Of a stretch of DNA of 64,000 nt, positions 1-64,000 are shown piece by piece. A model generated the notes under the pieces. The model was not told where the DNA came from. It was given only the letters and a program-made list of their open reading frames with translations, and ran no database searches. A program made the translations under genes and the position numbers. This stretch comes from Solilutibacter silvestris (GTDB lineage: Bacteria > Pseudomonadota > Gammaproteobacteria > Xanthomonadales > Xanthomonadaceae): the NCBI RefSeq assembly GCF_002895945.1, contig NZ_NPZB01000002.1:806001-870000 (forward strand), written 5' to 3'. Every line of letters begins with the position of its first letter. The first letter of the stretch is position 1.

Positions 1-1048
1 CCTGATGCTCGAAGGTCGCCTGCAAGGCCTTGCGCAGCGGGAAATCGAGCACGCTGACATTGGCGTTGCGCGTCAAGGTATGTTCGGCGATCTTGTTGGC
101 GTCGTAGTCGAATGCTTCGCCGAACATGAAGAAGCCGGGGCGGTGCTGGCGGATGCGATTGACGAAGGCGTGCCAGTAGGTGTGCGGCATCCAGCCGATG
201 GTGTCGATGCGGAAGGCGTCCGCGCCCTGGTCGATCCACTGCGAATACGCGCCGACGAAATACTCCAGCACCTGCGGGTTGTTCTCGTTCATGTCCGAGA
301 GTTGCGCCAGGTTGCCGCCGGTGTTGTACCAGGCGTGCAGCGGATTGTGCTTCGGATCGAGTTTGTCCGGCAGCAGGTTCTGCTCGTCGGCTTTCAGGCG
401 CCAGTCCTTGTCGTAGATCTTGCCGTATTTCGGCTGGTCCTTCGGCATGGTGAAGGCGGGCGAGCCGTGGTTGCAGACGATATCGAGCACCACCTTCAAG
501 CCATGCGCGTGCATCGTGCGGGTGAAGTCGTGGAAGTCGAGGCCGCGACTCGGCAGATGTTCATCCACCACCCAGAAATTGTCGCCCCAGTAACCGTGAT
601 AGCCGGTCTTTCCGCCATCGGTGAAGTGACCAGCCCATTTCACCGGTTCGCCGCCGGTGAAGGCTTCGTCGGGGTTGTCGACGATCGGCGTGATCCACAC
701 CGCGCCGAAGCCCATCTGCTTGATGTAATCGATGTTGTCGACGATGCCCTTGAAATCGCCGCCCATGTAGCCGACGTTGGCGCTCTTGCCGGCCGGCGCG
801 CCGGGTACCGGACGATCGAAGGTGTAGAACGCCGCGCCCTTGGCCTTGCCCTGGTCGCGATGATCGTTCGATGGATCGCCGTTGACGAAGCGATCTGTCA
901 TCACGAAATACACCGCGTCGCTGGCCATTGGTTGCAGCGTGCCGTAGTAGTCGCGCGTTGGCGATTTTTCCGCCGGCGCAGCATTGGCCATCGTGGTGCA
1001 GATGGCGAACGCGATGGCGCTGGCCAACGAAACGGATGCGATACGCAT
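1..1048 (-). CDS. Exported GH13 alpha-amylase, C-terminus cut off by window edge
   Basis: Reading leftwards from ATG at 1046-1048, an open frame of 349 codons runs off the window. It begins with a signal peptide ending near ATMANA-like residues (about 1-24), so the enzyme is exported. The GH13 barrel motifs are visible: VLDIVCNH (region I), FRIDTIGWM with the probable nucleophile Asp282, and MFGEAF with the probable acid/base Glu311. The family hydrolyses alpha-1,4-glucans such as starch or maltodextrin. It lies 10 bases downstream of the sugar transporter on the same strand, so the two are probably co-transcribed. The TIM-barrel end and C-terminal domain lie outside the window, so subfamily (amylase versus cyclomaltodextrinase) is not settled. 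Confidence 0.9.
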   Translation of the reverse strand, partial: MRIASVSLASAIAFAICTTMANAAPAEKSPTRDYYGTLQPMASDAVYFVMTDRFVNGDPSNDHRDQGKAKGAAFYTFDRPVPGAPAGKSANVGYMGGDFKGIVDNIDYIKQMGFGAVWITPIVDNPDEAFTGGEPVKWAGHFTDGGKTGYHGYWGDNFWVVDEHLPSRGLDFHDFTRTMHAHGLKVVLDIVCNHGSPAFTMPKDQPKYGKIYDKDWRLKADEQNLLPDKLDPKHNPLHAWYNTGGNLAQLSDMNENNPQVLEYFVGAYSQWIDQGADAFRIDTIGWMPHTYWHAFVNRIRQHRPGFFMFGEAFDYDANKIAEHTLTRNANVSVLDFPLRKALQATFEHQ

Positions 1049-1058
1049 GGTCAAGTCC

Positions 1059-2423
1059 TCAGGCCGCGCGAGTGGGGGATTCGTGCACGCGCACCAGGCA
1101 CAGTGCACCAACAAGCAGGCTGGCACCGCTGATCACCAGTCCGAAGATCGCCTGGTTGCCGAACAGATGGCGCAATGCCGGGCCCAGCAGCGTTGCCGCG
1201 ACGATCTGCGGAATCACGATGAACATGTTGAAGATGCCCATGTAGAGGCCCATCTTGCGCTCGTCGATATGCGAGGCGAGCAGGGCATACGGCATCGACA
1301 GGATGCTGGCCCAGGCGATGCCGACCAGTGCGAACGAGCCGATCAGCCATGCCGGCGTGGAGACTGCATACATCGACAGGAAGCCGAGTCCGCCCAATGT
1401 CAGCGAGACGAAATGCACCAGGCGCCGGTTCAGCGGCCGGCGCGCGGCGTAGAAGCTCAGCAGCAGGGCCACCGCCATCGAGGACAGTCCGTAATAGCCC
1501 ATGTACGAACCGGTGAGATCGGCCGCGTTCTGGAAGGCGGCGTTCGCCTGGTGGAATGCTTCCGCCTGTGCGGGAATCGTGGTGTCGAAGGCGGCGAGAT
1601 CGGGTGCCGGCGCGTGGAAGACGTGTTCGGTCAGGCCGGGCGTCGCCATCGACCACATCGAAAAGAACGCCAGCCAACTGAAGAACTGCACCAGGCCGAT
1701 CGCGCGCATCTGCTGCGGCATGTGCAGGATGGCCTGCCAGATTTCGCTGATGAACCCCTTGTCGACAGCCTCTGTCGATGCGTGTTGTTCGACCGGCTCC
1801 GGCGGATATTCGCGGGTGGTGAAGATCGTGACCAGGATGCTGGCGAGGAACACGAAGGCGCCGATCGAGAACGCGACCTGCACCGATGGTGGCACCACGC
1901 CGGGACCGGCTTCGTTCGACACGCCAAGCCGGGTGACGAACCACGGCAGGTTGCTGGCGACCCAGGTGCCGATGCCGATGATCAGCGTTTGCAACACGAA
2001 GCCGTAGGAACGTTGCTCCTCGGGCAGCTTGTCGGCGACCAGTGCACGGAACGGCTCCATCGAAATATTGATCGAGGCATCCAGCACCCACAGCAGGCCC
2101 GCGGCCATCCACAGTGCGGAGGAGTGCGGCATCGCGATCAGCGCGGTCGAACTGAGGATGGCGCCGACCAGGAAATAGGGCCGGCGGCGCCCGAGCAGCG
2201 GGTGCCAGGTGTGATCGCTGAGGTAGCCGATGATCGGTTGCACCAGCAAGCCAGTGAGCGGAGCGGCGATCCACAGCAACGGCAGCGCGTCCTTGTCCGC
2301 GCCCAGTGTCTGGAAGATGCGTGACATGAATCCGCCTTGCAGCGCGAATCCGAACTGGATGCCGAGGAATCCGAAACACATGTTCCAGATCTGCCAGAAG
2401 CCGAGGCGAGGTTTGGCGGCCAT
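1059..2423 (-). CDS. MFS sugar transporter (SLC45/GPH-like)
   Basis: A 454-residue polytopic inner-membrane protein with about twelve hydrophobic segments. The motif GYLSDHTWHPLLGRRRPY lies in the first cytoplasmic loop and is typical of SLC45/sucrose-type and related sugar:cation symporters. The start at 2423 (MAAKPRLGFWQIWNM) gives a usual N-terminus with the first helix following at once; the much longer upstream frame is antisense to the alpha-glucosidase and is not used. It is followed by the exported amylase and is divergent from the glucosidase operon, so it probably imports maltose or malto-oligosaccharides across the inner membrane. The substrate is inferred from context. Confidence 0.88.
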   Translation of the reverse strand: MAAKPRLGFWQIWNMCFGFLGIQFGFALQGGFMSRIFQTLGADKDALPLLWIAAPLTGLLVQPIIGYLSDHTWHPLLGRRRPYFLVGAILSSTALIAMPHSSALWMAAGLLWVLDASINISMEPFRALVADKLPEEQRSYGFVLQTLIIGIGTWVASNLPWFVTRLGVSNEAGPGVVPPSVQVAFSIGAFVFLASILVTIFTTREYPPEPVEQHASTEAVDKGFISEIWQAILHMPQQMRAIGLVQFFSWLAFFSMWSMATPGLTEHVFHAPAPDLAAFDTTIPAQAEAFHQANAAFQNAADLTGSYMGYYGLSSMAVALLLSFYAARRPLNRRLVHFVSLTLGGLGFLSMYAVSTPAWLIGSFALVGIAWASILSMPYALLASHIDERKMGLYMGIFNMFIVIPQIVAATLLGPALRHLFGNQAIFGLVISGASLLVGALCLVRVHESPTRAA

Positions 2424-2566
2424 GCCGGAATCCGTCTGAAGTAGCGGCCATCCTGCCGTTTGCGGCGTGCACAAGCATGTTGCAGTGCAAACAAAACTGC
2501 CCGTTTCATCCCGGAATGCCGTCGTTGTGATGTGGATGCATGCGGCAATACAAGCGCGCGGGTGCA

Positions 2567-2582
2567 TGCATACGTATTCATC
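2567..2582. promoter_or_regulatory. LacI-type operator candidate between divergent glucan operons
   Basis: The 16-mer TGCATACGTATTCATC is near-palindromic around ATACGTAT. Its exact reverse complement occurs at 7373-7388 in front of the TonB receptor gene. The position between the transporter/amylase genes and the glucosidase operon suits an operator for a LacI-family maltodextrin repressor; no such regulator gene is in the window. Confidence 0.65.
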
Positions 2583-2639
2583 CGGGACGCGTCGTGATGC
2601 GTGGAATAGTGCGCGCTGGCACAGGCTGTGGAACAGGCA

Positions 2640-4262
2640 ATGGCGCATCCGTGGTGGCGCGGCGCGGTGATCTACCAGATCTACCCGCGCAGCTTTCGCG
2701 ACAGCAATGGCGATGGCATCGGCGATCTGCCGGGCATCACCGCGCATCTGGATCACGTTGCCGCGCTCGGCGTCGATGCGATCTGGATCTCGCCGTTCTT
2801 CACCTCGCCGATGGCCGATTTCGGCTACGACATCGCCGATTTCCGCGGTGTCGATCCGATCTTCGGCACGCTCGCCGATTTCGGCGTGCTGGTGAAGCGC
2901 GCGCATGCGCTCGGCCTCAAGGTGATGATCGACCAGGTGCTGAGCCATTGCTCGATCGAGCATCCGTGGTTCAAGGAAAGTCGCCAGAGCCGCAACAACC
3001 CGAAATCCGACTGGTTCGTCTGGGCCGATGCCAAGCCCGATGGTTCGCCGCCCAACAACTGGCTGTCGATCTTCGGCGGCGTCGCTTGGCGTTGGGAGCC
3101 ACGTCGCGGCCAGTACTATCTGCACAATTTCCTTGCCGAGCAGCCGCAGCTGAATTTCTTCCAGCCGGCGGTGCGCCAAGCGCAACTCGACAACCTCAAG
3201 TTCTGGATGGATCGAGGCGTCGACGGTTTCCGCCTCGACTCGATCAACTTCTGTTTCCACGATGCACAGCTGCGCGACAACCCGGCGAAACCGCTGGAAG
3301 CGCGCAACGGTCGCGGTTTCTCCCCCGACAATCCCTATGCGTTCCAGTACCACTGGTACAACAACACGCGTCCGGAAACGCCGGTCTTCCTGGAAGAAGT
3401 GCGGGCGCTGATGGACGGTTGCGGCGAAGTGGCAGCGCTGGGCGAAATCTCCTCCGAGGATTCGCTGGCGACGATGGCCGAATACGTCACGCCGAAACGC
3501 CTGCACATGGGCTACAGCTTCGAATTGCTGACCGATGATTTCAGCGTCGCCCATCTCCGCGGTACCGTGGAGACGCTGGAAGCGAAATTGCAGGGCGGTT
3601 GGCCGTGCTGGGCGCTGTCCAACCATGACGTGCAACGCGTGGCGAGCCGCTGGGGCGGGACGAACCCGCATCCGCAGCTGGCGCGCCAGTTGATCGCATT
3701 GGTGTGTTCGCTGCGCGGTTCGGTCTGCCTGTACCAGGGCGAGGAACTTGGCCTGCCGGAAGCCGATGTGCCCTACGAAGCCTTGCAGGATCCCTACGGC
3801 AAGACGTTCTGGCCGAACTTCAAGGGACGCGATGGGTGTCGCACGCCGATGCCATGGAGTGGCGACGCCGACGCCGGGTTCGGCGCGCCACGGCCGTGGC
3901 TGCCGGTGCCTGCTGCGCATCGCGCACTGTCGGTGGCGGCGCAGGAAGCCGCTGGCGATTCGACCTTGCGTGCCGCCCGCGCGTTCCTGGCATGGCGCAA
4001 GACGCAGCCGGCACTGGTCGAAGGATCGATTCGCTTCCTTGATGCGCCGGAATCGATCCTCGCCTTCGAGCGCGAACAGGATGGGCAGTGCCTGTTGCTG
4101 GCGTTCAATCTTTCAGCAAACGACGCGTCATGGGCCGTTCCGGCGGAATGGTCGGCGGCGCCTTCAATCCACGTTCCCGGTGTTGCCTCGGGAACATTCG
4201 GCGATGGCCACGTCACCCTGCCAGCGCATGCGTTGATCGTTCTCACCCGGAATCCACGATGA
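2640..4262 (+). CDS. Alpha-glucosidase, GH13 (subfamily 23-like)
   Basis: A 540-residue cytoplasmic-type enzyme without a signal peptide. It opens with WWRGAVIYQIYPRSF and GDGIGDLPGI, standard for oligo-alpha-glucosidases of GH13. Catalytic residues are visible: GFRLDSINF with nucleophile Asp200, LGEISSED with acid/base Glu269 and LSNHDVQR with Asp330. The family removes terminal alpha-glucose from maltose and short oligosaccharides. I chose ATG 2640, which is preceded by an AACAGG stretch; an in-frame GTG at 2628 would add four residues. The stop overlaps the start of the GH97 gene (ATGA), so translation is coupled. It probably acts on sugars brought in by the divergent MFS transporter. Confidence 0.9.
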   Translation: MAHPWWRGAVIYQIYPRSFRDSNGDGIGDLPGITAHLDHVAALGVDAIWISPFFTSPMADFGYDIADFRGVDPIFGTLADFGVLVKRAHALGLKVMIDQVLSHCSIEHPWFKESRQSRNNPKSDWFVWADAKPDGSPPNNWLSIFGGVAWRWEPRRGQYYLHNFLAEQPQLNFFQPAVRQAQLDNLKFWMDRGVDGFRLDSINFCFHDAQLRDNPAKPLEARNGRGFSPDNPYAFQYHWYNNTRPETPVFLEEVRALMDGCGEVAALGEISSEDSLATMAEYVTPKRLHMGYSFELLTDDFSVAHLRGTVETLEAKLQGGWPCWALSNHDVQRVASRWGGTNPHPQLARQLIALVCSLRGSVCLYQGEELGLPEADVPYEALQDPYGKTFWPNFKGRDGCRTPMPWSGDADAGFGAPRPWLPVPAAHRALSVAAQEAAGDSTLRAARAFLAWRKTQPALVEGSIRFLDAPESILAFEREQDGQCLLLAFNLSANDASWAVPAEWSAAPSIHVPGVASGTFGDGHVTLPAHALIVLTRNPR

Positions 4263-6295
4263 AATCGAAACTGTTCACGCTGCTGTTGCTGTTCAGCCCA
4301 TTGCTGGCACACGCCGACGAGGATGTCGCGCACGCGAGTTCCCCCGATGGCCGCATCACGGTCACGCTCGATCTCAATGGCGAAGGGCGGGTCGGCTACA
4401 AGGTGTCGCGCGACGGCAAGCCGGTGATCGGCGATTCCCGGATGGGCTTCCTGCTGCGCAATGGCGAGGAATTGCTGCGCAATTTCAAACTGGAATCGCA
4501 AACGGCGCGCAGTGTCGACGAAACCTGGGACCAACCCTGGGGCGAGCGCTTGCATACGCGCAACCACTACAACGAACTCGTCGCCACCTTCGTCGAGACC
4601 GGGCGCGGCAAGCGCAAGTTCGACGTGGTGTTCCGCGTCTTCGATGATGGGCTCGGCTTCCGCTATAGCTTCCCGAAACAGCCGAATCTCGGGCGCATGG
4701 AAATCGTCGACGAGGTCACCGAATTCGATATCGTGCGTACGGCCACCGCATTGTGGGAGCCGGCGGGCGAGTGGAACCGTTACGAATATCTCTACAACAA
4801 GACGCCGTTGAACCAGTTGTCGCAAGCGCATACGCCGATGACGATGAAGACCGACGACGGCTTGTATCTCTCGATCCACGAGGCGGCGCTGGTCGATTAC
4901 GCCTCGATGTGGTTGCGCCGGGTGGATGGCCAACGGCTCAAGGCCCGACTTGCGCCCGGCGGAACGCAGCCGGCCAGCGTGATCCGCGAGACGCCGTTCG
5001 CGACGCCGTGGCGGACCATCGAAATCGCGGATCGCGCCGGCGGACTGGTCGAATCGAGCCTGATCCTCAACCTCAACGATCCCAACGTGCTGGGCGATGT
5101 CAGCTGGTTCAAGCCGTCGAAATATGTCGGCGTGTGGTGGTCGATGCATCTCGACCAGCAGAGTTGGGCGACCGGCCCGAAGCACGCGGCAACCACCGAC
5201 AACACCAGGCGCTACATCGATTTCGCCGCCGCCAACGGCTTCCGCGGCGTGCTGGTGGAAGGCTGGAATCCCGGTTGGGACGGCGACTGGTTCGCCAACG
5301 GCTGGAACTTCGATTTCACCAAGGCCACGCCCGATTTCGACATCGAAGCGTTGTCGAAATACGCGGCGGCGAAGGGCGTGCACCTGATCGGCCATCACGA
5401 AAATGGTTGCGCGGTCAGCCACTACATGAGCCAGCTCGATGCCGCGCTCGATCTCGACCAGCGCCTGGGTATCGATCAGGTCAAGACCGGCCACGTCTGC
5501 GACGCCGGGCAGATCGAGCGCCAGGACGTCGCCAACGGCCCGGTCACGCGTGAATGGCACGACGGCCAGTGGATGAGCAACGTCCACCTGCAAGTGGTGA
5601 AGGAAGCGGCCAAGCGCCACATCGCCATCAATCCGCACGAGCCGATCAAGGACACCGGCCTGCGTCGCACCTATCCGAACTGGATCAGCCGCGAAGGCGC
5701 GCGTGGCATGGAATACAACGCCTGGGGCAGTCCGCCGAACCCGCCGGAGCACGAGATCAATCTGGTGTTTACCCGCATGCTCGCCGGGCCTATGGATTAC
5801 ACGCCGGGCGTGTTGAGCCTGACCGGTCGTGGTGGCCAGGAAATCCAGAGCACCATCGCGCGCCAGTTGGCGCTGTACGTGACGATCTACAGCCCGATCC
5901 AGATGGCCGCCGATTTGCCGGAGCACTACGCGCAGCACATGGACGCGTTCCAGTTCATCCGCGACGTGCCCACTGACTGGCAGGACACGCGCATGGTCAA
6001 CGGCGAGATTGGCGAATACGTCACCATCGCGCGCAAGGCGCGTGGCAGCGACGACTGGTATCTCGGCAGCATGAGCGATCGCAACGCGCGCACGCTGAAG
6101 GTGCCGCTGTCTTTCCTCGATGCCGGCAAGAAATATCGCGCCGAAATCTATCGCGATGGCGCAGGCGCCGATTGGCATGGCGCTGCCCGCTTCAAGTTCG
6201 CGAAGGAAACGCGCACCGTGACCGCGAAGGACGTGCTCGACCTGTGGCTGGCGGGCGGTGGTGGTGCGGCAATTCGCTTCGTTGCATTGAAATGA
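4259..6295 (+). CDS. Exported GH97 alpha-glucosidase (SusB-like)
   Basis: A 678-residue protein with a signal peptide (KLFTLLLLFSPLLAHA), placing it in the periplasm. The N-terminal beta-sandwich begins with SSPDGRITVTLDL, a usual GH97 opening, and the barrel carries the family glutamates: GHHENG (Glu381), NPHEP (Glu461) and GMEYNAWG (Glu485). Glutamates at both base positions are the pattern of the inverting, SusB-type branch, which releases glucose from malto-oligosaccharides. The start overlaps the preceding stop by ATGA and its own stop overlaps the next start, so it sits in a tightly coupled glucosidase-GH97-esterase operon. Confidence 0.92.
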   Translation: MKSKLFTLLLLFSPLLAHADEDVAHASSPDGRITVTLDLNGEGRVGYKVSRDGKPVIGDSRMGFLLRNGEELLRNFKLESQTARSVDETWDQPWGERLHTRNHYNELVATFVETGRGKRKFDVVFRVFDDGLGFRYSFPKQPNLGRMEIVDEVTEFDIVRTATALWEPAGEWNRYEYLYNKTPLNQLSQAHTPMTMKTDDGLYLSIHEAALVDYASMWLRRVDGQRLKARLAPGGTQPASVIRETPFATPWRTIEIADRAGGLVESSLILNLNDPNVLGDVSWFKPSKYVGVWWSMHLDQQSWATGPKHAATTDNTRRYIDFAAANGFRGVLVEGWNPGWDGDWFANGWNFDFTKATPDFDIEALSKYAAAKGVHLIGHHENGCAVSHYMSQLDAALDLDQRLGIDQVKTGHVCDAGQIERQDVANGPVTREWHDGQWMSNVHLQVVKEAAKRHIAINPHEPIKDTGLRRTYPNWISREGARGMEYNAWGSPPNPPEHEINLVFTRMLAGPMDYTPGVLSLTGRGGQEIQSTIARQLALYVTIYSPIQMAADLPEHYAQHMDAFQFIRDVPTDWQDTRMVNGEIGEYVTIARKARGSDDWYLGSMSDRNARTLKVPLSFLDAGKKYRAEIYRDGAGADWHGAARFKFAKETRTVTAKDVLDLWLAGGGGAAIRFVALK

Positions 6296-7344
6296 GATCG
6301 TCGCTGCGGATGATGTCGGCAGTCTTGGCGTTGTGCTTGCTGCCGATTTTCGTGTCGGCGAAGCAACTTGACCCTGTGGTCGCAATGCTCGATGCGCCCG
6401 GCGTGTCGCCGAAACCCATGCGCGTGCGCGTGCTGTTGCCACCCGGCTATCGCGCACATTCCGGCGTGCGCTATCCGACCTTGTACGTCAACGACGGACA
6501 GGACATGGAAGCGGTCGGACTGCAGGCGACGCTGGATGATCTGTACCGCCACCACGACATCCGGCCGATGATCGTCGTCGCCATCGACATGCCGCAGGAC
6601 CGCATGGCGGGCTATGGCGTTTCCGATCGCGCGAAGGGCGTATCGATCGCTGCGCCAACCAAATACGGCGCAGTCGGCGCCAACGCGCAGGCGTACTCGC
6701 AATGGCTGGTGCAGTCGCTGGTGCCGTATGTAGATGCGCATTGGCAGACGCGGCGCGATGCCGATTCGCGTTGGCTACTGGGTTGGTCGCTGGGTGCGAT
6801 CAATGCGTTCTCGGTGGGTTGGCAATATCCAGAAACCTTCGGCAAGGTCGGCGCATTCTCGCCGTCGTTCTGGCTGTCCACCGACAGTTCCGATGCGAAA
6901 GCCGTGCGGGCGACGCGCATCGCGCATGCATTGGTTGAAACGGCTCCGCCGCCGGCATATTCGCGTTTCTTCTTCGCTGCGGGCGATGCCGAGGAGAAGA
7001 ACGATCGCGATGGCAACGGCATCATCGACGTGATCGACGATCTGCTCGATCTGATGAATGGTTGGACCAGTGGCGACGGGCGCACGCACAAGGGGCTGGC
7101 GCAGCTCGGCTATTCGATCAATAGCGATTACGGCGCGCATGCCGATGATTCCGCAGCGGTGTTTTATCGCCTGCCGGGCGGCGAACACAACCAGAAAAGC
7201 TGGGCGCGGATGTTGCCGGCATTCCTGCAGTGGGTCGATGGCACACGCAAGGGGATGTTGCCTCGCAACAAGTCGGCCATGAAAGGGCATTCGCGCCCAC
7301 GACTGTCTGCGGACGCGGATGGAAAACAGGCACCTCATTCGTGA
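6292..7344 (+). CDS. Exported alpha/beta-hydrolase, esterase-D/enterochelin-esterase-like
   Basis: A 350-residue protein with a signal peptide ending near PIFVSA. It belongs to the putative esterase family (PF00756-like): a beta-rich start with VRVLLPPGYR, YPTLYVNDGQD and the nucleophile elbow GWSLG with Ser166. A GEHNQKSW segment near the end probably supplies the histidine. Residues 238-249 read DRDGNGIIDVID, matching the consensus of an EF-hand calcium loop, an unusual insertion for this fold. Such proteins occur in starch loci of the family, but the substrate is not known. The start overlaps the GH97 stop; the next gene (TonB receptor) has its own promoter region. Confidence 0.8.
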   Translation: MRSSLRMMSAVLALCLLPIFVSAKQLDPVVAMLDAPGVSPKPMRVRVLLPPGYRAHSGVRYPTLYVNDGQDMEAVGLQATLDDLYRHHDIRPMIVVAIDMPQDRMAGYGVSDRAKGVSIAAPTKYGAVGANAQAYSQWLVQSLVPYVDAHWQTRRDADSRWLLGWSLGAINAFSVGWQYPETFGKVGAFSPSFWLSTDSSDAKAVRATRIAHALVETAPPPAYSRFFFAAGDAEEKNDRDGNGIIDVIDDLLDLMNGWTSGDGRTHKGLAQLGYSINSDYGAHADDSAAVFYRLPGGEHNQKSWARMLPAFLQWVDGTRKGMLPRNKSAMKGHSRPRLSADADGKQAPHS

Positions 7345-7379
7345 TGAATGGGTTGTTGTGATGACGATTCGTGATGAAT
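7337..7379 (+). repeat. Pair of 13-bp direct repeats before the TonB receptor
   Basis: ATTCGTGATGAAT occurs at 7337-7349 and again at 7367-7379, 30 bases apart. The first copy overlaps the esterase stop codon and the second runs into the operator-like word at 7373-7388. Each copy has short inverted ends (ATTC...GAAT). They may be a second protein-binding site on the same face of the helix. Confidence 0.6.
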
Positions 7380-7388
7380 ACGTATGCA
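7373..7388. promoter_or_regulatory. LacI-type operator candidate upstream of TonB receptor
   Basis: GATGAATACGTATGCA is the exact reverse complement of the 16-mer at 2567-2582. It lies about 90 bases before the receptor start, in the only sizeable gap of the locus, so the same regulator probably controls uptake and degradation. Confidence 0.65.
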
Positions 7389-7474
7389 GGGCGTTATGCA
7401 TTCGTAAAGCTTTGACTACGATCCACGGCCAATGGCGCAACCGCGTCGAAGCACCAAACATACGGAGTACGGAA

Positions 7475-10282
7475 ATGGTCCAGATGAAGCGCAACATGCT
7501 CAGCGTGGCGCTGGTGGCAGCGATTGGGATGACGGCGACCGTGGCGAGTGCCCAGTCGGCGCCAGCCAACGATGCGACAACGAAGCAGGACGCGAAGAAG
7601 GCCGACGAGAAGAACGTCCTCGACTCGGTGGTCGTGACGGGTATCCGTCGCGGCATCGAGGGTGCCATCTCGACCAAGAAGAATTCGACCTCGATCGTCG
7701 AAGCCGTTTCCGCGGAAGACATCGGCAAGCTGCCCGATGTCTCCATCGCCGAATCGATCGCGCGCCTGCCGGGTCTGTCGGCGCAGCGCGTCGCCGGTCG
7801 TGCCCAGGTGATCAGCGTGCGCGGCCTGTCTCCCGATTTCTCCACCACGCTGCTCAACGGTCGCGAAATGGTCAGCACCGGTGACAACCGCAGCGTCGAG
7901 TTCGACCAGTACCCGTCGGAACTGATGGCTGGCGTCACCGTCTACAAGACGCCGGATGCCGGCCTCATCGGGCAGGGCCTGTCCGGCACGATCGACATGC
8001 ACACCGTGCGACCGTTGGACTTCTCCAAATCGGTGACTGCGGTGGGTGTGCGCGGCCAGCGCAACTCGCTGGGTTCGGCGGCCAATCAAAGTGCCAACGG
8101 CAATCGTTTCAACGCCAGCTACATTGGTCAGTTCTTCGACCGCAAGTTCGGCATCGCGCTGGGCTATGCACATTCGGAAAACCCGCTGCAGGAAGAACAG
8201 GTCGGCTTGTACGAACCGTGGGAGCCGATCGGCCCGACTTGGCGCCCCGGCGTCCCGTCTGGTGCCGGATGCCCGGCCAGTGGAAGCAACTGCACCTACT
8301 ATTCGGAAGGCATCAAGGCACTGCGCGGAACCGGATTCGAGAAGCGCGATGCAGTGATGGCGACGCTGGAATTCCGGCCGTCCTCGGTCTGGACCAGTAC
8401 GCTGGACATGTTCTATACCAAGTCGCACTCCAAGTACACGGCCAATCAGTTCGAGGTCAATCTCGGAGACTACAACGGCGGGTATGGCCACATCAACGTC
8501 ACCAATCCGCAGATCAACGGCAATGGCACGTTCGAGGGTGGCACCGCCGCCAATCTGTATCCGCTGGTGCGTGGCATGTACGACAAGCGCGATGACAAGA
8601 TCAAGGCCTTTGGCTGGCGCAACGATTTCAACCTGGGCAATGCCAAACTGTTCACCGACCTCAGCTATTCGCATGCCGACCGCAAGGAGTTGAGCCTCGA
8701 GAACAACACCCAGCTGTATCCGGCGCCGCAACTCGATACGCTGAATCTCGCTTACACCTCGAATGGGTTTCCGCAACTCAATCCCGGCCTGAACTATTCG
8801 GATCCTTCCAAGCTCTACCTGCAGAACACCATCTATGGCTCCGGCTACGGCAAGGTTCCGGAAGTTCACGACACGCTGAAGAGCGCGCGTGTTGGTGCCT
8901 CGTTTGGGCTGTCGGGCGCGCTTGGCAAGTGGTTCTCGGACATCGAAGTCGGGCTGAACTACGCCGATCGCGAGAAGAACAAGAAGCAGCCGGAAGCATC
9001 GATCAACCTTGGACCCCAGGGTGTCACGTCCATTGCCCCGGACCTGCAGTACGGCCTGGTCAACCTCGGTTTCGCCGGCATTGGCAATATCCCGGCGTGG
9101 AACGTGCCGGGCGCTGTGGCGCGTTACATGACATTTGACCCACAGATCAATCAGTCGTATCTGTACGCGAAAACCTGGTCGCTGTCGGAAAAGATCACGA
9201 CGGCCTACCTCAAGGCCAATCTCGACACCCAGCTGGGCAGCGACGTGTCGCTGCGCGGCAACATCGGTGTCCAGGTCCAGCATGTCGACCAGTCGTCGAG
9301 TGCCAACTCGGTCCTCAACAACAACACGATTTTGCCGGTCACGCTTGGTGCCAAGTACAACGAAGTGCTTCCGAGCATGAACCTCGCCTTCATGTTCCCG
9401 CATGACCAGGCCTTGCGCTTTGCACTGGCCAAGCAGACGGCGCGCCCTCGCATCGATGACATGAACGCGAGCATTAGCTTCGGCGTCGACAATGCAACCG
9501 GCAAGACCGGCGGTGGTGGCGGCAATCCGCAGCTGCGGCCGTGGCGCGCCAATGCCCTCGATATTTCCTACGAGAAGTATTTCGGCACCAAGGCCTATGT
9601 CTCCGCAGCCTTCTACTACAAGCAGCTGACCAGCTACATCTTCAACCAGACGTCGGACGGCTACGACTGGTCCAACTATGTCGCAAGTTATCCCGCGCAG
9701 ACCCCGCCGGCAGGCTCGACATACCCGCCGATCCAGAGCCACGGCACCTTCACCGCGCCACAGAACGGCAAGGGCGGCAAGATGCAGGGCGTCGAGCTGA
9801 CTGCTTCGTTGCCGTTCGAGATGTTCACGCCGGTATTGAAGGGCTTCGGCGTGGTTGCCAGTGCCAGCTTCAACGACAGCAGCATCAAGATCCCGCCGCC
9901 GGATGGCTCGCAGACGAGCGTCGGCAATAACCCGATCGCATTGCCTGGCCTGTCGAAGCGCGTCTACAACCTGACCGCTTACTACGAACGCAACGGCTTC
10001 GAAGCGCGCATCAGCCAGCGTCGTCGTTCCGACTTCATCGGCGAAATCGGCAACTTCAATGGCAACCGCACCTTGCGTTACGTGGTTGGCGAGAACATCA
10101 CCGATGCCCAGGTCAGCTACAACTTCAGCGACAGCTCCTCCCTGAAGGGCTTGAGCGTGCTGCTGCAGGCCACCAACCTGACCGACTCGCCCTACAAGAC
10201 CTACGCGCAGACCAAGGATCGCCCGCTGGAATACATCAAGTGGGGTCGCACGGTGTTGCTGGGCGCCAGTTACAAGTTCTGA
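7475..10282 (+). CDS. TonB-dependent receptor, Xanthomonas/Caulobacter type, probably for maltodextrins
   Basis: A 935-residue outer-membrane receptor. It starts with a signal peptide (MLSVALVAAIGMTATVASAQ), then VLDSVVVTGIRRGIEGA and the plug, with KLPDVSIAESIARLPG, a hallmark of the TonB-Xanth-Caul subfamily. The beta-barrel ends in LLGASYKF with the terminal Phe needed for outer-membrane insertion. ATG 7475 follows a GGAG box by about eight bases; upstream in-frame codons cross the operator and are unlikely. It follows the GH97/esterase operon and has the shared operator word upstream, so maltodextrin is the likely ligand; the ligand is an inference. A terminator follows directly. Confidence 0.92.
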   Translation: MVQMKRNMLSVALVAAIGMTATVASAQSAPANDATTKQDAKKADEKNVLDSVVVTGIRRGIEGAISTKKNSTSIVEAVSAEDIGKLPDVSIAESIARLPGLSAQRVAGRAQVISVRGLSPDFSTTLLNGREMVSTGDNRSVEFDQYPSELMAGVTVYKTPDAGLIGQGLSGTIDMHTVRPLDFSKSVTAVGVRGQRNSLGSAANQSANGNRFNASYIGQFFDRKFGIALGYAHSENPLQEEQVGLYEPWEPIGPTWRPGVPSGAGCPASGSNCTYYSEGIKALRGTGFEKRDAVMATLEFRPSSVWTSTLDMFYTKSHSKYTANQFEVNLGDYNGGYGHINVTNPQINGNGTFEGGTAANLYPLVRGMYDKRDDKIKAFGWRNDFNLGNAKLFTDLSYSHADRKELSLENNTQLYPAPQLDTLNLAYTSNGFPQLNPGLNYSDPSKLYLQNTIYGSGYGKVPEVHDTLKSARVGASFGLSGALGKWFSDIEVGLNYADREKNKKQPEASINLGPQGVTSIAPDLQYGLVNLGFAGIGNIPAWNVPGAVARYMTFDPQINQSYLYAKTWSLSEKITTAYLKANLDTQLGSDVSLRGNIGVQVQHVDQSSSANSVLNNNTILPVTLGAKYNEVLPSMNLAFMFPHDQALRFALAKQTARPRIDDMNASISFGVDNATGKTGGGGGNPQLRPWRANALDISYEKYFGTKAYVSAAFYYKQLTSYIFNQTSDGYDWSNYVASYPAQTPPAGSTYPPIQSHGTFTAPQNGKGGKMQGVELTASLPFEMFTPVLKGFGVVASASFNDSSIKIPPPDGSQTSVGNNPIALPGLSKRVYNLTAYYERNGFEARISQRRRSDFIGEIGNFNGNRTLRYVVGENITDAQVSYNFSDSSSLKGLSVLLQATNLTDSPYKTYAQTKDRPLEYIKWGRTVLLGASYKF

Positions 10283-10304
10283 TCACCAGTTATTCTGCAA
10301 AACG

Positions 10305-10334
10305 AAACCCCGTCGCTCACGCGGCGGGGTTTTT
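10305..10334 (+). terminator. Rho-independent terminator after TonB receptor
   Basis: AAACCCCGTCGC and GCGGCGGGGTTTTT pair across a TCAC loop, with one G-T pair, ending in five T. The A-rich left side means it could also serve dinB, which converges from the right. Confidence 0.9.
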
Positions 10335-10358
10335 GTTTGCGTGATCAATCGGGATGAG

Positions 10359-11447
10359 TCAATCGAAATCGAACAATTCGTCCTGCGGATCGCTGCCTTC
10401 CTCGATGAAGCCGGATACGCCGACACCCACCAGGCGATAGAGCGTATCGGCGGGCAGGGTCACGCGTTCGCGCAGTCGCGATGCGACATCAGCGAGTGCG
10501 CTGGCATTCGCAGGAAAAGGGAGTTCCGTCAGCGAGCGGGTGAGGGTGCGGAAATCGGCGGTCTTGAGCTTGAGCACGACGGTGCGTGCGTGGCGATCCG
10601 GCTGCCGTGCGAGTTCGCGCTGATAGCCGGCCCAGGTTTTCGCGGCGAGTCGTGCGATGTGTTCGCCCAGCGCATTCAACGGAATATCTTCCGGGAAGGT
10701 GTCCTCGGCGGAAACCTGCAGGGTTGGGCGTTGCGGGCAGACCGCGCGGTTGTCGATGCCGTGTGCGAGTTCGTGCAGGCGACGGCCCCAGCGTCCGAAA
10801 TGCGCTTCCATCGTCTCGACATCGACCGCGCGCACGTCGGCGCAGGTGTGCAATTCCAGTTCGCCCAATCGCCGTTCGGTGACCTTGCCGACGCCAGGCA
10901 GGCGCGCCAGCGGCAACGCGGCGACGAAGGCATCGACCATCGACGGTTTCAGCACGAAGACGCCATCCGGCTTGTTCCAGTCGCTGGCGATCTTGGCGAG
11001 GAACTTGTTGGGCGCGACGCCGGCCGATGCGGTCAGCGACAGTTCCGCGCGGATATCGGCACGAATCGATTCGGCGATCGCAGTAGCGCTGCCGAGATCG
11101 TGTTTGGGCACGGTGACGTCGAGATAAGCTTCGTCCAGAGACAACGGTTCGATCAGGTCGGTATGGCGCGCGAAAATTTCGCGCACATGCTGCGACGCTG
11201 CCTTGTAGCGGGTGAAGTCGGGCGGCACGAAGACCGCATCGGGACACAGCCGTTCCGCGCGGATTGCTGGCATCGCCGAACGCACACCGAACTTGCGTGC
11301 TTCATAGCTGGCGGCACATACCACAGAGCGGCTGCCGCGCCACGCCACCACCACCGGGCGACCGCGCAGAGCGGGATCGTCGCGCTGTTCCACGGACGCG
11401 TAGAACGCGTCCATGTCGACGTGGATGATCTTTCGGTTGGTAGACAC
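10359..11447 (-). CDS. dinB: DNA polymerase IV (Y-family translesion polymerase)
   Basis: A 362-residue Y-family polymerase. The N-terminus IIHVDMDAFYASVEQ carries the first metal-binding Asp and steric residues, and PLSLDEAYLDVT holds the catalytic Asp105-Glu106 pair. The thumb helix-hairpin-helix (LPGVGKVTERRLGELEL) and a little-finger region follow. It bypasses lesions during DNA replication. The start is taken as GTG 11447 because this gives the usual 11-residue lead to the DMD motif. Length matches the family (about 350). It converges on the TonB receptor with the terminator between; a dispersed repeat lies directly upstream of the start. Confidence 0.95.
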   Translation of the reverse strand: MSTNRKIIHVDMDAFYASVEQRDDPALRGRPVVVAWRGSRSVVCAASYEARKFGVRSAMPAIRAERLCPDAVFVPPDFTRYKAASQHVREIFARHTDLIEPLSLDEAYLDVTVPKHDLGSATAIAESIRADIRAELSLTASAGVAPNKFLAKIASDWNKPDGVFVLKPSMVDAFVAALPLARLPGVGKVTERRLGELELHTCADVRAVDVETMEAHFGRWGRRLHELAHGIDNRAVCPQRPTLQVSAEDTFPEDIPLNALGEHIARLAAKTWAGYQRELARQPDRHARTVVLKLKTADFRTLTRSLTELPFPANASALADVASRLRERVTLPADTLYRLVGVGVSGFIEEGSDPQDELFDFD

Positions 11448-11457
11448 GGAGGCATTA

Positions 11458-11570
11458 TCGCCCGGCTTTGCACCCATCGCGGCTGTCTGCAGCCGCCGAC
11501 ACGCCGTGAATCCATCCATGGAGGCTCGACTCGGCATCCATGCCTCGTATGGTCGGCGCTGCAGACGAAC
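11458..11570 (-). repeat. Dispersed intergenic repeat, copy A (short form)
   Basis: On the minus strand the core at 11498-11551 reads CATACGAGGCATGG..., then GAGCCTCCATGGATGGATTC and ACGGCGTGTC, shared with copies at 18.9, 31.4 and 55.6 kb. Flanking arms GTCTGCAGCCGCCGAC (11485-11500) and GTCGGCGCTGCAGAC (11552-11566) are inverted repeats with one extra base. An inner GGCAT-GG-ATGCC hairpin is also present. It lies downstream of gntP and upstream of dinB. Confidence 0.85.
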
Positions 11571-11595
11571 CGCATGGGCGCCGCCGGTGGCAGGT

Positions 11596-12999
11596 TCACA
11601 CGGCTCCGGTCAGCGAATACAGCACGATCACCACGAACACCGCGAAGGTCTTGATCAGCGTGATTGCGAAAATATCCTTGTAGGACTGGCGGTGGCTGAG
11701 GCCGGTCACTGCCAGCAAGGTGATCACCGCGCCGTTGTGCGGCAGCGTATCCATGCCGCCCGAAGCCATCGCCGCGACGCGGTGCAACACCTCCATCGGG
11801 ATGCCGGCCGCATGTGCATTGGCGATGAAGGTGTCGGACATCGCCGCCAGTGCGATGCTCATGCCGCCCGAGGCCGAGCCGGTGATGCCGGCCAGCGCGG
11901 TGACCGTGACCGCTTCGTTCACCAATGGATGCGGGATCGCCTTCAATGCGTTGGCGACGACGAGAAAGCCGGGCAGGGCGGCGATCACCGCGCCGAAACC
12001 GTATTCGCTGGCAGTATTCATTGCCGACAACATCGCGCCACCGACCGCGGCCTTGCTGCCTTCGGCCAATTGCTTCGCCACGCTGCGCCACGCGAACGCC
12101 AGCACGCAGACGATGCCGATCAGCAGCGCGCCTTCCACCGCCCAGATCGCCGCGAGTTTCGAGACTTCCTGTACCACCGGCGCCTGCTTGCCGATCACCG
12201 CCGGATTGAAACTGGTCGATGCGCCGTACCACGCCGGGATCGCCGAACTCAAGCCTTTGTTGGCGGTGCCGACCAGCACCAGCGGCAGGATCGCGATGAC
12301 CGGGTTCGCCAACTTCTCTCCGGTGAACGCCACCGGTTCGTTGCGCAGTTGCGCGGGATCGCCATAGCCTTCACCTGCTTTCAACGCTGCACGCCGCCGC
12401 CATTCCAGATACGTCATGCCGATCACGAAGATGCACAACGATCCAGCCACGCCCAGCCATGGCGCCGCCCAGGTATTGGTCTTGAAGAAGGTGGTCGGGA
12501 TGATGTTCTGGATCTGCGGCGTGCCGGGCAGCGCGTCCATGGTGAAAGTGAACGCGCCCAGCGCGATGGTGCCGGGGATCAGGCGCTTGGGGATGTCGCC
12601 CTGGCGGAACAGTTCCGCTGCGAACGGATAGACCGCGAACACCACCACGAACAGCGAGACACCGCCGTAGGTGAGCAGCGCGCACACCAGCACGATGGCG
12701 AGCATGGCGCGGCTGGCGCCGACCGCGCGGATGGTGGCAGTGACGATCGCGCGTGAGAATCCGGAAATCTCGATCAGCTTGCCGAACACCGCGCCGAGCA
12801 GGAACACCGGGAAATAGTTCTTGAGGAAGCCGACCATCTTGTCCATGAACAGTCCGCTGAACATCGGCGCGACCAGCGAAGGATCGGTCAGCAACACCGC
12901 CAGCAACGCCGCGATCGGCGCGAACAGGATCACGCTGTAGCCGCGATAGGCCACGAACATCAGGAAGCACAGCGCGGCCAGCACGATCAGGAACGACAT
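11596..12999 (-). CDS. GntP-family permease, probable 3-hydroxybutyrate (or similar hydroxy acid) transporter
   Basis: A 467-residue inner-membrane protein with about twelve hydrophobic helices. GTIALGAFTFTMDALPGTPQ, GITGSASGGMSIAL and GGMDTLPHNGAVITLLAV are conserved blocks of the GntP/gluconate-H+ symporter superfamily. Members carry gluconate, and some are annotated as D-beta-hydroxybutyrate permeases. Start at 12999 (MSFLIVLAALCFLMF) leads straight into helix 1. It is divergent from a TonB receptor whose promoter carries the motif shared with the 3-hydroxybutyrate oligomer hydrolase, so hydroxybutyrate is the most economical substrate here. Gluconate or another hydroxy acid cannot be excluded. 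Confidence 0.82.
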   Translation of the reverse strand: MSFLIVLAALCFLMFVAYRGYSVILFAPIAALLAVLLTDPSLVAPMFSGLFMDKMVGFLKNYFPVFLLGAVFGKLIEISGFSRAIVTATIRAVGASRAMLAIVLVCALLTYGGVSLFVVVFAVYPFAAELFRQGDIPKRLIPGTIALGAFTFTMDALPGTPQIQNIIPTTFFKTNTWAAPWLGVAGSLCIFVIGMTYLEWRRRAALKAGEGYGDPAQLRNEPVAFTGEKLANPVIAILPLVLVGTANKGLSSAIPAWYGASTSFNPAVIGKQAPVVQEVSKLAAIWAVEGALLIGIVCVLAFAWRSVAKQLAEGSKAAVGGAMLSAMNTASEYGFGAVIAALPGFLVVANALKAIPHPLVNEAVTVTALAGITGSASGGMSIALAAMSDTFIANAHAAGIPMEVLHRVAAMASGGMDTLPHNGAVITLLAVTGLSHRQSYKDIFAITLIKTFAVFVVIVLYSLTGAV

Positions 13000-13055
13000 C
13001 GGCACATCCGGTTCGGAAACGTCCGTGGAGTGTGCGCAGTCACGGTCCGGCGTGC

Positions 13056-13102
13056 CCTTGTCCAAAGGTACGATGTGGCCGGCGCCGTCTTCCGCCTAGG
13101 CT
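13056..13102 (+). promoter_or_regulatory. Putative activator site and -10 of second TonB receptor (motif copy 1)
   Basis: CCTTG, CCAAAG, GTACGATG (13068-13075), then TGG and CCGGCG (to 13084), followed at 13097-13102 by a TAGGCT -10-like hexamer. The same blocks in the same order and nearly the same spacing stand at 20000-20045 before the oligomer hydrolase. The block sits where a -35 element would be, as for an activator-dependent promoter. Confidence 0.6.
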
Positions 13103-13159
13103 GCACGTCATAACGGGGGCATCCGCTCCCGGCTGTCTATATGCCGAGAGGAAGAACAC

Positions 13160-15409
13160 ATGCGCCGCATCCATCGTCACGCTCCGCTTTGCCTGGCCAT
13201 CGCCATCGGACTGGCCGCACCACTGGCGCAGGCCCAGGACGCGACGGCGCAATCCACGCCAGCCACCAAGCCTGCCCAAGCAGCGAAGCAGACCGCCGAC
13301 GGCGATCTCGGCGCGATCACCGTCACCGCGCGTCGTCGCGAGGAGACGTTGCAGGAAGTCCCGGTCGCCGTCACCGCGTTCACCGCCAAGGCGCTGGAAA
13401 AACTCAATGTGCAGGATCTTGGCGACCTCAAGGGGCAGGTCCCCAACCTGACGATCTACGCGGCGCGCGGTTCCAACACCACCTTGACCGCCTACATCCG
13501 CGGCGTCGGCCAGTCCGATCCGCTGTGGGGCGTTGATCCCGGCGTCGGCATGTACATCGACGATGTTTACGTCGCCCGTCCGCAAGGCGCGATGCTCGAT
13601 CTGCTGGATGTCGGCCGCATCGAAGTGTTGCGCGGTCCGCAGGGCACGCTGTACGGCAAGAACACCATCGGTGGCGCGATCAAGTACATCACCAAGCCGC
13701 TGGCCACCGATTTCAACGGTTTCGTGCAGGGCACGGTGGGCAACTACAACGAACGCGACGTCAAGCTCGCGGTGGGCGATGCCTTCGGCGATGCCAAGGC
13801 GTTGCGTGCGCGCCTGTCGATGGCCAAGCTCACCCGCGATGGCTTCGGCAAGAACCTCACCAGCGGCAATGACGTCAGCGACAAGGACATCTTCGCTTGG
13901 CGACTGGCGGTTGGCGCCTACGTCACCGACAAGTTCGACCTCCAATTCGCCTACGACCACACCGATGACGAATCCGGCGTGCGTGGCGCGCAGATGCTGG
14001 CGAAGAATCCCTTCGCACCGACCTATGCACCGATGGCCAGCCGCTACGACGTGCGCAATGGCATGCCCGACGTCAACCACACCAAGCTCGACGGCTTGTC
14101 GATGACGGCGAACTGGCGTTTGAACGATGCCTGGGCGGCGAAGTACATCTGGGCCAAGCGCCAGTCGAACACCGAGACCAACATCGATTTCGACACGTTG
14201 CCGAACAAGCTGGCCGACGTGAAGGCGTTCTATCGCGATCACCAGACCAGCAACGAGCTCCAAGCCAATTACGATGCGGGCGGTCGCGCCCGCGGCGTCA
14301 TGGGCATCTACCAGTTCGAAGGCGATGCCGGCGGACAGGTGCTCAACAACTTCTTCAACCTGTTGTTCGGTGACACCCATGGCACGGTGTACACCAAGAG
14401 CGTCGCGCTCTACGCCGATTGGACGTTCGACCTGACCAGCAAGTTGAAGCTGGATGCCGGCGTGCGCTACACCGACGAGAAGAAGCATGCGGTCGTTCGC
14501 AACATCAGCTACACCGACGCCACCTTCAGCAAGCCCAATGGCGCGGTTGCCGCCGACTTCGACAAGAACATCGGTTTCAAGAACGTCTCGCCCAAGGTGT
14601 CGCTGGATTACCAGATCACCCCGGGGGTGATGGTGTACGGCCTGGCATCGCGCGGCTTCAAGTCGGGCGGCTACAACATCCGCGCCAACGCCACCGCGGT
14701 GCCGCGCACGGCCGAACCGTTCCAGGATGAGCGCGTGGACAGCATGGAAGTCGGCAGCAAGATGGCGCTGGCCGACCAGACGCTGTTCCTCAACATGGCG
14801 TACTTCCACAACAAGTACAAGAACATCCAGTTGTCGGTGTTTACCGAATACACCACGCCCGGTGGCGCCAAGGCCTTCATCGGCGACTTCACCAATGCCG
14901 GTTCCGGTACCGTCAACGGCTTCGAGTTCGAATACCAGTGGCTGCCCAGCAAGCATTTCGCGCTGACCGGCAACCTGGCGTGGCTGGATGCCAAGTTCGA
15001 CGAATACATGTACAAGAACGTCAATATCGCGGCCCAGCAGGCGTTCACCAACGCACCGAAATTCTCGGGCGCGATCAATGCCGAATACCGCACCAGCCTC
15101 GGTGCCGCCGGCGAGTTGAGCGCACGCGTGAGCTATACCCGCCAGAGCAGTGTGGTCGCGACGACGGAAGTCACCCACGATCCGGTGACCGGCGTGAACA
15201 CCCAGCCGATCGAGCAGGGTGCCTACGGTTTGATCGGTGCCGGCGTGATCTGGAAGCCGAGCAAGCCGTGGACCGTGTCGCTGCAGGGCAGCAACCTCAA
15301 CAACAGCAAGTACCTGACCACCGGCTACGTGATTCCGTCGCTCGGCGTGCGCACCGGCTTCTATGGCGCACCGCGCCAGTACACGCTGTCGCTGCGTTAC
15401 GACTTCTAA
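13160..15409 (+). CDS. TonB-dependent receptor, possibly for 3-hydroxybutyrate oligomers
   Basis: A 749-residue outer-membrane receptor. Signal peptide cleaves near PLAQAQ; a Pro/Ala/Lys-rich linker follows, then the TonB-box region GAITVTARRREETLQEVPV and the plug with IEVLRGPQGTLYGKNTIGGA. The barrel ends LSLRYDF with terminal Phe. A strong ribosome site (GAGAGGAAG) precedes ATG 13160. It is of the general siderophore-like/fatty-acid-like TBDR class, unlike the longer receptor at 7.5 kb. It is divergent from the GntP permease and followed by the hybrid kinase. The ligand is inferred from the promoter motif shared with the oligomer hydrolase. Confidence 0.9.
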   Translation: MRRIHRHAPLCLAIAIGLAAPLAQAQDATAQSTPATKPAQAAKQTADGDLGAITVTARRREETLQEVPVAVTAFTAKALEKLNVQDLGDLKGQVPNLTIYAARGSNTTLTAYIRGVGQSDPLWGVDPGVGMYIDDVYVARPQGAMLDLLDVGRIEVLRGPQGTLYGKNTIGGAIKYITKPLATDFNGFVQGTVGNYNERDVKLAVGDAFGDAKALRARLSMAKLTRDGFGKNLTSGNDVSDKDIFAWRLAVGAYVTDKFDLQFAYDHTDDESGVRGAQMLAKNPFAPTYAPMASRYDVRNGMPDVNHTKLDGLSMTANWRLNDAWAAKYIWAKRQSNTETNIDFDTLPNKLADVKAFYRDHQTSNELQANYDAGGRARGVMGIYQFEGDAGGQVLNNFFNLLFGDTHGTVYTKSVALYADWTFDLTSKLKLDAGVRYTDEKKHAVVRNISYTDATFSKPNGAVAADFDKNIGFKNVSPKVSLDYQITPGVMVYGLASRGFKSGGYNIRANATAVPRTAEPFQDERVDSMEVGSKMALADQTLFLNMAYFHNKYKNIQLSVFTEYTTPGGAKAFIGDFTNAGSGTVNGFEFEYQWLPSKHFALTGNLAWLDAKFDEYMYKNVNIAAQQAFTNAPKFSGAINAEYRTSLGAAGELSARVSYTRQSSVVATTEVTHDPVTGVNTQPIEQGAYGLIGAGVIWKPSKPWTVSLQGSNLNNSKYLTTGYVIPSLGVRTGFYGAPRQYTLSLRYDF

Positions 15410-15540
15410 CGGGGGGGGCGCATCCTGCCCGACACGATGCGTCGAACCCCGCATCGTGATCGGGTCGGACATGCGTTCGTGGTGGGCAGGCACTATGCTC
15501 GCCGGATGAACCGCGTTCCCACCGATCCTGCATTCCCCAC

Positions 15541-18500
15541 ATGGCACCACTGAGCGGAACCCTGGTCGCGGCGGTGTCGCTGGCATGGCTGGCGTTCGTG
15601 TTTGGCGCTGCATTGTTCGCCGATCGCCGGCCGGCATTGCTGTCGCGTCATTGGGGCTGGATCTACGCGCTGTCGTTGGCGGTGTACTGCACGTCATGGA
15701 CCTTCTTCGGCACCGTTACCCAGGCCGCGCGCTACCAGTGGCCGCTGCCGCCGACGTTCGTTGGCACCATCCTGTTGTATGCACTGGCCGGCACCGGGAT
15801 GATCGGGCTGGTACGACGCGCACGCGAAGTGCATGCCAGCTCGCTCGCGGATTTCATCGCCGCACGGCTCGGTCGTGATCCGAAACTCGCCGCGGTCGTC
15901 ACGCTGATCGCCATTCTCGGCTTGATCCCGTATATCGCGCTGCAACTGAAAGCGGTGGCGATGGCCTACGGGTTGTTGACGCACGGCATCAACGGCGGAT
16001 CGAACATCGGCGGCAGTTCCATCGATATCGGACTGGTGATCGCGCTGGTGGTCGCGGCGTTTACCATGTTGTTCGGCACGCGCCGCTCCGACATCGGCTG
16101 GCACAACCGCGGACTGGTCTTCGCAGTGGCGATGGAGTCGCTGTTCAAACTGGCGGCGATGCTGGCGCTTGGGTTGTTCGTGGCGACGCATCACGGCGAT
16201 ATCGCGACGCACACGGCGATGCCGCCGCCGCACGATCGCCAGGGATTCGCGCCACTGGTGGTGCTTGGCGTGCTGGCGATGTTCACCTTGCCGCACCAGT
16301 TCCACGTCGGCGTGGTCGAATGCCGGCAGGAATCGCATCTGCGCACCGCGCGCTGGCTGTTTCCGCTCTACATGCTGTTGATCTCGCTGCCGCTACTGCC
16401 ATTGGCGCGCATGGGTCATGCCGAATTCGCCAACGGCCTAGTCAGTTCCGATCTCTACGTGCTGGCGCTGCCGATGGCGCACGGCATCAACGGACTGGCG
16501 TTGTTTGCCTTCCTCGGCGGCATGGCGGCGGCCACCGGCATGGTGGTGATCAGCCTGCTGACATTGAGCCTGATGATCGGCAATCACTGGCTGGCGCCGG
16601 GATTATTGCGCGGTGCGTGGGCGCGCGGCGCTGGCGATCTGCGTGGTCGCGTGGTGATGCTGCGGCGTATCAGCATCGTCCTCATCGTGTTCTTGGCTTG
16701 GGCCTACGGTCGCGCGGTGGCGGGCGAGGTCGCATTGGCCGATGTCGGTGCGGTGTCGTTCTCGGCATTGGCCACCCTGGCGCCGGCGATGGCGCTGGCG
16801 GTGTGGCAACCGCAGACGCCACCACGCGCGGTGATATTCGGGATCATTGCCGGATTCATGGCGTGGGCATGGGCGATGCTGGTGCCGCTGCTCGGCGATG
16901 CCGGTTGGGTATCGCGATCATTGGTGGAAGAGGGACCGTTCGGCTGGCACTGGCTCGCCCCCGATCATCTGCTGTCGCTGACAAGCTGGGGACGCCTGGG
17001 TCGCGCGCTCGGCGTCAGCCTGCTGGTGTCGACGGCGGTGACGTTCGCGGTGTCGCTGTGGTTGCCGCGCCAGCAGCGCAGGGAGCTGGAGCGTTTCGAT
17101 GCGGCGACATTGCGCAATGCCGGCATGCGTTTCCTCGGCCCGGAGCGGATCGCACTGTTGCTGGCCGATGCGCCGGCGAAAGGCGCGGTGCCACTGGAAG
17201 TCTCCGATGCGGTGGAACGCGAACTGGCCGCGGTGCTCGGCAGTGCTTCGGCGCGATTGTTGCTCGATACCGCGCGACGCACATCCAGCGCAGAACTGCA
17301 CACGGTCGCGATGATCGTCGATCGCGCGTCGCGGGATCTCAACTTCAACCAGCGCGTATTGCAGGGTGCATTGGAGAACATGAGCCAGGGCATCAGCGTG
17401 GTCGACGCCGATCTCAGGTTGGTGGCATGGAATACGCGTTACCAGGAGTTGTTCGGATTCCCCGACGGTTTGCTCGAGGTGGGCATGCCGGTGGTGACGG
17501 CGAGTCGCTGGGCGCTGGGTTGGATGAAGCATCCCGGCGATCACGAAGCCGCGTTGGCGAAGCGGCTCGATCACATGCGTGCGGGAACGCCGCATCTGTC
17601 GGAACGGGTGTTTCCCAATGGCAGCATCATCGAGATCCGCGGCAATCCGATGCCGGGCGGCGGATTCGTCGCCACTTTCACCGATGTCACCACGTTCCGG
17701 CGCACCGAAAGCGAACTGCAGGACATCAACGCGACACTCGAGGATCGGGTGGATGAACGCACGCGCCTGCTTGACGCCGCGCGCGCCGATGCCGAACGCG
17801 CCAACGATGCCAAGACGCGCTTTCTCACTGCGGTCGGCCACGATCTGCTGCAGCCATTGCACGCCGCGCAATTGTTCGCCGATGCGTTGACGCAGCAGCT
17901 CGACGATGGCGAGCAGCGCCGGGTGGTCGGCCAGATCCACGACGCGCTCGATTCCACTACCGACCTGCTCACTGGCCTGTTCGACATGTCGCGGCTGGAA
18001 GCGGGTGGACTGGCGCCGGAGCCGCGCACATTCCAGTTGTTGGAAGTGCTCGACCCGCTGGCAGCGCAATTCGCCGCATTGGCGCAAGCGCGCGGGCTGC
18101 GTTTTCGTTATCGCCCGACGCGCGCCTGGGTGCGCAGCGATCCGCAACTGCTGCGACGCATCCTGCAGAACTTCCTCGCCAATGCCGTGCGTTACACCGC
18201 GAATGGTTCGGTATTGCTTGGCGTCCGCCACGCGCGATCGGGGATGTTGCGGCTCGAAGTCCACGACACCGGGCCTGGCATCGCGGCGGATCAGCAGGCG
18301 GTGATCTTCGAGGAATTCCGTCGTGGCGATGGCGTGCCGGGACAAGGGCTTGGGCTGGGATTGGCGATCGCCGATCGTCTCTCCGGATTGTTGGACGCGC
18401 CACTCGGGCTCCACAGTCGCCTCGGGCGTGGCAGTGTGTTCACCATCGGCATTGCACGCGCGAAGGCGGCCAAAACGACGCAGCTGACCACCGCTGGTCG

Positions 18501-18876
18501 CGACGCACGGGTGACACGCATCCTCGCCGTCGACAACGATCCGCAGTCGCTCGATGCGCTGGTGACGGTGTTGCGCAGTTGGGGCTATGAAGTGATGACG
18601 GCGATGGATCTGCCATCGGCGATCGCCGCGATGGAATCGGGCGGCATCGATGCCTGGTTGTTCGACTATCACCTCGATGACCGGCTGACCGGCGTCGCCC
18701 TGCATGATGCGTTGGCGCAGCGCTTCGGCGAATGTCCCACGCTGATCCTGAGCGCCGATGACGGCGGCGCGACCCGCCGTGATGTCCTCGAGCACGGGTT
18801 GACCTTGTTGCGCAAGCCGCTGCGACCGTTGGCGCTGAAGTCGGTACTGGACCGCGTGTTGGCGGCGGCAGTGTAG
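15541..18876 (+). CDS. Hybrid sensor kinase with sodium/solute-symporter (SSF) input domain, CrbS/MxtR-like
   Basis: An 1111-residue protein. Residues 1 to about 520 are a polytopic SSF-like domain (about 13 helices, e.g. YCTSWTFFGTVTQAA). A PAS domain (about 605-720, GISVVDADLRLVAWNTRY) and a short coiled coil follow, then the dimerisation helix with His767 (VGHDLLQPLHAA), an ATPase domain (Asn near 877, G-box GQGLGLGLAIADRL) and a receiver domain with Asp1042 (LFDYHLDD). Kinases of this layout (CrbS, MxtR) pair with LuxR-type regulators and control acetate and related carbon use. The cognate regulator is probably the LuxR-type gene just downstream on the other strand. Whether the SSF part transports or only senses its solute is unknown. 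Confidence 0.9.
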   Translation: MAPLSGTLVAAVSLAWLAFVFGAALFADRRPALLSRHWGWIYALSLAVYCTSWTFFGTVTQAARYQWPLPPTFVGTILLYALAGTGMIGLVRRAREVHASSLADFIAARLGRDPKLAAVVTLIAILGLIPYIALQLKAVAMAYGLLTHGINGGSNIGGSSIDIGLVIALVVAAFTMLFGTRRSDIGWHNRGLVFAVAMESLFKLAAMLALGLFVATHHGDIATHTAMPPPHDRQGFAPLVVLGVLAMFTLPHQFHVGVVECRQESHLRTARWLFPLYMLLISLPLLPLARMGHAEFANGLVSSDLYVLALPMAHGINGLALFAFLGGMAAATGMVVISLLTLSLMIGNHWLAPGLLRGAWARGAGDLRGRVVMLRRISIVLIVFLAWAYGRAVAGEVALADVGAVSFSALATLAPAMALAVWQPQTPPRAVIFGIIAGFMAWAWAMLVPLLGDAGWVSRSLVEEGPFGWHWLAPDHLLSLTSWGRLGRALGVSLLVSTAVTFAVSLWLPRQQRRELERFDAATLRNAGMRFLGPERIALLLADAPAKGAVPLEVSDAVERELAAVLGSASARLLLDTARRTSSAELHTVAMIVDRASRDLNFNQRVLQGALENMSQGISVVDADLRLVAWNTRYQELFGFPDGLLEVGMPVVTASRWALGWMKHPGDHEAALAKRLDHMRAGTPHLSERVFPNGSIIEIRGNPMPGGGFVATFTDVTTFRRTESELQDINATLEDRVDERTRLLDAARADAERANDAKTRFLTAVGHDLLQPLHAAQLFADALTQQLDDGEQRRVVGQIHDALDSTTDLLTGLFDMSRLEAGGLAPEPRTFQLLEVLDPLAAQFAALAQARGLRFRYRPTRAWVRSDPQLLRRILQNFLANAVRYTANGSVLLGVRHARSGMLRLEVHDTGPGIAADQQAVIFEEFRRGDGVPGQGLGLGLAIADRLSGLLDAPLGLHSRLGRGSVFTIGIARAKAAKTTQLTTAGRDARVTRILAVDNDPQSLDALVTVLRSWGYEVMTAMDLPSAIAAMESGGIDAWLFDYHLDDRLTGVALHDALAQRFGECPTLILSADDGGATRRDVLEHGLTLLRKPLRPLALKSVLDRVLAAAV

Positions 18877-18929
18877 GTGCGCGTCGACTGGCTGCCGTCA
18901 TCCCGAGCGCAGAGAGGGATCCGCTTTAT

Positions 18930-19266
18930 CGCGCCCGGCTTGGCACCAGCGCGCCGTACCTATGTGGCCGACAGGCGCTGCCGGGCGGGGAGCTTTTCAT
19001 CGTTTCGATGAAGCTATAACACGCGATGCAGTTGCTCTTGCGAGTCGCAACAACACGCGCGCGGCAAGTGGGTGCGCCAGTCCGATGCGCGGGCATACGA
19101 GGCATGGGTGAGGAAGCGCTGTTTACGCGGCATGCCGCGTGGCGATTCCGAACGCCCCGAGCGCTGCGAGGGGCCGGACCGCGCAGCGGCCGAGTCGAGC
19201 CTACATGGATGTATTCACGGCGTCCCGCGCATTGGAGCTGGTCACCCACGCCAGCCAGCGCGTGCG
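18930..19266 (+). repeat. Dispersed intergenic repeat, copy B (long form)
   Basis: This fills most of the 421-base gap between the convergent kinase and regulator genes. Its left part (CGCGCCCGGCTTGGCACC; GGCGCTGCCGGGCG at 18974; ACAACACGCGCGCGGC; GCATACGAGGCATGG) matches copy C. From 19102 it matches copy D through the 16-bp palindrome ACGCGGCATGCCGCGT (19125-19140) to the core GAGCCTACATGGATGTATTC. Its end (CCACGCCAGCCAGCGCGTGC) again matches C. Several short stems are visible. I see no gene in the gap. Confidence 0.88.
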
Positions 19267-19297
19267 ATGCTCTTGACACTCAGCCAACGTGTGTCAT

Positions 19298-19966
19298 TCA
19301 ACCCACCGGCATATGCCGACTGGGATCGCCCAGTTCCAGCTCACGCAACACCACGCCGGCCTGCGTGCGGTTGCGCACGCCGAGGCGCTCGAAGATCGCG
19401 GTGATGTGCGCCTTCACCGTGCGTTCCTGGATATCGAGGCGATCCGCGATCTGCTTGTTGAGCAATCCTTCGGCGACCAGTTGCAACACGCGGAACTGCT
19501 GCGGCGAGAGACTGGCGAGTCGGGTGGCGAGGGCGCGATCATCCGGCGACGATTGCGAGTGCTCGACGGAAGCGCGCAGGCTGGCCGGCAGCCAGCGCTC
19601 ACAGGCCAGCACGGCGCGGATCGCGGCATGCAGTTCATCGAGGCCGGATACTTTCGGCAGGAATCCGGCGGCGCCGTGGTCCAGCGCGCGGCGGATCACC
19701 CGCGGGTCGTCGTTGGCCGAGACCACGATCACTGCGACGTGCGGGTATTGTGCGCGGATCGCTGCCAGCCCGGTCAGGCCATGATTGCCCGGCATATGGA
19801 TGTCGAGCAGCACCAGGTCGATGTCGGAATGTGCATCGAGCGCGGCCAGCGCCGCATCCAGTGAATCGGCTTCGTGCATCCGCATGTCGTCCACGGCGTC
19901 GGCTGCGACCTGTTTCAAGGCCGCGCGAAACAGCGGGTGGTCGTCGGCGATCAGCACGGTGGGCAT
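19298..19966 (-). CDS. LuxR-type response regulator, CrbR/ErdR-like
   Basis: A 222-residue regulator: receiver domain (about 1-120) with Asp8-Asp9 and phospho-acceptor Asp55 (LVLLDIHMPG), conserved Ser and Lys (VVSAND, FLPKVS), then a LuxR-type helix-turn-helix (about 150-210; LSPQQFRVLQLVAEGLLNKQ, IQERTVKAHITAIF). ATG 19966 (MPTVLIADDHPLFR) is the usual start of this family; the frame extends seven codons further. It converges on the SSF hybrid kinase, its likely partner, and is divergent from the 3-hydroxybutyrate oligomer hydrolase across an 85-base gap carrying motif copy 2. It probably activates the hydrolase and the TonB receptor. Confidence 0.9.
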   Translation of the reverse strand: MPTVLIADDHPLFRAALKQVAADAVDDMRMHEADSLDAALAALDAHSDIDLVLLDIHMPGNHGLTGLAAIRAQYPHVAVIVVSANDDPRVIRRALDHGAAGFLPKVSGLDELHAAIRAVLACERWLPASLRASVEHSQSSPDDRALATRLASLSPQQFRVLQLVAEGLLNKQIADRLDIQERTVKAHITAIFERLGVRNRTQAGVVLRELELGDPSRHMPVG

Positions 19967-19999
19967 CGCGCCCAGCCTAGCAGTCACTGGCGATCGCTG

Positions 20000-20045
20000 C
20001 CTTGCACCAAAGTACGATGCGGGCCGGCGTGCGAAAAGCTATTGT
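20000..20045 (+). promoter_or_regulatory. Putative activator site and -10 of oligomer hydrolase (motif copy 2)
   Basis: CCTTG (20000-20004), CCAAA, GTACGATG (20012-20019), CGGG and CCGGCG (to 20029), then TATTGT at 20040-20045 as a -10 candidate. T of the -10 lies 28 bases after the G of GTACGATG, versus 29 in copy 1 at 13056. The site lies between the LuxR-type regulator and the hydrolase. Confidence 0.6.
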
Positions 20046-20051
20046 CACGAG

Positions 20052-21878
20052 ATGCGCCCGCTCATCCTCCTGCTTTCCGCCCTCGTGACCGCCGCTTCTG
20101 CCACTGCCGCCACGCGCCCGAGACACGCCATCAGCAAAAACACCATGGACACAACGCAGGTCAACATCACCGAGCATCGCAATGGCGACGACCTCCTCAC
20201 TGCAGGACTCGGGCTCGACGGTTTGCGGGCGATGACACCGCCGGCGTTCGCCGATGCCTTGCATCCCACCGCAGTCGAACGCCGTCGCCGCGCGATCTGG
20301 TCGAACTGGCGCGGCATCGCCGATCTCTCGCCGAATGGTGGCTATGGCAGCGTGTATGGCAGCACCGCCGACGTGCCCGGGCGCGAATTCACGACGCTGC
20401 TCACACTACCCGGCGCGCATGCGCCGCACCGCGTGGTGCTGCAATTGCCCGATGCCTTCGACACCCGCAAACGCTGCGTGGTGGTTTCGGTGGCGTCGGG
20501 TTCGCGTGGCGTCTATGGCGCGATGGCGGTGGGCGCGGCATGGGGCCTGCCGAAGGGTTGCGCCGTCGTCCACACCGACAAGGCCGCCGGCACCGATTAT
20601 TTCGATATCGACGCCAACGAAGGTGCGGACGCCGATGGTGCGCGCGTTCCCGCCGATGTCGCGATCGCCTTCAAGCCGCAACTCGCCGCAGGTGCCAGCG
20701 GTGTCGCCTTCAAGCACGCGCATTCCGGTGACAACCCGGAAGCCGATTGGGGGCGTCACGTCAAACAGGCGGCAGAATTCGCCCTGCGCATGCTCGATCA
20801 AACCTATCCCGCGCAGGCGCCGTTCACGCCACACAACACCAGGATCATCGCCACCGGCATTTCCAATGGCGGTGGTGCGGTGTTGCGTGCGGCGGAACTA
20901 GAAGGCGATTGGCTGGATGGCGTGGTTGCCGGCGAACCCAATATCCACGTCGAGGGCGGTCGCGCGTTGTATGACGTCGCCACCGAAGCGGCATTGCTGA
21001 TGCCCTGCGCCTTGCTTGACATGCCGGCGGAGTCGTTGCCGCAACCGCCGTTGCGTGCACAGGTGGAACCGTTGTGGACGCAACGTTGTGCCAGCTTGAA
21101 ATCGCTGGGAATGATCGAAGGCGAGACGGTTGCGCAGCAGGCGGCGTCCGCGCATGCGCAGTTGCGCGCGAAAGGTTGGAGTGATGGCGCATTGCATGGT
21201 GGCGCGGCATCGGTCGGATTCGACCTGTGGCGTGCGGTCGCGGTTGCATATGCCTCCGCCTATGGTCGTTATCGCGCCGGTGAACATCCCTGCGGATTCA
21301 ACTATTCGGCCATCGGCAGCGATCTCAAGCCGCGGCCGACCACGCCGGCCGAACGTGCAGGGTGGTGGAGCGATGGCAGCGGTATTCCGCCCGGCAACGC
21401 CATCGGCCTGATCGATCCGAAGATGGCCATGCCCGATCCGACGCTGGTCGGAGAACGTTGCCTGCGCGAGTTGTGGACCGGCACCGGCGCCGATGCACAG
21501 CGCGTGCGCAAGGGTGTGGCGGAAACGCAGGCAAAGACGCCGCGCAAGGGTTTCCCGATTCTCGTCATCCACGGCAGCGACGATGGCCTGGTGCCGCCGG
21601 CTTTCACCAGCGCGCCATGGGTCGCCGCCGCACGCGCCGCCGGGCGTCCGGTCGGGTACTGGACGGTCGCGCGCGCCGAACACTTCGATGCCTTCCTGGC
21701 ATTCCCGTCGTATGCGCAACGCTTCGTGCCATTGCTGCCATACATGTATGAGGGACTGGACCGCGTGTGGGCGCAGATCGAAGGACAGGCGAAGCTCGCC
21801 ACCGATGATCTCCACATCGATGCCAAACCGCGTGGCGATGCCGCATTGAGTCGCAGCGATCTCCGTCTGCCCGACTGA
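20052..21878 (+). CDS. D-(-)-3-hydroxybutyrate oligomer hydrolase
   Basis: A 608-residue exported hydrolase. After a signal peptide (LILLLSALVTAASATAA) come the family features: FTTLLTLPG, CVVVSVASGSRGVYGA, GCAVVHTDKAAGTDYFD and the nucleophile elbow ATGISNGGGAVLRAAE with Ser271; LVIHGSDDGLVPP and EHFDAF probably supply Asp and His. The family (PF10605) cleaves 3-hydroxybutyrate oligomers to monomers. Enzymes in other bacteria are near 690 residues, so this one is somewhat short. The product would be taken up by a permease such as the GntP protein at 11.6 kb. ATG 20052 was chosen because the longer frame runs back through the regulator gene. Confidence 0.88.
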   Translation: MRPLILLLSALVTAASATAATRPRHAISKNTMDTTQVNITEHRNGDDLLTAGLGLDGLRAMTPPAFADALHPTAVERRRRAIWSNWRGIADLSPNGGYGSVYGSTADVPGREFTTLLTLPGAHAPHRVVLQLPDAFDTRKRCVVVSVASGSRGVYGAMAVGAAWGLPKGCAVVHTDKAAGTDYFDIDANEGADADGARVPADVAIAFKPQLAAGASGVAFKHAHSGDNPEADWGRHVKQAAEFALRMLDQTYPAQAPFTPHNTRIIATGISNGGGAVLRAAELEGDWLDGVVAGEPNIHVEGGRALYDVATEAALLMPCALLDMPAESLPQPPLRAQVEPLWTQRCASLKSLGMIEGETVAQQAASAHAQLRAKGWSDGALHGGAASVGFDLWRAVAVAYASAYGRYRAGEHPCGFNYSAIGSDLKPRPTTPAERAGWWSDGSGIPPGNAIGLIDPKMAMPDPTLVGERCLRELWTGTGADAQRVRKGVAETQAKTPRKGFPILVIHGSDDGLVPPAFTSAPWVAAARAAGRPVGYWTVARAEHFDAFLAFPSYAQRFVPLLPYMYEGLDRVWAQIEGQAKLATDDLHIDAKPRGDAALSRSDLRLPD

Positions 21879-21915
21879 TTTGCGGTTTTCACCGGCGCTC
21901 TGGCAGTCTTGCGGG

Positions 21916-22551
21916 ATGAACACGCCCACACCCGACAAACCGCGTCATTTCTCCATGTTGCGCGAGTTCCGGCTCGCCGACTGGTTCACCTTGGGCAACG
22001 CCTTCTGCGGCACCGGCGCGATCTTCGCGGCGATGCGTTTCCTGCAGGATGACGTCAGTGGCGATCTGCTGGTCGGCATGGCGCTGATCCCGCTCGCTTT
22101 CATCTTCGACGCGCTGGACGGGCGCATCGCGCGTTGGCGCAAGGTCGCGTCCACCCTCGGACGCGAACTGGATTCGCTGGCCGATGTCATCTCGTTCGGC
22201 GTCGCCCCGGCGGCGCTGGCCTATGCCTGCGGCATGCAGGGCGGCTGGGACTGGATCGTGCTCAGCTACTTCGTCGGTTGCGGCGTCAGCCGCTTGGCGC
22301 GCTACAACGTCACCGCCGAACATTTGTCCGGCGCGGAAGGCAAGGTGAAGTATTTCGAAGGCACGCCGATCCCGACCAGCCTCGCATTGGTGGTCGTTCT
22401 CGCCATCGCCGCTTGGCAGGATCGCATCGGCAGCGATCTATGGGGCGGGGTGGTGATGCTCGGCCGCTGGCAGCTGCATCCACTGGTGCTGATGTTCGCG
22501 TTGTCGGGTTCGCTGATGATCAGCAAGACGCTGCGCATCCCCAAACCATGA
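21916..22551 (+). CDS. pssA: CDP-diacylglycerol--serine O-phosphatidyltransferase
   Basis: A 211-residue inner-membrane enzyme making phosphatidylserine, precursor of phosphatidylethanolamine. The CDP-alcohol phosphatidyltransferase motif D-x2-DG-x2-AR-x8-G-x3-D-x3-D is complete, starting at Asp65 (DALDGRIAR ... GRELDSLAD). Early residues (RLADWFTLGNAFCGTGAIF) match the PssA branch with about six helices. It starts 37 bases after the oligomer hydrolase stop. Its presence between the hydrolase and phaE is probably incidental housekeeping. Confidence 0.92.
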   Translation: MNTPTPDKPRHFSMLREFRLADWFTLGNAFCGTGAIFAAMRFLQDDVSGDLLVGMALIPLAFIFDALDGRIARWRKVASTLGRELDSLADVISFGVAPAALAYACGMQGGWDWIVLSYFVGCGVSRLARYNVTAEHLSGAEGKVKYFEGTPIPTSLALVVVLAIAAWQDRIGSDLWGGVVMLGRWQLHPLVLMFALSGSLMISKTLRIPKP

Positions 22552-22625
22552 CGGGCGTGCAGCGGCGCCATGGACGACGCATGCGTGCGTGCTAGCATCG
22601 ATCCAACCCGATTCGGAGAGCACGC

Positions 22626-23810
22626 ATGAACTCGCCATGGCCCGCGGATTTCGAGCAACTTTCGCGTCAATACTGGACGGCCTGGAACGAGATGATGCGC
22701 AACGGCCGCATCGCCGGATCGCCGAGCGCGATGCCGGGAATGCAGGGAATGCCCGGGTTCGGTTTGCCGGGTGCAATGCCGAACTTTGGCGCGACGCCGG
22801 GTTTCGGCGCGATCCCCGGAATGGGCGGCATGCCTGGAATGGGCGGCATGCCTGGAATGGGTGCGATGCCCGGTATGGGTGGCATGCCGAACATGGGCGG
22901 AATGATGGGCGGTGCGCCTGCCGGCTGGCGCGAGGCGATGGCGTTCTGGAACAACGCGGCGATGGGCATTCCCGACAGCGGCGTGCGCAACGTCGCCGAT
23001 CGCATGAACGCGCAGGCCAGCGTGTGGTGGGGCGAGATGCAGAAGCTCGCTGCGCAATTCTCCGCGGGGAATGCCGGTGCCGCGGAGATCGCCGCGCAAT
23101 GGCGACAGGCGATGGATGGGCAGGGCAACCAAGCCGTGCTCGACATGTTCAAGGGCTTGCAGGGTGCGGATTCGCATAGCCTGGAAGCGTGGTACGACGC
23201 CGCGCGTCCGTGGATCGAATCGTGGCGCAGGGAAACGCAGAGCATGCTCGGCATGCCGACGTTCGGTTTGGCGCGCGAGCACCAGGAACGCATGCAGGCG
23301 TTGATGCAATCGCAGATGGAGTACCAGGATCGCCTGTCGGCTTACAACGCGTTGCTGCTCAAGGCCAGCCAGGATGCGACCTCGGTCTTCGAAACACTGC
23401 TGGCGAAACACGAGGAACCGGGCAAGCAGTTGACCAGCGCGCGCGCATTGTTCGACCTGTGGATCGATGCCGCCGAACAGGCGTACGCGAAGATTGCCTT
23501 GTCGCCGGAGTTCCGCACCACCTATGGCGACATGGTCAATGCGCAAATGCGCTTGCGCCAGCAGGTCCAGCGCGAGATCGAACAACTTTGCGGCGTGTTC
23601 GGCATGCCGACGCGCACCGAAATCGATGCGGCGCACCGCAAGATCGCCGAACTGGAACGGATGCTGCGGCGCCAGGCGGCAGGAACGAAACCGGCCAGCG
23701 AAGCGCCAGCCGCACGCAAGCCGGCACGCAAATCGCCGGCATCCACCAAGGCGCGTGCGCCATCGCCAACCAGCAAGACGACTGCAAGCAAACGCCCACG
23801 GAGCCGCTGA
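22626..23810 (+). CDS. phaE: Class III polyhydroxyalkanoate synthase subunit PhaE
   Basis: A 394-residue partner subunit of PhaC, needed for polymerisation of 3-hydroxyacyl-CoA at the granule surface. Supporting features are the position two bases before phaC, the N-terminal WPADFEQLSRQYWTAWNEMM and the C-terminal PhaE region (ARALFDLWIDAAEQAYAKI; FRTTYGDMVNAQMRLRQQVQ). Two odd parts are present. Residues about 35-98 are a Met-Pro-Gly repeat stretch of MPGMGG type. The last 50 residues are Lys/Ala/Pro/Ser-rich, like a histone H1 tail or phasin PhaF tail, and may bind DNA. A TAGCAT -10-like element lies about 35 bases upstream. Confidence 0.9.
   Translation: MNSPWPADFEQLSRQYWTAWNEMMRNGRIAGSPSAMPGMQGMPGFGLPGAMPNFGATPGFGAIPGMGGMPGMGGMPGMGAMPGMGGMPNMGGMMGGAPAGWREAMAFWNNAAMGIPDSGVRNVADRMNAQASVWWGEMQKLAAQFSAGNAGAAEIAAQWRQAMDGQGNQAVLDMFKGLQGADSHSLEAWYDAARPWIESWRRETQSMLGMPTFGLAREHQERMQALMQSQMEYQDRLSAYNALLLKASQDATSVFETLLAKHEEPGKQLTSARALFDLWIDAAEQAYAKIALSPEFRTTYGDMVNAQMRLRQQVQREIEQLCGVFGMPTRTEIDAAHRKIAELERMLRRQAAGTKPASEAPAARKPARKSPASTKARAPSPTSKTTASKRPRSR
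22728..22918 (+). repeat. Coding tandem repeat (Met-Pro-Gly-Met-Gly-Gly units) in phaE
   Basis: Degenerate 18-base units such as GGAATGGGCGGCATGCCT are tandemly repeated; two adjacent copies near 22819-22857 are identical or nearly so. They encode PGMGGM units. Recent unit duplication is likely, and length may vary between strains. Confidence 0.85.
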
Positions 23811-23811
23811 C

Positions 23812-24903
23812 ATGGCCGCAGCAGACGCGAAGAAAACCAGCCCGCTCAACATCACCCCGGAAGCGTTGGCGGAAGAAGCGATTGGCATGCAGTCCAAGCT
23901 GGGCGCAGGCTTGGAAACATTGCGCGAGGTCGGCGATTATGGCTACGGCACCACCGAACGCGAGGAAGTGTGGCGCGACGGCAAGACCGTGCTGTATCGC
24001 TTCCGTCCCAAGAAACAGGCGCTGGCACGTACGCCGATCCTGGTCTGCTACGCGCTGGTGAATCGCCCGTACATGATCGACCTGCAGGACGATCGCTCTC
24101 TGGTGAAGGGACTGCTGGAGCGTGGGCAGGATGTCTACGTCATCGATTGGGGTTACACCGATCGTTCCGACTGCTTCCTGACGCTGGAGGACTACATCGA
24201 GCGCTTCCTCGGTGGCGCGGTCGATTTCCTCCGCGACAGGCACGGCGTGCATGGCGTCAACCTGCTCGGCGTCTGCCAGGGCGGGGCGTTTTCGCTGTGC
24301 TATGCGTCGCTGCATCCGGAGAAGGTCCGCAACCTGATCACGATGGTGACGCCGGTCGACTTCCAGACCGCGGACAACATGCTGTCGAACTGGACGCAGG
24401 GCCTCGACGTCGACCTCTTCATCGACACGCTCGGCAATGTCCCCGCCGACCTGATGAATTATTCCTACCTGATGCTGAAACCGTTCCGGCTCAACATGCA
24501 GAAATACGTCGGGCTGGTCGACATCCTCGACAACAAGAAGGCGCTCGAGGATTTCCTGCGCATGGAAAAGTGGATCTTCGATTCGCCGGACCAGGCGGGC
24601 GAAGCGTTCCGCCAGTTCATCAAGCAGTTCTACCAGGGCAACGGTTTCGTCAATGGCGGCATCACCATCGGCGAACGCGAAGTCGACCTCGGCTTCATCG
24701 ACATGCCGGTGCTGAATATCTACGCCGAGCAGGATCACCTGGTGCCGCCGGACGCCTCGAAGGCGTTGAAAGGATTGATCGGCAGCGAGGATTACACCGA
24801 GCTCAGTTTCCGCGGCGGCCACATTGGCATCTATGTATCGAGTCGCGCGCAACACGAGGTTCCGGAAACGATCCATACGTGGTTGGTGCGGCGTTCCCGT
24901 TGA
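23812..24903 (+). CDS. phaC: Class III poly(3-hydroxyalkanoate) synthase subunit PhaC
   Basis: A 363-residue catalytic subunit; class III enzymes are about 355 residues. The lipase-like box GVCQGG holds the nucleophile Cys155, with Asp308 (YAEQDHLVPP) and His337 (GGHIGIY). These are offset by exactly six from the Allochromatium vinosum triad Cys149-Asp302-His331. It polymerises (R)-3-hydroxybutyryl-CoA with PhaE. The start at 23812 lies just after the phaE stop, so the two are co-translated. With the oligomer hydrolase nearby, the region covers both synthesis and degradation of polyhydroxybutyrate. Confidence 0.95.
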   Translation: MAAADAKKTSPLNITPEALAEEAIGMQSKLGAGLETLREVGDYGYGTTEREEVWRDGKTVLYRFRPKKQALARTPILVCYALVNRPYMIDLQDDRSLVKGLLERGQDVYVIDWGYTDRSDCFLTLEDYIERFLGGAVDFLRDRHGVHGVNLLGVCQGGAFSLCYASLHPEKVRNLITMVTPVDFQTADNMLSNWTQGLDVDLFIDTLGNVPADLMNYSYLMLKPFRLNMQKYVGLVDILDNKKALEDFLRMEKWIFDSPDQAGEAFRQFIKQFYQGNGFVNGGITIGEREVDLGFIDMPVLNIYAEQDHLVPPDASKALKGLIGSEDYTELSFRGGHIGIYVSSRAQHEVPETIHTWLVRRSR

Positions 24904-24916
24904 CCCATCGCATTCG

Positions 24917-25360
24917 ATGCGGATGAACAACCTGCCGCATCGCTTGTTGCAACTGCTCGGCATGGCGTGGACCTTGCCGAACAGCCTGCTCGGCGTATTG
25001 CTGGGACTGGTGGCGATGCCGTTCGGCGCGAGGCCGCGTTGGCGTGGCGGGGATCTCGCGCTGGTGTTCCAGCATTGGCCGTGGGGGCCGGGCGGGGCGA
25101 TCACCTTCGGCAATGTCATCCTCCATACCGGGGACACGCTCGACTGTCCCTGCATCACCTATGCGCAACGTGCGGGATTGGCGCAGACGCCGATGATCGT
25201 GCTTGGCGATCACGAACGCGCGCATGTCTATCAATACATGGTGCTGGGCGTGCTGTTCCTGCCGCTGTATCTGCTATGTGGCGGTGTCAGTCACCGCAAT
25301 CGTTTCGAACAGGCAGCGGATCGCTACGCGATGACCGGCCGCGGCTGGTGGCCGTTTTAG
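24917..25360 (+). CDS. Small membrane protein with HExxH motif, function unknown
   Basis: A 147-residue protein (145 if ATG 24923 is used) starting 14 bases after phaC. It has a hydrophobic N-terminal segment (LPNSLLGVLLGLVAMP), a middle soluble part and a second hydrophobic segment (MVLGVLFLPLYLLCGG). Between them is GDHERAHVYQ, an HExxH zinc-protease motif (His99, Glu100, His103), and after the second segment comes NRFEQAADRYA, resembling the third-ligand helix ExxxD of M48-like proteases (Glu131, Asp135). This suggests a minimal zincin-like fold, but activity is not shown. The end overlaps the converging epimerase gene by four bases. Confidence 0.7.
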   Translation: MRMNNLPHRLLQLLGMAWTLPNSLLGVLLGLVAMPFGARPRWRGGDLALVFQHWPWGPGGAITFGNVILHTGDTLDCPCITYAQRAGLAQTPMIVLGDHERAHVYQYMVLGVLFLPLYLLCGGVSHRNRFEQAADRYAMTGRGWWPF

Positions 25361-26454
25361 CTGTTCAACCACTCGATTCCGTCAATCTTCGCGATTCCCA
25401 GCCCCGGCGCATCGCCCAGCATGATGTTCGCTTCATCGAACACCGTCGTTCCGTGCACCGGATTGAACGTGCACAGCGATGGGCCATCGAGATCGATTCT
25501 GGTGATCGTCGCCGAACGCGCCACTGCGACGTGTGCCGCTGCGGTGACGCCGATCGGGCCTTCCAGCATGCAGCCCATCATGCAGTCGACGCCGTGGATC
25601 GCGGCGACGTCGGCCATCTTCAGCGCGTTGGAAATGCCGCCGGCCTTCATTAGCTTGATGTTGATGATGTCGGCGGCGCGCGTGCGGATCAGCTCGATCG
25701 CCTCGCGTGGACCGAAGGCACTTTCGTCCGCCATCACCGGCGTGCGCACGTTCGCCGAGACTTCGCGCAGGCCATCGATGTCGTGGGCCTTCACCGGCTG
25801 TTCCACCAACTCCATCGCGACACCGGCATCTTCCAGCGTGCGGATCGCGTGGATCGCCTCGCGTGCGTTCCAGCCCTGGTTGGCATCGAGCCGCAGCGAA
25901 GCGCGTCCGGCCACCGCGGCATGCACCGCGCGCATGCGTTCGATATCGGTCGCCATGTCCTTGCCGACCTTGATCTTGAGCGAGGTGAAACCGCGTGCCA
26001 GTGCATCCAGGCTGTCGGCCACCATCTTGTCGATGCCGTCGACGCTGATGGTGATATCGGTGGAGAGTCTCGGTTCGCCGCCGCCAAGCAACTGGTACAA
26101 CGGCGCACCATGCAACTGGCCCCAGAGATCGTACAGCGCGATTTCGGCCGCGGCCTTGGCGCTGGTATTGCGTTGCAGCGCACCCTGGGTGCGCGCGACC
26201 AACGCATTGAGATCGGTGATGTCGCCATCGATCAGCTGCGGAGCGATGTAGCGGCGGATCGCCTCGATGATCGATCCGTGGGTGTCGCCGGTGATCGCGG
26301 CGGTGGCCGCTGCACTGCCGTGGCCGACGTGGCCATCGTCGGTTTCGATCGCGACGACCACGTCCTCGACCTGTTCCACCGTGCGCAACGCGGTCTTGAA
26401 CGGCGTTTTCAGCGGGATGCGCAACATGCCGAGGCGGATCGTGCGGATCTTCAT
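25357..26454 (-). CDS. Dipeptide epimerase of the enolase superfamily (L-Ala-D/L-Glu epimerase-like)
   Basis: A 365-residue enzyme of the muconate-lactonising subgroup. Catalytic features: SLKIKVGK with Lys160 and Lys162, metal ligands Asp190 (RLDANQGW), Glu218 (LVEQP) and Asp243 (MADES), and Lys267 (INIKLMKAGG). The C-terminal loop has GCMLEGPIGVTAAAH, as in dipeptide epimerases that help recycle murein peptides. The start at 26454 (MKIRTIRLGMLRIPLK) is the standard N-terminus; an upstream in-frame ATG gives a non-conserved extension. Substrate specificity within the group cannot be set from sequence alone. Confidence 0.87.
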   Translation of the reverse strand: MKIRTIRLGMLRIPLKTPFKTALRTVEQVEDVVVAIETDDGHVGHGSAAATAAITGDTHGSIIEAIRRYIAPQLIDGDITDLNALVARTQGALQRNTSAKAAAEIALYDLWGQLHGAPLYQLLGGGEPRLSTDITISVDGIDKMVADSLDALARGFTSLKIKVGKDMATDIERMRAVHAAVAGRASLRLDANQGWNAREAIHAIRTLEDAGVAMELVEQPVKAHDIDGLREVSANVRTPVMADESAFGPREAIELIRTRAADIINIKLMKAGGISNALKMADVAAIHGVDCMMGCMLEGPIGVTAAAHVAVARSATITRIDLDGPSLCTFNPVHGTTVFDEANIMLGDAPGLGIAKIDGIEWLNS

Positions 26455-26513
26455 GGCGTCGATTCGGATGCGATGCGGCAAGCATAGAGGATCATCCATG
26501 CGCGCAGCGATCG

Positions 26514-26550
26514 CCAAAAGAAAGCCCCGGCACCTTGCGGGTCCGGGGCG
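26514..26550 (-). terminator. Terminator of tmRNA
   Basis: On the minus strand CGCCCCGGACC and GTGCCGGGGC pair across a short loop and are followed by TTTCTTTT, starting eight bases after the tmRNA 3' end. Confidence 0.85.
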
Positions 26551-26557
26551 ATCAGTT

Positions 26558-26911
26558 TGGTGGAGATGGCGGGAATCGAACCCGCGTCCGAAGGCACTCC
26601 ATGCCCGGCACTACATGCTTAGCCCGGTGTTTGATCTCGAATGAAGGCAACACACCGTGCGAGGCACACCTTCATCCACACCCGCTTTGTTTTAGGAGCC
26701 GGTTGACGGGTCGCCGCCGGCCACGATCCTGTGATGATGACCCTACATCCACGAGCACAGGCACAAGTGGGTTCGGGGCTAGGCCTTAAGCGGCCAGAGC
26801 GTAGACGTCGTCGTTGGCGTCTGAGTTTTTGCAGCTGGATTAACGAGGAAAGCTACCCCCTCGGCATGCGCCAAGCGATTTCGCAACCCCCGTCGAATCC
26901 AGTGCATCCCC
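26558..26911 (-). ncRNA. ssrA: tmRNA (transfer-messenger RNA)
   Basis: The 3' end on the minus strand is tRNA-like: GGTTCGATTCCCGCC arm, then ATCTCCACCA with encoded CCA at 26560-26558. The 5' end begins GGGGATG and continues with CTGGATTCGACGGGGGTTG, as in other tmRNAs, giving about 354 nt. The tag reading frame lies at 26818-26786: resume codon GCC, then AAC GAC GAC GTC TAC GCT CTG GCC GCT TAA, encoding ANDDVYALAA. The preceding GCAAAAACTCAGAC resembles the segment before the E. coli resume codon. It rescues stalled ribosomes with SmpB, whose gene is about 2.2 kb away. Confidence 0.97.
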
Positions 26912-26938
26912 GGGAACTTTGTCTCGCTAGACCAAACC

Positions 26939-26944
26939 AGTATA
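26939..26944 (-). promoter_or_regulatory. -10 element of tmRNA promoter
   Basis: TATACT on the minus strand, 28 bases before the mature 5' end, allowing a short leader for RNase P to remove. The -35 region is weak by eye. The element lies just before the sensor-kinase start on the other strand. Confidence 0.55.
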
Positions 26945-26959
26945 GGGCAGAATCCCTGA

Positions 26960-29116
26960 ATGCCGAGCCAGAATGAAGCCGCCGACCATTTCAACCAGCA
27001 GGCGCCGGTCCTGTTCGGCGTGCTGGCGTGGATCTGCGCGACCGTCATGGTGCTGCTGGTCTGGCGCAACGAGCAGGCAATCGCCCAGCGCGAGTCGATG
27101 GTCGAGTTGAATTCCGAGGCGGTACTGGTGGAATCGCTGGTGAAGCAGCGCCTGGACGCGATGGAGCTGATCATGCGCGGCGGTGCGTCCCTGATCTCCG
27201 GCAACACGTTGCCGACCGCTGACCAGTGGCAGGGCTATGTGTCCGGCCTTGACCTGGGGCAGCGCTATTCGGCCGTACTCGGCATCGGCTACGGCCCGTA
27301 TATCAATCGCGCCGATCTGCCGCGCTTCCAGCAGGATTGGCGGGATCGGACCGGCGAACTGATCAGCATCCGGCCATGGGGTGTCCGCGCGGAATATGCA
27401 CCGGTGCTCTTTCTCGCAACCTCGGGACCGGGGCAGGAGAAGCTCCTCGGCTTGGACATGTATGTCGAAGCGACGCGCCACGAAGCCATGCAGCGCGCCA
27501 TGGAAAGCGGGCGGCCCTGGTTGTCCGGCCCGGTCACGCTGTACCGTGACACGACGGCCGTGCCAAGCATGATCTTCTATACCCCGGTGTATCGCGGTGG
27601 CGTGCGCCCGATGACGGTTGCCGCGCGCAGGGCCGAAATGAACGGCTGGGTCTACATCCCGTTCCGCGTGCAGCAGTTCCTCGACATGACCGTCAAGTCG
27701 GTCGGCCGCAAGATGAAGCTGCGGATCAGTGATGAAACCGATACCCGCAGGGAACTGGTGATCGCGGAGGATCCCGGCCTGACGGGCAGGGGCGCGTGGA
27801 AGCTGATTTCCCGAAGCGTTCCCCTTTATGGACGCATCCTGCGCCTCGACTTCTTCGGCGACGCCGACGTCGGCATCGAGCGCAGCGCGTGGGTGCTGTG
27901 GGGCGGCTTGCCACTGGCCCTGGCGGCCGGCGTGATCACCTTCCTGCTGGCGCGGACGCAGGCGCGTGCGCAGGTGTTGGCCCGCGACATGACACGGGCC
28001 CAGGCCCGCAGCGAAGCGTTGTTCCGCAGCGCGATGGTGCATTCCGGCATCGGCATGGCATTGCTCGACGACAAGGCTCGCGTCGTCGAGGTCAATCCCG
28101 CGTTCACGCAGTTGTTCGAACTCGGGGCGGATGCGTTGCGCGGAACGCATTTCTCCGACCTGCTGGATCAAGGCAGTGTTGGCCCGGCGGAGCAGGGCGA
28201 ACAGAACGGAATGCGCCAGGAAATCCGTCGCTTCGCCCGCCGCAATGGCGAGTTGCGGCATGTGTCGCTGGTCTACGGCAAGATTCCGCAGGGGGACGGC
28301 GTCGACGTCAAGCTGCTGGTGCAGGCGGAAGACATCTCCGAGCGCGTCCGCAACGAAGCCCGTATCCGCGCGCTCAACCGCACGCTGGAATTGCGCGTGG
28401 ATGCGCGTACCCGCGAATTGAGTGAAGCCAACCATCAATTGGAAACCTTCGCCTACAGTGTCTCGCACGACCTGCGTGCACCGTTGCGGGCCATCGACGG
28501 GTTCAGCCGGTTATTGTCCGAACGCCATGCCACTGTGCTCGATGATGTCGCGCAGGGCTACCTGGCACGGATTCGCAATGGCGCGCGCCGGATGGACGAT
28601 CTGATCGGCGCGATCCTGAAGATTTCACGCATCGGTCGCGGCGAGCTGCAGCGGCACCCGATCGATCTTTCGGCATTGGCGCAGGATGTGGTGGAGGAAC
28701 TCGCGGCCACCGACCCGCAACGCAATTTCGAGGTCGAGATCGAGCCGGGGTTGGAGGTGGTGGGCGACCCGTCGCTGGTGCGGACGCTGATGCAGAACCT
28801 GATCGGGAATGCCTGGAAGTTCACCCAGGGCCGCGATCCGGCGCGCATCCACTTCGGCCGCGACCAGGGCAGTTATTTCGTCGAGGACAATGGCGTCGGC
28901 TTCGAGCCTGCCTATGCCGGAAAATTGTTCCAGCCGTTCCAGCGCCTGCATGGCGAATCGGAATTCGCCGGTCACGGCATCGGGCTGGCCACGGTGCGGC
29001 GAATCGTCGAGCGCCATGGCGGCACGATCCACGCGCAGGGCGAGGTGGATCGCGGCGCGCGCTTCATCTTCACCTTGCCGGACGTGCCGGTGGATCACGA
29101 TGACTATCACGTATGA
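26960..29116 (+). CDS. Membrane sensor histidine kinase with CHASE-like sensor and PAS domains
   Basis: A 718-residue kinase. A first helix (about 17-36, VLFGVLAWICATVMVLLVW) and a second (about 312-332) flank a periplasmic CHASE-like domain (ESLVKQRLDAMELIMRGGA; YSAVLGIGYGPYI; FYTPVYRGG). A PAS domain (about 350-460), a coiled coil, the dimerisation helix with His503 (SVSHDLRAPLRAIDGFS) and an ATPase domain (NLIGNAWKFTQG; GHGIGLATVRRI) follow. No receiver domain is attached and no response regulator is adjacent, so its partner is elsewhere. The start is 48 bases beyond the tmRNA 5' end, on the opposite strand. The signal is not known. Confidence 0.9.
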   Translation: MPSQNEAADHFNQQAPVLFGVLAWICATVMVLLVWRNEQAIAQRESMVELNSEAVLVESLVKQRLDAMELIMRGGASLISGNTLPTADQWQGYVSGLDLGQRYSAVLGIGYGPYINRADLPRFQQDWRDRTGELISIRPWGVRAEYAPVLFLATSGPGQEKLLGLDMYVEATRHEAMQRAMESGRPWLSGPVTLYRDTTAVPSMIFYTPVYRGGVRPMTVAARRAEMNGWVYIPFRVQQFLDMTVKSVGRKMKLRISDETDTRRELVIAEDPGLTGRGAWKLISRSVPLYGRILRLDFFGDADVGIERSAWVLWGGLPLALAAGVITFLLARTQARAQVLARDMTRAQARSEALFRSAMVHSGIGMALLDDKARVVEVNPAFTQLFELGADALRGTHFSDLLDQGSVGPAEQGEQNGMRQEIRRFARRNGELRHVSLVYGKIPQGDGVDVKLLVQAEDISERVRNEARIRALNRTLELRVDARTRELSEANHQLETFAYSVSHDLRAPLRAIDGFSRLLSERHATVLDDVAQGYLARIRNGARRMDDLIGAILKISRIGRGELQRHPIDLSALAQDVVEELAATDPQRNFEVEIEPGLEVVGDPSLVRTLMQNLIGNAWKFTQGRDPARIHFGRDQGSYFVEDNGVGFEPAYAGKLFQPFQRLHGESEFAGHGIGLATVRRIVERHGGTIHAQGEVDRGARFIFTLPDVPVDHDDYHV

Positions 29117-29123
29117 GGAAGGT

Positions 29124-29642
29124 TTACGCGTCCTTGTTGTGCCGACGCATCACCCGCAGTTTCTCGCGGTTCCAGTCGCGTTCCTTGTCGGCCTCGCGCT
29201 TGTCGTGTGATTGCTTGCCGCGCGCCAGGGCGATTTCCAGCTTGACCTTGTTGCCTTTCCAATACATCGCGGTCGGAACCAGCGTGTAGCCATCGCGCTG
29301 TATGCGACCCATCAACTGGTCGATCTCCTGCCGATGCAACAGCAGCTTGCGCTCGCGGCGATCATTGGCGATGACGTGGGTGGAGGCCTGGATCAGCGGG
29401 GTGATCTGCGCGCCGACGAGGAAAATCTCGCCATGGTTCACCAGTGCGTAACCATCACCAATGTTGGCGCGGCCCGCGCGGATCGCCTTCAGTTCCCAGC
29501 CTTGCAGGGCCAGGCCCGCCTCGACGCGCTCTTCGAGGTGGTGTTCGTGGCGCGCGCGCTTGTTCAGCGCGATCGTGCCGCCGTTTGCCTTATCCTTGCC
29601 GCCTTTCCCGGGCGATTTCTTCTGATCCGCAGTCTTGCTCAT
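29124..29642 (-). CDS. smpB: SsrA-binding protein
   Basis: A 172-residue protein that brings tmRNA to stalled ribosomes. It has a Lys/Gly-rich N-terminal tail (about 1-24), then the conserved OB-fold: LNKRARHEHHLEERVEAGLA, GWELKAIRAGRANIGDGYA, and the C-terminal GKQSHDKREADKERDWNREK that enters the mRNA channel. The N-terminal extension is longer than in E. coli (160 residues). It is divergent from ratA with 38 bases between the starts, a common arrangement in gammaproteobacteria. Confidence 0.97.
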   Translation of the reverse strand: MSKTADQKKSPGKGGKDKANGGTIALNKRARHEHHLEERVEAGLALQGWELKAIRAGRANIGDGYALVNHGEIFLVGAQITPLIQASTHVIANDRRERKLLLHRQEIDQLMGRIQRDGYTLVPTAMYWKGNKVKLEIALARGKQSHDKREADKERDWNREKLRVMRRHNKDA

Positions 29643-29680
29643 GCGCCTATTGTCGCATTTGCAGCCGCGCCGCAGCCGAC

Positions 29681-30118
29681 ATGACGACGACCATCGAACG
29701 CAGTGCCCTCGTGGCCCATTCCGCCGAGACCATGTTCGACCTGGTGGATGCCGCGGAACACTATCCCGAGCGCTTCGGCTGGTGCCAGGCCGCCGACGTC
29801 GAACGCATGGACGATGGGCATTACGTTGCGCGACTCGATGTCGGGCTGGGGCGTTTCAAGACATGGTTCAAGACCGAGAACAGCAGTGAGCGCCCGCAGC
29901 GCATCGACATGCGCCTGGTCGATGGCCCGTTCAAGACGCTGGAAGGCCATTGGCGCTTCCTGCCGCTCGATACCCATGCCTGCAAGGTGACGCTGGAATT
30001 GCGCTTCGAGCCGGCCTCGTCGCTGCTGGGTCCGGTTTTGGCGTTGGGCCTGCAGAACCTCGCCAATCGCATGGTCGATGATTTCATCCGCGCGGCGAAC
30101 AAGGCGGGAACGCCATGA
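29681..30118 (+). CDS. ratA: RatA/Coq10-family (START-like) protein
   Basis: A 145-residue START/Coq10-like protein beginning TTTIERSALVAHSAETMFDL, with HYPERFGWCQAADV and LANRMVDDFIRAANKA as family blocks. The E. coli homologue was reported to block subunit joining, while mitochondrial relatives bind ubiquinone and aid respiration; which applies here is open. Its stop overlaps the ratB start by ATGA. It is divergent from smpB. Confidence 0.9.
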   Translation: MTTTIERSALVAHSAETMFDLVDAAEHYPERFGWCQAADVERMDDGHYVARLDVGLGRFKTWFKTENSSERPQRIDMRLVDGPFKTLEGHWRFLPLDTHACKVTLELRFEPASSLLGPVLALGLQNLANRMVDDFIRAANKAGTP

Positions 30119-30420
30119 AGGCCGATGCCATCAAGGTCGAAATTATCGTGGCGTGGCCGCATCGCAGTGAACGCCGTGTGCTGGAGCTACCGGCTGGTGC
30201 GCATGTCGAAGACGCGATCGCCGCGTCGGGATTCGAGTCGCTGGAAGAGATCGCCGGTGTCGCGGTGTTCGGCCAGCGGGTGACGGCGCGTCACGTCCTC
30301 GTCGATGGCGATCGCGTGGAGCTGTTGCGTGGTTTGAAGATCGATCCCAAGGCTGCGCGTCGCGCGCGTGCCGAGATCCAGCGCGACGCCGCCCGAAAAG
30401 AGCGCCGCGGCGTACGTTGA
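30115..30420 (+). CDS. ratB: RnfH/RatB-family ubiquitin-like protein
   Basis: A 101-residue beta-grasp protein. IKVEIIVAWPHRSERRVLEL and LPAGAHVEDAIAASG followed by VAVFGQRVTARHVLVDGDRV are typical of the RnfH family, and the tail is basic (ARRARAEIQRDAARKERR). Translation is coupled to ratA through ATGA. The function is unknown. It ends one base before the converging bamE stop. Confidence 0.9.
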   Translation: MKADAIKVEIIVAWPHRSERRVLELPAGAHVEDAIAASGFESLEEIAGVAVFGQRVTARHVLVDGDRVELLRGLKIDPKAARRARAEIQRDAARKERRGVR

Positions 30421-30421
30421 C

Positions 30422-30832
30422 TTACTCGCCGCTGTCGCTGCTGTCGCCGCCGCCGTTCTTCTTCTTGTCCTTGCGCAGGTTTTGGCCAAATATCTTGTTG
30501 GCATTCTTCGCCAGCTGTTCGTCCTGCTCGGCAAAGTAGTTGCCATCCCACTTCGTCACCAGATCATTCTCGAAGTAGACGGTGAAGTTCTTGATCTGGG
30601 TCTTGCCGGTACGGCCCACGCGTTCGGTGCTGGTGTAGTCCCAGCGATTGTGGTGGAACGGATCCTGGATCGACGGCAGGCCGATCAGTTGGCCCACCTG
30701 TTCCTTGGACATGCCGGCCTGCAGCTGCTCGACCTTGGTCTTCTCCATCAGGTTGCCCTGGTATACGGGCTGGCGATAGAGGCAGCCGGTGAGGGCGATG
30801 GCGGCGAGGCTGGCAAGCAGGAATGTACGCAT
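30422..30832 (-). CDS. bamE: Outer-membrane assembly lipoprotein BamE (OmlA/SmpA)
   Basis: A 136-residue lipoprotein with lipobox LTGC (lipidated Cys17). The SmpA/OmlA fold is shown by YQGNLMEKTKVEQLQAGMSK, VGQLIGLPSIQDPFHHNRWD and KNFTVYFENDLVTKW. It is a component of the BAM complex at the inner face of the outer membrane. The tail is Lys/Gly/Ser/Asp-rich and may be disordered. It is divergent from fur; the omlA-fur pair is a known arrangement in Xanthomonas, which supports the taxonomic assignment. Confidence 0.95.
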   Translation of the reverse strand: MRTFLLASLAAIALTGCLYRQPVYQGNLMEKTKVEQLQAGMSKEQVGQLIGLPSIQDPFHHNRWDYTSTERVGRTGKTQIKNFTVYFENDLVTKWDGNYFAEQDEQLAKNANKIFGQNLRKDKKKNGGGDSSDSGE

Positions 30833-30934
30833 GTGAACGGAAGGCGGCGTGGAATTCGAGGATGATACACGTCCCCGTCCTGCCGGCACCGTGCGCTGGC
30901 GGGAACGGTTCAGCCACCCGAAACGGAGAATGTG

Positions 30935-31342
30935 ATGGAAACCCGCGACCTGCGCAGCCTGGGCTTCAAGGTGACCCAGCCGCGCCTGCGCGTGCTCGAG
31001 TTGCTGGAGCGGGCCAAGCCGCGCCACATGACGGCGGAGGAGATCTATCGCGCGTTGCTGGAGGCTGGCGACGACATCGGGCTGGCGACGGTGTACCGCG
31101 TGCTGACGCAGTTCGAGGGCGCGGGGTTGGTGCTGAAGCACAATTTCGAGGGTGGCCACGCGGTGTACGAGCTGGATCGCGGCACCCATCACGATCACAT
31201 GGTGGATGTGGAGACGGGCAAGATCATCGAGTTCACGTCACCGGAAATCGAGGCGCTGCAGCGCGAGATCGCGGCGAAGCACGGATATGCGCTGGAAGAT
31301 CACGCGCTGGTGTTGTATGTGCGCAAGGTGGGGCAGAAGTAG
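30935..31342 (+). CDS. fur: Ferric uptake regulator
   Basis: A 135-residue Fur protein: winged helix (about 1-80; KVTQPRLRVLELLE, HMTAEEIYRALLEAG, GLATVYRVLTQFEGAGLV) and metal-binding dimerisation domain with GTHHDHMVDVETGKIIEF. The CxxC zinc motif of some Fur proteins is absent (sequence goes HHDHM without cysteines), as in other Xanthomonas-type Furs. ATG 30935 follows CGGAG by seven bases; GTG 30932 would put the ribosome site too close. It represses iron-uptake genes when iron is plentiful. It is divergent from bamE, with 102 bases between. Confidence 0.95.
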   Translation: METRDLRSLGFKVTQPRLRVLELLERAKPRHMTAEEIYRALLEAGDDIGLATVYRVLTQFEGAGLVLKHNFEGGHAVYELDRGTHHDHMVDVETGKIIEFTSPEIEALQREIAAKHGYALEDHALVLYVRKVGQK

Positions 31343-31375
31343 GCGGAACTCCTCGCGCCCGGCGTGCGCCCGCTT

Positions 31376-31463
31376 GGGTGCCCCTATGACCGACACGCCG
31401 TGAATACATCCATGTAGGCTCAGCCGCCGCATCCATGCGGCGGAATGGTCGGCCATAGGGACC
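31376..31463 (-). repeat. Dispersed intergenic repeat, copy C1 (short form, inverted)
   Basis: On the minus strand the core reads GAGCCTACATGGATGTATTC then ACGGCGTGTCGG (about 31388-31452). Outer arms GGGTGCCCCTATGACCGAC and GGTCGGCCATAGGGACCC are inverted repeats, pairing with each other although their sequence differs from the arms of copy A. A perfect inner hairpin CCGCCGCAT-CC-ATGCGGCGG lies at about 31423-31442. It follows the fur stop. Confidence 0.85.
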
Positions 31464-31472
31464 CACCGCGCA

Positions 31473-31687
31473 GGCGCTGCCGGGCGTTGGAGCGTTTCTT
31501 CGCTGCGATGAAGTCACAACACGCTCGTGCTGTCGCTCTTTGGCGAGCCGCCACAACACGCGCGCGGCCAGTGGGCGGTCTGCCTGATGCGCGGGCATAC
31601 GAGGCATGGATGCCGAGTCGAGCCTCCATGGACGGATTCACGGCGTCCCGCGCATTGGGTCTGCCGCCCACGCCAGCCAGCGCGTGC
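31473..31687 (+). repeat. Dispersed intergenic repeat, copy C2 (forward)
   Basis: From GGCGCTGCCGGGCG to CCACGCCAGCCAGCGCGTGC it follows copy B closely, with ACAACACGCGCGCGGC, GATGCGCGGGCATACGAGG and GAGCCTCCATGGACGGATTC. It lacks the insert with the 16-bp palindrome seen in B and D, having GGATGCCGAGTC there instead. With C1 it fills the 348-base gap between the convergent fur and recN genes. No gene is seen in the gap. Confidence 0.85.
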
Positions 31688-31690
31688 CAA

Positions 31691-33367
31691 TCACTCCGCG
31701 TTCGCATCTTCCAGCAGCTTGCGGGCCGCGCTGCGCGCTTCCTTGCTCACCGTCGCGCCGCCGAGCAGGCGCGCCAGTTCTTCCGTGCGACCTTGCGCAT
31801 CCAGCGTGTCGAGCGCACTTTGCGTGATGCCCGAATCCGCCGACTTGCTGACGCGATAGTGCTGATGGCCGTGCGCCGCGACCTGCGGCAGATGGGTCAC
31901 GCACATCACCTGGCAGCGCTTGCCGAGCTGGCGCAGCAGGCGACCGACCACCGCCGCGACCGGGCCGCTGATGCCGCTGTCCACTTCATCGAACACCATC
32001 GTCGGCACGCTGTCGCCATCGAGTGCGGCCACTTCGATCGCCAGCGCGATCCGCGACAGCTCGCCGCCGGAAGCGACCTTGCGCAATGGTCGCGGCGGCT
32101 GGTCGGGATTGGCGGTGACCAGGAACTCCACGCGTTCGGCACCGTGTGGATCGGGCGTGGAGCCGGGTTGCACTTCCAGCGCGATCTCCAGCAATCCGCC
32201 GGACATGCCGAGTTCGCCCATCAATCGCGAGACTTCGGTGCCGAGATGGCTGGCCGTCGCGCGGCGTGCAGCGGTCAATGATGTCGCGGCTTGTTGCCAC
32301 TCGCCTGCGGCCTGCGCCATCGCGCCATCGAGTTCATCCAGCCGCGAGTCGGCGTGTTCCAGCCCGGCCAGTTCCTCGCGGATCCGTTCGCGCACAGCGG
32401 CCAGCGCATCGGGGGCGACGCGGTGCTTGCGGGCGAGATCGTGCAGGCGCGCGAGCTGGCGGTCGAGCTGCTCGAAAGCTGAAGGATCGAGCTGGCTGTC
32501 GTCGCGGATGCGGTCGAGCAGGGCGGTGGCTTCGTCGAGCTGAATGGCGGCAGCATCGAACATCGCATCGACTTCGGCGAGGCGCGGTTCGGCATCGATC
32601 ACCCGTGCCAATGCGGCGCGCGCGGCATGCACCAGCGCCAGCGCGCCCGCGGATGCGTCATCTCCCAACACCTGCGTGGAGGCATGGCCGGTGGCCTCGA
32701 TCAGTTCAGCGCTGTTGGCCAGGCGGCGATGGCGGGTCGCGAGTTCGGTCACCGCGTCGGCTTCGAGCGGATCGCGTTCGAGTTCCTGCAATTGATGCTG
32801 GAGCAGGGCGACGCGATCGGCGACATCGCCGCGCGCGGTCAGCAGTTCGCGTTCGCGCTGAAGTGCCCGCCAACGCTGCGCCGAGGCGGCGACGTTCGCC
32901 AGCAACCCATCGTGCTTGCCGACGTTGTCGAGCAGGACGAGTTGCGCCGGCTTCGACAACAACGACTGGTAGGCGTGCTGGCCGTGGATTTCCACCAGCA
33001 ATCCGGCGAGTTCGGTCAGCTGCGCCAGCGTCACCGCGCGACCATTGATCCACGCCCGCGATCCGCCATCGGCGCGCAGCACCCGGCGGAGCAGGCAAGC
33101 GCCACCATCGTCCAGTTCCTGTTCGCGCAACCACGCCTGCGCGGCCAGCGCATCGGCGAGCGCGAATTCGGCCTGCAGTTCCGCGCGTTCGCTGCCATGG
33201 CGGACCATCGCGGCATCGGCGCGTTCGCCGGAGAGGAAGCCCAGCGCGTCCACCAGCAGGGATTTGCCGGCGCCGGTTTCGCCGGAAATGACGGTCATTC
33301 CCCCTCGGAATTCCAGTTCGGTGGCGGTGATGACGGCGAAGTCGCGAATGGTCAGGCGCTGCAGCAT
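31691..33367 (-). CDS. recN: DNA repair protein RecN
   Basis: A 558-residue SMC-like ATPase of recombination repair. The N-terminus MLQRLTIRDFAVITATELEF leads to the Walker A GETGAGKS; a long helical coiled-coil middle (about 150-380) carries a conserved LAGLLVEIHGQHAYQSLL block just before it. The C-terminal half has ASGGELSR (ABC signature) and Walker B TMVFDEVDSGISG. Start 33367 gives the family's usual N-terminus. It is divergent from hrcA with 81 bases between and often lies near the heat-shock genes in gammaproteobacteria. Confidence 0.96.
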   Translation of the reverse strand: MLQRLTIRDFAVITATELEFRGGMTVISGETGAGKSLLVDALGFLSGERADAAMVRHGSERAELQAEFALADALAAQAWLREQELDDGGACLLRRVLRADGGSRAWINGRAVTLAQLTELAGLLVEIHGQHAYQSLLSKPAQLVLLDNVGKHDGLLANVAASAQRWRALQRERELLTARGDVADRVALLQHQLQELERDPLEADAVTELATRHRRLANSAELIEATGHASTQVLGDDASAGALALVHAARAALARVIDAEPRLAEVDAMFDAAAIQLDEATALLDRIRDDSQLDPSAFEQLDRQLARLHDLARKHRVAPDALAAVRERIREELAGLEHADSRLDELDGAMAQAAGEWQQAATSLTAARRATASHLGTEVSRLMGELGMSGGLLEIALEVQPGSTPDPHGAERVEFLVTANPDQPPRPLRKVASGGELSRIALAIEVAALDGDSVPTMVFDEVDSGISGPVAAVVGRLLRQLGKRCQVMCVTHLPQVAAHGHQHYRVSKSADSGITQSALDTLDAQGRTEELARLLGGATVSKEARSAARKLLEDANAE

Positions 33368-33412
33368 GGTGTCGATTCTAGGGGTAGTCGTCGCATTCAC
33401 CGAGACCCGACG

Positions 33413-33439
33413 CTTGCAAGCCGCGCCGCCCGCCCGTAT
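33413..33439 (+). promoter_or_regulatory. Sigma32-like promoter of hrcA
   Basis: CTTGCAA (33413-33419), 13 bases, then CCCGTAT (33433-33439), near the CTTGAAA/CCCCATNT heat-shock consensus. The -10 ends only nine bases before the hrcA ATG at 33449, so the transcript would be almost leaderless. Confidence 0.55.
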
Positions 33440-33448
33440 ATCGACGGC

Positions 33449-34519
33449 ATGGCGACCGACCACTCAGGCGAACTCAAACCCCGTGCGCGGCAACTGCTGC
33501 GGACGCTGATCGGCCGCTACATCCACGACGGCGAGCCGGTGGGTTCGCACACGCTGGCGCGCCACGCCGGGCTGGATATCAGTCCGGCGACCATCCGCAG
33601 CATCCTTGGCGATCTCGAGGATCTCGGCCTGTTGGCCTCGCCGCACACCTCGGCGGGACGGGTGCCGACCGCGCAGGGCTACCGGGTGTTCGTCGATTCG
33701 CTGCTGCAGGTCGAGCCGCTGGGCGATCCCGAGCTGTGCCGCTTGCGCGAGGAATTGCCGTCCCACGCCGGGACGCGCCAGTTGCTCGGCAATGCCGGCG
33801 AGTTGCTCTCGGCGATGAGCCACTTCGTCGGCGTGGTCAGCGCCGAACGCCGGGCCAGCGTGCCGTTCCGTCGCATCGAATTCGTTGCCCTCAGCGTGGA
33901 CGAGGTGCTGGCGATCGTGGTCTTCAGCGACAACGAGGTGCAGAACCGCGTGGTGCGCACCGGCAAGGCCTACGACCCGGGCGAACTGGAGCGGGTCGCC
34001 AATTACCTGAACGCCCATTTCGCCGGATTGCCGATCGCCCAGGTCAAGCGCCAGTTGCTGGCGGAATTGCGCGCTGCCCGCGACGAATTGCACGTGCTGA
34101 TGTCGCAGGCGCTGGAACTGGCCGAATTGGCCATCGACGAGCACGCGGTGGACGATCGCGGCGATTCCGAACTGGTGATGGCCGGCCACACCAAGCTGAT
34201 GGGCGTGCAGGAATTGGCCGATATCGCCCGCCTGCGCGACCTGTTCGAAACCTTCGGGCGCAAGCGCGACATGCTGCAATTGCTCGATCGCACCCTGCAT
34301 GCCGAAGGCGTGCGCATTTTCATCGGCGAGGAAACCGGGCTGGCGCCGATGGGCGACGACATGGCGCTGGTCGCCGCGCCCTACGGCAATGCCGGCCGGG
34401 TATTGGGCGTGCTCGGGGTGATCGGGCCACGGCGGATGGCCTACGACCAGGTGATCCCGCTGGTGCAGGCGACGGCGGGCCTGCTCGGCGAGGCATTGGG
34501 GCAGGACCGCGGCTCTTGA
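33449..34519 (+). CDS. hrcA: Heat-inducible transcription repressor HrcA
   Basis: A 356-residue repressor: N-terminal winged helix (RARQLLRTLIGRYIHDGEPV; SPATIRSILGDLEDLGLL; HTSAGRVPTAQGYRVFVD) and the GAF-like dimerisation core (FIGEETGLAPMGDDMALVAA; GVIGPRRMAYDQVIPLV). It represses chaperone genes through CIRCE elements. It heads the hrcA-grpE-dnaK block. I found no complete CIRCE in this window, so its operators may lie at groESL. Confidence 0.95.
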   Translation: MATDHSGELKPRARQLLRTLIGRYIHDGEPVGSHTLARHAGLDISPATIRSILGDLEDLGLLASPHTSAGRVPTAQGYRVFVDSLLQVEPLGDPELCRLREELPSHAGTRQLLGNAGELLSAMSHFVGVVSAERRASVPFRRIEFVALSVDEVLAIVVFSDNEVQNRVVRTGKAYDPGELERVANYLNAHFAGLPIAQVKRQLLAELRAARDELHVLMSQALELAELAIDEHAVDDRGDSELVMAGHTKLMGVQELADIARLRDLFETFGRKRDMLQLLDRTLHAEGVRIFIGEETGLAPMGDDMALVAAPYGNAGRVLGVLGVIGPRRMAYDQVIPLVQATAGLLGEALGQDRGS

Positions 34520-34581
34520 TTTTCCGGCTGCCTGCCGCATGTCAAACTGGACGACCGCTGGCGACGAGGTGATGCAGGAAC

Positions 34582-35118
34582 ATGAGTACGGAAACCCCCA
34601 ATCCCGAAGATTTGCACGATGGCCTGTCGCCCGAGCAGATAGCCGACATGGGCGCTGCCGTCGGCGACGATGATCGCGCCGAGGCACTGAGCGCGGAACT
34701 GGAACAATTGCGTGCGCAATTCCTGCTGGAGCGCGCCGATCTCGAGAACCAGCGCAAGCGCATGGCCCGCGATGTCGACAACGCCCGCCGTTTCGCCAAC
34801 GAGAAATTGCTGGCCGATCTGCTGCCGGTGTTCGACAGCATGGAAGCCGGGCTGGCTGCCGCTGCCGCCGACGATCCGCTCCGTGCTGGCCTCGAACTCA
34901 CCCTCAAGCAATTGCACGCGGTCGCCGAGCGCAATGGCCTGGCGGAACTGGCGCCGAAGAAGGGCGATGCCTTCAATCCGGAACACCACAACGCGGTGAC
35001 CCAGCAGGCCGCCGATGGCGTGCCTCCGGGCGCGATCGTGCAGATGTTCCAGAAGGGCTACGTCCTCAACGACCGGTTGCTGCGGCCGGCCATGGTGGTC
35101 GTGTCCCCGCACGACTGA
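34582..35118 (+). CDS. grpE: GrpE nucleotide-exchange factor
   Basis: A 178-residue cofactor of DnaK: acidic N-terminal tail, long coiled coil (about 33-85; [20 protein letters not shown]), four-helix region ([17 protein letters not shown]) and beta domain ([33 protein letters not shown]). It drives ADP release from DnaK. The start follows a GCAGGAAC ribosome site; 62 bases separate it from hrcA. Confidence 0.96.
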
Positions 35119-35142
35119 ACCCGGCCAATCGGCAGCTCAACC

Positions 35143-35170
35143 CTTGAAAGCCCGGGCCCGGCACCCATCT
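35143..35170 (+). promoter_or_regulatory. Sigma32 heat-shock promoter of dnaK
   Basis: CTTGAAA at 35143-35149, 14 bases, then CCCATCT at 35164-35170, an almost exact match to the heat-shock consensus. It lies about 60 bases before the dnaK ATG, in the grpE-dnaK gap. Confidence 0.85.
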
Positions 35171-35231
35171 AGCTAGCAAGCTTCGACGGCACGTCGGCAC
35201 TCCCAATTTGAAATCATAGAGAGAAGACACT

Positions 35232-37169
35232 ATGGGCAAGATTATCGGCATCGACCTCGGCACCACCAATTCCTGCGTCGCCATCATGGAAGGCGGCAAA
35301 GCCCGCGTGATCGAGAACGCCGAAGGCGACCGCACCACGCCTTCCATCGTCGCCTGGACCAAGGATGGCGAAGTCCTGGTCGGCGCCGCCGCCAAGCGCC
35401 AGGCGGTGACCAATCCCAAGAACACCTTCTTCGCGGTGAAGCGCCTGATCGGCCGCAAGTTCACCGACGCCGAAGTCAAGAAGGATCTCGACCTGGTGCC
35501 GTACGCCATCGTCGAGCACAGCAATGGCGACGCCTGGGTGGCACTGGCCGACGGCAAGACCATGGCGCCGCAGGAAGTCTCGGCCAAGGTGCTGGAGAAG
35601 ATGAAGAAGACCGCCGAAGCCTATCTCGGAGAGACGGTCACCGAAGCGGTGATCACCGTGCCGGCCTACTTCAATGACAGCCAGCGCCAGGCGACCAAGG
35701 ACGCCGGCCGCATCGCCGGGCTGGAAGTGAAGCGCATCATCAACGAACCGACTGCGGCCGCGCTGGCCTACGGTCTCGACAAGAACGACTCCCGCGATCG
35801 CAAGATCGCCGTGTACGACCTTGGCGGCGGCACCTTCGACGTCTCGATCATCGAGATCGCGCAGGTCGACGGCGAGAAGCAGTTCGAAGTGCTGGCCACC
35901 AACGGCGACACCTTCCTGGGTGGCGAAGACTTCGACAAGCGCGTGATCGACTATCTCGTCGACGAGTTCAACAAGGAGCAGGGCATCGACCTGCGCAAGG
36001 ACCCGCTGGCCCTGCAGCGCCTGAAGGACGCCGCCGAACGCGCCAAGATCGAACTGTCCACCGCGATGGGCACCGAGATCAACCTGCCGTACGTGACCGC
36101 CGATGCCTCGGGCCCGAAGCATCTCAACATCAAGCTGACGCGCGCCAAGCTCGAAGCGCTGGTCGATGACCTGGTCAAGAAAACCATCGAGCCGTGCCGC
36201 ACCGCGCTCAACGACGCCGGCCTCAAGGCCAGCGACATCAACGAGGTGATCCTGGTCGGCGGCCAGACCCGCATGCCCAAGGTGCAGCAGGCGGTGGCCG
36301 AGTTCTTCGGCAAGGAACCGCGCAAGGACGTCAACCCGGATGAAGCCGTCGCGATTGGTGCGGCGATCCAGGGCGGCGTGCTGGCCGGCGACGTCAAGGA
36401 CGTGCTGCTGCTCGACGTCACGCCGCTGAGCTTCGGCATCGAAACGCTGGGCGGCGTGATGACCAAGATCATCGAGAAGAACACCACCATTCCGACCAAG
36501 GCCTCGCAGACGTTCAGCACCGCCGACGACAACCAGTCGGCCGTGACCGTGCACGTGCTGCAGGGCGAGCGCGAACAGGCCCGCTACAACAAGTCGCTGG
36601 CGCGCTTCGACCTCACCGGGATCGAGCCGGCGCCGCGCGGCATGCCGCAGGTCGAAGTCAGTTTCGACATCGACGCCAACGGCATCCTCCATGTCAGCGC
36701 CAAGGACAAGAAGACCGGCAAGGAACAGCGCGTGGAGATCAAGGCCGGTTCCGGCCTGTCCGAGGACGAGATCAAGCGTATGGTCGAGGACGCCGAGGCC
36801 AACCGCGAGGAAGACAAGAAGTTCCATGAGTTGATCGAAGCGCGCAACAAGGCCGATGGCCTGGTGCACGCCACTCGTTCGGCGATCAAGGAACATGGCG
36901 ACAAGCTGCCGGGCGAGGCCATCGGTCGCGCCGAAGCCGCGATCGCCGACGTCGAAGCGGCGATGAAGGGCGACGACAAGGGCCAGATCGAAGCGCGTTC
37001 GAAGGTGCTGGAAGAGGCCGCGCAGTCGCTGTTCGCCGCGGCCAACGCTGGCCAGTCGCCCGGCCCGGACATGGGTGGCCATGCTGGCGCACAGCCGGGT
37101 CATGGCGGTGGCGACGATGTGGTCGACGCCGAGTTCACCGAAGTCAAGGACGACGGCAAGCAGGCCTGA
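35232..37169 (+). CDS. dnaK: Hsp70 chaperone DnaK
   Basis: A 645-residue Hsp70. ATPase-domain signatures are [33 protein letters not shown] and [17 protein letters not shown]; the linker [16 protein letters not shown] leads into the peptide-binding domain ([20 protein letters not shown]) and a helical lid ending in [20 protein letters not shown] with the EEVD-like DVVDAEF motif. It has its own sigma32 promoter and is followed by a terminator-like hairpin. Confidence 0.98.
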
Positions 37170-37194
37170 TCGATCGGGCGCGGATGCACACCGG

Positions 37195-37226
37195 GCGCCG
37201 GCCTCGCAAGAGGTGCGGCGCCTTTT
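37195..37226 (+). terminator. Terminator-like hairpin after dnaK
   Basis: GGCGCCGGCCTC and GAGGTGCGGCGCC pair across GCAA with one bulge and are followed by TTTT. It may reduce read-through from dnaK into the TMEM175-like gene and dnaJ. Confidence 0.65.
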
Positions 37227-37243
37227 CATGAGTCGGAGGCGTG

Positions 37244-37849
37244 ATGGGCAAGGGCAGGCTTGAGGCGTTCAGTGACGGGGTGATCGCCGTGATCATCACG
37301 ATCATGGTGCTCGAGTTGAAGACGCCGCACGAGCCGACACTGCAGGCATTGCTGGCGAACGCGCCGGTGTTCATGAGCTATGTGCTGAGCTTCATCTATG
37401 TCGGCATTTACTGGAACAATCACCACCACATGCTGCACGCCGTGCAGCGCATCAACGGCCGCGTGATGTGGGCCAACCTGTTCTTCCTGTTCTGGCTGTC
37501 GCTGTTTCCGTTCGTGACCAGTTGGGTCAACGAATCGCATCCGTTCCCGGCACCGGTTCCGATCGCGATGTACGGCTTCGTGTTGCTGATGGCGGCGTTG
37601 TCGTGGATTCCGCTCGGGCGTGCCCTGATCGCCTGCAATGGCGGTCGCGATGGCACGCTGGGGCGCGCGCTCGGCGGCGAGCACGGTGCATGGAAGGAGA
37701 AGATTTCTCCGCTGTTCTACCTCGCAGGCATCGCGCTGGCGTTCGTCGCGCCGATCGTGTCCTGCATCCTCTACATCCTGGTGGCGATCGTGTGGTTCGT
37801 CCCCGACCGTCGCATCGAACAACAACTGATGAAGCATCACGAAGCATGA
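37244..37849 (+). CDS. TMEM175-family (DUF1211) membrane protein, possible potassium channel
   Basis: A 201-residue protein with about six hydrophobic helices. The first carries [20 protein letters not shown] with the FSD motif that lines the pore of TMEM175 K+ channels, and later WNNHHHMLH, as in bacterial members. ATG 37244 is preceded by GGAGG at a proper distance; GTG 37241 would be too close. It sits between dnaK and dnaJ and overlaps the dnaJ start by ATGA, so dnaJ translation is coupled to it. This insertion into the chaperone operon is unusual. Confidence 0.85.
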
Positions 37850-38973
37850 GCAAGCACGACTACTACGAAACCCTTGGCGTCGCCCGCACCGCAGACGACG
37901 ACACGCTGAAAAAAGCCTATCGCCGTTGCGCGATGAAGCACCATCCCGATCGCAACCCCGGCAATGCCGAGGCGCTGGCGCAGTTCAAGGAATGCAAGGA
38001 AGCCTACGAGGTGCTGTCCGATCCGCAACGCCGGCGCGCCTACGACCAATATGGCCACGCCGCGTTCGAGCACGGCATGGGCGGCAATGGCGGCGGTGGC
38101 CCGCAATACCACGATGTCGGTGACATCTTCGGCGACATTTTCGGCAACATCTTCGGTGGCGGTGCCCAGCGCGGCCCGCGTCGCGGCGCCGACATCGGCT
38201 ATGCGATGGAGCTCGACCTCGAGGATGCGGTGAATGGCGTGGAACAGCGCATCACCCTGCCGATGCTCGACGAATGCGCGCAATGCCACGGCAGCGGATC
38301 GACTGACGGCAAGCTTGAGACCTGCGGCAGTTGCAAGGGGCATGGCCAGATCCGCATGCAGCGCGGCATCTTCTCCATGCAGCAAGTGTGCCCGGAATGC
38401 CAGGGTCGCGGCCAGGTGATCGTCGATCCGTGCCCGGCCTGCCATGGCAATGGCCGCGTCCACAGCGAACGCACCCTCGACATCAAGGTGCCCGCGGGCG
38501 TCGACAACGGCGACCGCATCCGCCTGGCGGGCGAGGGCGAGGCCGGACCGGCCGGGGCACCACCGGGCGATCTCTATGTCGAGATCCACGTGCGGCCGCA
38601 TGCGATCTTCCAGCGCGATGGCGACGACCTCCATTGCGAAGTGCCGATCCGCATCACCCAGGCAGCCTTGGGCGACACGGTGCGCGTGCCGACATTGAAG
38701 GGCGATACCGAGATCCGCATCCCGGCCGAAACGCAGAGCGGCAAGGTGTTCCGCCTGCGTGGCAAGGGCGTGAAGTCGGTGCGCAGCCGCAGCGAGGGCG
38801 ACCTGTACTGCAAGGCGGTGGTCGAGACGCCGGTGAACCTCACCACTGAGCAACGCAAGTTGCTGGAGCAATTCGAAGCCACCTTCGTTGGCGAGGGCGC
38901 GCGCAAGCACTCGCCGAAACACAGCACCTTCGTCGATGGCGTCAAGGGGTTCTGGGACCGGATGGTGTCCTGA
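37846..38973 (+). CDS. dnaJ: Hsp40 co-chaperone DnaJ
   Basis: A 375-residue type I DnaJ: J domain (1-70) with HPD in [11 protein letters not shown], Gly/Phe region ([15 protein letters not shown]), zinc-binding domain with four CxxCxGxG repeats ([32 protein letters not shown]) and C-terminal substrate-binding domains. It stimulates DnaK's ATPase and delivers clients. It overlaps the preceding TMEM175-like gene by four bases. Confidence 0.97.
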
Positions 38974-39058
38974 CCGGAAGGCGGTGTCCGGCTGTCACGA
39001 AGTGCGGCCGGGCTGCAGGTACACTGGCTGCGTGATTCGACAGCAGTGGGGGTGCAAG

Positions 39059-40036
39059 ATGGTTTCGGCCGTTCCGCAAGCAGTCGCCGCGCGCTTGACG
39101 CGCAGCGCGATCTTCCTGGTAGTGACGATCAAGCCCGGCAACGAAGCGCTCGACCGGGTGCGCAACGTCTGCGGCAATCTGTCCGGACTGGTGCGTTCGA
39201 TCGGGTTCCGCAATCTCGACGGCGAGGTGTCCTGCGTGATGGGCATCGGCTCGCAGGCCTGGGACCGGTTGTTCGCCAGTCCGAGGCCGAAGGAGCTGCA
39301 TCCGTTCCAGGAAATCCGTGGCGTGCACGTCGCGCCATCCACGCCGGGTGACTTGCTGTTCCACATCCGTTCCCGCGACATGGGCATGTGCTTCTCGCTG
39401 GCGAACAACATCGTCAACCAGCTGGCGGATGCCGTCGACGTGGTCGACGAGGTGCACGGCTTCAAGTTCTTCGATGATCGCGACCTGCTTGGCTTCGTCG
39501 ATGGCACCGAGAACCCGACTGGCCCCTACGCGGACGAAGCGACCCTGATCGGCGCGGAAGATCCGGCATTCACTGGCGGCAGTTACGTGATCGTGCAGAA
39601 ATACCTGCACAAGCTCGATGCCTGGAATGCGCAGACGGTCGAGGTGCAGGAAAACGTGATCGGCCGCAGGAAGGTCTCGGACATCGAACTCGACGACGCG
39701 GTGAAGAAACCCTTCGCCCACAACGTGCTGACCACGATCGAGGAAAACGGCGTCCAGCTGAAGATCGTGCGCGACAACATGCCGTTCGGCGAGATCGGCA
39801 AGGGCGAATTCGGGACGTACTTCATCGGCTATTCCTGCTCGCCGGCGCGGACAGAACAGATGCTGACCAACATGTTCGTCGGCAAACCGCCGGGCAACTA
39901 CGATCGCCTGCTCGATTTCAGCACCGCCGTCACCGGCGCGTTGTTCTTCGTGCCGACGGCGGATTTCCTCGACAACGTGCCCTCGACCGATCTGCCGCCG
40001 ACCAGCGACGCGGTGGTTCCGGGAACGGGCCAATAG
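39059..40036 (+). CDS. DyP-type haem peroxidase
   Basis: A 325-residue dye-decolourising peroxidase. The family motif GxxDG is present as GFVDGTENP (Asp148, distal acid), with proximal haem ligand His221 (PFAHNVL) and distal Arg238 (KIVRDNMPFG). There is no signal peptide, so it is cytoplasmic or packed in an encapsulin; no encapsulin gene is adjacent. Sequence style matches class B (YfeX-like). It uses hydrogen peroxide to oxidise organic substrates; the natural substrate is unknown. It starts 85 bases after dnaJ and ends eight bases before dapB. Confidence 0.92.
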   Translation: MVSAVPQAVAARLTRSAIFLVVTIKPGNEALDRVRNVCGNLSGLVRSIGFRNLDGEVSCVMGIGSQAWDRLFASPRPKELHPFQEIRGVHVAPSTPGDLLFHIRSRDMGMCFSLANNIVNQLADAVDVVDEVHGFKFFDDRDLLGFVDGTENPTGPYADEATLIGAEDPAFTGGSYVIVQKYLHKLDAWNAQTVEVQENVIGRRKVSDIELDDAVKKPFAHNVLTTIEENGVQLKIVRDNMPFGEIGKGEFGTYFIGYSCSPARTEQMLTNMFVGKPPGNYDRLLDFSTAVTGALFFVPTADFLDNVPSTDLPPTSDAVVPGTGQ

Positions 40037-40043
40037 GCCGGGC

Positions 40044-40751
40044 ATGCCGACACGATTGCTGATCCACGGCGCCAATGGCCGCATGGGCCGCGCGGTGCGC
40101 CGCATCGCCGTGACGGACGAGCGTTTCGCCATCGCCGGGGTGGTCTCGCGTTCTACGCCGGAAGTGCGCGTGATCGACGGCATCCCGTTTTTCGCCGCGA
40201 ACGAACTGTCCGGCGTGCCGGAATTCGATGTCTGCATCGACTTCAGCTTGCCGGAAGCCTTTGACGGCATCCTCGCCGAATGTGCAAAGCGTGGTGCCGC
40301 GCTGGTGTCGGGGACGACCGGATTGAGTGATGCGCAACGCGCAACGCTCGATGCCGCTTCGGCAAAGATCCCATTGATCTGGGCTTCGAACTTCAGCCTC
40401 GGCGTGGCGCTGTTGCACCAGTTGGTCGAAGTGGCAGCGACGCGTTTGCCGGGCTGGGACTGCGACATCGTCGAATCGCATCACGTCCACAAGAAGGACG
40501 CGCCATCGGGCACCGCCCTGACGCTGGGCGAAGCAGCGAAGCAGGGCGGTGCCGACCCGCATTACGCCAGCCTGCGTGCCGGCGATATCGTCGGCGAACA
40601 CCTGGTGCAGTTCAGCGGGCAGGGCGAGCGCATCGAGTTGATCCATCGTGCCAACGATCGCGACATCTTCGCGCGCGGCGCGTTGCACGCCGCAGCGTGG
40701 CTGCACGGCCGGCCGCCGGGCCACTATCGGGTGGCGGATACCCTGGGTTGA
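40044..40751 (+). CDS. dapB: 4-hydroxy-tetrahydrodipicolinate reductase
   Basis: A 235-residue enzyme of lysine and diaminopimelate synthesis. The Rossmann start LLIHGANGRMGRAV binds NAD(P)H, VSGTTGLSD and WASNFSLGVALL are family blocks, and the catalytic signature is ESHHVHKKDAPSGTAL. GDIVGEHLVQFSGQGERIEL and FARGALHAAAWL close the protein. It starts eight bases after the peroxidase gene, and dapB-carA-carB is a common order in this family. Confidence 0.96.
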   Translation: MPTRLLIHGANGRMGRAVRRIAVTDERFAIAGVVSRSTPEVRVIDGIPFFAANELSGVPEFDVCIDFSLPEAFDGILAECAKRGAALVSGTTGLSDAQRATLDAASAKIPLIWASNFSLGVALLHQLVEVAATRLPGWDCDIVESHHVHKKDAPSGTALTLGEAAKQGGADPHYASLRAGDIVGEHLVQFSGQGERIELIHRANDRDIFARGALHAAAWLHGRPPGHYRVADTLG

Positions 40752-40931
40752 GCCCCGCGCGGCTACGGAATTGCGTAGCGATCCGTGAATCCCGATTCAG
40801 GCTGAACAGTCGTCCCAGCGTGGACAGGCGGGGTGCGTTCATCTATCATTTCTTCTCGCCCGACCCACCTGCCTCCGAACCGGATTTCCGCGCTTCGGCG
40901 GCTTTCTGCAACCCGAAACAAGGCGAAGCCC

Positions 40932-42053
40932 GTGACCGAACCTGCAATCCTGGCCCTAGAAGACGGCAGCGTCTTCCACGGGGTTTCCGTTGGCGCGCCC
41001 GGACTTTCCGTGGGCGAAGTGGTGTTCAACACCGCGATGACCGGCTACCAGGAAGTGTTGACGGATCCGTCTTACGCCCGCCAGCTGGTGACGCTGACCT
41101 ATCCGCACATTGGCAATACCGGCATGACGGAGCAGGACGATGAAGCCGGCAAGGTCTGGGCCTCCGGGCTGATCGTGCGCGACGTGCCGCGCCGCCCCAG
41201 CAACTGGCGCAGCCAGGTGTCGTTGCCGGAATGGCTGCAGGCGCGCGGAATCGTCGCGATCAGCGATATCGACACCCGCCGCCTGACCCGCCTGTTGCGC
41301 GACAAGGGCTCACAGAATGGCGCCCTGATGGCCGGCCGCATCGACGAAGCCGAAGCGATCGAAGCCGCGCGCAAGTTCCCCGGCCTGAAAGGCATGGATC
41401 TGGCAAAGGTGGTCAGCACCGACAAGGCGCATGCGTGGACCGAGGGCAGCCTCGATCTCGATACCGGCGTCTTCGCGCAACCGGCGAAACGTTTCAAGGT
41501 CGTTGCTTACGATTTCGGCGCCAAGCGCAATATCCTGCGCATGCTGGCCGATCGCGGTTGCGATGTGACCGTGGTGCCGGCGCAGACGTCCGCCGCCGAT
41601 GTGCTGGTAATGAATCCCGATGGCGTGTTCCTCTCGAACGGCCCCGGGGATCCCGAACCCTGCGATTACGCTGTCGCCGCGATCCGCGAATTCGTCGCGA
41701 AGAAGATTCCGACCTACGGCATCTGCCTTGGTCACCAGTTGCTTGGCCTCGCGGTCGGCGCGAAGACGATGAAGATGGCGCATGGCCATCATGGCGCCAA
41801 CCATCCGGTGATCGATCTCGACAACGGCCGCGTCTACATCACTTCGCAGAACCACGGCTTCTGCATCGACGAATCCACGGTGCCAGCCAACGTGCGGGTG
41901 ACGCATCGTTCGCTGTTCGATGGCACCAACCAGGGCATCGCGTTGACTGATGCGCCGGCCTTCAGTTTCCAGGGTCACCCGGAAGCCGCGCCCGGTCCGC
42001 ACGAAATGTCCTATCTCTTCGATCGTTTCATCACCATGATGGAGGCACGCTGA
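40932..42053 (+). CDS. carA: Carbamoyl-phosphate synthase small (glutaminase) subunit
   Basis: A 373-residue subunit that releases ammonia from glutamine for CarB in arginine and pyrimidine synthesis. The N-terminal domain has [13 protein letters not shown] and [18 protein letters not shown]; the class I amidotransferase domain has nucleophile Cys265 in [10 protein letters not shown] and GHPEAAPGP. Start is GTG 40932, eight bases after AAGGCG, because it gives the standard N-terminus. The 180 bases upstream have no gene; a TATCAT -10-like element stands near 40850. carB follows one base after the stop. Confidence 0.95.
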
Positions 42054-42054
42054 C

Positions 42055-45297
<3,243 letters not shown>

Positions 45298-45304
45298 GAA
45301 AACG

Positions 45305-45781
45305 ATGGCAGCACCCATTACCGCAAAAGGCGCCGCACGTTTGCGCGCCGAACTGGAAGAACTGAAGTCCGTGAAACGCCCCGCCGTGATCCAGGCGATC
45401 GCGGAAGCGCGCGCCCACGGCGACCTCAAGGAAAACGCCGAGTACCACGCCGCGCGCGAGCAGCAGGGCTTCATCGAAGGTCGCATCAAGCACCTCGAAG
45501 GCGAACTGTCGCATGCGCAGATCATCGACATCGCTACGCTCAACGCCGGCGACAAGGTGGTGTTCGGCGCGACCGTCGATATCGCCGATACCGAGAATGA
45601 CGACGAGCGCACCTACCAGATCGTCGGTGACCTCGAAGCCGACATCAAGCTGGGACTGATCGCGATTTCGTCGCCGGTGGCGCGTGCGCTGATCGGCAAG
45701 CACTCCGGCGACGTCATCACCATCGAGGCGCCTGGCGGCACCCACGAATTCGAAATCGTCGACGTCCGCTACCAGGGTTGA
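45305..45781 (+). CDS. greA: Transcription elongation factor GreA
   Basis: A 158-residue factor: N-terminal coiled coil ([40 protein letters not shown]) whose tip acidic residues enter the RNA polymerase secondary channel to stimulate transcript cleavage, and a C-terminal globular domain ([30 protein letters not shown]). It lies seven bases after carB and three before rpfE, as in the Xanthomonas rpf region. Confidence 0.97.
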
Positions 45782-45784
45782 TGC

Positions 45785-46726
45785 GTGAGCGCCGCGGCCT
45801 GCCTGCTGCTGCCGTCGCGTGATCAATTCGACGCGGTTGCATTCGATGCGACGTTGGCGCGTGCACTGGGTCGTGGCGATCGCATCGACAGCGGTGGCGA
45901 TGGTCGTCGCGCGCAACTGCGACGCTTCGTTCGCTTGACGCCGACGCACTGGTCGCTGGCTGCGCTCGCGCGTCAAGAGGAGCGTGGCGATGCCGCTGGT
46001 TCCGCGTGGTTGCGTGTCGATCCGGTGCATGTGCGGCCCGACATCAATGGTGCGCGCCTGCTTGGCTGGGGCGAAGGGCTGCAGCTGTCGGAGGAGGAAG
46101 CGCATGCCTTTAGCGCCGCATTGCGTCCGTTGTTCGGCGACGCTGGCTTTGCACTTGAGGCGACGTCGCCGGATCACTGGTACCTGCGGATGGAGCCGGG
46201 CACGCCGCTGCCGGAATTCCGCGACCCCGCCGAAGCGCTCGGTACCGATCTCGGCGATGACATCGACACCTCTCCGCAACATCGGCGCTGGCGCGTGCTG
46301 GCTTCGGAAGCACAGGTCGTCCTCCACAATCACCCGGCCAATCGCGAACGTGCACGACGCGGATTACCGGCGGTGAATGCCGTGTGGTGCTGGGGTGGCG
46401 GCGTGCTGCCGCAGTCGGTGCAGGGGGTGGATGACTGGATGCTGGCGAGTCGCGATCCGTCCGCGCGCATCCTCGCCGCCGCCGCGGATCGCCTCGACAC
46501 ATTGCCCACGAAATGGACGCTGCCAGCGCGTGATGTCGCATTCGACTTGCATCGTGTCGTCAAGCCGCAGGCGATCATCGACGACTGGGTGATGCCGGCA
46601 CTCGCAGACTTGCAACGCGGCGAACTCCGACAGCAGGTGCTGGATTTCGCCGATGGCCTGCGCTGGCGATTCGAGCGACAACAACGGTGGCGGATGTTCC
46701 GTCGCCCCGTGCAGACATTCAGTTGA
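45785..46726 (+). CDS. rpfE: RpfE-like protein of unknown function
   Basis: A 313-residue protein without signal peptide or membrane segments. Position between greA and recJ and the blocks WLRVDPVHVRPDINGARLLG, HWYLRMEPGTP and LPAVNAVWCWGGGVLPQ match the RpfE family, which some databases label phosphoglycerate-mutase-related. In Xanthomonas it belongs to the rpf region but is not part of DSF synthesis. Start is GTG 45785; an ATG four bases earlier is out of frame. The end overlaps the recJ reading frame. No catalytic motif could be named. Confidence 0.82.
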   Translation: MSAAACLLLPSRDQFDAVAFDATLARALGRGDRIDSGGDGRRAQLRRFVRLTPTHWSLAALARQEERGDAAGSAWLRVDPVHVRPDINGARLLGWGEGLQLSEEEAHAFSAALRPLFGDAGFALEATSPDHWYLRMEPGTPLPEFRDPAEALGTDLGDDIDTSPQHRRWRVLASEAQVVLHNHPANRERARRGLPAVNAVWCWGGGVLPQSVQGVDDWMLASRDPSARILAAAADRLDTLPTKWTLPARDVAFDLHRVVKPQAIIDDWVMPALADLQRGELRQQVLDFADGLRWRFERQQRWRMFRRPVQTFS

Positions 46727-48447
46727 GCGAACACCCCGTCATCCGTCGTCGCGAAGTCGTCCAGCCGCAAGGCGACTGGCCTGCCGATGCGCCCGAAGCG
46801 CTGCGCAACCTCCATGCCGCGCGCGGCAGTCGCAGTGCCAACCACGCTTGGCCGCGACTCGCCGACCTGCCATCGCCAGAATCATTGCTCGATATCGATC
46901 GCGCTGTCGCCCTGTTGCACGACGCGCTGGACGGCGATCGCCACATCGTCATCAGCAGCGATTTCGATTGCGATGGCGCCACCGCCTGCGCGGTGATGTT
47001 GCGCGGCCTGCGCCTGCTTGGTGCGCGCAAGGTGTCGTTCGCGGTGCCGGATCGCATGCGTCATGGCTATGGACTCACACCCGGATTCGTCGACGAACTC
47101 GAACCGTTGCGGCCGGAATTGCTGGTCACGGTCGATCACGGCATCGCCTGCCACGCCGGTATTGCTGCTGCGCGCGAACGTGGCTGGAACGTTTTGGTCA
47201 CCGATCATCATCTGCCTGGCGAAACGCTGCCGGATGCGAACGCGATCGTCGATCCCAATCGCCATGGCGACCTGTTCCCGTGCAAGATGCTGTCCGGTGT
47301 CGGCGTGGCGTTCTACGTGCTCTCGGCGCTGCGGGCGGCGATGCGTGCCTTGGGCGATGCGCGCGCAAACGACGCGGACCTGTCGCCGCTGCTCGATCTC
47401 GTCGCGGTTGGCACCGTCGCCGACCTGGTGCCGCTCGATGCCTGCAACCGCGCACTGGTCGCGGCGGGATTGCGGCGCTTGCGACTAGGGAAAGGCTGCG
47501 TCGGCCTGCGTGCGTTGATCGAAGTCGCCGGTCGCGATGCCTCGCGCCTGTCCACCGCCGATCTCGGATTCGCCATTGGCCCGCGCATCAACGCTGCGGG
47601 ACGGCTCGACGACATGCGTCTCGGCATCCGTTGCCTCGTCACCGACGATCCCGCCGAAGCACGCGAACTCGCGCGCATCCTCCACGAGATCAACGCCACC
47701 CGTCGCGAGGTGCAGGACGGCATGGTCGCGGAAGCGCTGGCTCGGGTTCCGCGAACGGTCGCCGATGTCCCCGCGCTATGCCTGTTCGATCCCGACTGGC
47801 ATCCCGGCGTGATCGGCCTCGTCGCGTCGAAACTGGTCGAACAGCACCATCGCCCGGCGTTGACGTTCGCGCGTTCCGAACCGGACTCGACGTCATTGCG
47901 TGGTTCCGCGCGCTCGATTCCCGGTGTCCACATGCGTGACGCGATCGCCCGCATCGACGCCCTGCATCCGGGCCTGATCGATCGCTTCGGCGGTCACGCC
48001 ATGGCGGCGGGCCTGACGCTGGACGAAACGAAACTGCCGCAGTTCCGTGCGGCGTTCACCGATGTCATCGCCGCACAACTCGATGCCGACGTGCTGGAAC
48101 GCGTGCTGTGGAGCGATGGATCGCTGGCGATTGCGGACATCGATCATCGCCTCGCCATCGCCCTGCGTGACGGCGGCGCTTGGGGGCAGGGCTATCCCGA
48201 ACCGGCCTTCGACGATGTCTTCGATGTCCTCGGCACACGCTGCGTCGCCGGCAAGCATCTCGCGCTGGAACTCGGGCGCGATGGCCGGCGCTGGCGTGCG
48301 ATCCAGTTCAGTGGCTGGACGGCGGATCCGATTCCAGCACGGGTGCGAGTGCTGTATCGCCCGGCGCCCGATGACTGGAAGGGTGGCGAGGCAGTGCAAT
48401 TGATGGTGTTGCATCGCGAGCCTGCCGAAGATCCGATCGGCGCTTGA
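46687..48447 (+). CDS. recJ: Single-strand-specific 5'-3' exonuclease RecJ
   Basis: A 586-residue DHH-family exonuclease for recombination and mismatch repair. Metal-binding motifs: SDFDCDGATACAV (Asp92, Asp94, Asp96), VTVDHGIA and TDHHLPG (Asp173-His174-His175); the DHHA1 region has DRFGGHAMAAGLTL, and an OB-like C-terminal domain follows. The start is uncertain: GTG 46687 overlaps rpfE by 40 bases, while TTG 46723 (SEHPVIRRREVVQ follows) overlaps the rpfE stop by TTGA and would be 12 residues shorter. The 3' end lies over the end of the opposing acyltransferase gene. Confidence 0.94.
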   Translation: MADVPSPRADIQLSEHPVIRRREVVQPQGDWPADAPEALRNLHAARGSRSANHAWPRLADLPSPESLLDIDRAVALLHDALDGDRHIVISSDFDCDGATACAVMLRGLRLLGARKVSFAVPDRMRHGYGLTPGFVDELEPLRPELLVTVDHGIACHAGIAAARERGWNVLVTDHHLPGETLPDANAIVDPNRHGDLFPCKMLSGVGVAFYVLSALRAAMRALGDARANDADLSPLLDLVAVGTVADLVPLDACNRALVAAGLRRLRLGKGCVGLRALIEVAGRDASRLSTADLGFAIGPRINAAGRLDDMRLGIRCLVTDDPAEARELARILHEINATRREVQDGMVAEALARVPRTVADVPALCLFDPDWHPGVIGLVASKLVEQHHRPALTFARSEPDSTSLRGSARSIPGVHMRDAIARIDALHPGLIDRFGGHAMAAGLTLDETKLPQFRAAFTDVIAAQLDADVLERVLWSDGSLAIADIDHRLAIALRDGGAWGQGYPEPAFDDVFDVLGTRCVAGKHLALELGRDGRRWRAIQFSGWTADPIPARVRVLYRPAPDDWKGGEAVQLMVLHREPAEDPIGA

Positions 48448-49597
48448 GTCCGAACAACGGGCGCAGCCAGCCGATGCGACGGATCAGGCATTCATGCAGC
48501 AACAGGCACCCTGCGATCGTTCCTGCAACCACCAGCAGTGGTTCCACCACCGGCCCGAGATGCTTCGGGATCAGCATAAAGGCGATGGCGATGATCAAGG
48601 TCTGGTGCAGCACGTACCAGGGAAAGATCGCTTCCGTGCAATAGGGCAGCCAGTGAAACGGCTTGTCCAGCAATACCCGCCCCCAACCGAAGATCGCCAA
48701 CAGCGCCAACCATGTGTAGCTGGCGCGACCGATACGCTCGACTGCACCCCAGGAGACATGCATCGTCCATTCCGGCAACGGGTCTGCCGGCGGATGGCCA
48801 CCCAGCCAGCGCAGCCCCAATTCGAGCGAGATCGCCAGTACCGCCGCCACGAGTGTCTTCCAGCGCCGGCGTTCGACCCAAGTCCAAAACCACTGGCTGG
48901 CCGCCAGCAGGTAGCCGAGCAGGAACAGCGGCAGCGATTCGGCGTGCACCGTCCAGTCGCCGAGCAGCGCGTGGCTCTCTGGATAGCGCGGCATCAGCCA
49001 CAACTGCACGAAGATCATCCACGCGGCGGGAGCGACAACCAGCAGCCATCCGGCAATGGCGGAGCGCGCCCGAGGTTCCATCCACGCCCGCATGCGCCTG
49101 AGCGCTGGCATCAGCACCAACAGCAACATCGTATACGGCCACAAATAGGCCAGGTACCAGAGATGGTTCCAGGTCGGAGTGGTCAGGCACTGGCCGTCGC
49201 GGCAGAGCCCGGCGGTCACGTAGAGCTTGTAGAAGTGCGAAAAGCCCCCGGCGTAGCCGAACTGCGTAATGATCTGGATCCAGGTTTGCGGCGGAACCAC
49301 GACAAACATGCCGAAGATCAGCGGCAGCAGCAGGCGCCAGCTGCGCGTGGCTGCGAAGCGCAGCCGATGGTCTCCTGCTCTGGTGAGGCCGATGGCGATT
49401 CCGGAAATCATGAACAGCAGCGGCATTCGCCAGCGGTTGAGCGCGATCATCGGCCACTGCAGCCATTCGGCCGTGTAGTCGCTCTTGATGTGGAAGCCCC
49501 AGTCGGCGACGTAGACCATGGCCGAGTGGTAGAGGATCAGCAAGGCGAAGGCGAGAATCCGCAAGGCATCGATATCGTGTCGGCGACGGTTGTCCAT
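48308..49597 (-). CDS. Acyltransferase-3 family membrane protein (OpgC-like)
   Basis: A 429-residue inner-membrane protein with about ten helices. It starts RRRHDIDALRILAFALLILYH, the arginine- and histidine-bearing first helix of acyltransferase-3 proteins that O-acylate cell-surface sugars or glucans; RMPLLFMISGIAIGL and YPFHQT-like WYVLHQTLIIAIAF also fit. The target is unknown. The last 46 codons run antisense into the end of recJ (140-base overlap) and encode a Pro/Ser/Arg-rich tail without family features, as if the original stop was lost. It interrupts the recJ-rpfD order known from Xanthomonas and may be an insertion. Confidence 0.82.
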   Translation of the reverse strand: MDNRRRHDIDALRILAFALLILYHSAMVYVADWGFHIKSDYTAEWLQWPMIALNRWRMPLLFMISGIAIGLTRAGDHRLRFAATRSWRLLLPLIFGMFVVVPPQTWIQIITQFGYAGGFSHFYKLYVTAGLCRDGQCLTTPTWNHLWYLAYLWPYTMLLLVLMPALRRMRAWMEPRARSAIAGWLLVVAPAAWMIFVQLWLMPRYPESHALLGDWTVHAESLPLFLLGYLLAASQWFWTWVERRRWKTLVAAVLAISLELGLRWLGGHPPADPLPEWTMHVSWGAVERIGRASYTWLALLAIFGWGRVLLDKPFHWLPYCTEAIFPWYVLHQTLIIAIAFMLIPKHLGPVVEPLLVVAGTIAGCLLLHECLIRRIGWLRPLFGLKRRSDLRQARDATPSIALPRHPSSHRAPGDTALAPVLESDPPSSH

Positions 49598-49752
49598 CGA
49601 TGGGCATCCACAAAGAAGATGGCGCCAGCTTTCGACCTGCCGGCAGCGATCTCCAGCGCCAGATGACCAGATGCGAGGTCCCTGTGACGAATTGCAGGCC
49701 AACAGGGACGAGTCGTGGGGGCCGATGTCGCGCCCACCCATACAATGCGTGG

Positions 49753-50631
49753 ATGGAATCCGGCCCGACGACGTTTTACCAACGCTACCTGCCGTGGCGA
49801 CGCAGTTTCGAAACCGGCTTCTGGATCATCCAGTTCCTGGTCAGTGCGATCGCGAACAGCATTACGGTTGGAGTGGATGCGCAGCGCCTCCAGCTCGCGC
49901 TCGCGCCGTGGCAGGCGGCGACCCTGGAGACCAGCAGCGCCCTCGCATCGTTGCTGCTGGTGCCGGCCGTAGTCTGGATGGTGCGTCGCTGGCCGATCCA
50001 CCTCGACAACTTGCGACGCACGCTGCCGATCCATGTGCTCGCCAGCGTCGGCTGGTCGATGCTGCATGTCGTGGGCATGGTCGCCATCCGCAAGATCGTC
50101 TACGCCAGCCAAGGCACCCATTACGACTTCGATCCATGGTGGTCCGGATTCGGTTACGAATACCTGAAGGATGTCCGCAGCTACGCCAGCATGGTGGTGG
50201 CGATCGAAGGCTATCGGTTCGTCATGCTGCGCCTGCAGGGCGAAGCCAGCCTGCTCGACAGGCCGGATGAAGGGCCGCCGGTCGAATCGATCGAACGTCC
50301 CGAACGTTTCCTGATCCGCAAGCTCAATCGCGAGTTCCTGGTCGCCGCCAACGACATCGAATGGCTGCAGGCGTCCGGCAATTACGTCAACCTGCGCGTC
50401 CGCGGCCACGATTACCCGTTGCGCAGCACCATTGCGGGCATCGAGGCCAAGCTCGACCCGGAACGCTTCCTGCGCATCCAGCGCAGCTACATGGTCAATC
50501 TCGACCAGGTGGTGTCGATCGAGCCGCTGGACACCGGCGACGCCCGCGTCCACATGCGCGATGGCGCACGACTGCCATGCAGCCGCACCTACCGCAACGG
50601 GCTGCGGCAGCGCTTTGGGCAAGACGGGTGA
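49753..50631 (+). CDS. rpfD: LytTR-domain membrane regulator RpfD
   Basis: A 292-residue protein: about four hydrophobic segments in the first 170 residues (FWIIQFLVSAIANSIT; SSALASLLLVPAVVWMV; VLASVGWSMLHVVGMVAI), then a LytTR DNA-binding domain (about 190-285) with RFLIRKLNREFLVAANDIEW, LRSTIAGIEAKL, FLRIQRSYMVNLDQVVSIEP and LPCSRTYRNGL. Position next to recJ and prfB matches rpfD of Xanthomonas. The genes it controls are not known. ATG 49753 begins MESGPTTFYQRYLPWR. The 155 bases upstream separate it from the divergent acyltransferase. Confidence 0.87.
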   Translation: MESGPTTFYQRYLPWRRSFETGFWIIQFLVSAIANSITVGVDAQRLQLALAPWQAATLETSSALASLLLVPAVVWMVRRWPIHLDNLRRTLPIHVLASVGWSMLHVVGMVAIRKIVYASQGTHYDFDPWWSGFGYEYLKDVRSYASMVVAIEGYRFVMLRLQGEASLLDRPDEGPPVESIERPERFLIRKLNREFLVAANDIEWLQASGNYVNLRVRGHDYPLRSTIAGIEAKLDPERFLRIQRSYMVNLDQVVSIEPLDTGDARVHMRDGARLPCSRTYRNGLRQRFGQDG

Positions 50632-50687
50632 GGGTAGGAGCCCCGGCTGCTATCATGCTCGGCTGTTTCCGTAGTCAGTTTCCGCAC

Positions 50688-51813
50688 ATGATCGAGCTCA
50701 ATCCAATCCGAGCCCGCATCGCCGACCTCAGCGGTCGGCTCGATGCGCTCCGGGGGTATCTTTGACTACGACGCCAAACGCGAGCGTCTTGAAGAAGTCG
50801 AGCGTGAGCTCGAAAACCCCGACATCTGGAACGATTCCGAACGCGCGCAGGCGCTCGGTCGCGAGCGTTCGCTGCTCGACAAGACCGTCAATGGCATCCG
50901 CGACCTGAAGGACGGCCTCGGCGGTGCGGGCGAATTGCTCGATCTCGCCGAAATGGAAGACGACGAAGACACCGCGCTGGCCGTGGTCACCGACGTCGAT
51001 CGCTTCGAAAAGGGCGTCGAGCAGCTGGAATTCCAGCGCATGTTCTCCGGCAAGATGGATTCGCATTCGGCCTTCGTCGATATCCAGGCCGGCGCCGGCG
51101 GCACCGAAGCGCAGGACTGGGCGGAAATGCTGTTGCGCATGTATCTGCGCTGGGCGGAATCGCGCGGCTGGAAGACCGAGTTGATGGAAGTCAGCGGCGG
51201 CGATGTCGCCGGCATCAAGTCGGCGACCTTCCGCGTCGAAGGCGAATACGCTTACGGCTGGCTCAAGACCGAGATCGGCGTGCATCGACTGGTGCGCAAG
51301 TCGCCGTTCGATTCCGACAATCGCCGCCACACCAGTTTCACCAGCGTCTTCGTGTCGCCGGAAGTGGACGACGACATCGACATCGACATCAATCCCGCCG
51401 ATCTGCGCACCGACGTGTACCGTTCCTCGGGCGCGGGTGGCCAGCACGTCAACAAGACCGAATCCGCGGTGCGCATCACCCACATCCCGACCAATACCGT
51501 GGTCGCCTGCCAGACCGGCCGCAGCCAGCACCAGAACCGCGATACCGCGATGAAGATGCTGGCGGCGAAGCTGTACGAGCTTGAGGTCCAGAAGCGCAAC
51601 GCCGAGAAGGACGCGCTGGAAGCGACCAAGGCCGACATCGGCTGGGGCAGCCAGATCCGCAATTACGTGCTCGACCAGAGCCGGATCAAGGATCTGCGCA
51701 CCGGCATCGAACGCAGCGATACCCAGAAGGTGCTCGATGGCGATCTCGACGAATTCGTCGAAGCCAGCCTGAAGTCGGGACTGGAAGCGGGTGCCAAACG
51801 CATCGATTTATAA
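50688..51813 (+). CDS. prfB: Peptide chain release factor 2, made by programmed +1 frameshift
   Basis: RF2 terminates translation at UGA and UAA. The first 25 codons run from ATG 50688 to the in-frame TGA at 50763-50765; translation continues in the +1 frame from 50764, giving 375 residues (join 50688-50762 and 50764-51813). In the joined protein the stop-recognition motif SPF is at 205-207 and the catalytic GGQ ([15 protein letters not shown]) at 250-252, the same numbers as in E. coli. Low RF2 lets the ribosome stall at TGA and shift, giving autoregulation. A TATCAT -10-like element lies near 50651. It is the usual neighbour of lysS. Confidence 0.97.
50752..50766 (+). other. prfB programmed +1 frameshift site
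   Basis: GGGGGT (50752-50757) acts as an internal Shine-Dalgarno, followed by TAT CTT TGA C. The slip is on CTT at 50760-50762, one T is skipped, and GAC is read next. It matches the classical site. Confidence 0.97.
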
Positions 51814-51853
51814 GTCTGTTGTTTGTGTTCCGATCACTGACGAGGAGACTGGT

Positions 51854-52138
51854 ATGAACCGCAAGAAGATCTGCTTCATTCTGTTTGTTTCTGTTGCACT
51901 GGCAGCATTCGGTGCAGCCGCGCAACCACGGCAAGACGGTGGCATCAAGCACGATACCAAGGCCGTTGGCCATGACATCGCCAATGGCGCTCGCAAAGTC
52001 GGGCATGGAACAAAACACGCCGCCAAGACAGTTGGTCACGGTGCAAGGAAGGCCGGGACCGCTGTCGGCCATGGTGCGCGCCAAGGCTGGCACGCGACCA
52101 AACACGCAGTGAAGCATGTGTTCCACAAGGGTGATTGA
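51854..52138 (+). CDS. Small exported His/Lys-rich repeat protein, function unknown
   Basis: A 94-residue protein. ATG 51854 follows a strong GAGGAGA ribosome site. Residues 1-23 are a signal peptide (ICFILFVSVALAAFGAAAQ). The rest is a basic stretch of about 65 residues made of degenerate units of about 10-11 residues: TKAVGHDIANG, ARKVGHGTKH, AAKTVGHGARK, AGTAVGHGARQ, then GWHATKHAVKHVFHKG. The period suggests an amphipathic helix with regularly spaced His and Lys/Arg, possibly binding metal, nucleic acid or membrane; none is shown. It lies alone between prfB and lysS, where Xanthomonas has no conserved gene that I recall. Confidence 0.8.
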   Translation: MNRKKICFILFVSVALAAFGAAAQPRQDGGIKHDTKAVGHDIANGARKVGHGTKHAAKTVGHGARKAGTAVGHGARQGWHATKHAVKHVFHKGD

Positions 52139-52219
52139 GCGCCAGCGGATACGCTTTCTCCATATTCCACAAGTGAGACATCAACTGCCGGTACAGACGC
52201 CGGCAGTCACGGAAACCCC

Positions 52220-53737
<1,518 letters not shown>

Positions 53738-55429
53738 TTACGCCTTCGGTGCCGCATCCCGCAATTCGCGCCGCAAAATCTTGCCGACGTTCGTCTTCGG
53801 CAGTTCCGTACGGAATTCGACGACGTGCGGGCGCTTGTAGCCGGTGAGGTTTTCCTTCGCGTAGGCGATCACCTGTTCGGCCGTGAGCGATGGATCCTTC
53901 TTCACGATCACCACCTTCACCGCTTCGCCGGAATGTTCGTCCGGCACGCCGACGGCGGCCACTTCGGCGATGCCCGGCATCGACGCGAGTACGTCTTCGA
54001 TTTCATTCGGATAGACGTTGAAGCCGGACACCAGGATCATGTCCTTCTTGCGATCGACGATGAAGACAAAACCGGTTGACTCGATCCGCGCCATGTCGCC
54101 GGTATGCAGCCAGCTGTCGCCATCGATCTGCTGCGCCGTTTCCGCCGGGCGCTGCCAGTAACCGGCCATGACTTGCGGGCCCTTGATGCACAGTTCGCCG
54201 ACTGCGGCACCGTCCATCGCCAGGGTTTTGCCGTCGTCGTCCTTGATGCAGACATCGGTGGACGGAATCGGCAGGCCGATCGAACCGTTGTAGGCGGGCA
54301 GGTCGAGTGGATTGATGCAGGCGGCGGGAGAGGTTTCCGTCAAGCCATAGGCTTCGGAAAGCGTGCAGCCGGTGACGGCCTTCCAGCGCTCGGCGACGCT
54401 GCGTTGCACCGCCATGCCGCCGCCCAATGACAGGTGCAGGTGCGAGAAATCGACCTCATCGAAACCGGGCGTGTTGAGCAGGCCGTTGAACAGCGTGTTG
54501 ACGCCGGTGAAGGAGGTGAACTTGTGCTTCTTCAATTCCTTGACGAAGCCGGGCATGTCGCGCGGATTGGTGATGAGGATATTGCGCGCGCCCAGTTCCA
54601 TGAACACCAGGCCGTTCGCTGTCAACGCGAAGATGTGATACAGCGGCAGCGCGGTGATGATGGTTTCCTGGCGGTCCTCGCTCACGCACGGCGAGATCCA
54701 CGCGCCGGCCTGCAGCATGTTCGAGACCAGGTTGCGATGGGTCAGCATCGCGCCCTTGGCGACGCCGGTGGTGCCGCCGGTGTATTGCAGGAAGGCGATG
54801 TCGCTGTTCTTGACTTCCACTTTCGGCATCGGCGCGTTTGCGCCTGCAGCCAGTGCATCGCGATAGCGGATGGCACCGGGAATCGAATACGCCGGCACCA
54901 TCTTCTTGACGTGCTTGACCACGAAGTTGACCAGCGCGCCCTTCAATCCACCGAGCAGGTCGCCGAGGCCGGTGGTGACCACGTGCTTGACGGCGGTGTC
55001 GGGCAGTGCATCCGCAAGCGTCTTGCCGAAGTTGTCGACGACGACGATCGCGACCGCGCCGGAATCCTTGAGCTGGTGCTCGAGTTCGCGCGCGGTGTAG
55101 AGCGGATTGACGTTCACCACGGTCAAGCCGGCGCGCAGGATGCCGAAGGTGGCGATCGGCTGCTGCAGGCAGTTGGGCATCATCACCGCGACGCGGTCGC
55201 CCTTCGACAGTTTCAGGGTGTTGAGCAGGAACGAGGCGAACTGCGCGCTGAGGGTGTCGAATTCGCCATAGGTGAGCGACTTGCCCATGCAATAGAACGA
55301 GTCGCGGTCGCGATGCTTGCTGATCGCGCGTTCCAGTACCGCGTTGATCGACGTGTAGGAATCGGGATCGATGGTGGCGGCAACGCCCTTCGGGTAGTTC
55401 GCGAGCCAGGGGCGTTCGAGTTCACTCAT
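53738..55429 (-). CDS. rpfB: Long-chain acyl-CoA ligase RpfB/FadD
   Basis: A 563-residue AMP-forming ligase that activates fatty acids with CoA. P-loop-like motif YTGGTTGVAKGAML, adenylate motif AYGLTETSPAACINPL, WLHTGDMARI and the C-terminal hinge IVDRKKDMILVSGFNVYPNE are complete; the catalytic lysine stands in LPKTNVGKILRREL. In Xanthomonas RpfB turns over fatty acids and DSF signals and is adjacent to rpfF; here rpfF is not present and lysS follows directly. Start 55429 (MSELERPWLANYP) is the usual one; a longer frame runs upstream without conservation. Confidence 0.93.
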   Translation of the reverse strand: MSELERPWLANYPKGVAATIDPDSYTSINAVLERAISKHRDRDSFYCMGKSLTYGEFDTLSAQFASFLLNTLKLSKGDRVAVMMPNCLQQPIATFGILRAGLTVVNVNPLYTARELEHQLKDSGAVAIVVVDNFGKTLADALPDTAVKHVVTTGLGDLLGGLKGALVNFVVKHVKKMVPAYSIPGAIRYRDALAAGANAPMPKVEVKNSDIAFLQYTGGTTGVAKGAMLTHRNLVSNMLQAGAWISPCVSEDRQETIITALPLYHIFALTANGLVFMELGARNILITNPRDMPGFVKELKKHKFTSFTGVNTLFNGLLNTPGFDEVDFSHLHLSLGGGMAVQRSVAERWKAVTGCTLSEAYGLTETSPAACINPLDLPAYNGSIGLPIPSTDVCIKDDDGKTLAMDGAAVGELCIKGPQVMAGYWQRPAETAQQIDGDSWLHTGDMARIESTGFVFIVDRKKDMILVSGFNVYPNEIEDVLASMPGIAEVAAVGVPDEHSGEAVKVVIVKKDPSLTAEQVIAYAKENLTGYKRPHVVEFRTELPKTNVGKILRRELRDAAPKA

Positions 55430-55620
55430 TCCGGTTGTTCCTTGCACGCTGCGGTGGAGTATGGATCGTCGGTCGATTGGAGCATGCGCATGCTGCATGC
55501 GGCAAGCATCGGTGTTGGTGCGATGCAGCAGTCGCGACATGCAGTGCAATTCGAGCGGGAAGTGCGGACGCTTCGGAACGAGCGGCGAGATGGCGGATTC
55601 CCTGAAGCGACCGTGCCGCC

Positions 55621-55750
55621 GCATGGGTGAGGAAGCGCCGCTGACGCGGCATGCCGCGTGGCGATTCCGAACGTCACGAGCGCAAGCGAGTGGCCGGTCC
55701 CGCGCAGCGGGCGGCGGACGAGCCTACATGGATGTATTCACGGCGTGTCG
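55621..55750 (+). repeat. Dispersed intergenic repeat, copy D (long form)
   Basis: GCATGGGTGAGGAAGCGC, the palindrome ACGCGGCATGCCGCGT (55644-55659), GGCGATTCCGAACG and the core GAGCCTACATGGATGTATTC with ACGGCGTGTC match copy B in order. Between them GTCAC-GAGCGCAAGCGA-GTGGC stands where B has GCCCC-GAGCGCTGCGA-GGGGC, so pairing is kept. It lies downstream of the acnA stop, in the 379-base acnA-rpfB gap. The remaining part of the gap (55430-55620) is the rpfB upstream region with no gene. Confidence 0.87.
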
Positions 55751-55754
55751 CGGA

Positions 55755-55789
55755 AGGGAACCGACGCCTCGCGGCTAACCCGGTTCCCT
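55755..55789. other. Perfect 9-bp stem-loop after acnA
   Basis: AGGGAACCG (55755-55763) and CGGTTCCCT (55781-55789) are exact inverted repeats with a 17-base loop, 20 bases beyond the acnA stop. There is no T-run on the acnA strand, so it may protect the mRNA 3' end rather than terminate alone. Confidence 0.55.
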
Positions 55790-55808
55790 GTCGCTCACAG
55801 CAAAGACG

Positions 55809-58580
<2,772 letters not shown>

Positions 58581-58669
58581 TGCGGTGCTCCGAAGGGGGA
58601 AGGAGGCTGGGGTCATTATCCGCCAGCATCCGTGACATGCGCCTGCGACCTTGGCGGGGCAGGTCCGGA

Positions 58670-58708
58670 TTGAGTATGTCACGACAAGTATGTATAATTC
58701 GTGCATAC
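58670..58708 (+). promoter_or_regulatory. Strong sigma70 promoter with operator for vapBC
   Basis: TTGAGT (58670-58675), 17 bases, then perfect TATAAT (58693-58698). Inverted arms GTATG (58688-58692) and CATAC (58704-58708) enclose the -10, a fitting site for autorepression by the antitoxin. Confidence 0.8.
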
Positions 58709-58727
58709 CAAGCGAGGACATGCAGGG

Positions 58728-58931
58728 ATGGAAGCGATCGTCGCCGAACGTGGCCAGATCACCTTGCCCAAGGCCGTGCGCGATGCGCTGGGCCTGACCA
58801 AGGGCAGCGTCCTCAAGGTCGAGCTGGATGGCAGCCGGATTGTCCTGCGCAAGAACGTGGATGACGCCATTTCCCGCGTCCGCGGCAAGTTCGCTCTCGA
58901 TAACGACAGCGAAGGCAGCAGGAAGAAATGA
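58728..58931 (+). CDS. vapB: AbrB/VapB-type antitoxin
   Basis: A 67-residue swapped-hairpin DNA-binding antitoxin: MEAIVAERGQITLPKAVRDA, then LGLTKGSVLKVELDGSRIVL and an acidic/basic C-terminal tail that would bind the toxin. ATG 58728 gives the conserved family start; an in-frame GTG at 58701 overlaps the operator and is unlikely. Its stop overlaps the toxin start by ATGA. It probably represses its own promoter through the inverted repeat at 58688-58708. Confidence 0.87.
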   Translation: MEAIVAERGQITLPKAVRDALGLTKGSVLKVELDGSRIVLRKNVDDAISRVRGKFALDNDSEGSRKK

Positions 58932-59329
58932 TCGCCGTCGATACCCCCGTCCTGATCGAACTGCTGACTGATGGCCCGCGCGCCGATGCGGTCGAGGCTT
59001 GCCTGCGCCAATGCCTGGGCAACGGTCGCGTGGTGTTGTGCGATGCGACACTGGCCGACCTGTGTTCGGCCTTGCGCAACGGCGCTGACGCGCTGGCCGC
59101 GCTCGAGGAAATGGGCGTGCATTTCAGCGCCATCGAAGCCAAGTCGGCCTTGCGTGCCGGCGAGATGCAGCGACGTCATCGCACGCGTGCGGGTGAAGAT
59201 CGGGCGATTGCCGATTTCCTCGTCGGCGCACATGCACTGCTGCAATGCGATGGCCTGGTGACGTTCGACACCGCCTTCCATCGCGATTACTTCAAGGGAC
59301 TGAAATTGATCGTCCCCGCAAACGAATAA
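58928..59329 (+). CDS. vapC: PIN-domain toxin, VapC-like ribonuclease
   Basis: A 133-residue PIN-domain protein. Acidic residues expected in the active site are Asp5 ([12 protein letters not shown]), Asp44 ([10 protein letters not shown]), Asp96 ([14 protein letters not shown]) and Asp114 ([12 protein letters not shown]). The second is usually Glu, so Asp44 is a conservative change. Such toxins cleave tRNA or rRNA when the antitoxin is lost. It is coupled to vapB by ATGA and sits between the two aconitase genes. Confidence 0.87.
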
Positions 59330-59378
59330 CCAAATTTCTTCTCACGACATTCTTCTCACAGAACCACCGGAGCCCACC

Positions 59379-61976
59379 ATGTTGCAAGAATATCGCCAGC
59401 ACGCCGCCGAACGTGCCGCCCTCGGTATCCCGCCGCTGCCGCTGACCGCGCAGCAGACTGCCGATGTCATCGAATTGCTCAAGAATCCTCCGGCTGGTGA
59501 AGAACAGTTCCTGGTGGATCTGATTACCAATCGCGTGCCGGCAGGTGTCGATGACGCCGCCAAGGTCAAGGCCTCGTATCTCGCCGCGATCGCGTTCGGC
59601 AGCGAGAAGAGCGCGCTGCTTTCGCGCCAACGCGCCACCGAACTGCTGGGCACCATGCTCGGCGGCTACAACATCCATCCGCTGATCGAATTGCTCGATG
59701 ATGCCGAAGTCGGCGCCGTCGCCGCCACCGCGCTCAAGCACACGCTGCTGATGTTCGACGCCTTCCACGACGTGCAGGAGAAGGCCCAATCAAATAGCGC
59801 GCCGGGCAACGCCAACGCCAAGGCCGTGTTGCAGAGCTGGGCCGACGCCGAATGGTTCACCAGCAAGCCGGAAGTGCCGGAGTCGATGACCATCACCGTG
59901 TTCAAGGTGACCGGCGAAACCAATACCGACGATCTGTCGCCGGCGCCCGATGCCACCACGCGTCCCGACATTCCGTTGCACGCGCTGGCGATGCTCAAGA
60001 ACGCCCGCGACGGCATCACTCCGGAAGAAGACGGCAAGCGCGGACCGATCGCCTTCATCGAATCGCTGAAGGACAAGGGCCATCTGGTCGCCTACGTCGG
60101 TGACGTCGTCGGTACTGGTTCCTCGCGCAAGTCCGCGACCAATTCGGTGCTGTGGTTCACCGGCGAAGACATTCCGTTCATCCCGAACAAGCGTTTCGGC
60201 GGCGTCTGCCTGGGGTCGAAGATCGCGCCGATCTTCTACAACACGATGGAAGACGCCGGCGCGTTGCCGATCGAACTCGACGTCTCGCAAATGAACATGG
60301 GTGACGTGGTCGAACTGCGTCCGTACGAAGGCAAGGCGTTGAAGAACGGTGAAGTGATCGCCGAATTCGCATTGAAGTCCGACGTGCTGCTCGATGAAGT
60401 GCGCGCCGGTGGCCGCATCCCGTTGATCGTCGGTCGTGGCCTCACTGCGAAGGCGCGTGAAGCGCTGGGTCTCGCGCCGTCGACGCTGTTCCGCCTGCCG
60501 CACAATCCGGCCGATACCGGCAAAGGCTATTCGCTGGCGCAGAAGATGGTCGGTCGCGCTTGCGGTTTGCCGGAAGGGAAGGGCATTCGTCCCGGTACCT
60601 ATTGCGAACCGAAGATGACCTCGGTGGGTTCGCAGGACACCACCGGCCCGATGACGCGCGATGAACTGAAGGATCTCGCCTGCCTCGGATTCTCCGCCGA
60701 TCTGGTGATGCAGTCGTTCTGCCATACCGCCGCCTATCCGAAGCCGGTCGACGTCAAGACGCACCACGATCTGCCGGCCTTCATCAGCAACCGTGGCGGC
60801 ATCGCGCTGCGCCCGGGCGATGGCGTGATCCACAGCTGGCTCAACCGCATGCTGATGCCCGATACCGTCGGCACCGGCGGTGACTCGCACACGCGTTTTC
60901 CGGTGGGCATCTCGTTTCCGGCGGGTTCGGGCCTCGTGGCTTTTGCTGCCGCGACCGGCGTGATGCCGCTGGACATGCCGGAATCGGTGCTGGTGCGCTT
61001 CAAGGGCGAACTCCAGCCGGGCGTGACCTTGCGTGATCTCGTCAACGCGATTCCGCTGGCGGCGATCAAGCAGGGCCTGATGACCGTTGCCAAGCAGGGC
61101 AAGAAGAACATCTTCTCCGGTCGCATCCTCGAAATCGAAGGGTTGCCGCAGTTGAAGGTTGAGCAGGCGTTCGAACTGTCCGATGCCTCCGCCGAACGCT
61201 CGGCCGCCGGTTGCACGGTGAAGCTCGACAAGGAACCGATCATCGAATACCTCACCAGCAACATCACGTTGCTGAAGTGGATGATCGCCGAAGGCTATGC
61301 CGATCCGCGTTCGCTGTCGCGCCGGATCAAGGCGATGGAAGGCTGGCTGGCCAACCCGCAATTGCTGGAAGGCGATGCCGACGCCGAATACGCCGCGGTG
61401 ATCGACATCGATCTCAACGAGATCGTCGAACCGATCGTCGCCTGCCCGAACGATCCGGACGACGTCAAGACGCTGTCCGATGTCGCCGGCGCGCATATTG
61501 ATGAAGTCTTCATCGGTTCGTGCATGACCAACATCGGCCACTTCCGCGCCGCCGCGAAATTGCTGGAAGGCAAGCGCGATATCCCGACCCGCCTGTGGGT
61601 CGCGCCGCCGACCAAGATGGACGCATCGGAGCTGACCAAGGAAGGCCATTACGGCACCTTCGGCGCGGCCGGTGCGCGCATGGAAATGCCGGGCTGCTCG
61701 CTGTGCATGGGCAACCAGGCGCAGGCGCGCGAAGGCGCGACGGTGTTCTCGACCTCGACCCGCAACTTCCCGAATCGCCTTGGTCGCAATACCAATGTCT
61801 ATCTGGGCTCGGCGGAACTCGCGGCGATTTGCTCGCGCCTCGGTCGCATCCCGACCCGCGAGGAATACATGGCGGACGTCGGCGTGATCAACAGCCAGGG
61901 CGCCGAGATCTACCGTTACATGAACTTCGACCAGATTGAGGAGTACAAGGACGTGGCGGATACGGTCGCGGCTTGA
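59379..61976 (+). CDS. acnB: Aconitate hydratase B (bifunctional aconitase/2-methylisocitrate dehydratase)
   Basis: An 865-residue AcnB: N-terminal HEAT-like domain ([20 protein letters not shown]), swivel domain, then the [4Fe-4S] core with [19 protein letters not shown] and [37 protein letters not shown] is typical. It is the main TCA-cycle aconitase in many proteobacteria. It starts 49 bases after vapC and ends at a strong bidirectional terminator. Confidence 0.98.
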
Positions 61977-61996
61977 TTGTCGCGACAATGTTTGAC

Positions 61997-62024
61997 AAAA
62001 GCGCCCGGGAATCCCGGGCGTTTT
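61997..62024. terminator. Bidirectional terminator between acnB and kdpE
   Basis: AAAAGCGCCCGGGA and TCCCGGGCGTTTTC form a nearly perfect stem with A-run before and T-run after, serving both converging genes. Confidence 0.93.
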
Positions 62025-62099
62025 CATGATGCGGGACTTCCTGCATCAGCAGGCATCGGTCGTTGACAGAATGATCAGGCAGCTTTCGACCCAAAGCGG

Positions 62100-62795
62100 T
62101 CACTGGGTCTTGAAGCGGAGACCAACACCGGCTTCGGTCACGATCCAGCGCGGCATCGCCGGGTCATCGCCAAGTTTCTGGCGCAACTTTCCGACCAATA
62201 CCCGCAAGTAATGCGTATCGTCCTGATGATGCTGACCCCAGAGCTCGCGCAGGATTTGCGGCTGGGTCACCACGCGTCCGGCATGCTGGACCAGCAATGC
62301 GAGCAATGCGTATTCCTTGCGCGCCAACTGGACTGGTTCATCGCCGAGGAAAACTTCGCGCCGGGAGAGATCGACGCGCAGTTGGCCGTCATCGAAGACC
62401 GGAAGTCCATCGTCTGTCGCAACGCGCACGCGCAACAAGGCCCGGGCACGTGCCATGAGCTCCTGGATGCCAAAAGGTTTGGTCACGTAATCGTTGGCAC
62501 CCGCATCGAGAGCAGCGACCTTTCCGCTTTCGTCGGCGCGTACGGTGAGCATGATCACCGGAACCTGCGACCACTCGCGCAACCGCTTCAGCACTTCATG
62601 GCCATCGATATCGGGCAATCCGATGTCCAGAATCACCAGATCCGCGCCGTGGGCAGCCAACGTTCGCAGGCCTTCCTCGCCGGATTCTGCCATCCCAACC
62701 CGATACCCTTGGGCACGCAGGCTGATGTCGAGGAATTTGCGGATCTGCGGTTCGTCGTCGATGACGAGCACACGGATATCGGTGGCGTCGTTCAT
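62100..62795 (-). CDS. kdpE: Potassium-responsive response regulator KdpE
   Basis: A 231-residue OmpR-type regulator: receiver domain with Asp13-Asp14, phospho-acceptor Asp57 (LVILDIGLPDIDGHEVLKRL), Thr (MLTVRADES) and Lys (DYVTKPFG), then a winged helix (LARKEYALLALLVQHAGRVV; ILRELWG; HYLRVLVGKLRQKLGDD). The ending (WIVTEAGVGLRFKT) is KdpE-like. It activates the kdpFABC high-affinity K+ pump. Its start overlaps the kdpD stop by ATGA. Confidence 0.94.
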   Translation of the reverse strand: MNDATDIRVLVIDDEPQIRKFLDISLRAQGYRVGMAESGEEGLRTLAAHGADLVILDIGLPDIDGHEVLKRLREWSQVPVIMLTVRADESGKVAALDAGANDYVTKPFGIQELMARARALLRVRVATDDGLPVFDDGQLRVDLSRREVFLGDEPVQLARKEYALLALLVQHAGRVVTQPQILRELWGQHHQDDTHYLRVLVGKLRQKLGDDPAMPRWIVTEAGVGLRFKTQ

Positions 62796-64000
62796 GGCGT
62801 TGAGCCGGGCGGAAGGATGCGGGGAAGCGTCATGCGGATGATGGTGCCATGACCATCGTAACCGGGGATTGCCTCCACGGTTCCGCCGTGCGCACCGAAC
62901 ATGCCCTGGGTGATCGCCAGACCCAAGCCAGTTCCCTGTCGCCCACGGTCGCCGCGTTCCACGCTGAAGAACATGTCGAAGATGCGTTTGCGCTCGTCTT
63001 CCGGGATGCCAGGGCCGCGATCACAAACGTCGATGCGCAAGCGTCCTTCCACATCGCGGGCGTCGATCACGATCGGCTCTCCCGATGGCGAGAAGCGGGC
63101 CGCGTTCTCCACCACATTGAACAGTGCTTGCTCGATCAGCGCCGGATGCACCCAGATTGGCGCAAGCCCTTCTGCCAGATGAAGATCGAATCGTGCGGCT
63201 GGCTCGTAACGTTGCAAGCGCGTGACCGCCGAACCGATCAGCTCATTGACACCGATCCAGTCGCGATTGAGGGTCAGGCCGCCGTGTCCGAGCCTCGTCA
63301 TGTCGAGCAGGTTCTGGATGTAGCGATCCAGGCGTTCGCCTTCCATGCGTACGGTTTCGAGCAGGCTGTGGCGATCTTCGCGGTTCATCGCATCGCCATA
63401 GCTATCGAGGCTGCCCGCCGCGCCAATGATGGACGCCAGCGGCGAGCGCAGATCGTGCGAGACGGATGACAGCAGCGCGGAGCGCAGGCGTTCGGTCTCG
63501 CTGGTGACGCGGGCATCCTCCAGATCGGAAACCAGTCGCGTGCGCACGATGGCTTGGGCAATGTCGTCAGCCATGGCATCGATCAGCCGGCGTTGCTCGG
63601 GCCCGGGGCGCGCGGCGTTCTCCGGGAAACGCAGGCCGATCAAGCCTGCCAAACCGCCATCTTCGATCAGCGGCATGAACCACCAGTCGGAATTGCCCAG
63701 CGTATCGGTGAAACGCCCTGCGCTTTGCTGGTGCTTCATCGTCCAGTCCGCCGCCGCGCGATCCCGGTCCGAGAGCGAGTACGGGCACTCTGGTGCAATT
63801 GGCGTATTTCCTGCCTGCACCAATGCGTCGACACCGGTCGCTTGTTTGAGTGCCTGACGGCCGGCGCTCACGACTTGCCCGAGGTCGGCCGCAACCGCGA
63901 GCTGGCGGCCAAGCGCTTGCAACGCCGTGGCATGTGCATTGGCAGCACGCAGGGCCAGAACCTGCATGCGCAGGCGCGACGCCAATCGTCCGGCAACCAA
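62792..64000 (-). CDS. kdpD: Sensor kinase KdpD, C-terminal part (5' end outside window)
   Basis: The last 402 codons of KdpD, open to the right window edge. Visible are a short helix-rich linker after the membrane part, a GAF-like domain (about the first 150 residues), the dimerisation helix with His in SSVSHDLRSPLASIIGAAGS, and the ATPase domain (ALFNVVENAARFSPSGEPI; DRGPGIPEDERKRIFDMFF; GTGLGLAITQGMF). KdpD senses low K+ and turgor. The Usp-like N-terminal domain and four helices lie outside the window, as do any kdpFABC genes. Confidence 0.94.
   Translation of the reverse strand: MVAGRLASRLRMQVLALRAANAHATALQALGRQLAVAADLGQVVSAGRQALKQATGVDALVQAGNTPIAPECPYSLSDRDRAAADWTMKHQQSAGRFTDTLGNSDWWFMPLIEDGGLAGLIGLRFPENAARPGPEQRRLIDAMADDIAQAIVRTRLVSDLEDARVTSETERLRSALLSSVSHDLRSPLASIIGAAGSLDSYGDAMNREDRHSLLETVRMEGERLDRYIQNLLDMTRLGHGGLTLNRDWIGVNELIGSAVTRLQRYEPAARFDLHLAEGLAPIWVHPALIEQALFNVVENAARFSPSGEPIVIDARDVEGRLRIDVCDRGPGIPEDERKRIFDMFFSVERGDRGRQGTGLGLAITQGMFGAHGGTVEAIPGYDGHGTIIRMTLPRILPPGSTP

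What the first reader, a model, noticed from the sequence alone, without database searches (positions are those of the whole stretch)
18930..55789. Dispersed structured repeat at gene 3' ends, with stems that covary between copies
Copies at 11.46-11.57, 18.93-19.27, 31.38-31.69 (two, inverted to each other) and 55.62-55.75 kb share the core GAGCCTACATGGATGTATTC + ACGGCGT and the phrase CATACGAGGCATGG. All lie just downstream of a gene: after gntP and acnA, and in the convergent gaps hk/rr and fur/recN. Long copies (B, D) carry a 16-bp perfect palindrome. Next to it GCCCC/GGGGC in B is GTCAC/GTGGC in D around the same loop. Outer arms in copy A (CTGCAG type) and C1 (CCCTATG type) differ completely but each pairs with itself. 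Changing sequence with kept pairing suggests selection on structure: an mRNA 3' stabiliser or terminator, a structured RNA, or a mobilised REP/MITE-like unit.
Basis: seen in the sequence. Interest (0 to 1): 0.78.

Follow-up and report, generated by a model that had tools for sequence, protein, structure and literature searches.

The report
Dispersed repeat with twin CsrA-type hairpins
A small mobile DNA repeat, previously known as a Yersinia element, turns out to be scattered in many Gammaproteobacteria, and its RNA keeps one elaborate fold that shows two loops matching the binding site of the regulator CsrA, so it may act as a dispersed decoy or anchor for that regulator.

Summary
The repeat is real: 5 copies in the window, 55 in the genome (<=3 mismatches; reversed-pattern control 0), and the core in 38 of 369 sampled gammaproteobacterial genomes, up to 550 copies in one; 0 of 261 sampled genomes of other classes. 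It is a distant relative of the Yersinia mobile element YPAL/RU-2 (Rfam Ysr224): printed RU-2 contains the core, but window copies score far below Rfam's cut-off. The fold is a three-way junction: variable outer stem, variable inner hairpin, conserved bulged hairpin; covariation 0.686 against 0.179 shuffled, 0/500. Two new points: wobble pairs lie on one strand (G.U 201, A.C 41), so the strand reading GAGCC...GGA is selected to fold; and both loops on it read C-ANGGAN-G, the CsrA/RsmA motif. A RAYT is not associated; gene 3' ends are not a general site. Best reading: a YPAL-type non-autonomous mobile element whose RNA presents twin CsrA sites. Fold and relation are shown; CsrA binding is inferred. 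Against it: no orientation bias to upstream genes, csrA undetected in 3 of 38 carriers, GGA lost in some Yersinia copies.

The parts
11462..11600 (-). Copy A (short unit; folding, GGA strand is -). Core 11501-11527
   Evidence: fold of the - strand -77.1 kcal/mol
18930..18990 (.). Probable decayed partner of copy B: outer arms without the core
   Evidence: sequence compared by eye with copies
19045..19275 (+). Copy B (long unit). Core 19197-19223; about 85-bp palindromic insert inside the inner hairpin
31352..31490 (-). Copy C1 (first unit of an inverted dimer; GGA strand is -). Core 31395-31421
   Evidence: the three-way junction with open GGA loops is the minimum-energy fold, -86.3 kcal/mol
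31540..31690 (+). Copy C2 (second unit of the dimer; GGA strand is +). Core 31620-31646
   Evidence: its minimum-energy fold keeps the outer stem but not both hairpins
31343..31690 (.). Whole dimer, between the convergent stop codons of fur (31342) and recN (31691)
   Evidence: empty or differently filled orthologous gaps in congeners; gene names
55597..55760 (+). Copy D (long unit). Core 55720-55746; palindromic insert inside the inner hairpin

Best explanation
The repeats are copies of a non-autonomous mobile element related to the Yersinia element YPAL/RU-2/Ysr224. Its RNA, read on the strand GAGCCTACATGGATGTATTCACGGCGT, folds into a three-way junction: a long outer stem of free sequence, an inner hairpin of free sequence, and a conserved hairpin with a 3-bp base and a 5-nt bulge. 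Both hairpins end in a C-ANGGAN-G loop, so one element offers two CsrA/RsmA sites 23 nt apart, enough for one CsrA dimer to clamp. Shown: copy number, fold, covariation, strand, loop motif, a dimer between convergent stop codons that abut in relatives. Inferred: that CsrA binds, and that transcripts through the elements therefore recruit or titrate CsrA.
For: Covariation score 0.686 against 0.179 shuffled (0/500) and <=0.184 for slid partners, 68 copies. Inner hairpin: 100 distinct hexaloops read A(95) N G(92) G(91) A(94) N with closing C-G in 96; 7 of the rest have the GG on the opposite strand; 46 different 5-nt stems among the 214 hairpins found. Mismatches in outer arms on the GGA strand: G.U 201 against A.C 41, one copy per arm cluster, 112 of 126 clusters scored; by copy 75 against 12, 25 ties, p=2.7e-12. 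The GGA strand is the more stable fold in 60 of 83, less in 20. CsrA SELEX consensus RUACARGGAUGU and ANGGAN recognition (passages); the core reads CUACAUGGAUGUA, and UACAGGGAUGU in a common variant. CsrA bridges two sites 10-63 nt apart, best >18 nt (passage). Relation to YPAL/Ysr224. Empty sites.
Against: No binding or expression data. GGA strand not preferentially co-oriented with the upstream gene: tandem gaps same 7+11+26, antisense 11+12+45; G249 sample 26 against 36. csrA not found in 3 of 38 carriers (G008, G196, G343); with the own CsrA as query only hits of E 0.29 and 0.40. csrA rate among non-carriers 278 of 331, so no clear link. 4 of 16 Yersinia copies lost GGA in the core loop. 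Long copies B and D have the inner loop interrupted. Rfam models Ysr224 on the opposite strand. On alignment A1 the wobble bias is weaker, 79 against 40. In predicted folds both GGA triplets are fully open in 47 of 83 only. Strand-specific folding of single-stranded DNA would give the same wobble bias.
Confidence: 0.5

Rival explanations
1. The fold serves mobility, not regulation: a YPAL-type MITE whose one strand folds, as single-stranded DNA or as an RNA intermediate, and whose loops are read by an unknown transposition machinery. The likeness to CsrA sites is then a coincidence.
For: Copies behave as mobile: patchy in congeners (9 of 17), filled and empty sites, exact flanking repeats of 17-21 nt that contain a hairpin in 5 of 15 Yersinia copies. 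The wobble bias fits single-stranded DNA as well. Carriers without detected csrA exist.
Against: In M. buryatense the core sits inside at least four element families with unrelated ends, so the ends rather than the core look like the transposition sites. The loop motif stays constant across the class while stems change. No clear replichore bias of strands: 67 against 52 by GC skew (my tally). A 54-nt composite query found nothing in plasmids or phages.
Confidence: 0.33
2. A passive 3' stem that stabilises mRNA or ends transcription, selected only for stability.
For: Very stable folds (-77 to -122 kcal/mol for single units); convergent gaps favoured in the own genome (11 against 3 divergent); published suggestion for YPAL (PMC2229807, section 11 read).
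Against: Does not explain the fixed loops nor the near-invariant bulge and junction; in G249 divergent gaps are used as much as convergent; no T-run seen at the end of the unit by eye.
Confidence: 0.12
3. REP-like repeat moved by a RAYT (Y1) transposase.
For: High copy number, mostly extragenic, GTAG inside some cores.
Against: Y1_Tnp found in 4 of 17 congeners: near-full domains only in G371 and G375 (0 copies) and G384 (1 copy), a partial match in the own genome, none in G377 and G378 with 63 copies each; GTAG is not kept (GGAG and GGGG variants).
Confidence: 0.03
4. Ordinary palindromic repeats without structural selection.
For: Copies within a genome share arms by descent.
Against: (0/500 shuffles); outer-arm pairing score median 17 against 7 for arms swapped between copies.
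Confidence: 0.01

Closest known systems
YPAL / RU-2 (Yersinia palindromic sequence), Rfam RF02770 Ysr224
   Same: Shares the core and a GGA inner hairpin: the printed RU-2 contains gcgccaaggatggcgcggctcgagcctacatggatgtatttacggcgtc (PMC2759123 Table 1b, passage). Three Yersinia pekkanenii copies score 106.8-112 bits. Intergenic, mobile, near dyad symmetry (PMC2229807, section 11).
   Different: Window copies score 19.9 bits or less against a cut-off of 70 (copy C only); arms are unrelated; in the own genus units often form inverted dimers. PMC2229807 lists YPAL for Yersinia and Erwinia carotovora (table passage). No text that I saw links it to CsrA, but no paper search joined the two names.
CsrB / RsmY / RsmZ decoy RNAs
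   Same: Several ANGGA hairpin loops on one RNA.
   Different: Not a single sRNA gene but up to hundreds of dispersed copies; two loops per unit on a three-way junction; no match to these families in the window nor at copy C.
REP / BIME / REPIN with RAYT
   Same: Extragenic palindromes, inverted pairs.
   Different: No associated RAYT, no constant GTAG, larger unit with a conserved junction.
ERIC
   Same: Enterobacterial palindromic MITE of similar size (papers, passages).
   Different: Sequences were not compared here.

Membership tests
YPAL / Ysr224 (RF02770) | Score at or above Rfam gathering cut-off (70 bits) | tested here: not met
   Copy C 19.9 and 13.9 bits; own genome best 27 bits among 150 of 776 candidates scored; of 10 genomes only the Yersinia one exceeds the cut-off
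YPAL / Ysr224 (RF02770) | Shared core and adjacent GGA hairpin | tested here: met
   Printed RU-2 sequence against window copies
YPAL / Ysr224 (RF02770) | About 167-bp unit with internal inverted repeats | tested here: inconclusive
   Window units A, C1 and C2 are about 139-151 bp, B and D longer; ends were set by eye, not by duplications
YPAL / Ysr224 (RF02770) | Target-site duplication of 3-26 bp | tested here: inconclusive
   Clear in some Yersinia copies, not recognised in own-genome copies
YPAL / Ysr224 (RF02770) | Filled and empty sites in relatives | tested here: met
   fur-recN gap
CsrA/RsmA-binding RNA | ANGGA in a hairpin loop, two sites 10-63 nt apart | tested here: met
   23 nt between the two GGA in A1
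CsrA/RsmA-binding RNA | Measured binding to CsrA | not testable with these tools
   No experiment
CsrA/RsmA-binding RNA | csrA present in every carrier | tested here: not met
   35 of 38 carriers have a csrA hit; the three others are multi-contig assemblies of 75, 98 and 85% completeness
REP with RAYT | Cognate Y1 transposase in carrier genomes | tested here: not met
   (own genus only)
Intrinsic terminator | GC stem followed by T-run | tested here: inconclusive
   No T-run at the unit's end by eye; in Yersinia the T-run belongs to the repeated host hairpin. No terminator scan was run

The most novel reading that the evidence does not exclude
A class-wide family of mobile elements carries an optimal twin CsrA site as its payload. 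Hundreds of copies in one genome would form a distributed CsrA sponge, or place CsrA on hundreds of transcripts, either as a host-used network or as a selfish device by which the element couples itself to, or disarms, a global regulator.
Probability: 0.35. Interest if true: 0.88.

Novelty: new variant of a known kind. Interest (0 to 1): 0.66.

Why it matters
Ysr224 is listed among the 20 sRNAs with most annotated instances (PMC9029176, passages), but its role is open and, in the papers seen here, it is tied to Yersinia and Erwinia. Here it becomes one branch of a class-wide family with a strongly covarying fold and a candidate protein partner, so its function becomes testable by one gel shift. 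If CsrA binds, a carrier such as G249 (550 copies) holds up to about a thousand extra sites, which would change how CsrA regulons are read in those bacteria.

Tried and rejected
RAYT link: rejected. Strict csrA dependence: not supported. cis 3'UTR orientation: not supported (ORFs were called by my own scripts, those crudely). Plasmid, phage and E. coli mobility: a 54-nt composite query found nothing at E<=1. Paper search by core letters found nothing relevant, although RU-2 is in print with a T where I asked for C, so that search was too narrow. CsrA with REP, MITE or sponge wording: no listed title or abstract start makes such a link (of 58 papers I saw 15). My last paper search was poorly chosen: 'ypal' matched 'schizotypal'. 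M. buryatense ends were paired to look for a longer autonomous element; spans without the core were listed but not examined for genes.

Selections that shape the counts: copies were found with patterns that contain TCC, so conservation of the core loop is partly by construction; the inner loop is not. For alignment A1 copies were kept only if 5 of 7 inner-stem pairs were Watson-Crick, which favours helix 2 but not helix 1 (304 copies, 168 of standard spacing, 83 nonredundant). I passed 68 of the 83, leaving out 15 by eye as near-duplicates or register-shifted rows. In one search the swapped-arm control reaches 17 at its 99th percentile, because some swapped arms are related; 72 of 126 cluster representatives exceed that.
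Full report
Five core copies lie at the stated places (none expected), and the own genome (2.85 Mb) holds 55 with up to 3 mismatches against 0 for the reversed pattern. No Rfam family reaches its cut-off at the repeats; the only hit in the window is tmRNA.

Spread. With a degenerate 26-mer and one mismatch, 38 of 369 genomes of the class carry it, one (G249) with 550 copies; the control pattern gives 0. In a phylum sample 18 of 398 genomes carry it; by my count of the rows 18 of 137 Gammaproteobacteria and 0 of 261 others. Within the own genus 9 of 17 genomes carry 1 to 63 copies; in the genus of G249 6 of 6 carry 85 to 550. A 54-nt query found nothing in plasmids, E. coli genomes or phages.

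Fold. Copies were cut out and compared. Sequence upstream of the core pairs with sequence downstream: median local score 17 for 276 copies against 7 when arms are swapped between copies; the swapped control reaches 17 at its 99th percentile, and 72 of 126 arm-cluster representatives exceed it. A gapless alignment of 68 nonredundant copies supports four helices: outer 15 bp (79.4% of cells paired), inner 7 bp (94.5%), a GCC/GGC base (98%) and the core mini-hairpin (100%). Covariation score 0.686 against 0.179 +- 0.010 shuffled, 0 of 500; slid partners reach 0.184 at most. RNAalifold finds most of the outer stem, the inner hairpin and the core mini-hairpin unaided, without the GCC/GGC base, and extends the inner helix by two pairs. 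The sample for helix 2 was chosen partly by its pairing; helix 1 was not.

Strand. In the outer arms, one copy per arm cluster (112 of 126 scored), mismatched pairs on the GGA strand are G.U 201 times and A.C 41 times; in the inner stems of 112 distinct hairpins, 27 against 12 by summing the rows. By copy the outer count is 75 against 12 with 25 ties, p = 2.7e-12; on A1 it is weaker, 79 against 40 cells, 31 against 10 copies. Without strand-specific selection the two should be equal, because a change seen as G.U on one strand is A.C on the other. The GGA strand is the more stable fold in 60 of 83 copies and the less stable in 20. So the selected molecule is that strand, as RNA or as single-stranded DNA.

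Loops. Among 276 copies, 214 had an inner hairpin of 5 bp or more; 100 distinct ones have hexaloops. On the GGA strand these read A 95, N, G 92, G 91, A 94, N, with C-G closing in 96, while the next stem pairs take all four types; 7 of the rest have GG on the opposite strand. The core hairpin reads UACAUGGAUGUA with variants UACAGGGAUGUA, CCCAUGGAUGGG and UCCAUGGAUGGA, pairs changing together. The CsrA SELEX consensus is RUACARGGAUGU, mostly in hexaloops (PMC7652899, passages), and RsmA-type proteins recognise ANGGAN (PMC3791407, passages). A CsrA dimer bridges sites 10-63 nt apart, best above 18 (PMC7652899, passage); here the two GGA are 23 nt apart in A1. The match is my inference; none of the listings shows it, and no search joined YPAL or Ysr224 with CsrA.

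Relation to known elements. With a permissive Rfam search copy C hits RF02770 Ysr224 at 19.9 and 13.9 bits, while three Yersinia pekkanenii copies reach 106.8 to 112 bits, and that genome has 26 hits, 15 above cut-off; of the nine other carriers tested, eight have only weak hits and one none. The RU-2/YPAL sequence printed in PMC2759123 contains the core and a GGA hairpin (passage). YPAL is about 168 bp, mobile, with target duplications of 3-26 bp near dyad symmetry (PMC2229807, section 11). In Yersinia, 5 of 15 copies are flanked by exact repeats of 17-21 nt that contain a hairpin, at least three of them followed by a T-run. Over all loci, flanking repeats of 16 nt or more occur in 28 of 417 copies against 2 of 414 swapped pairs, but part of these are tandem copies. 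Ysr224 copies are expressed differently in Y. ruckeri biofilm (PMC12112432, passage). So YPAL is the Yersinia branch of a much wider family; the window elements fail Rfam's threshold and are called relatives, not members. Ysr224 is modelled on the opposite strand, which stands against a simple reading of the strand result.

Mobility. At the fur-recN gap (names) three relatives (G381, G369, G384) have closely abutting gene ends and no element, G380 has about 90 bp of other DNA, the own genome has a dimer of about 348 bp, and G378 and G379 have a dimer in the inverted order; G377 has one core-bearing unit in that order and what looks like a decayed second unit (partly by eye). M. buryatense carries the core inside at least four families with unrelated ends. 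A Y1 transposase is absent from the richest congeners.

Context. Own genome: of 45 copies, 13 fell inside called ORFs, some probably spurious; of the other 32, 11 lie in convergent, 18 in tandem, 3 in divergent gaps. In 40 regions of 20 kb of G249, 116 copies with usable context: 19 convergent, 62 tandem, 28 divergent, 7 inside called ORFs; strand against GC skew 67 to 52 of 119 copies, my tally. The GGA strand is not preferentially the mRNA strand in tandem gaps: 44 same against 68 antisense, 26 against 36. This weakens a cis 3'UTR role and leaves a trans decoy, antisense transcripts, or a role in mobility.

csrA. 35 of 38 carriers have a PF02599 hit, 278 of 331 non-carriers. The three without one give nothing better than E 0.29 with the own CsrA as query; their assemblies are 75, 98 and 85% complete. 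Four of 16 Yersinia copies have lost GGA in the core loop. These are the main results against a strict CsrA dependence.

Verdict. The element and its fold are firmly shown; relation to YPAL is firm by shared core; the CsrA partner is the best available explanation for fixed ANGGAN loops on free stems, at about even odds, and is easy to test.

Noticed in passing
19106-19190 and 55625-55705: Long copies B and D look like short units with an 80-90 bp GC-rich palindromic module inserted in the inner hairpin loop; a like module is seen in other own-genome copies (L013, L014, L025).
   Followed up: partly
L249-L288 (G249, element family f2): Spans between the element ends form a ladder near 131, 180 and 228 bp, as if a 48-49 bp module is added once or twice; some long copies carry GGA loops on the opposite strand.
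   Followed up: no
L049:3751-3874 and L136:261-380: Sub-threshold Rfam hits to V_AS5 (Vibrio RNA AS5), 38.9 and 43.4 bits, near Yersinia copies; may be another dispersed repeat.
   Followed up: no
26558-26911, strand -: tmRNA gene, 193.5 bits (RF00023).
   Followed up: no
own genus, pairs about 180-300 bp apart: Paired copies in the listings mostly show one mutual orientation (ACGCC strand + then -), as a composite dimer; one pair in the own genome (C1:1585898 and 1586095) is direct.
   Followed up: partly
L242:1500-2410: Five tandem copies about 227 bp apart in G565, with a shared spacer that holds TTTTGTAGGAGCGGCTTCAGCCGCG, which resembles a Pseudomonas REP (recalled).
   Followed up: no
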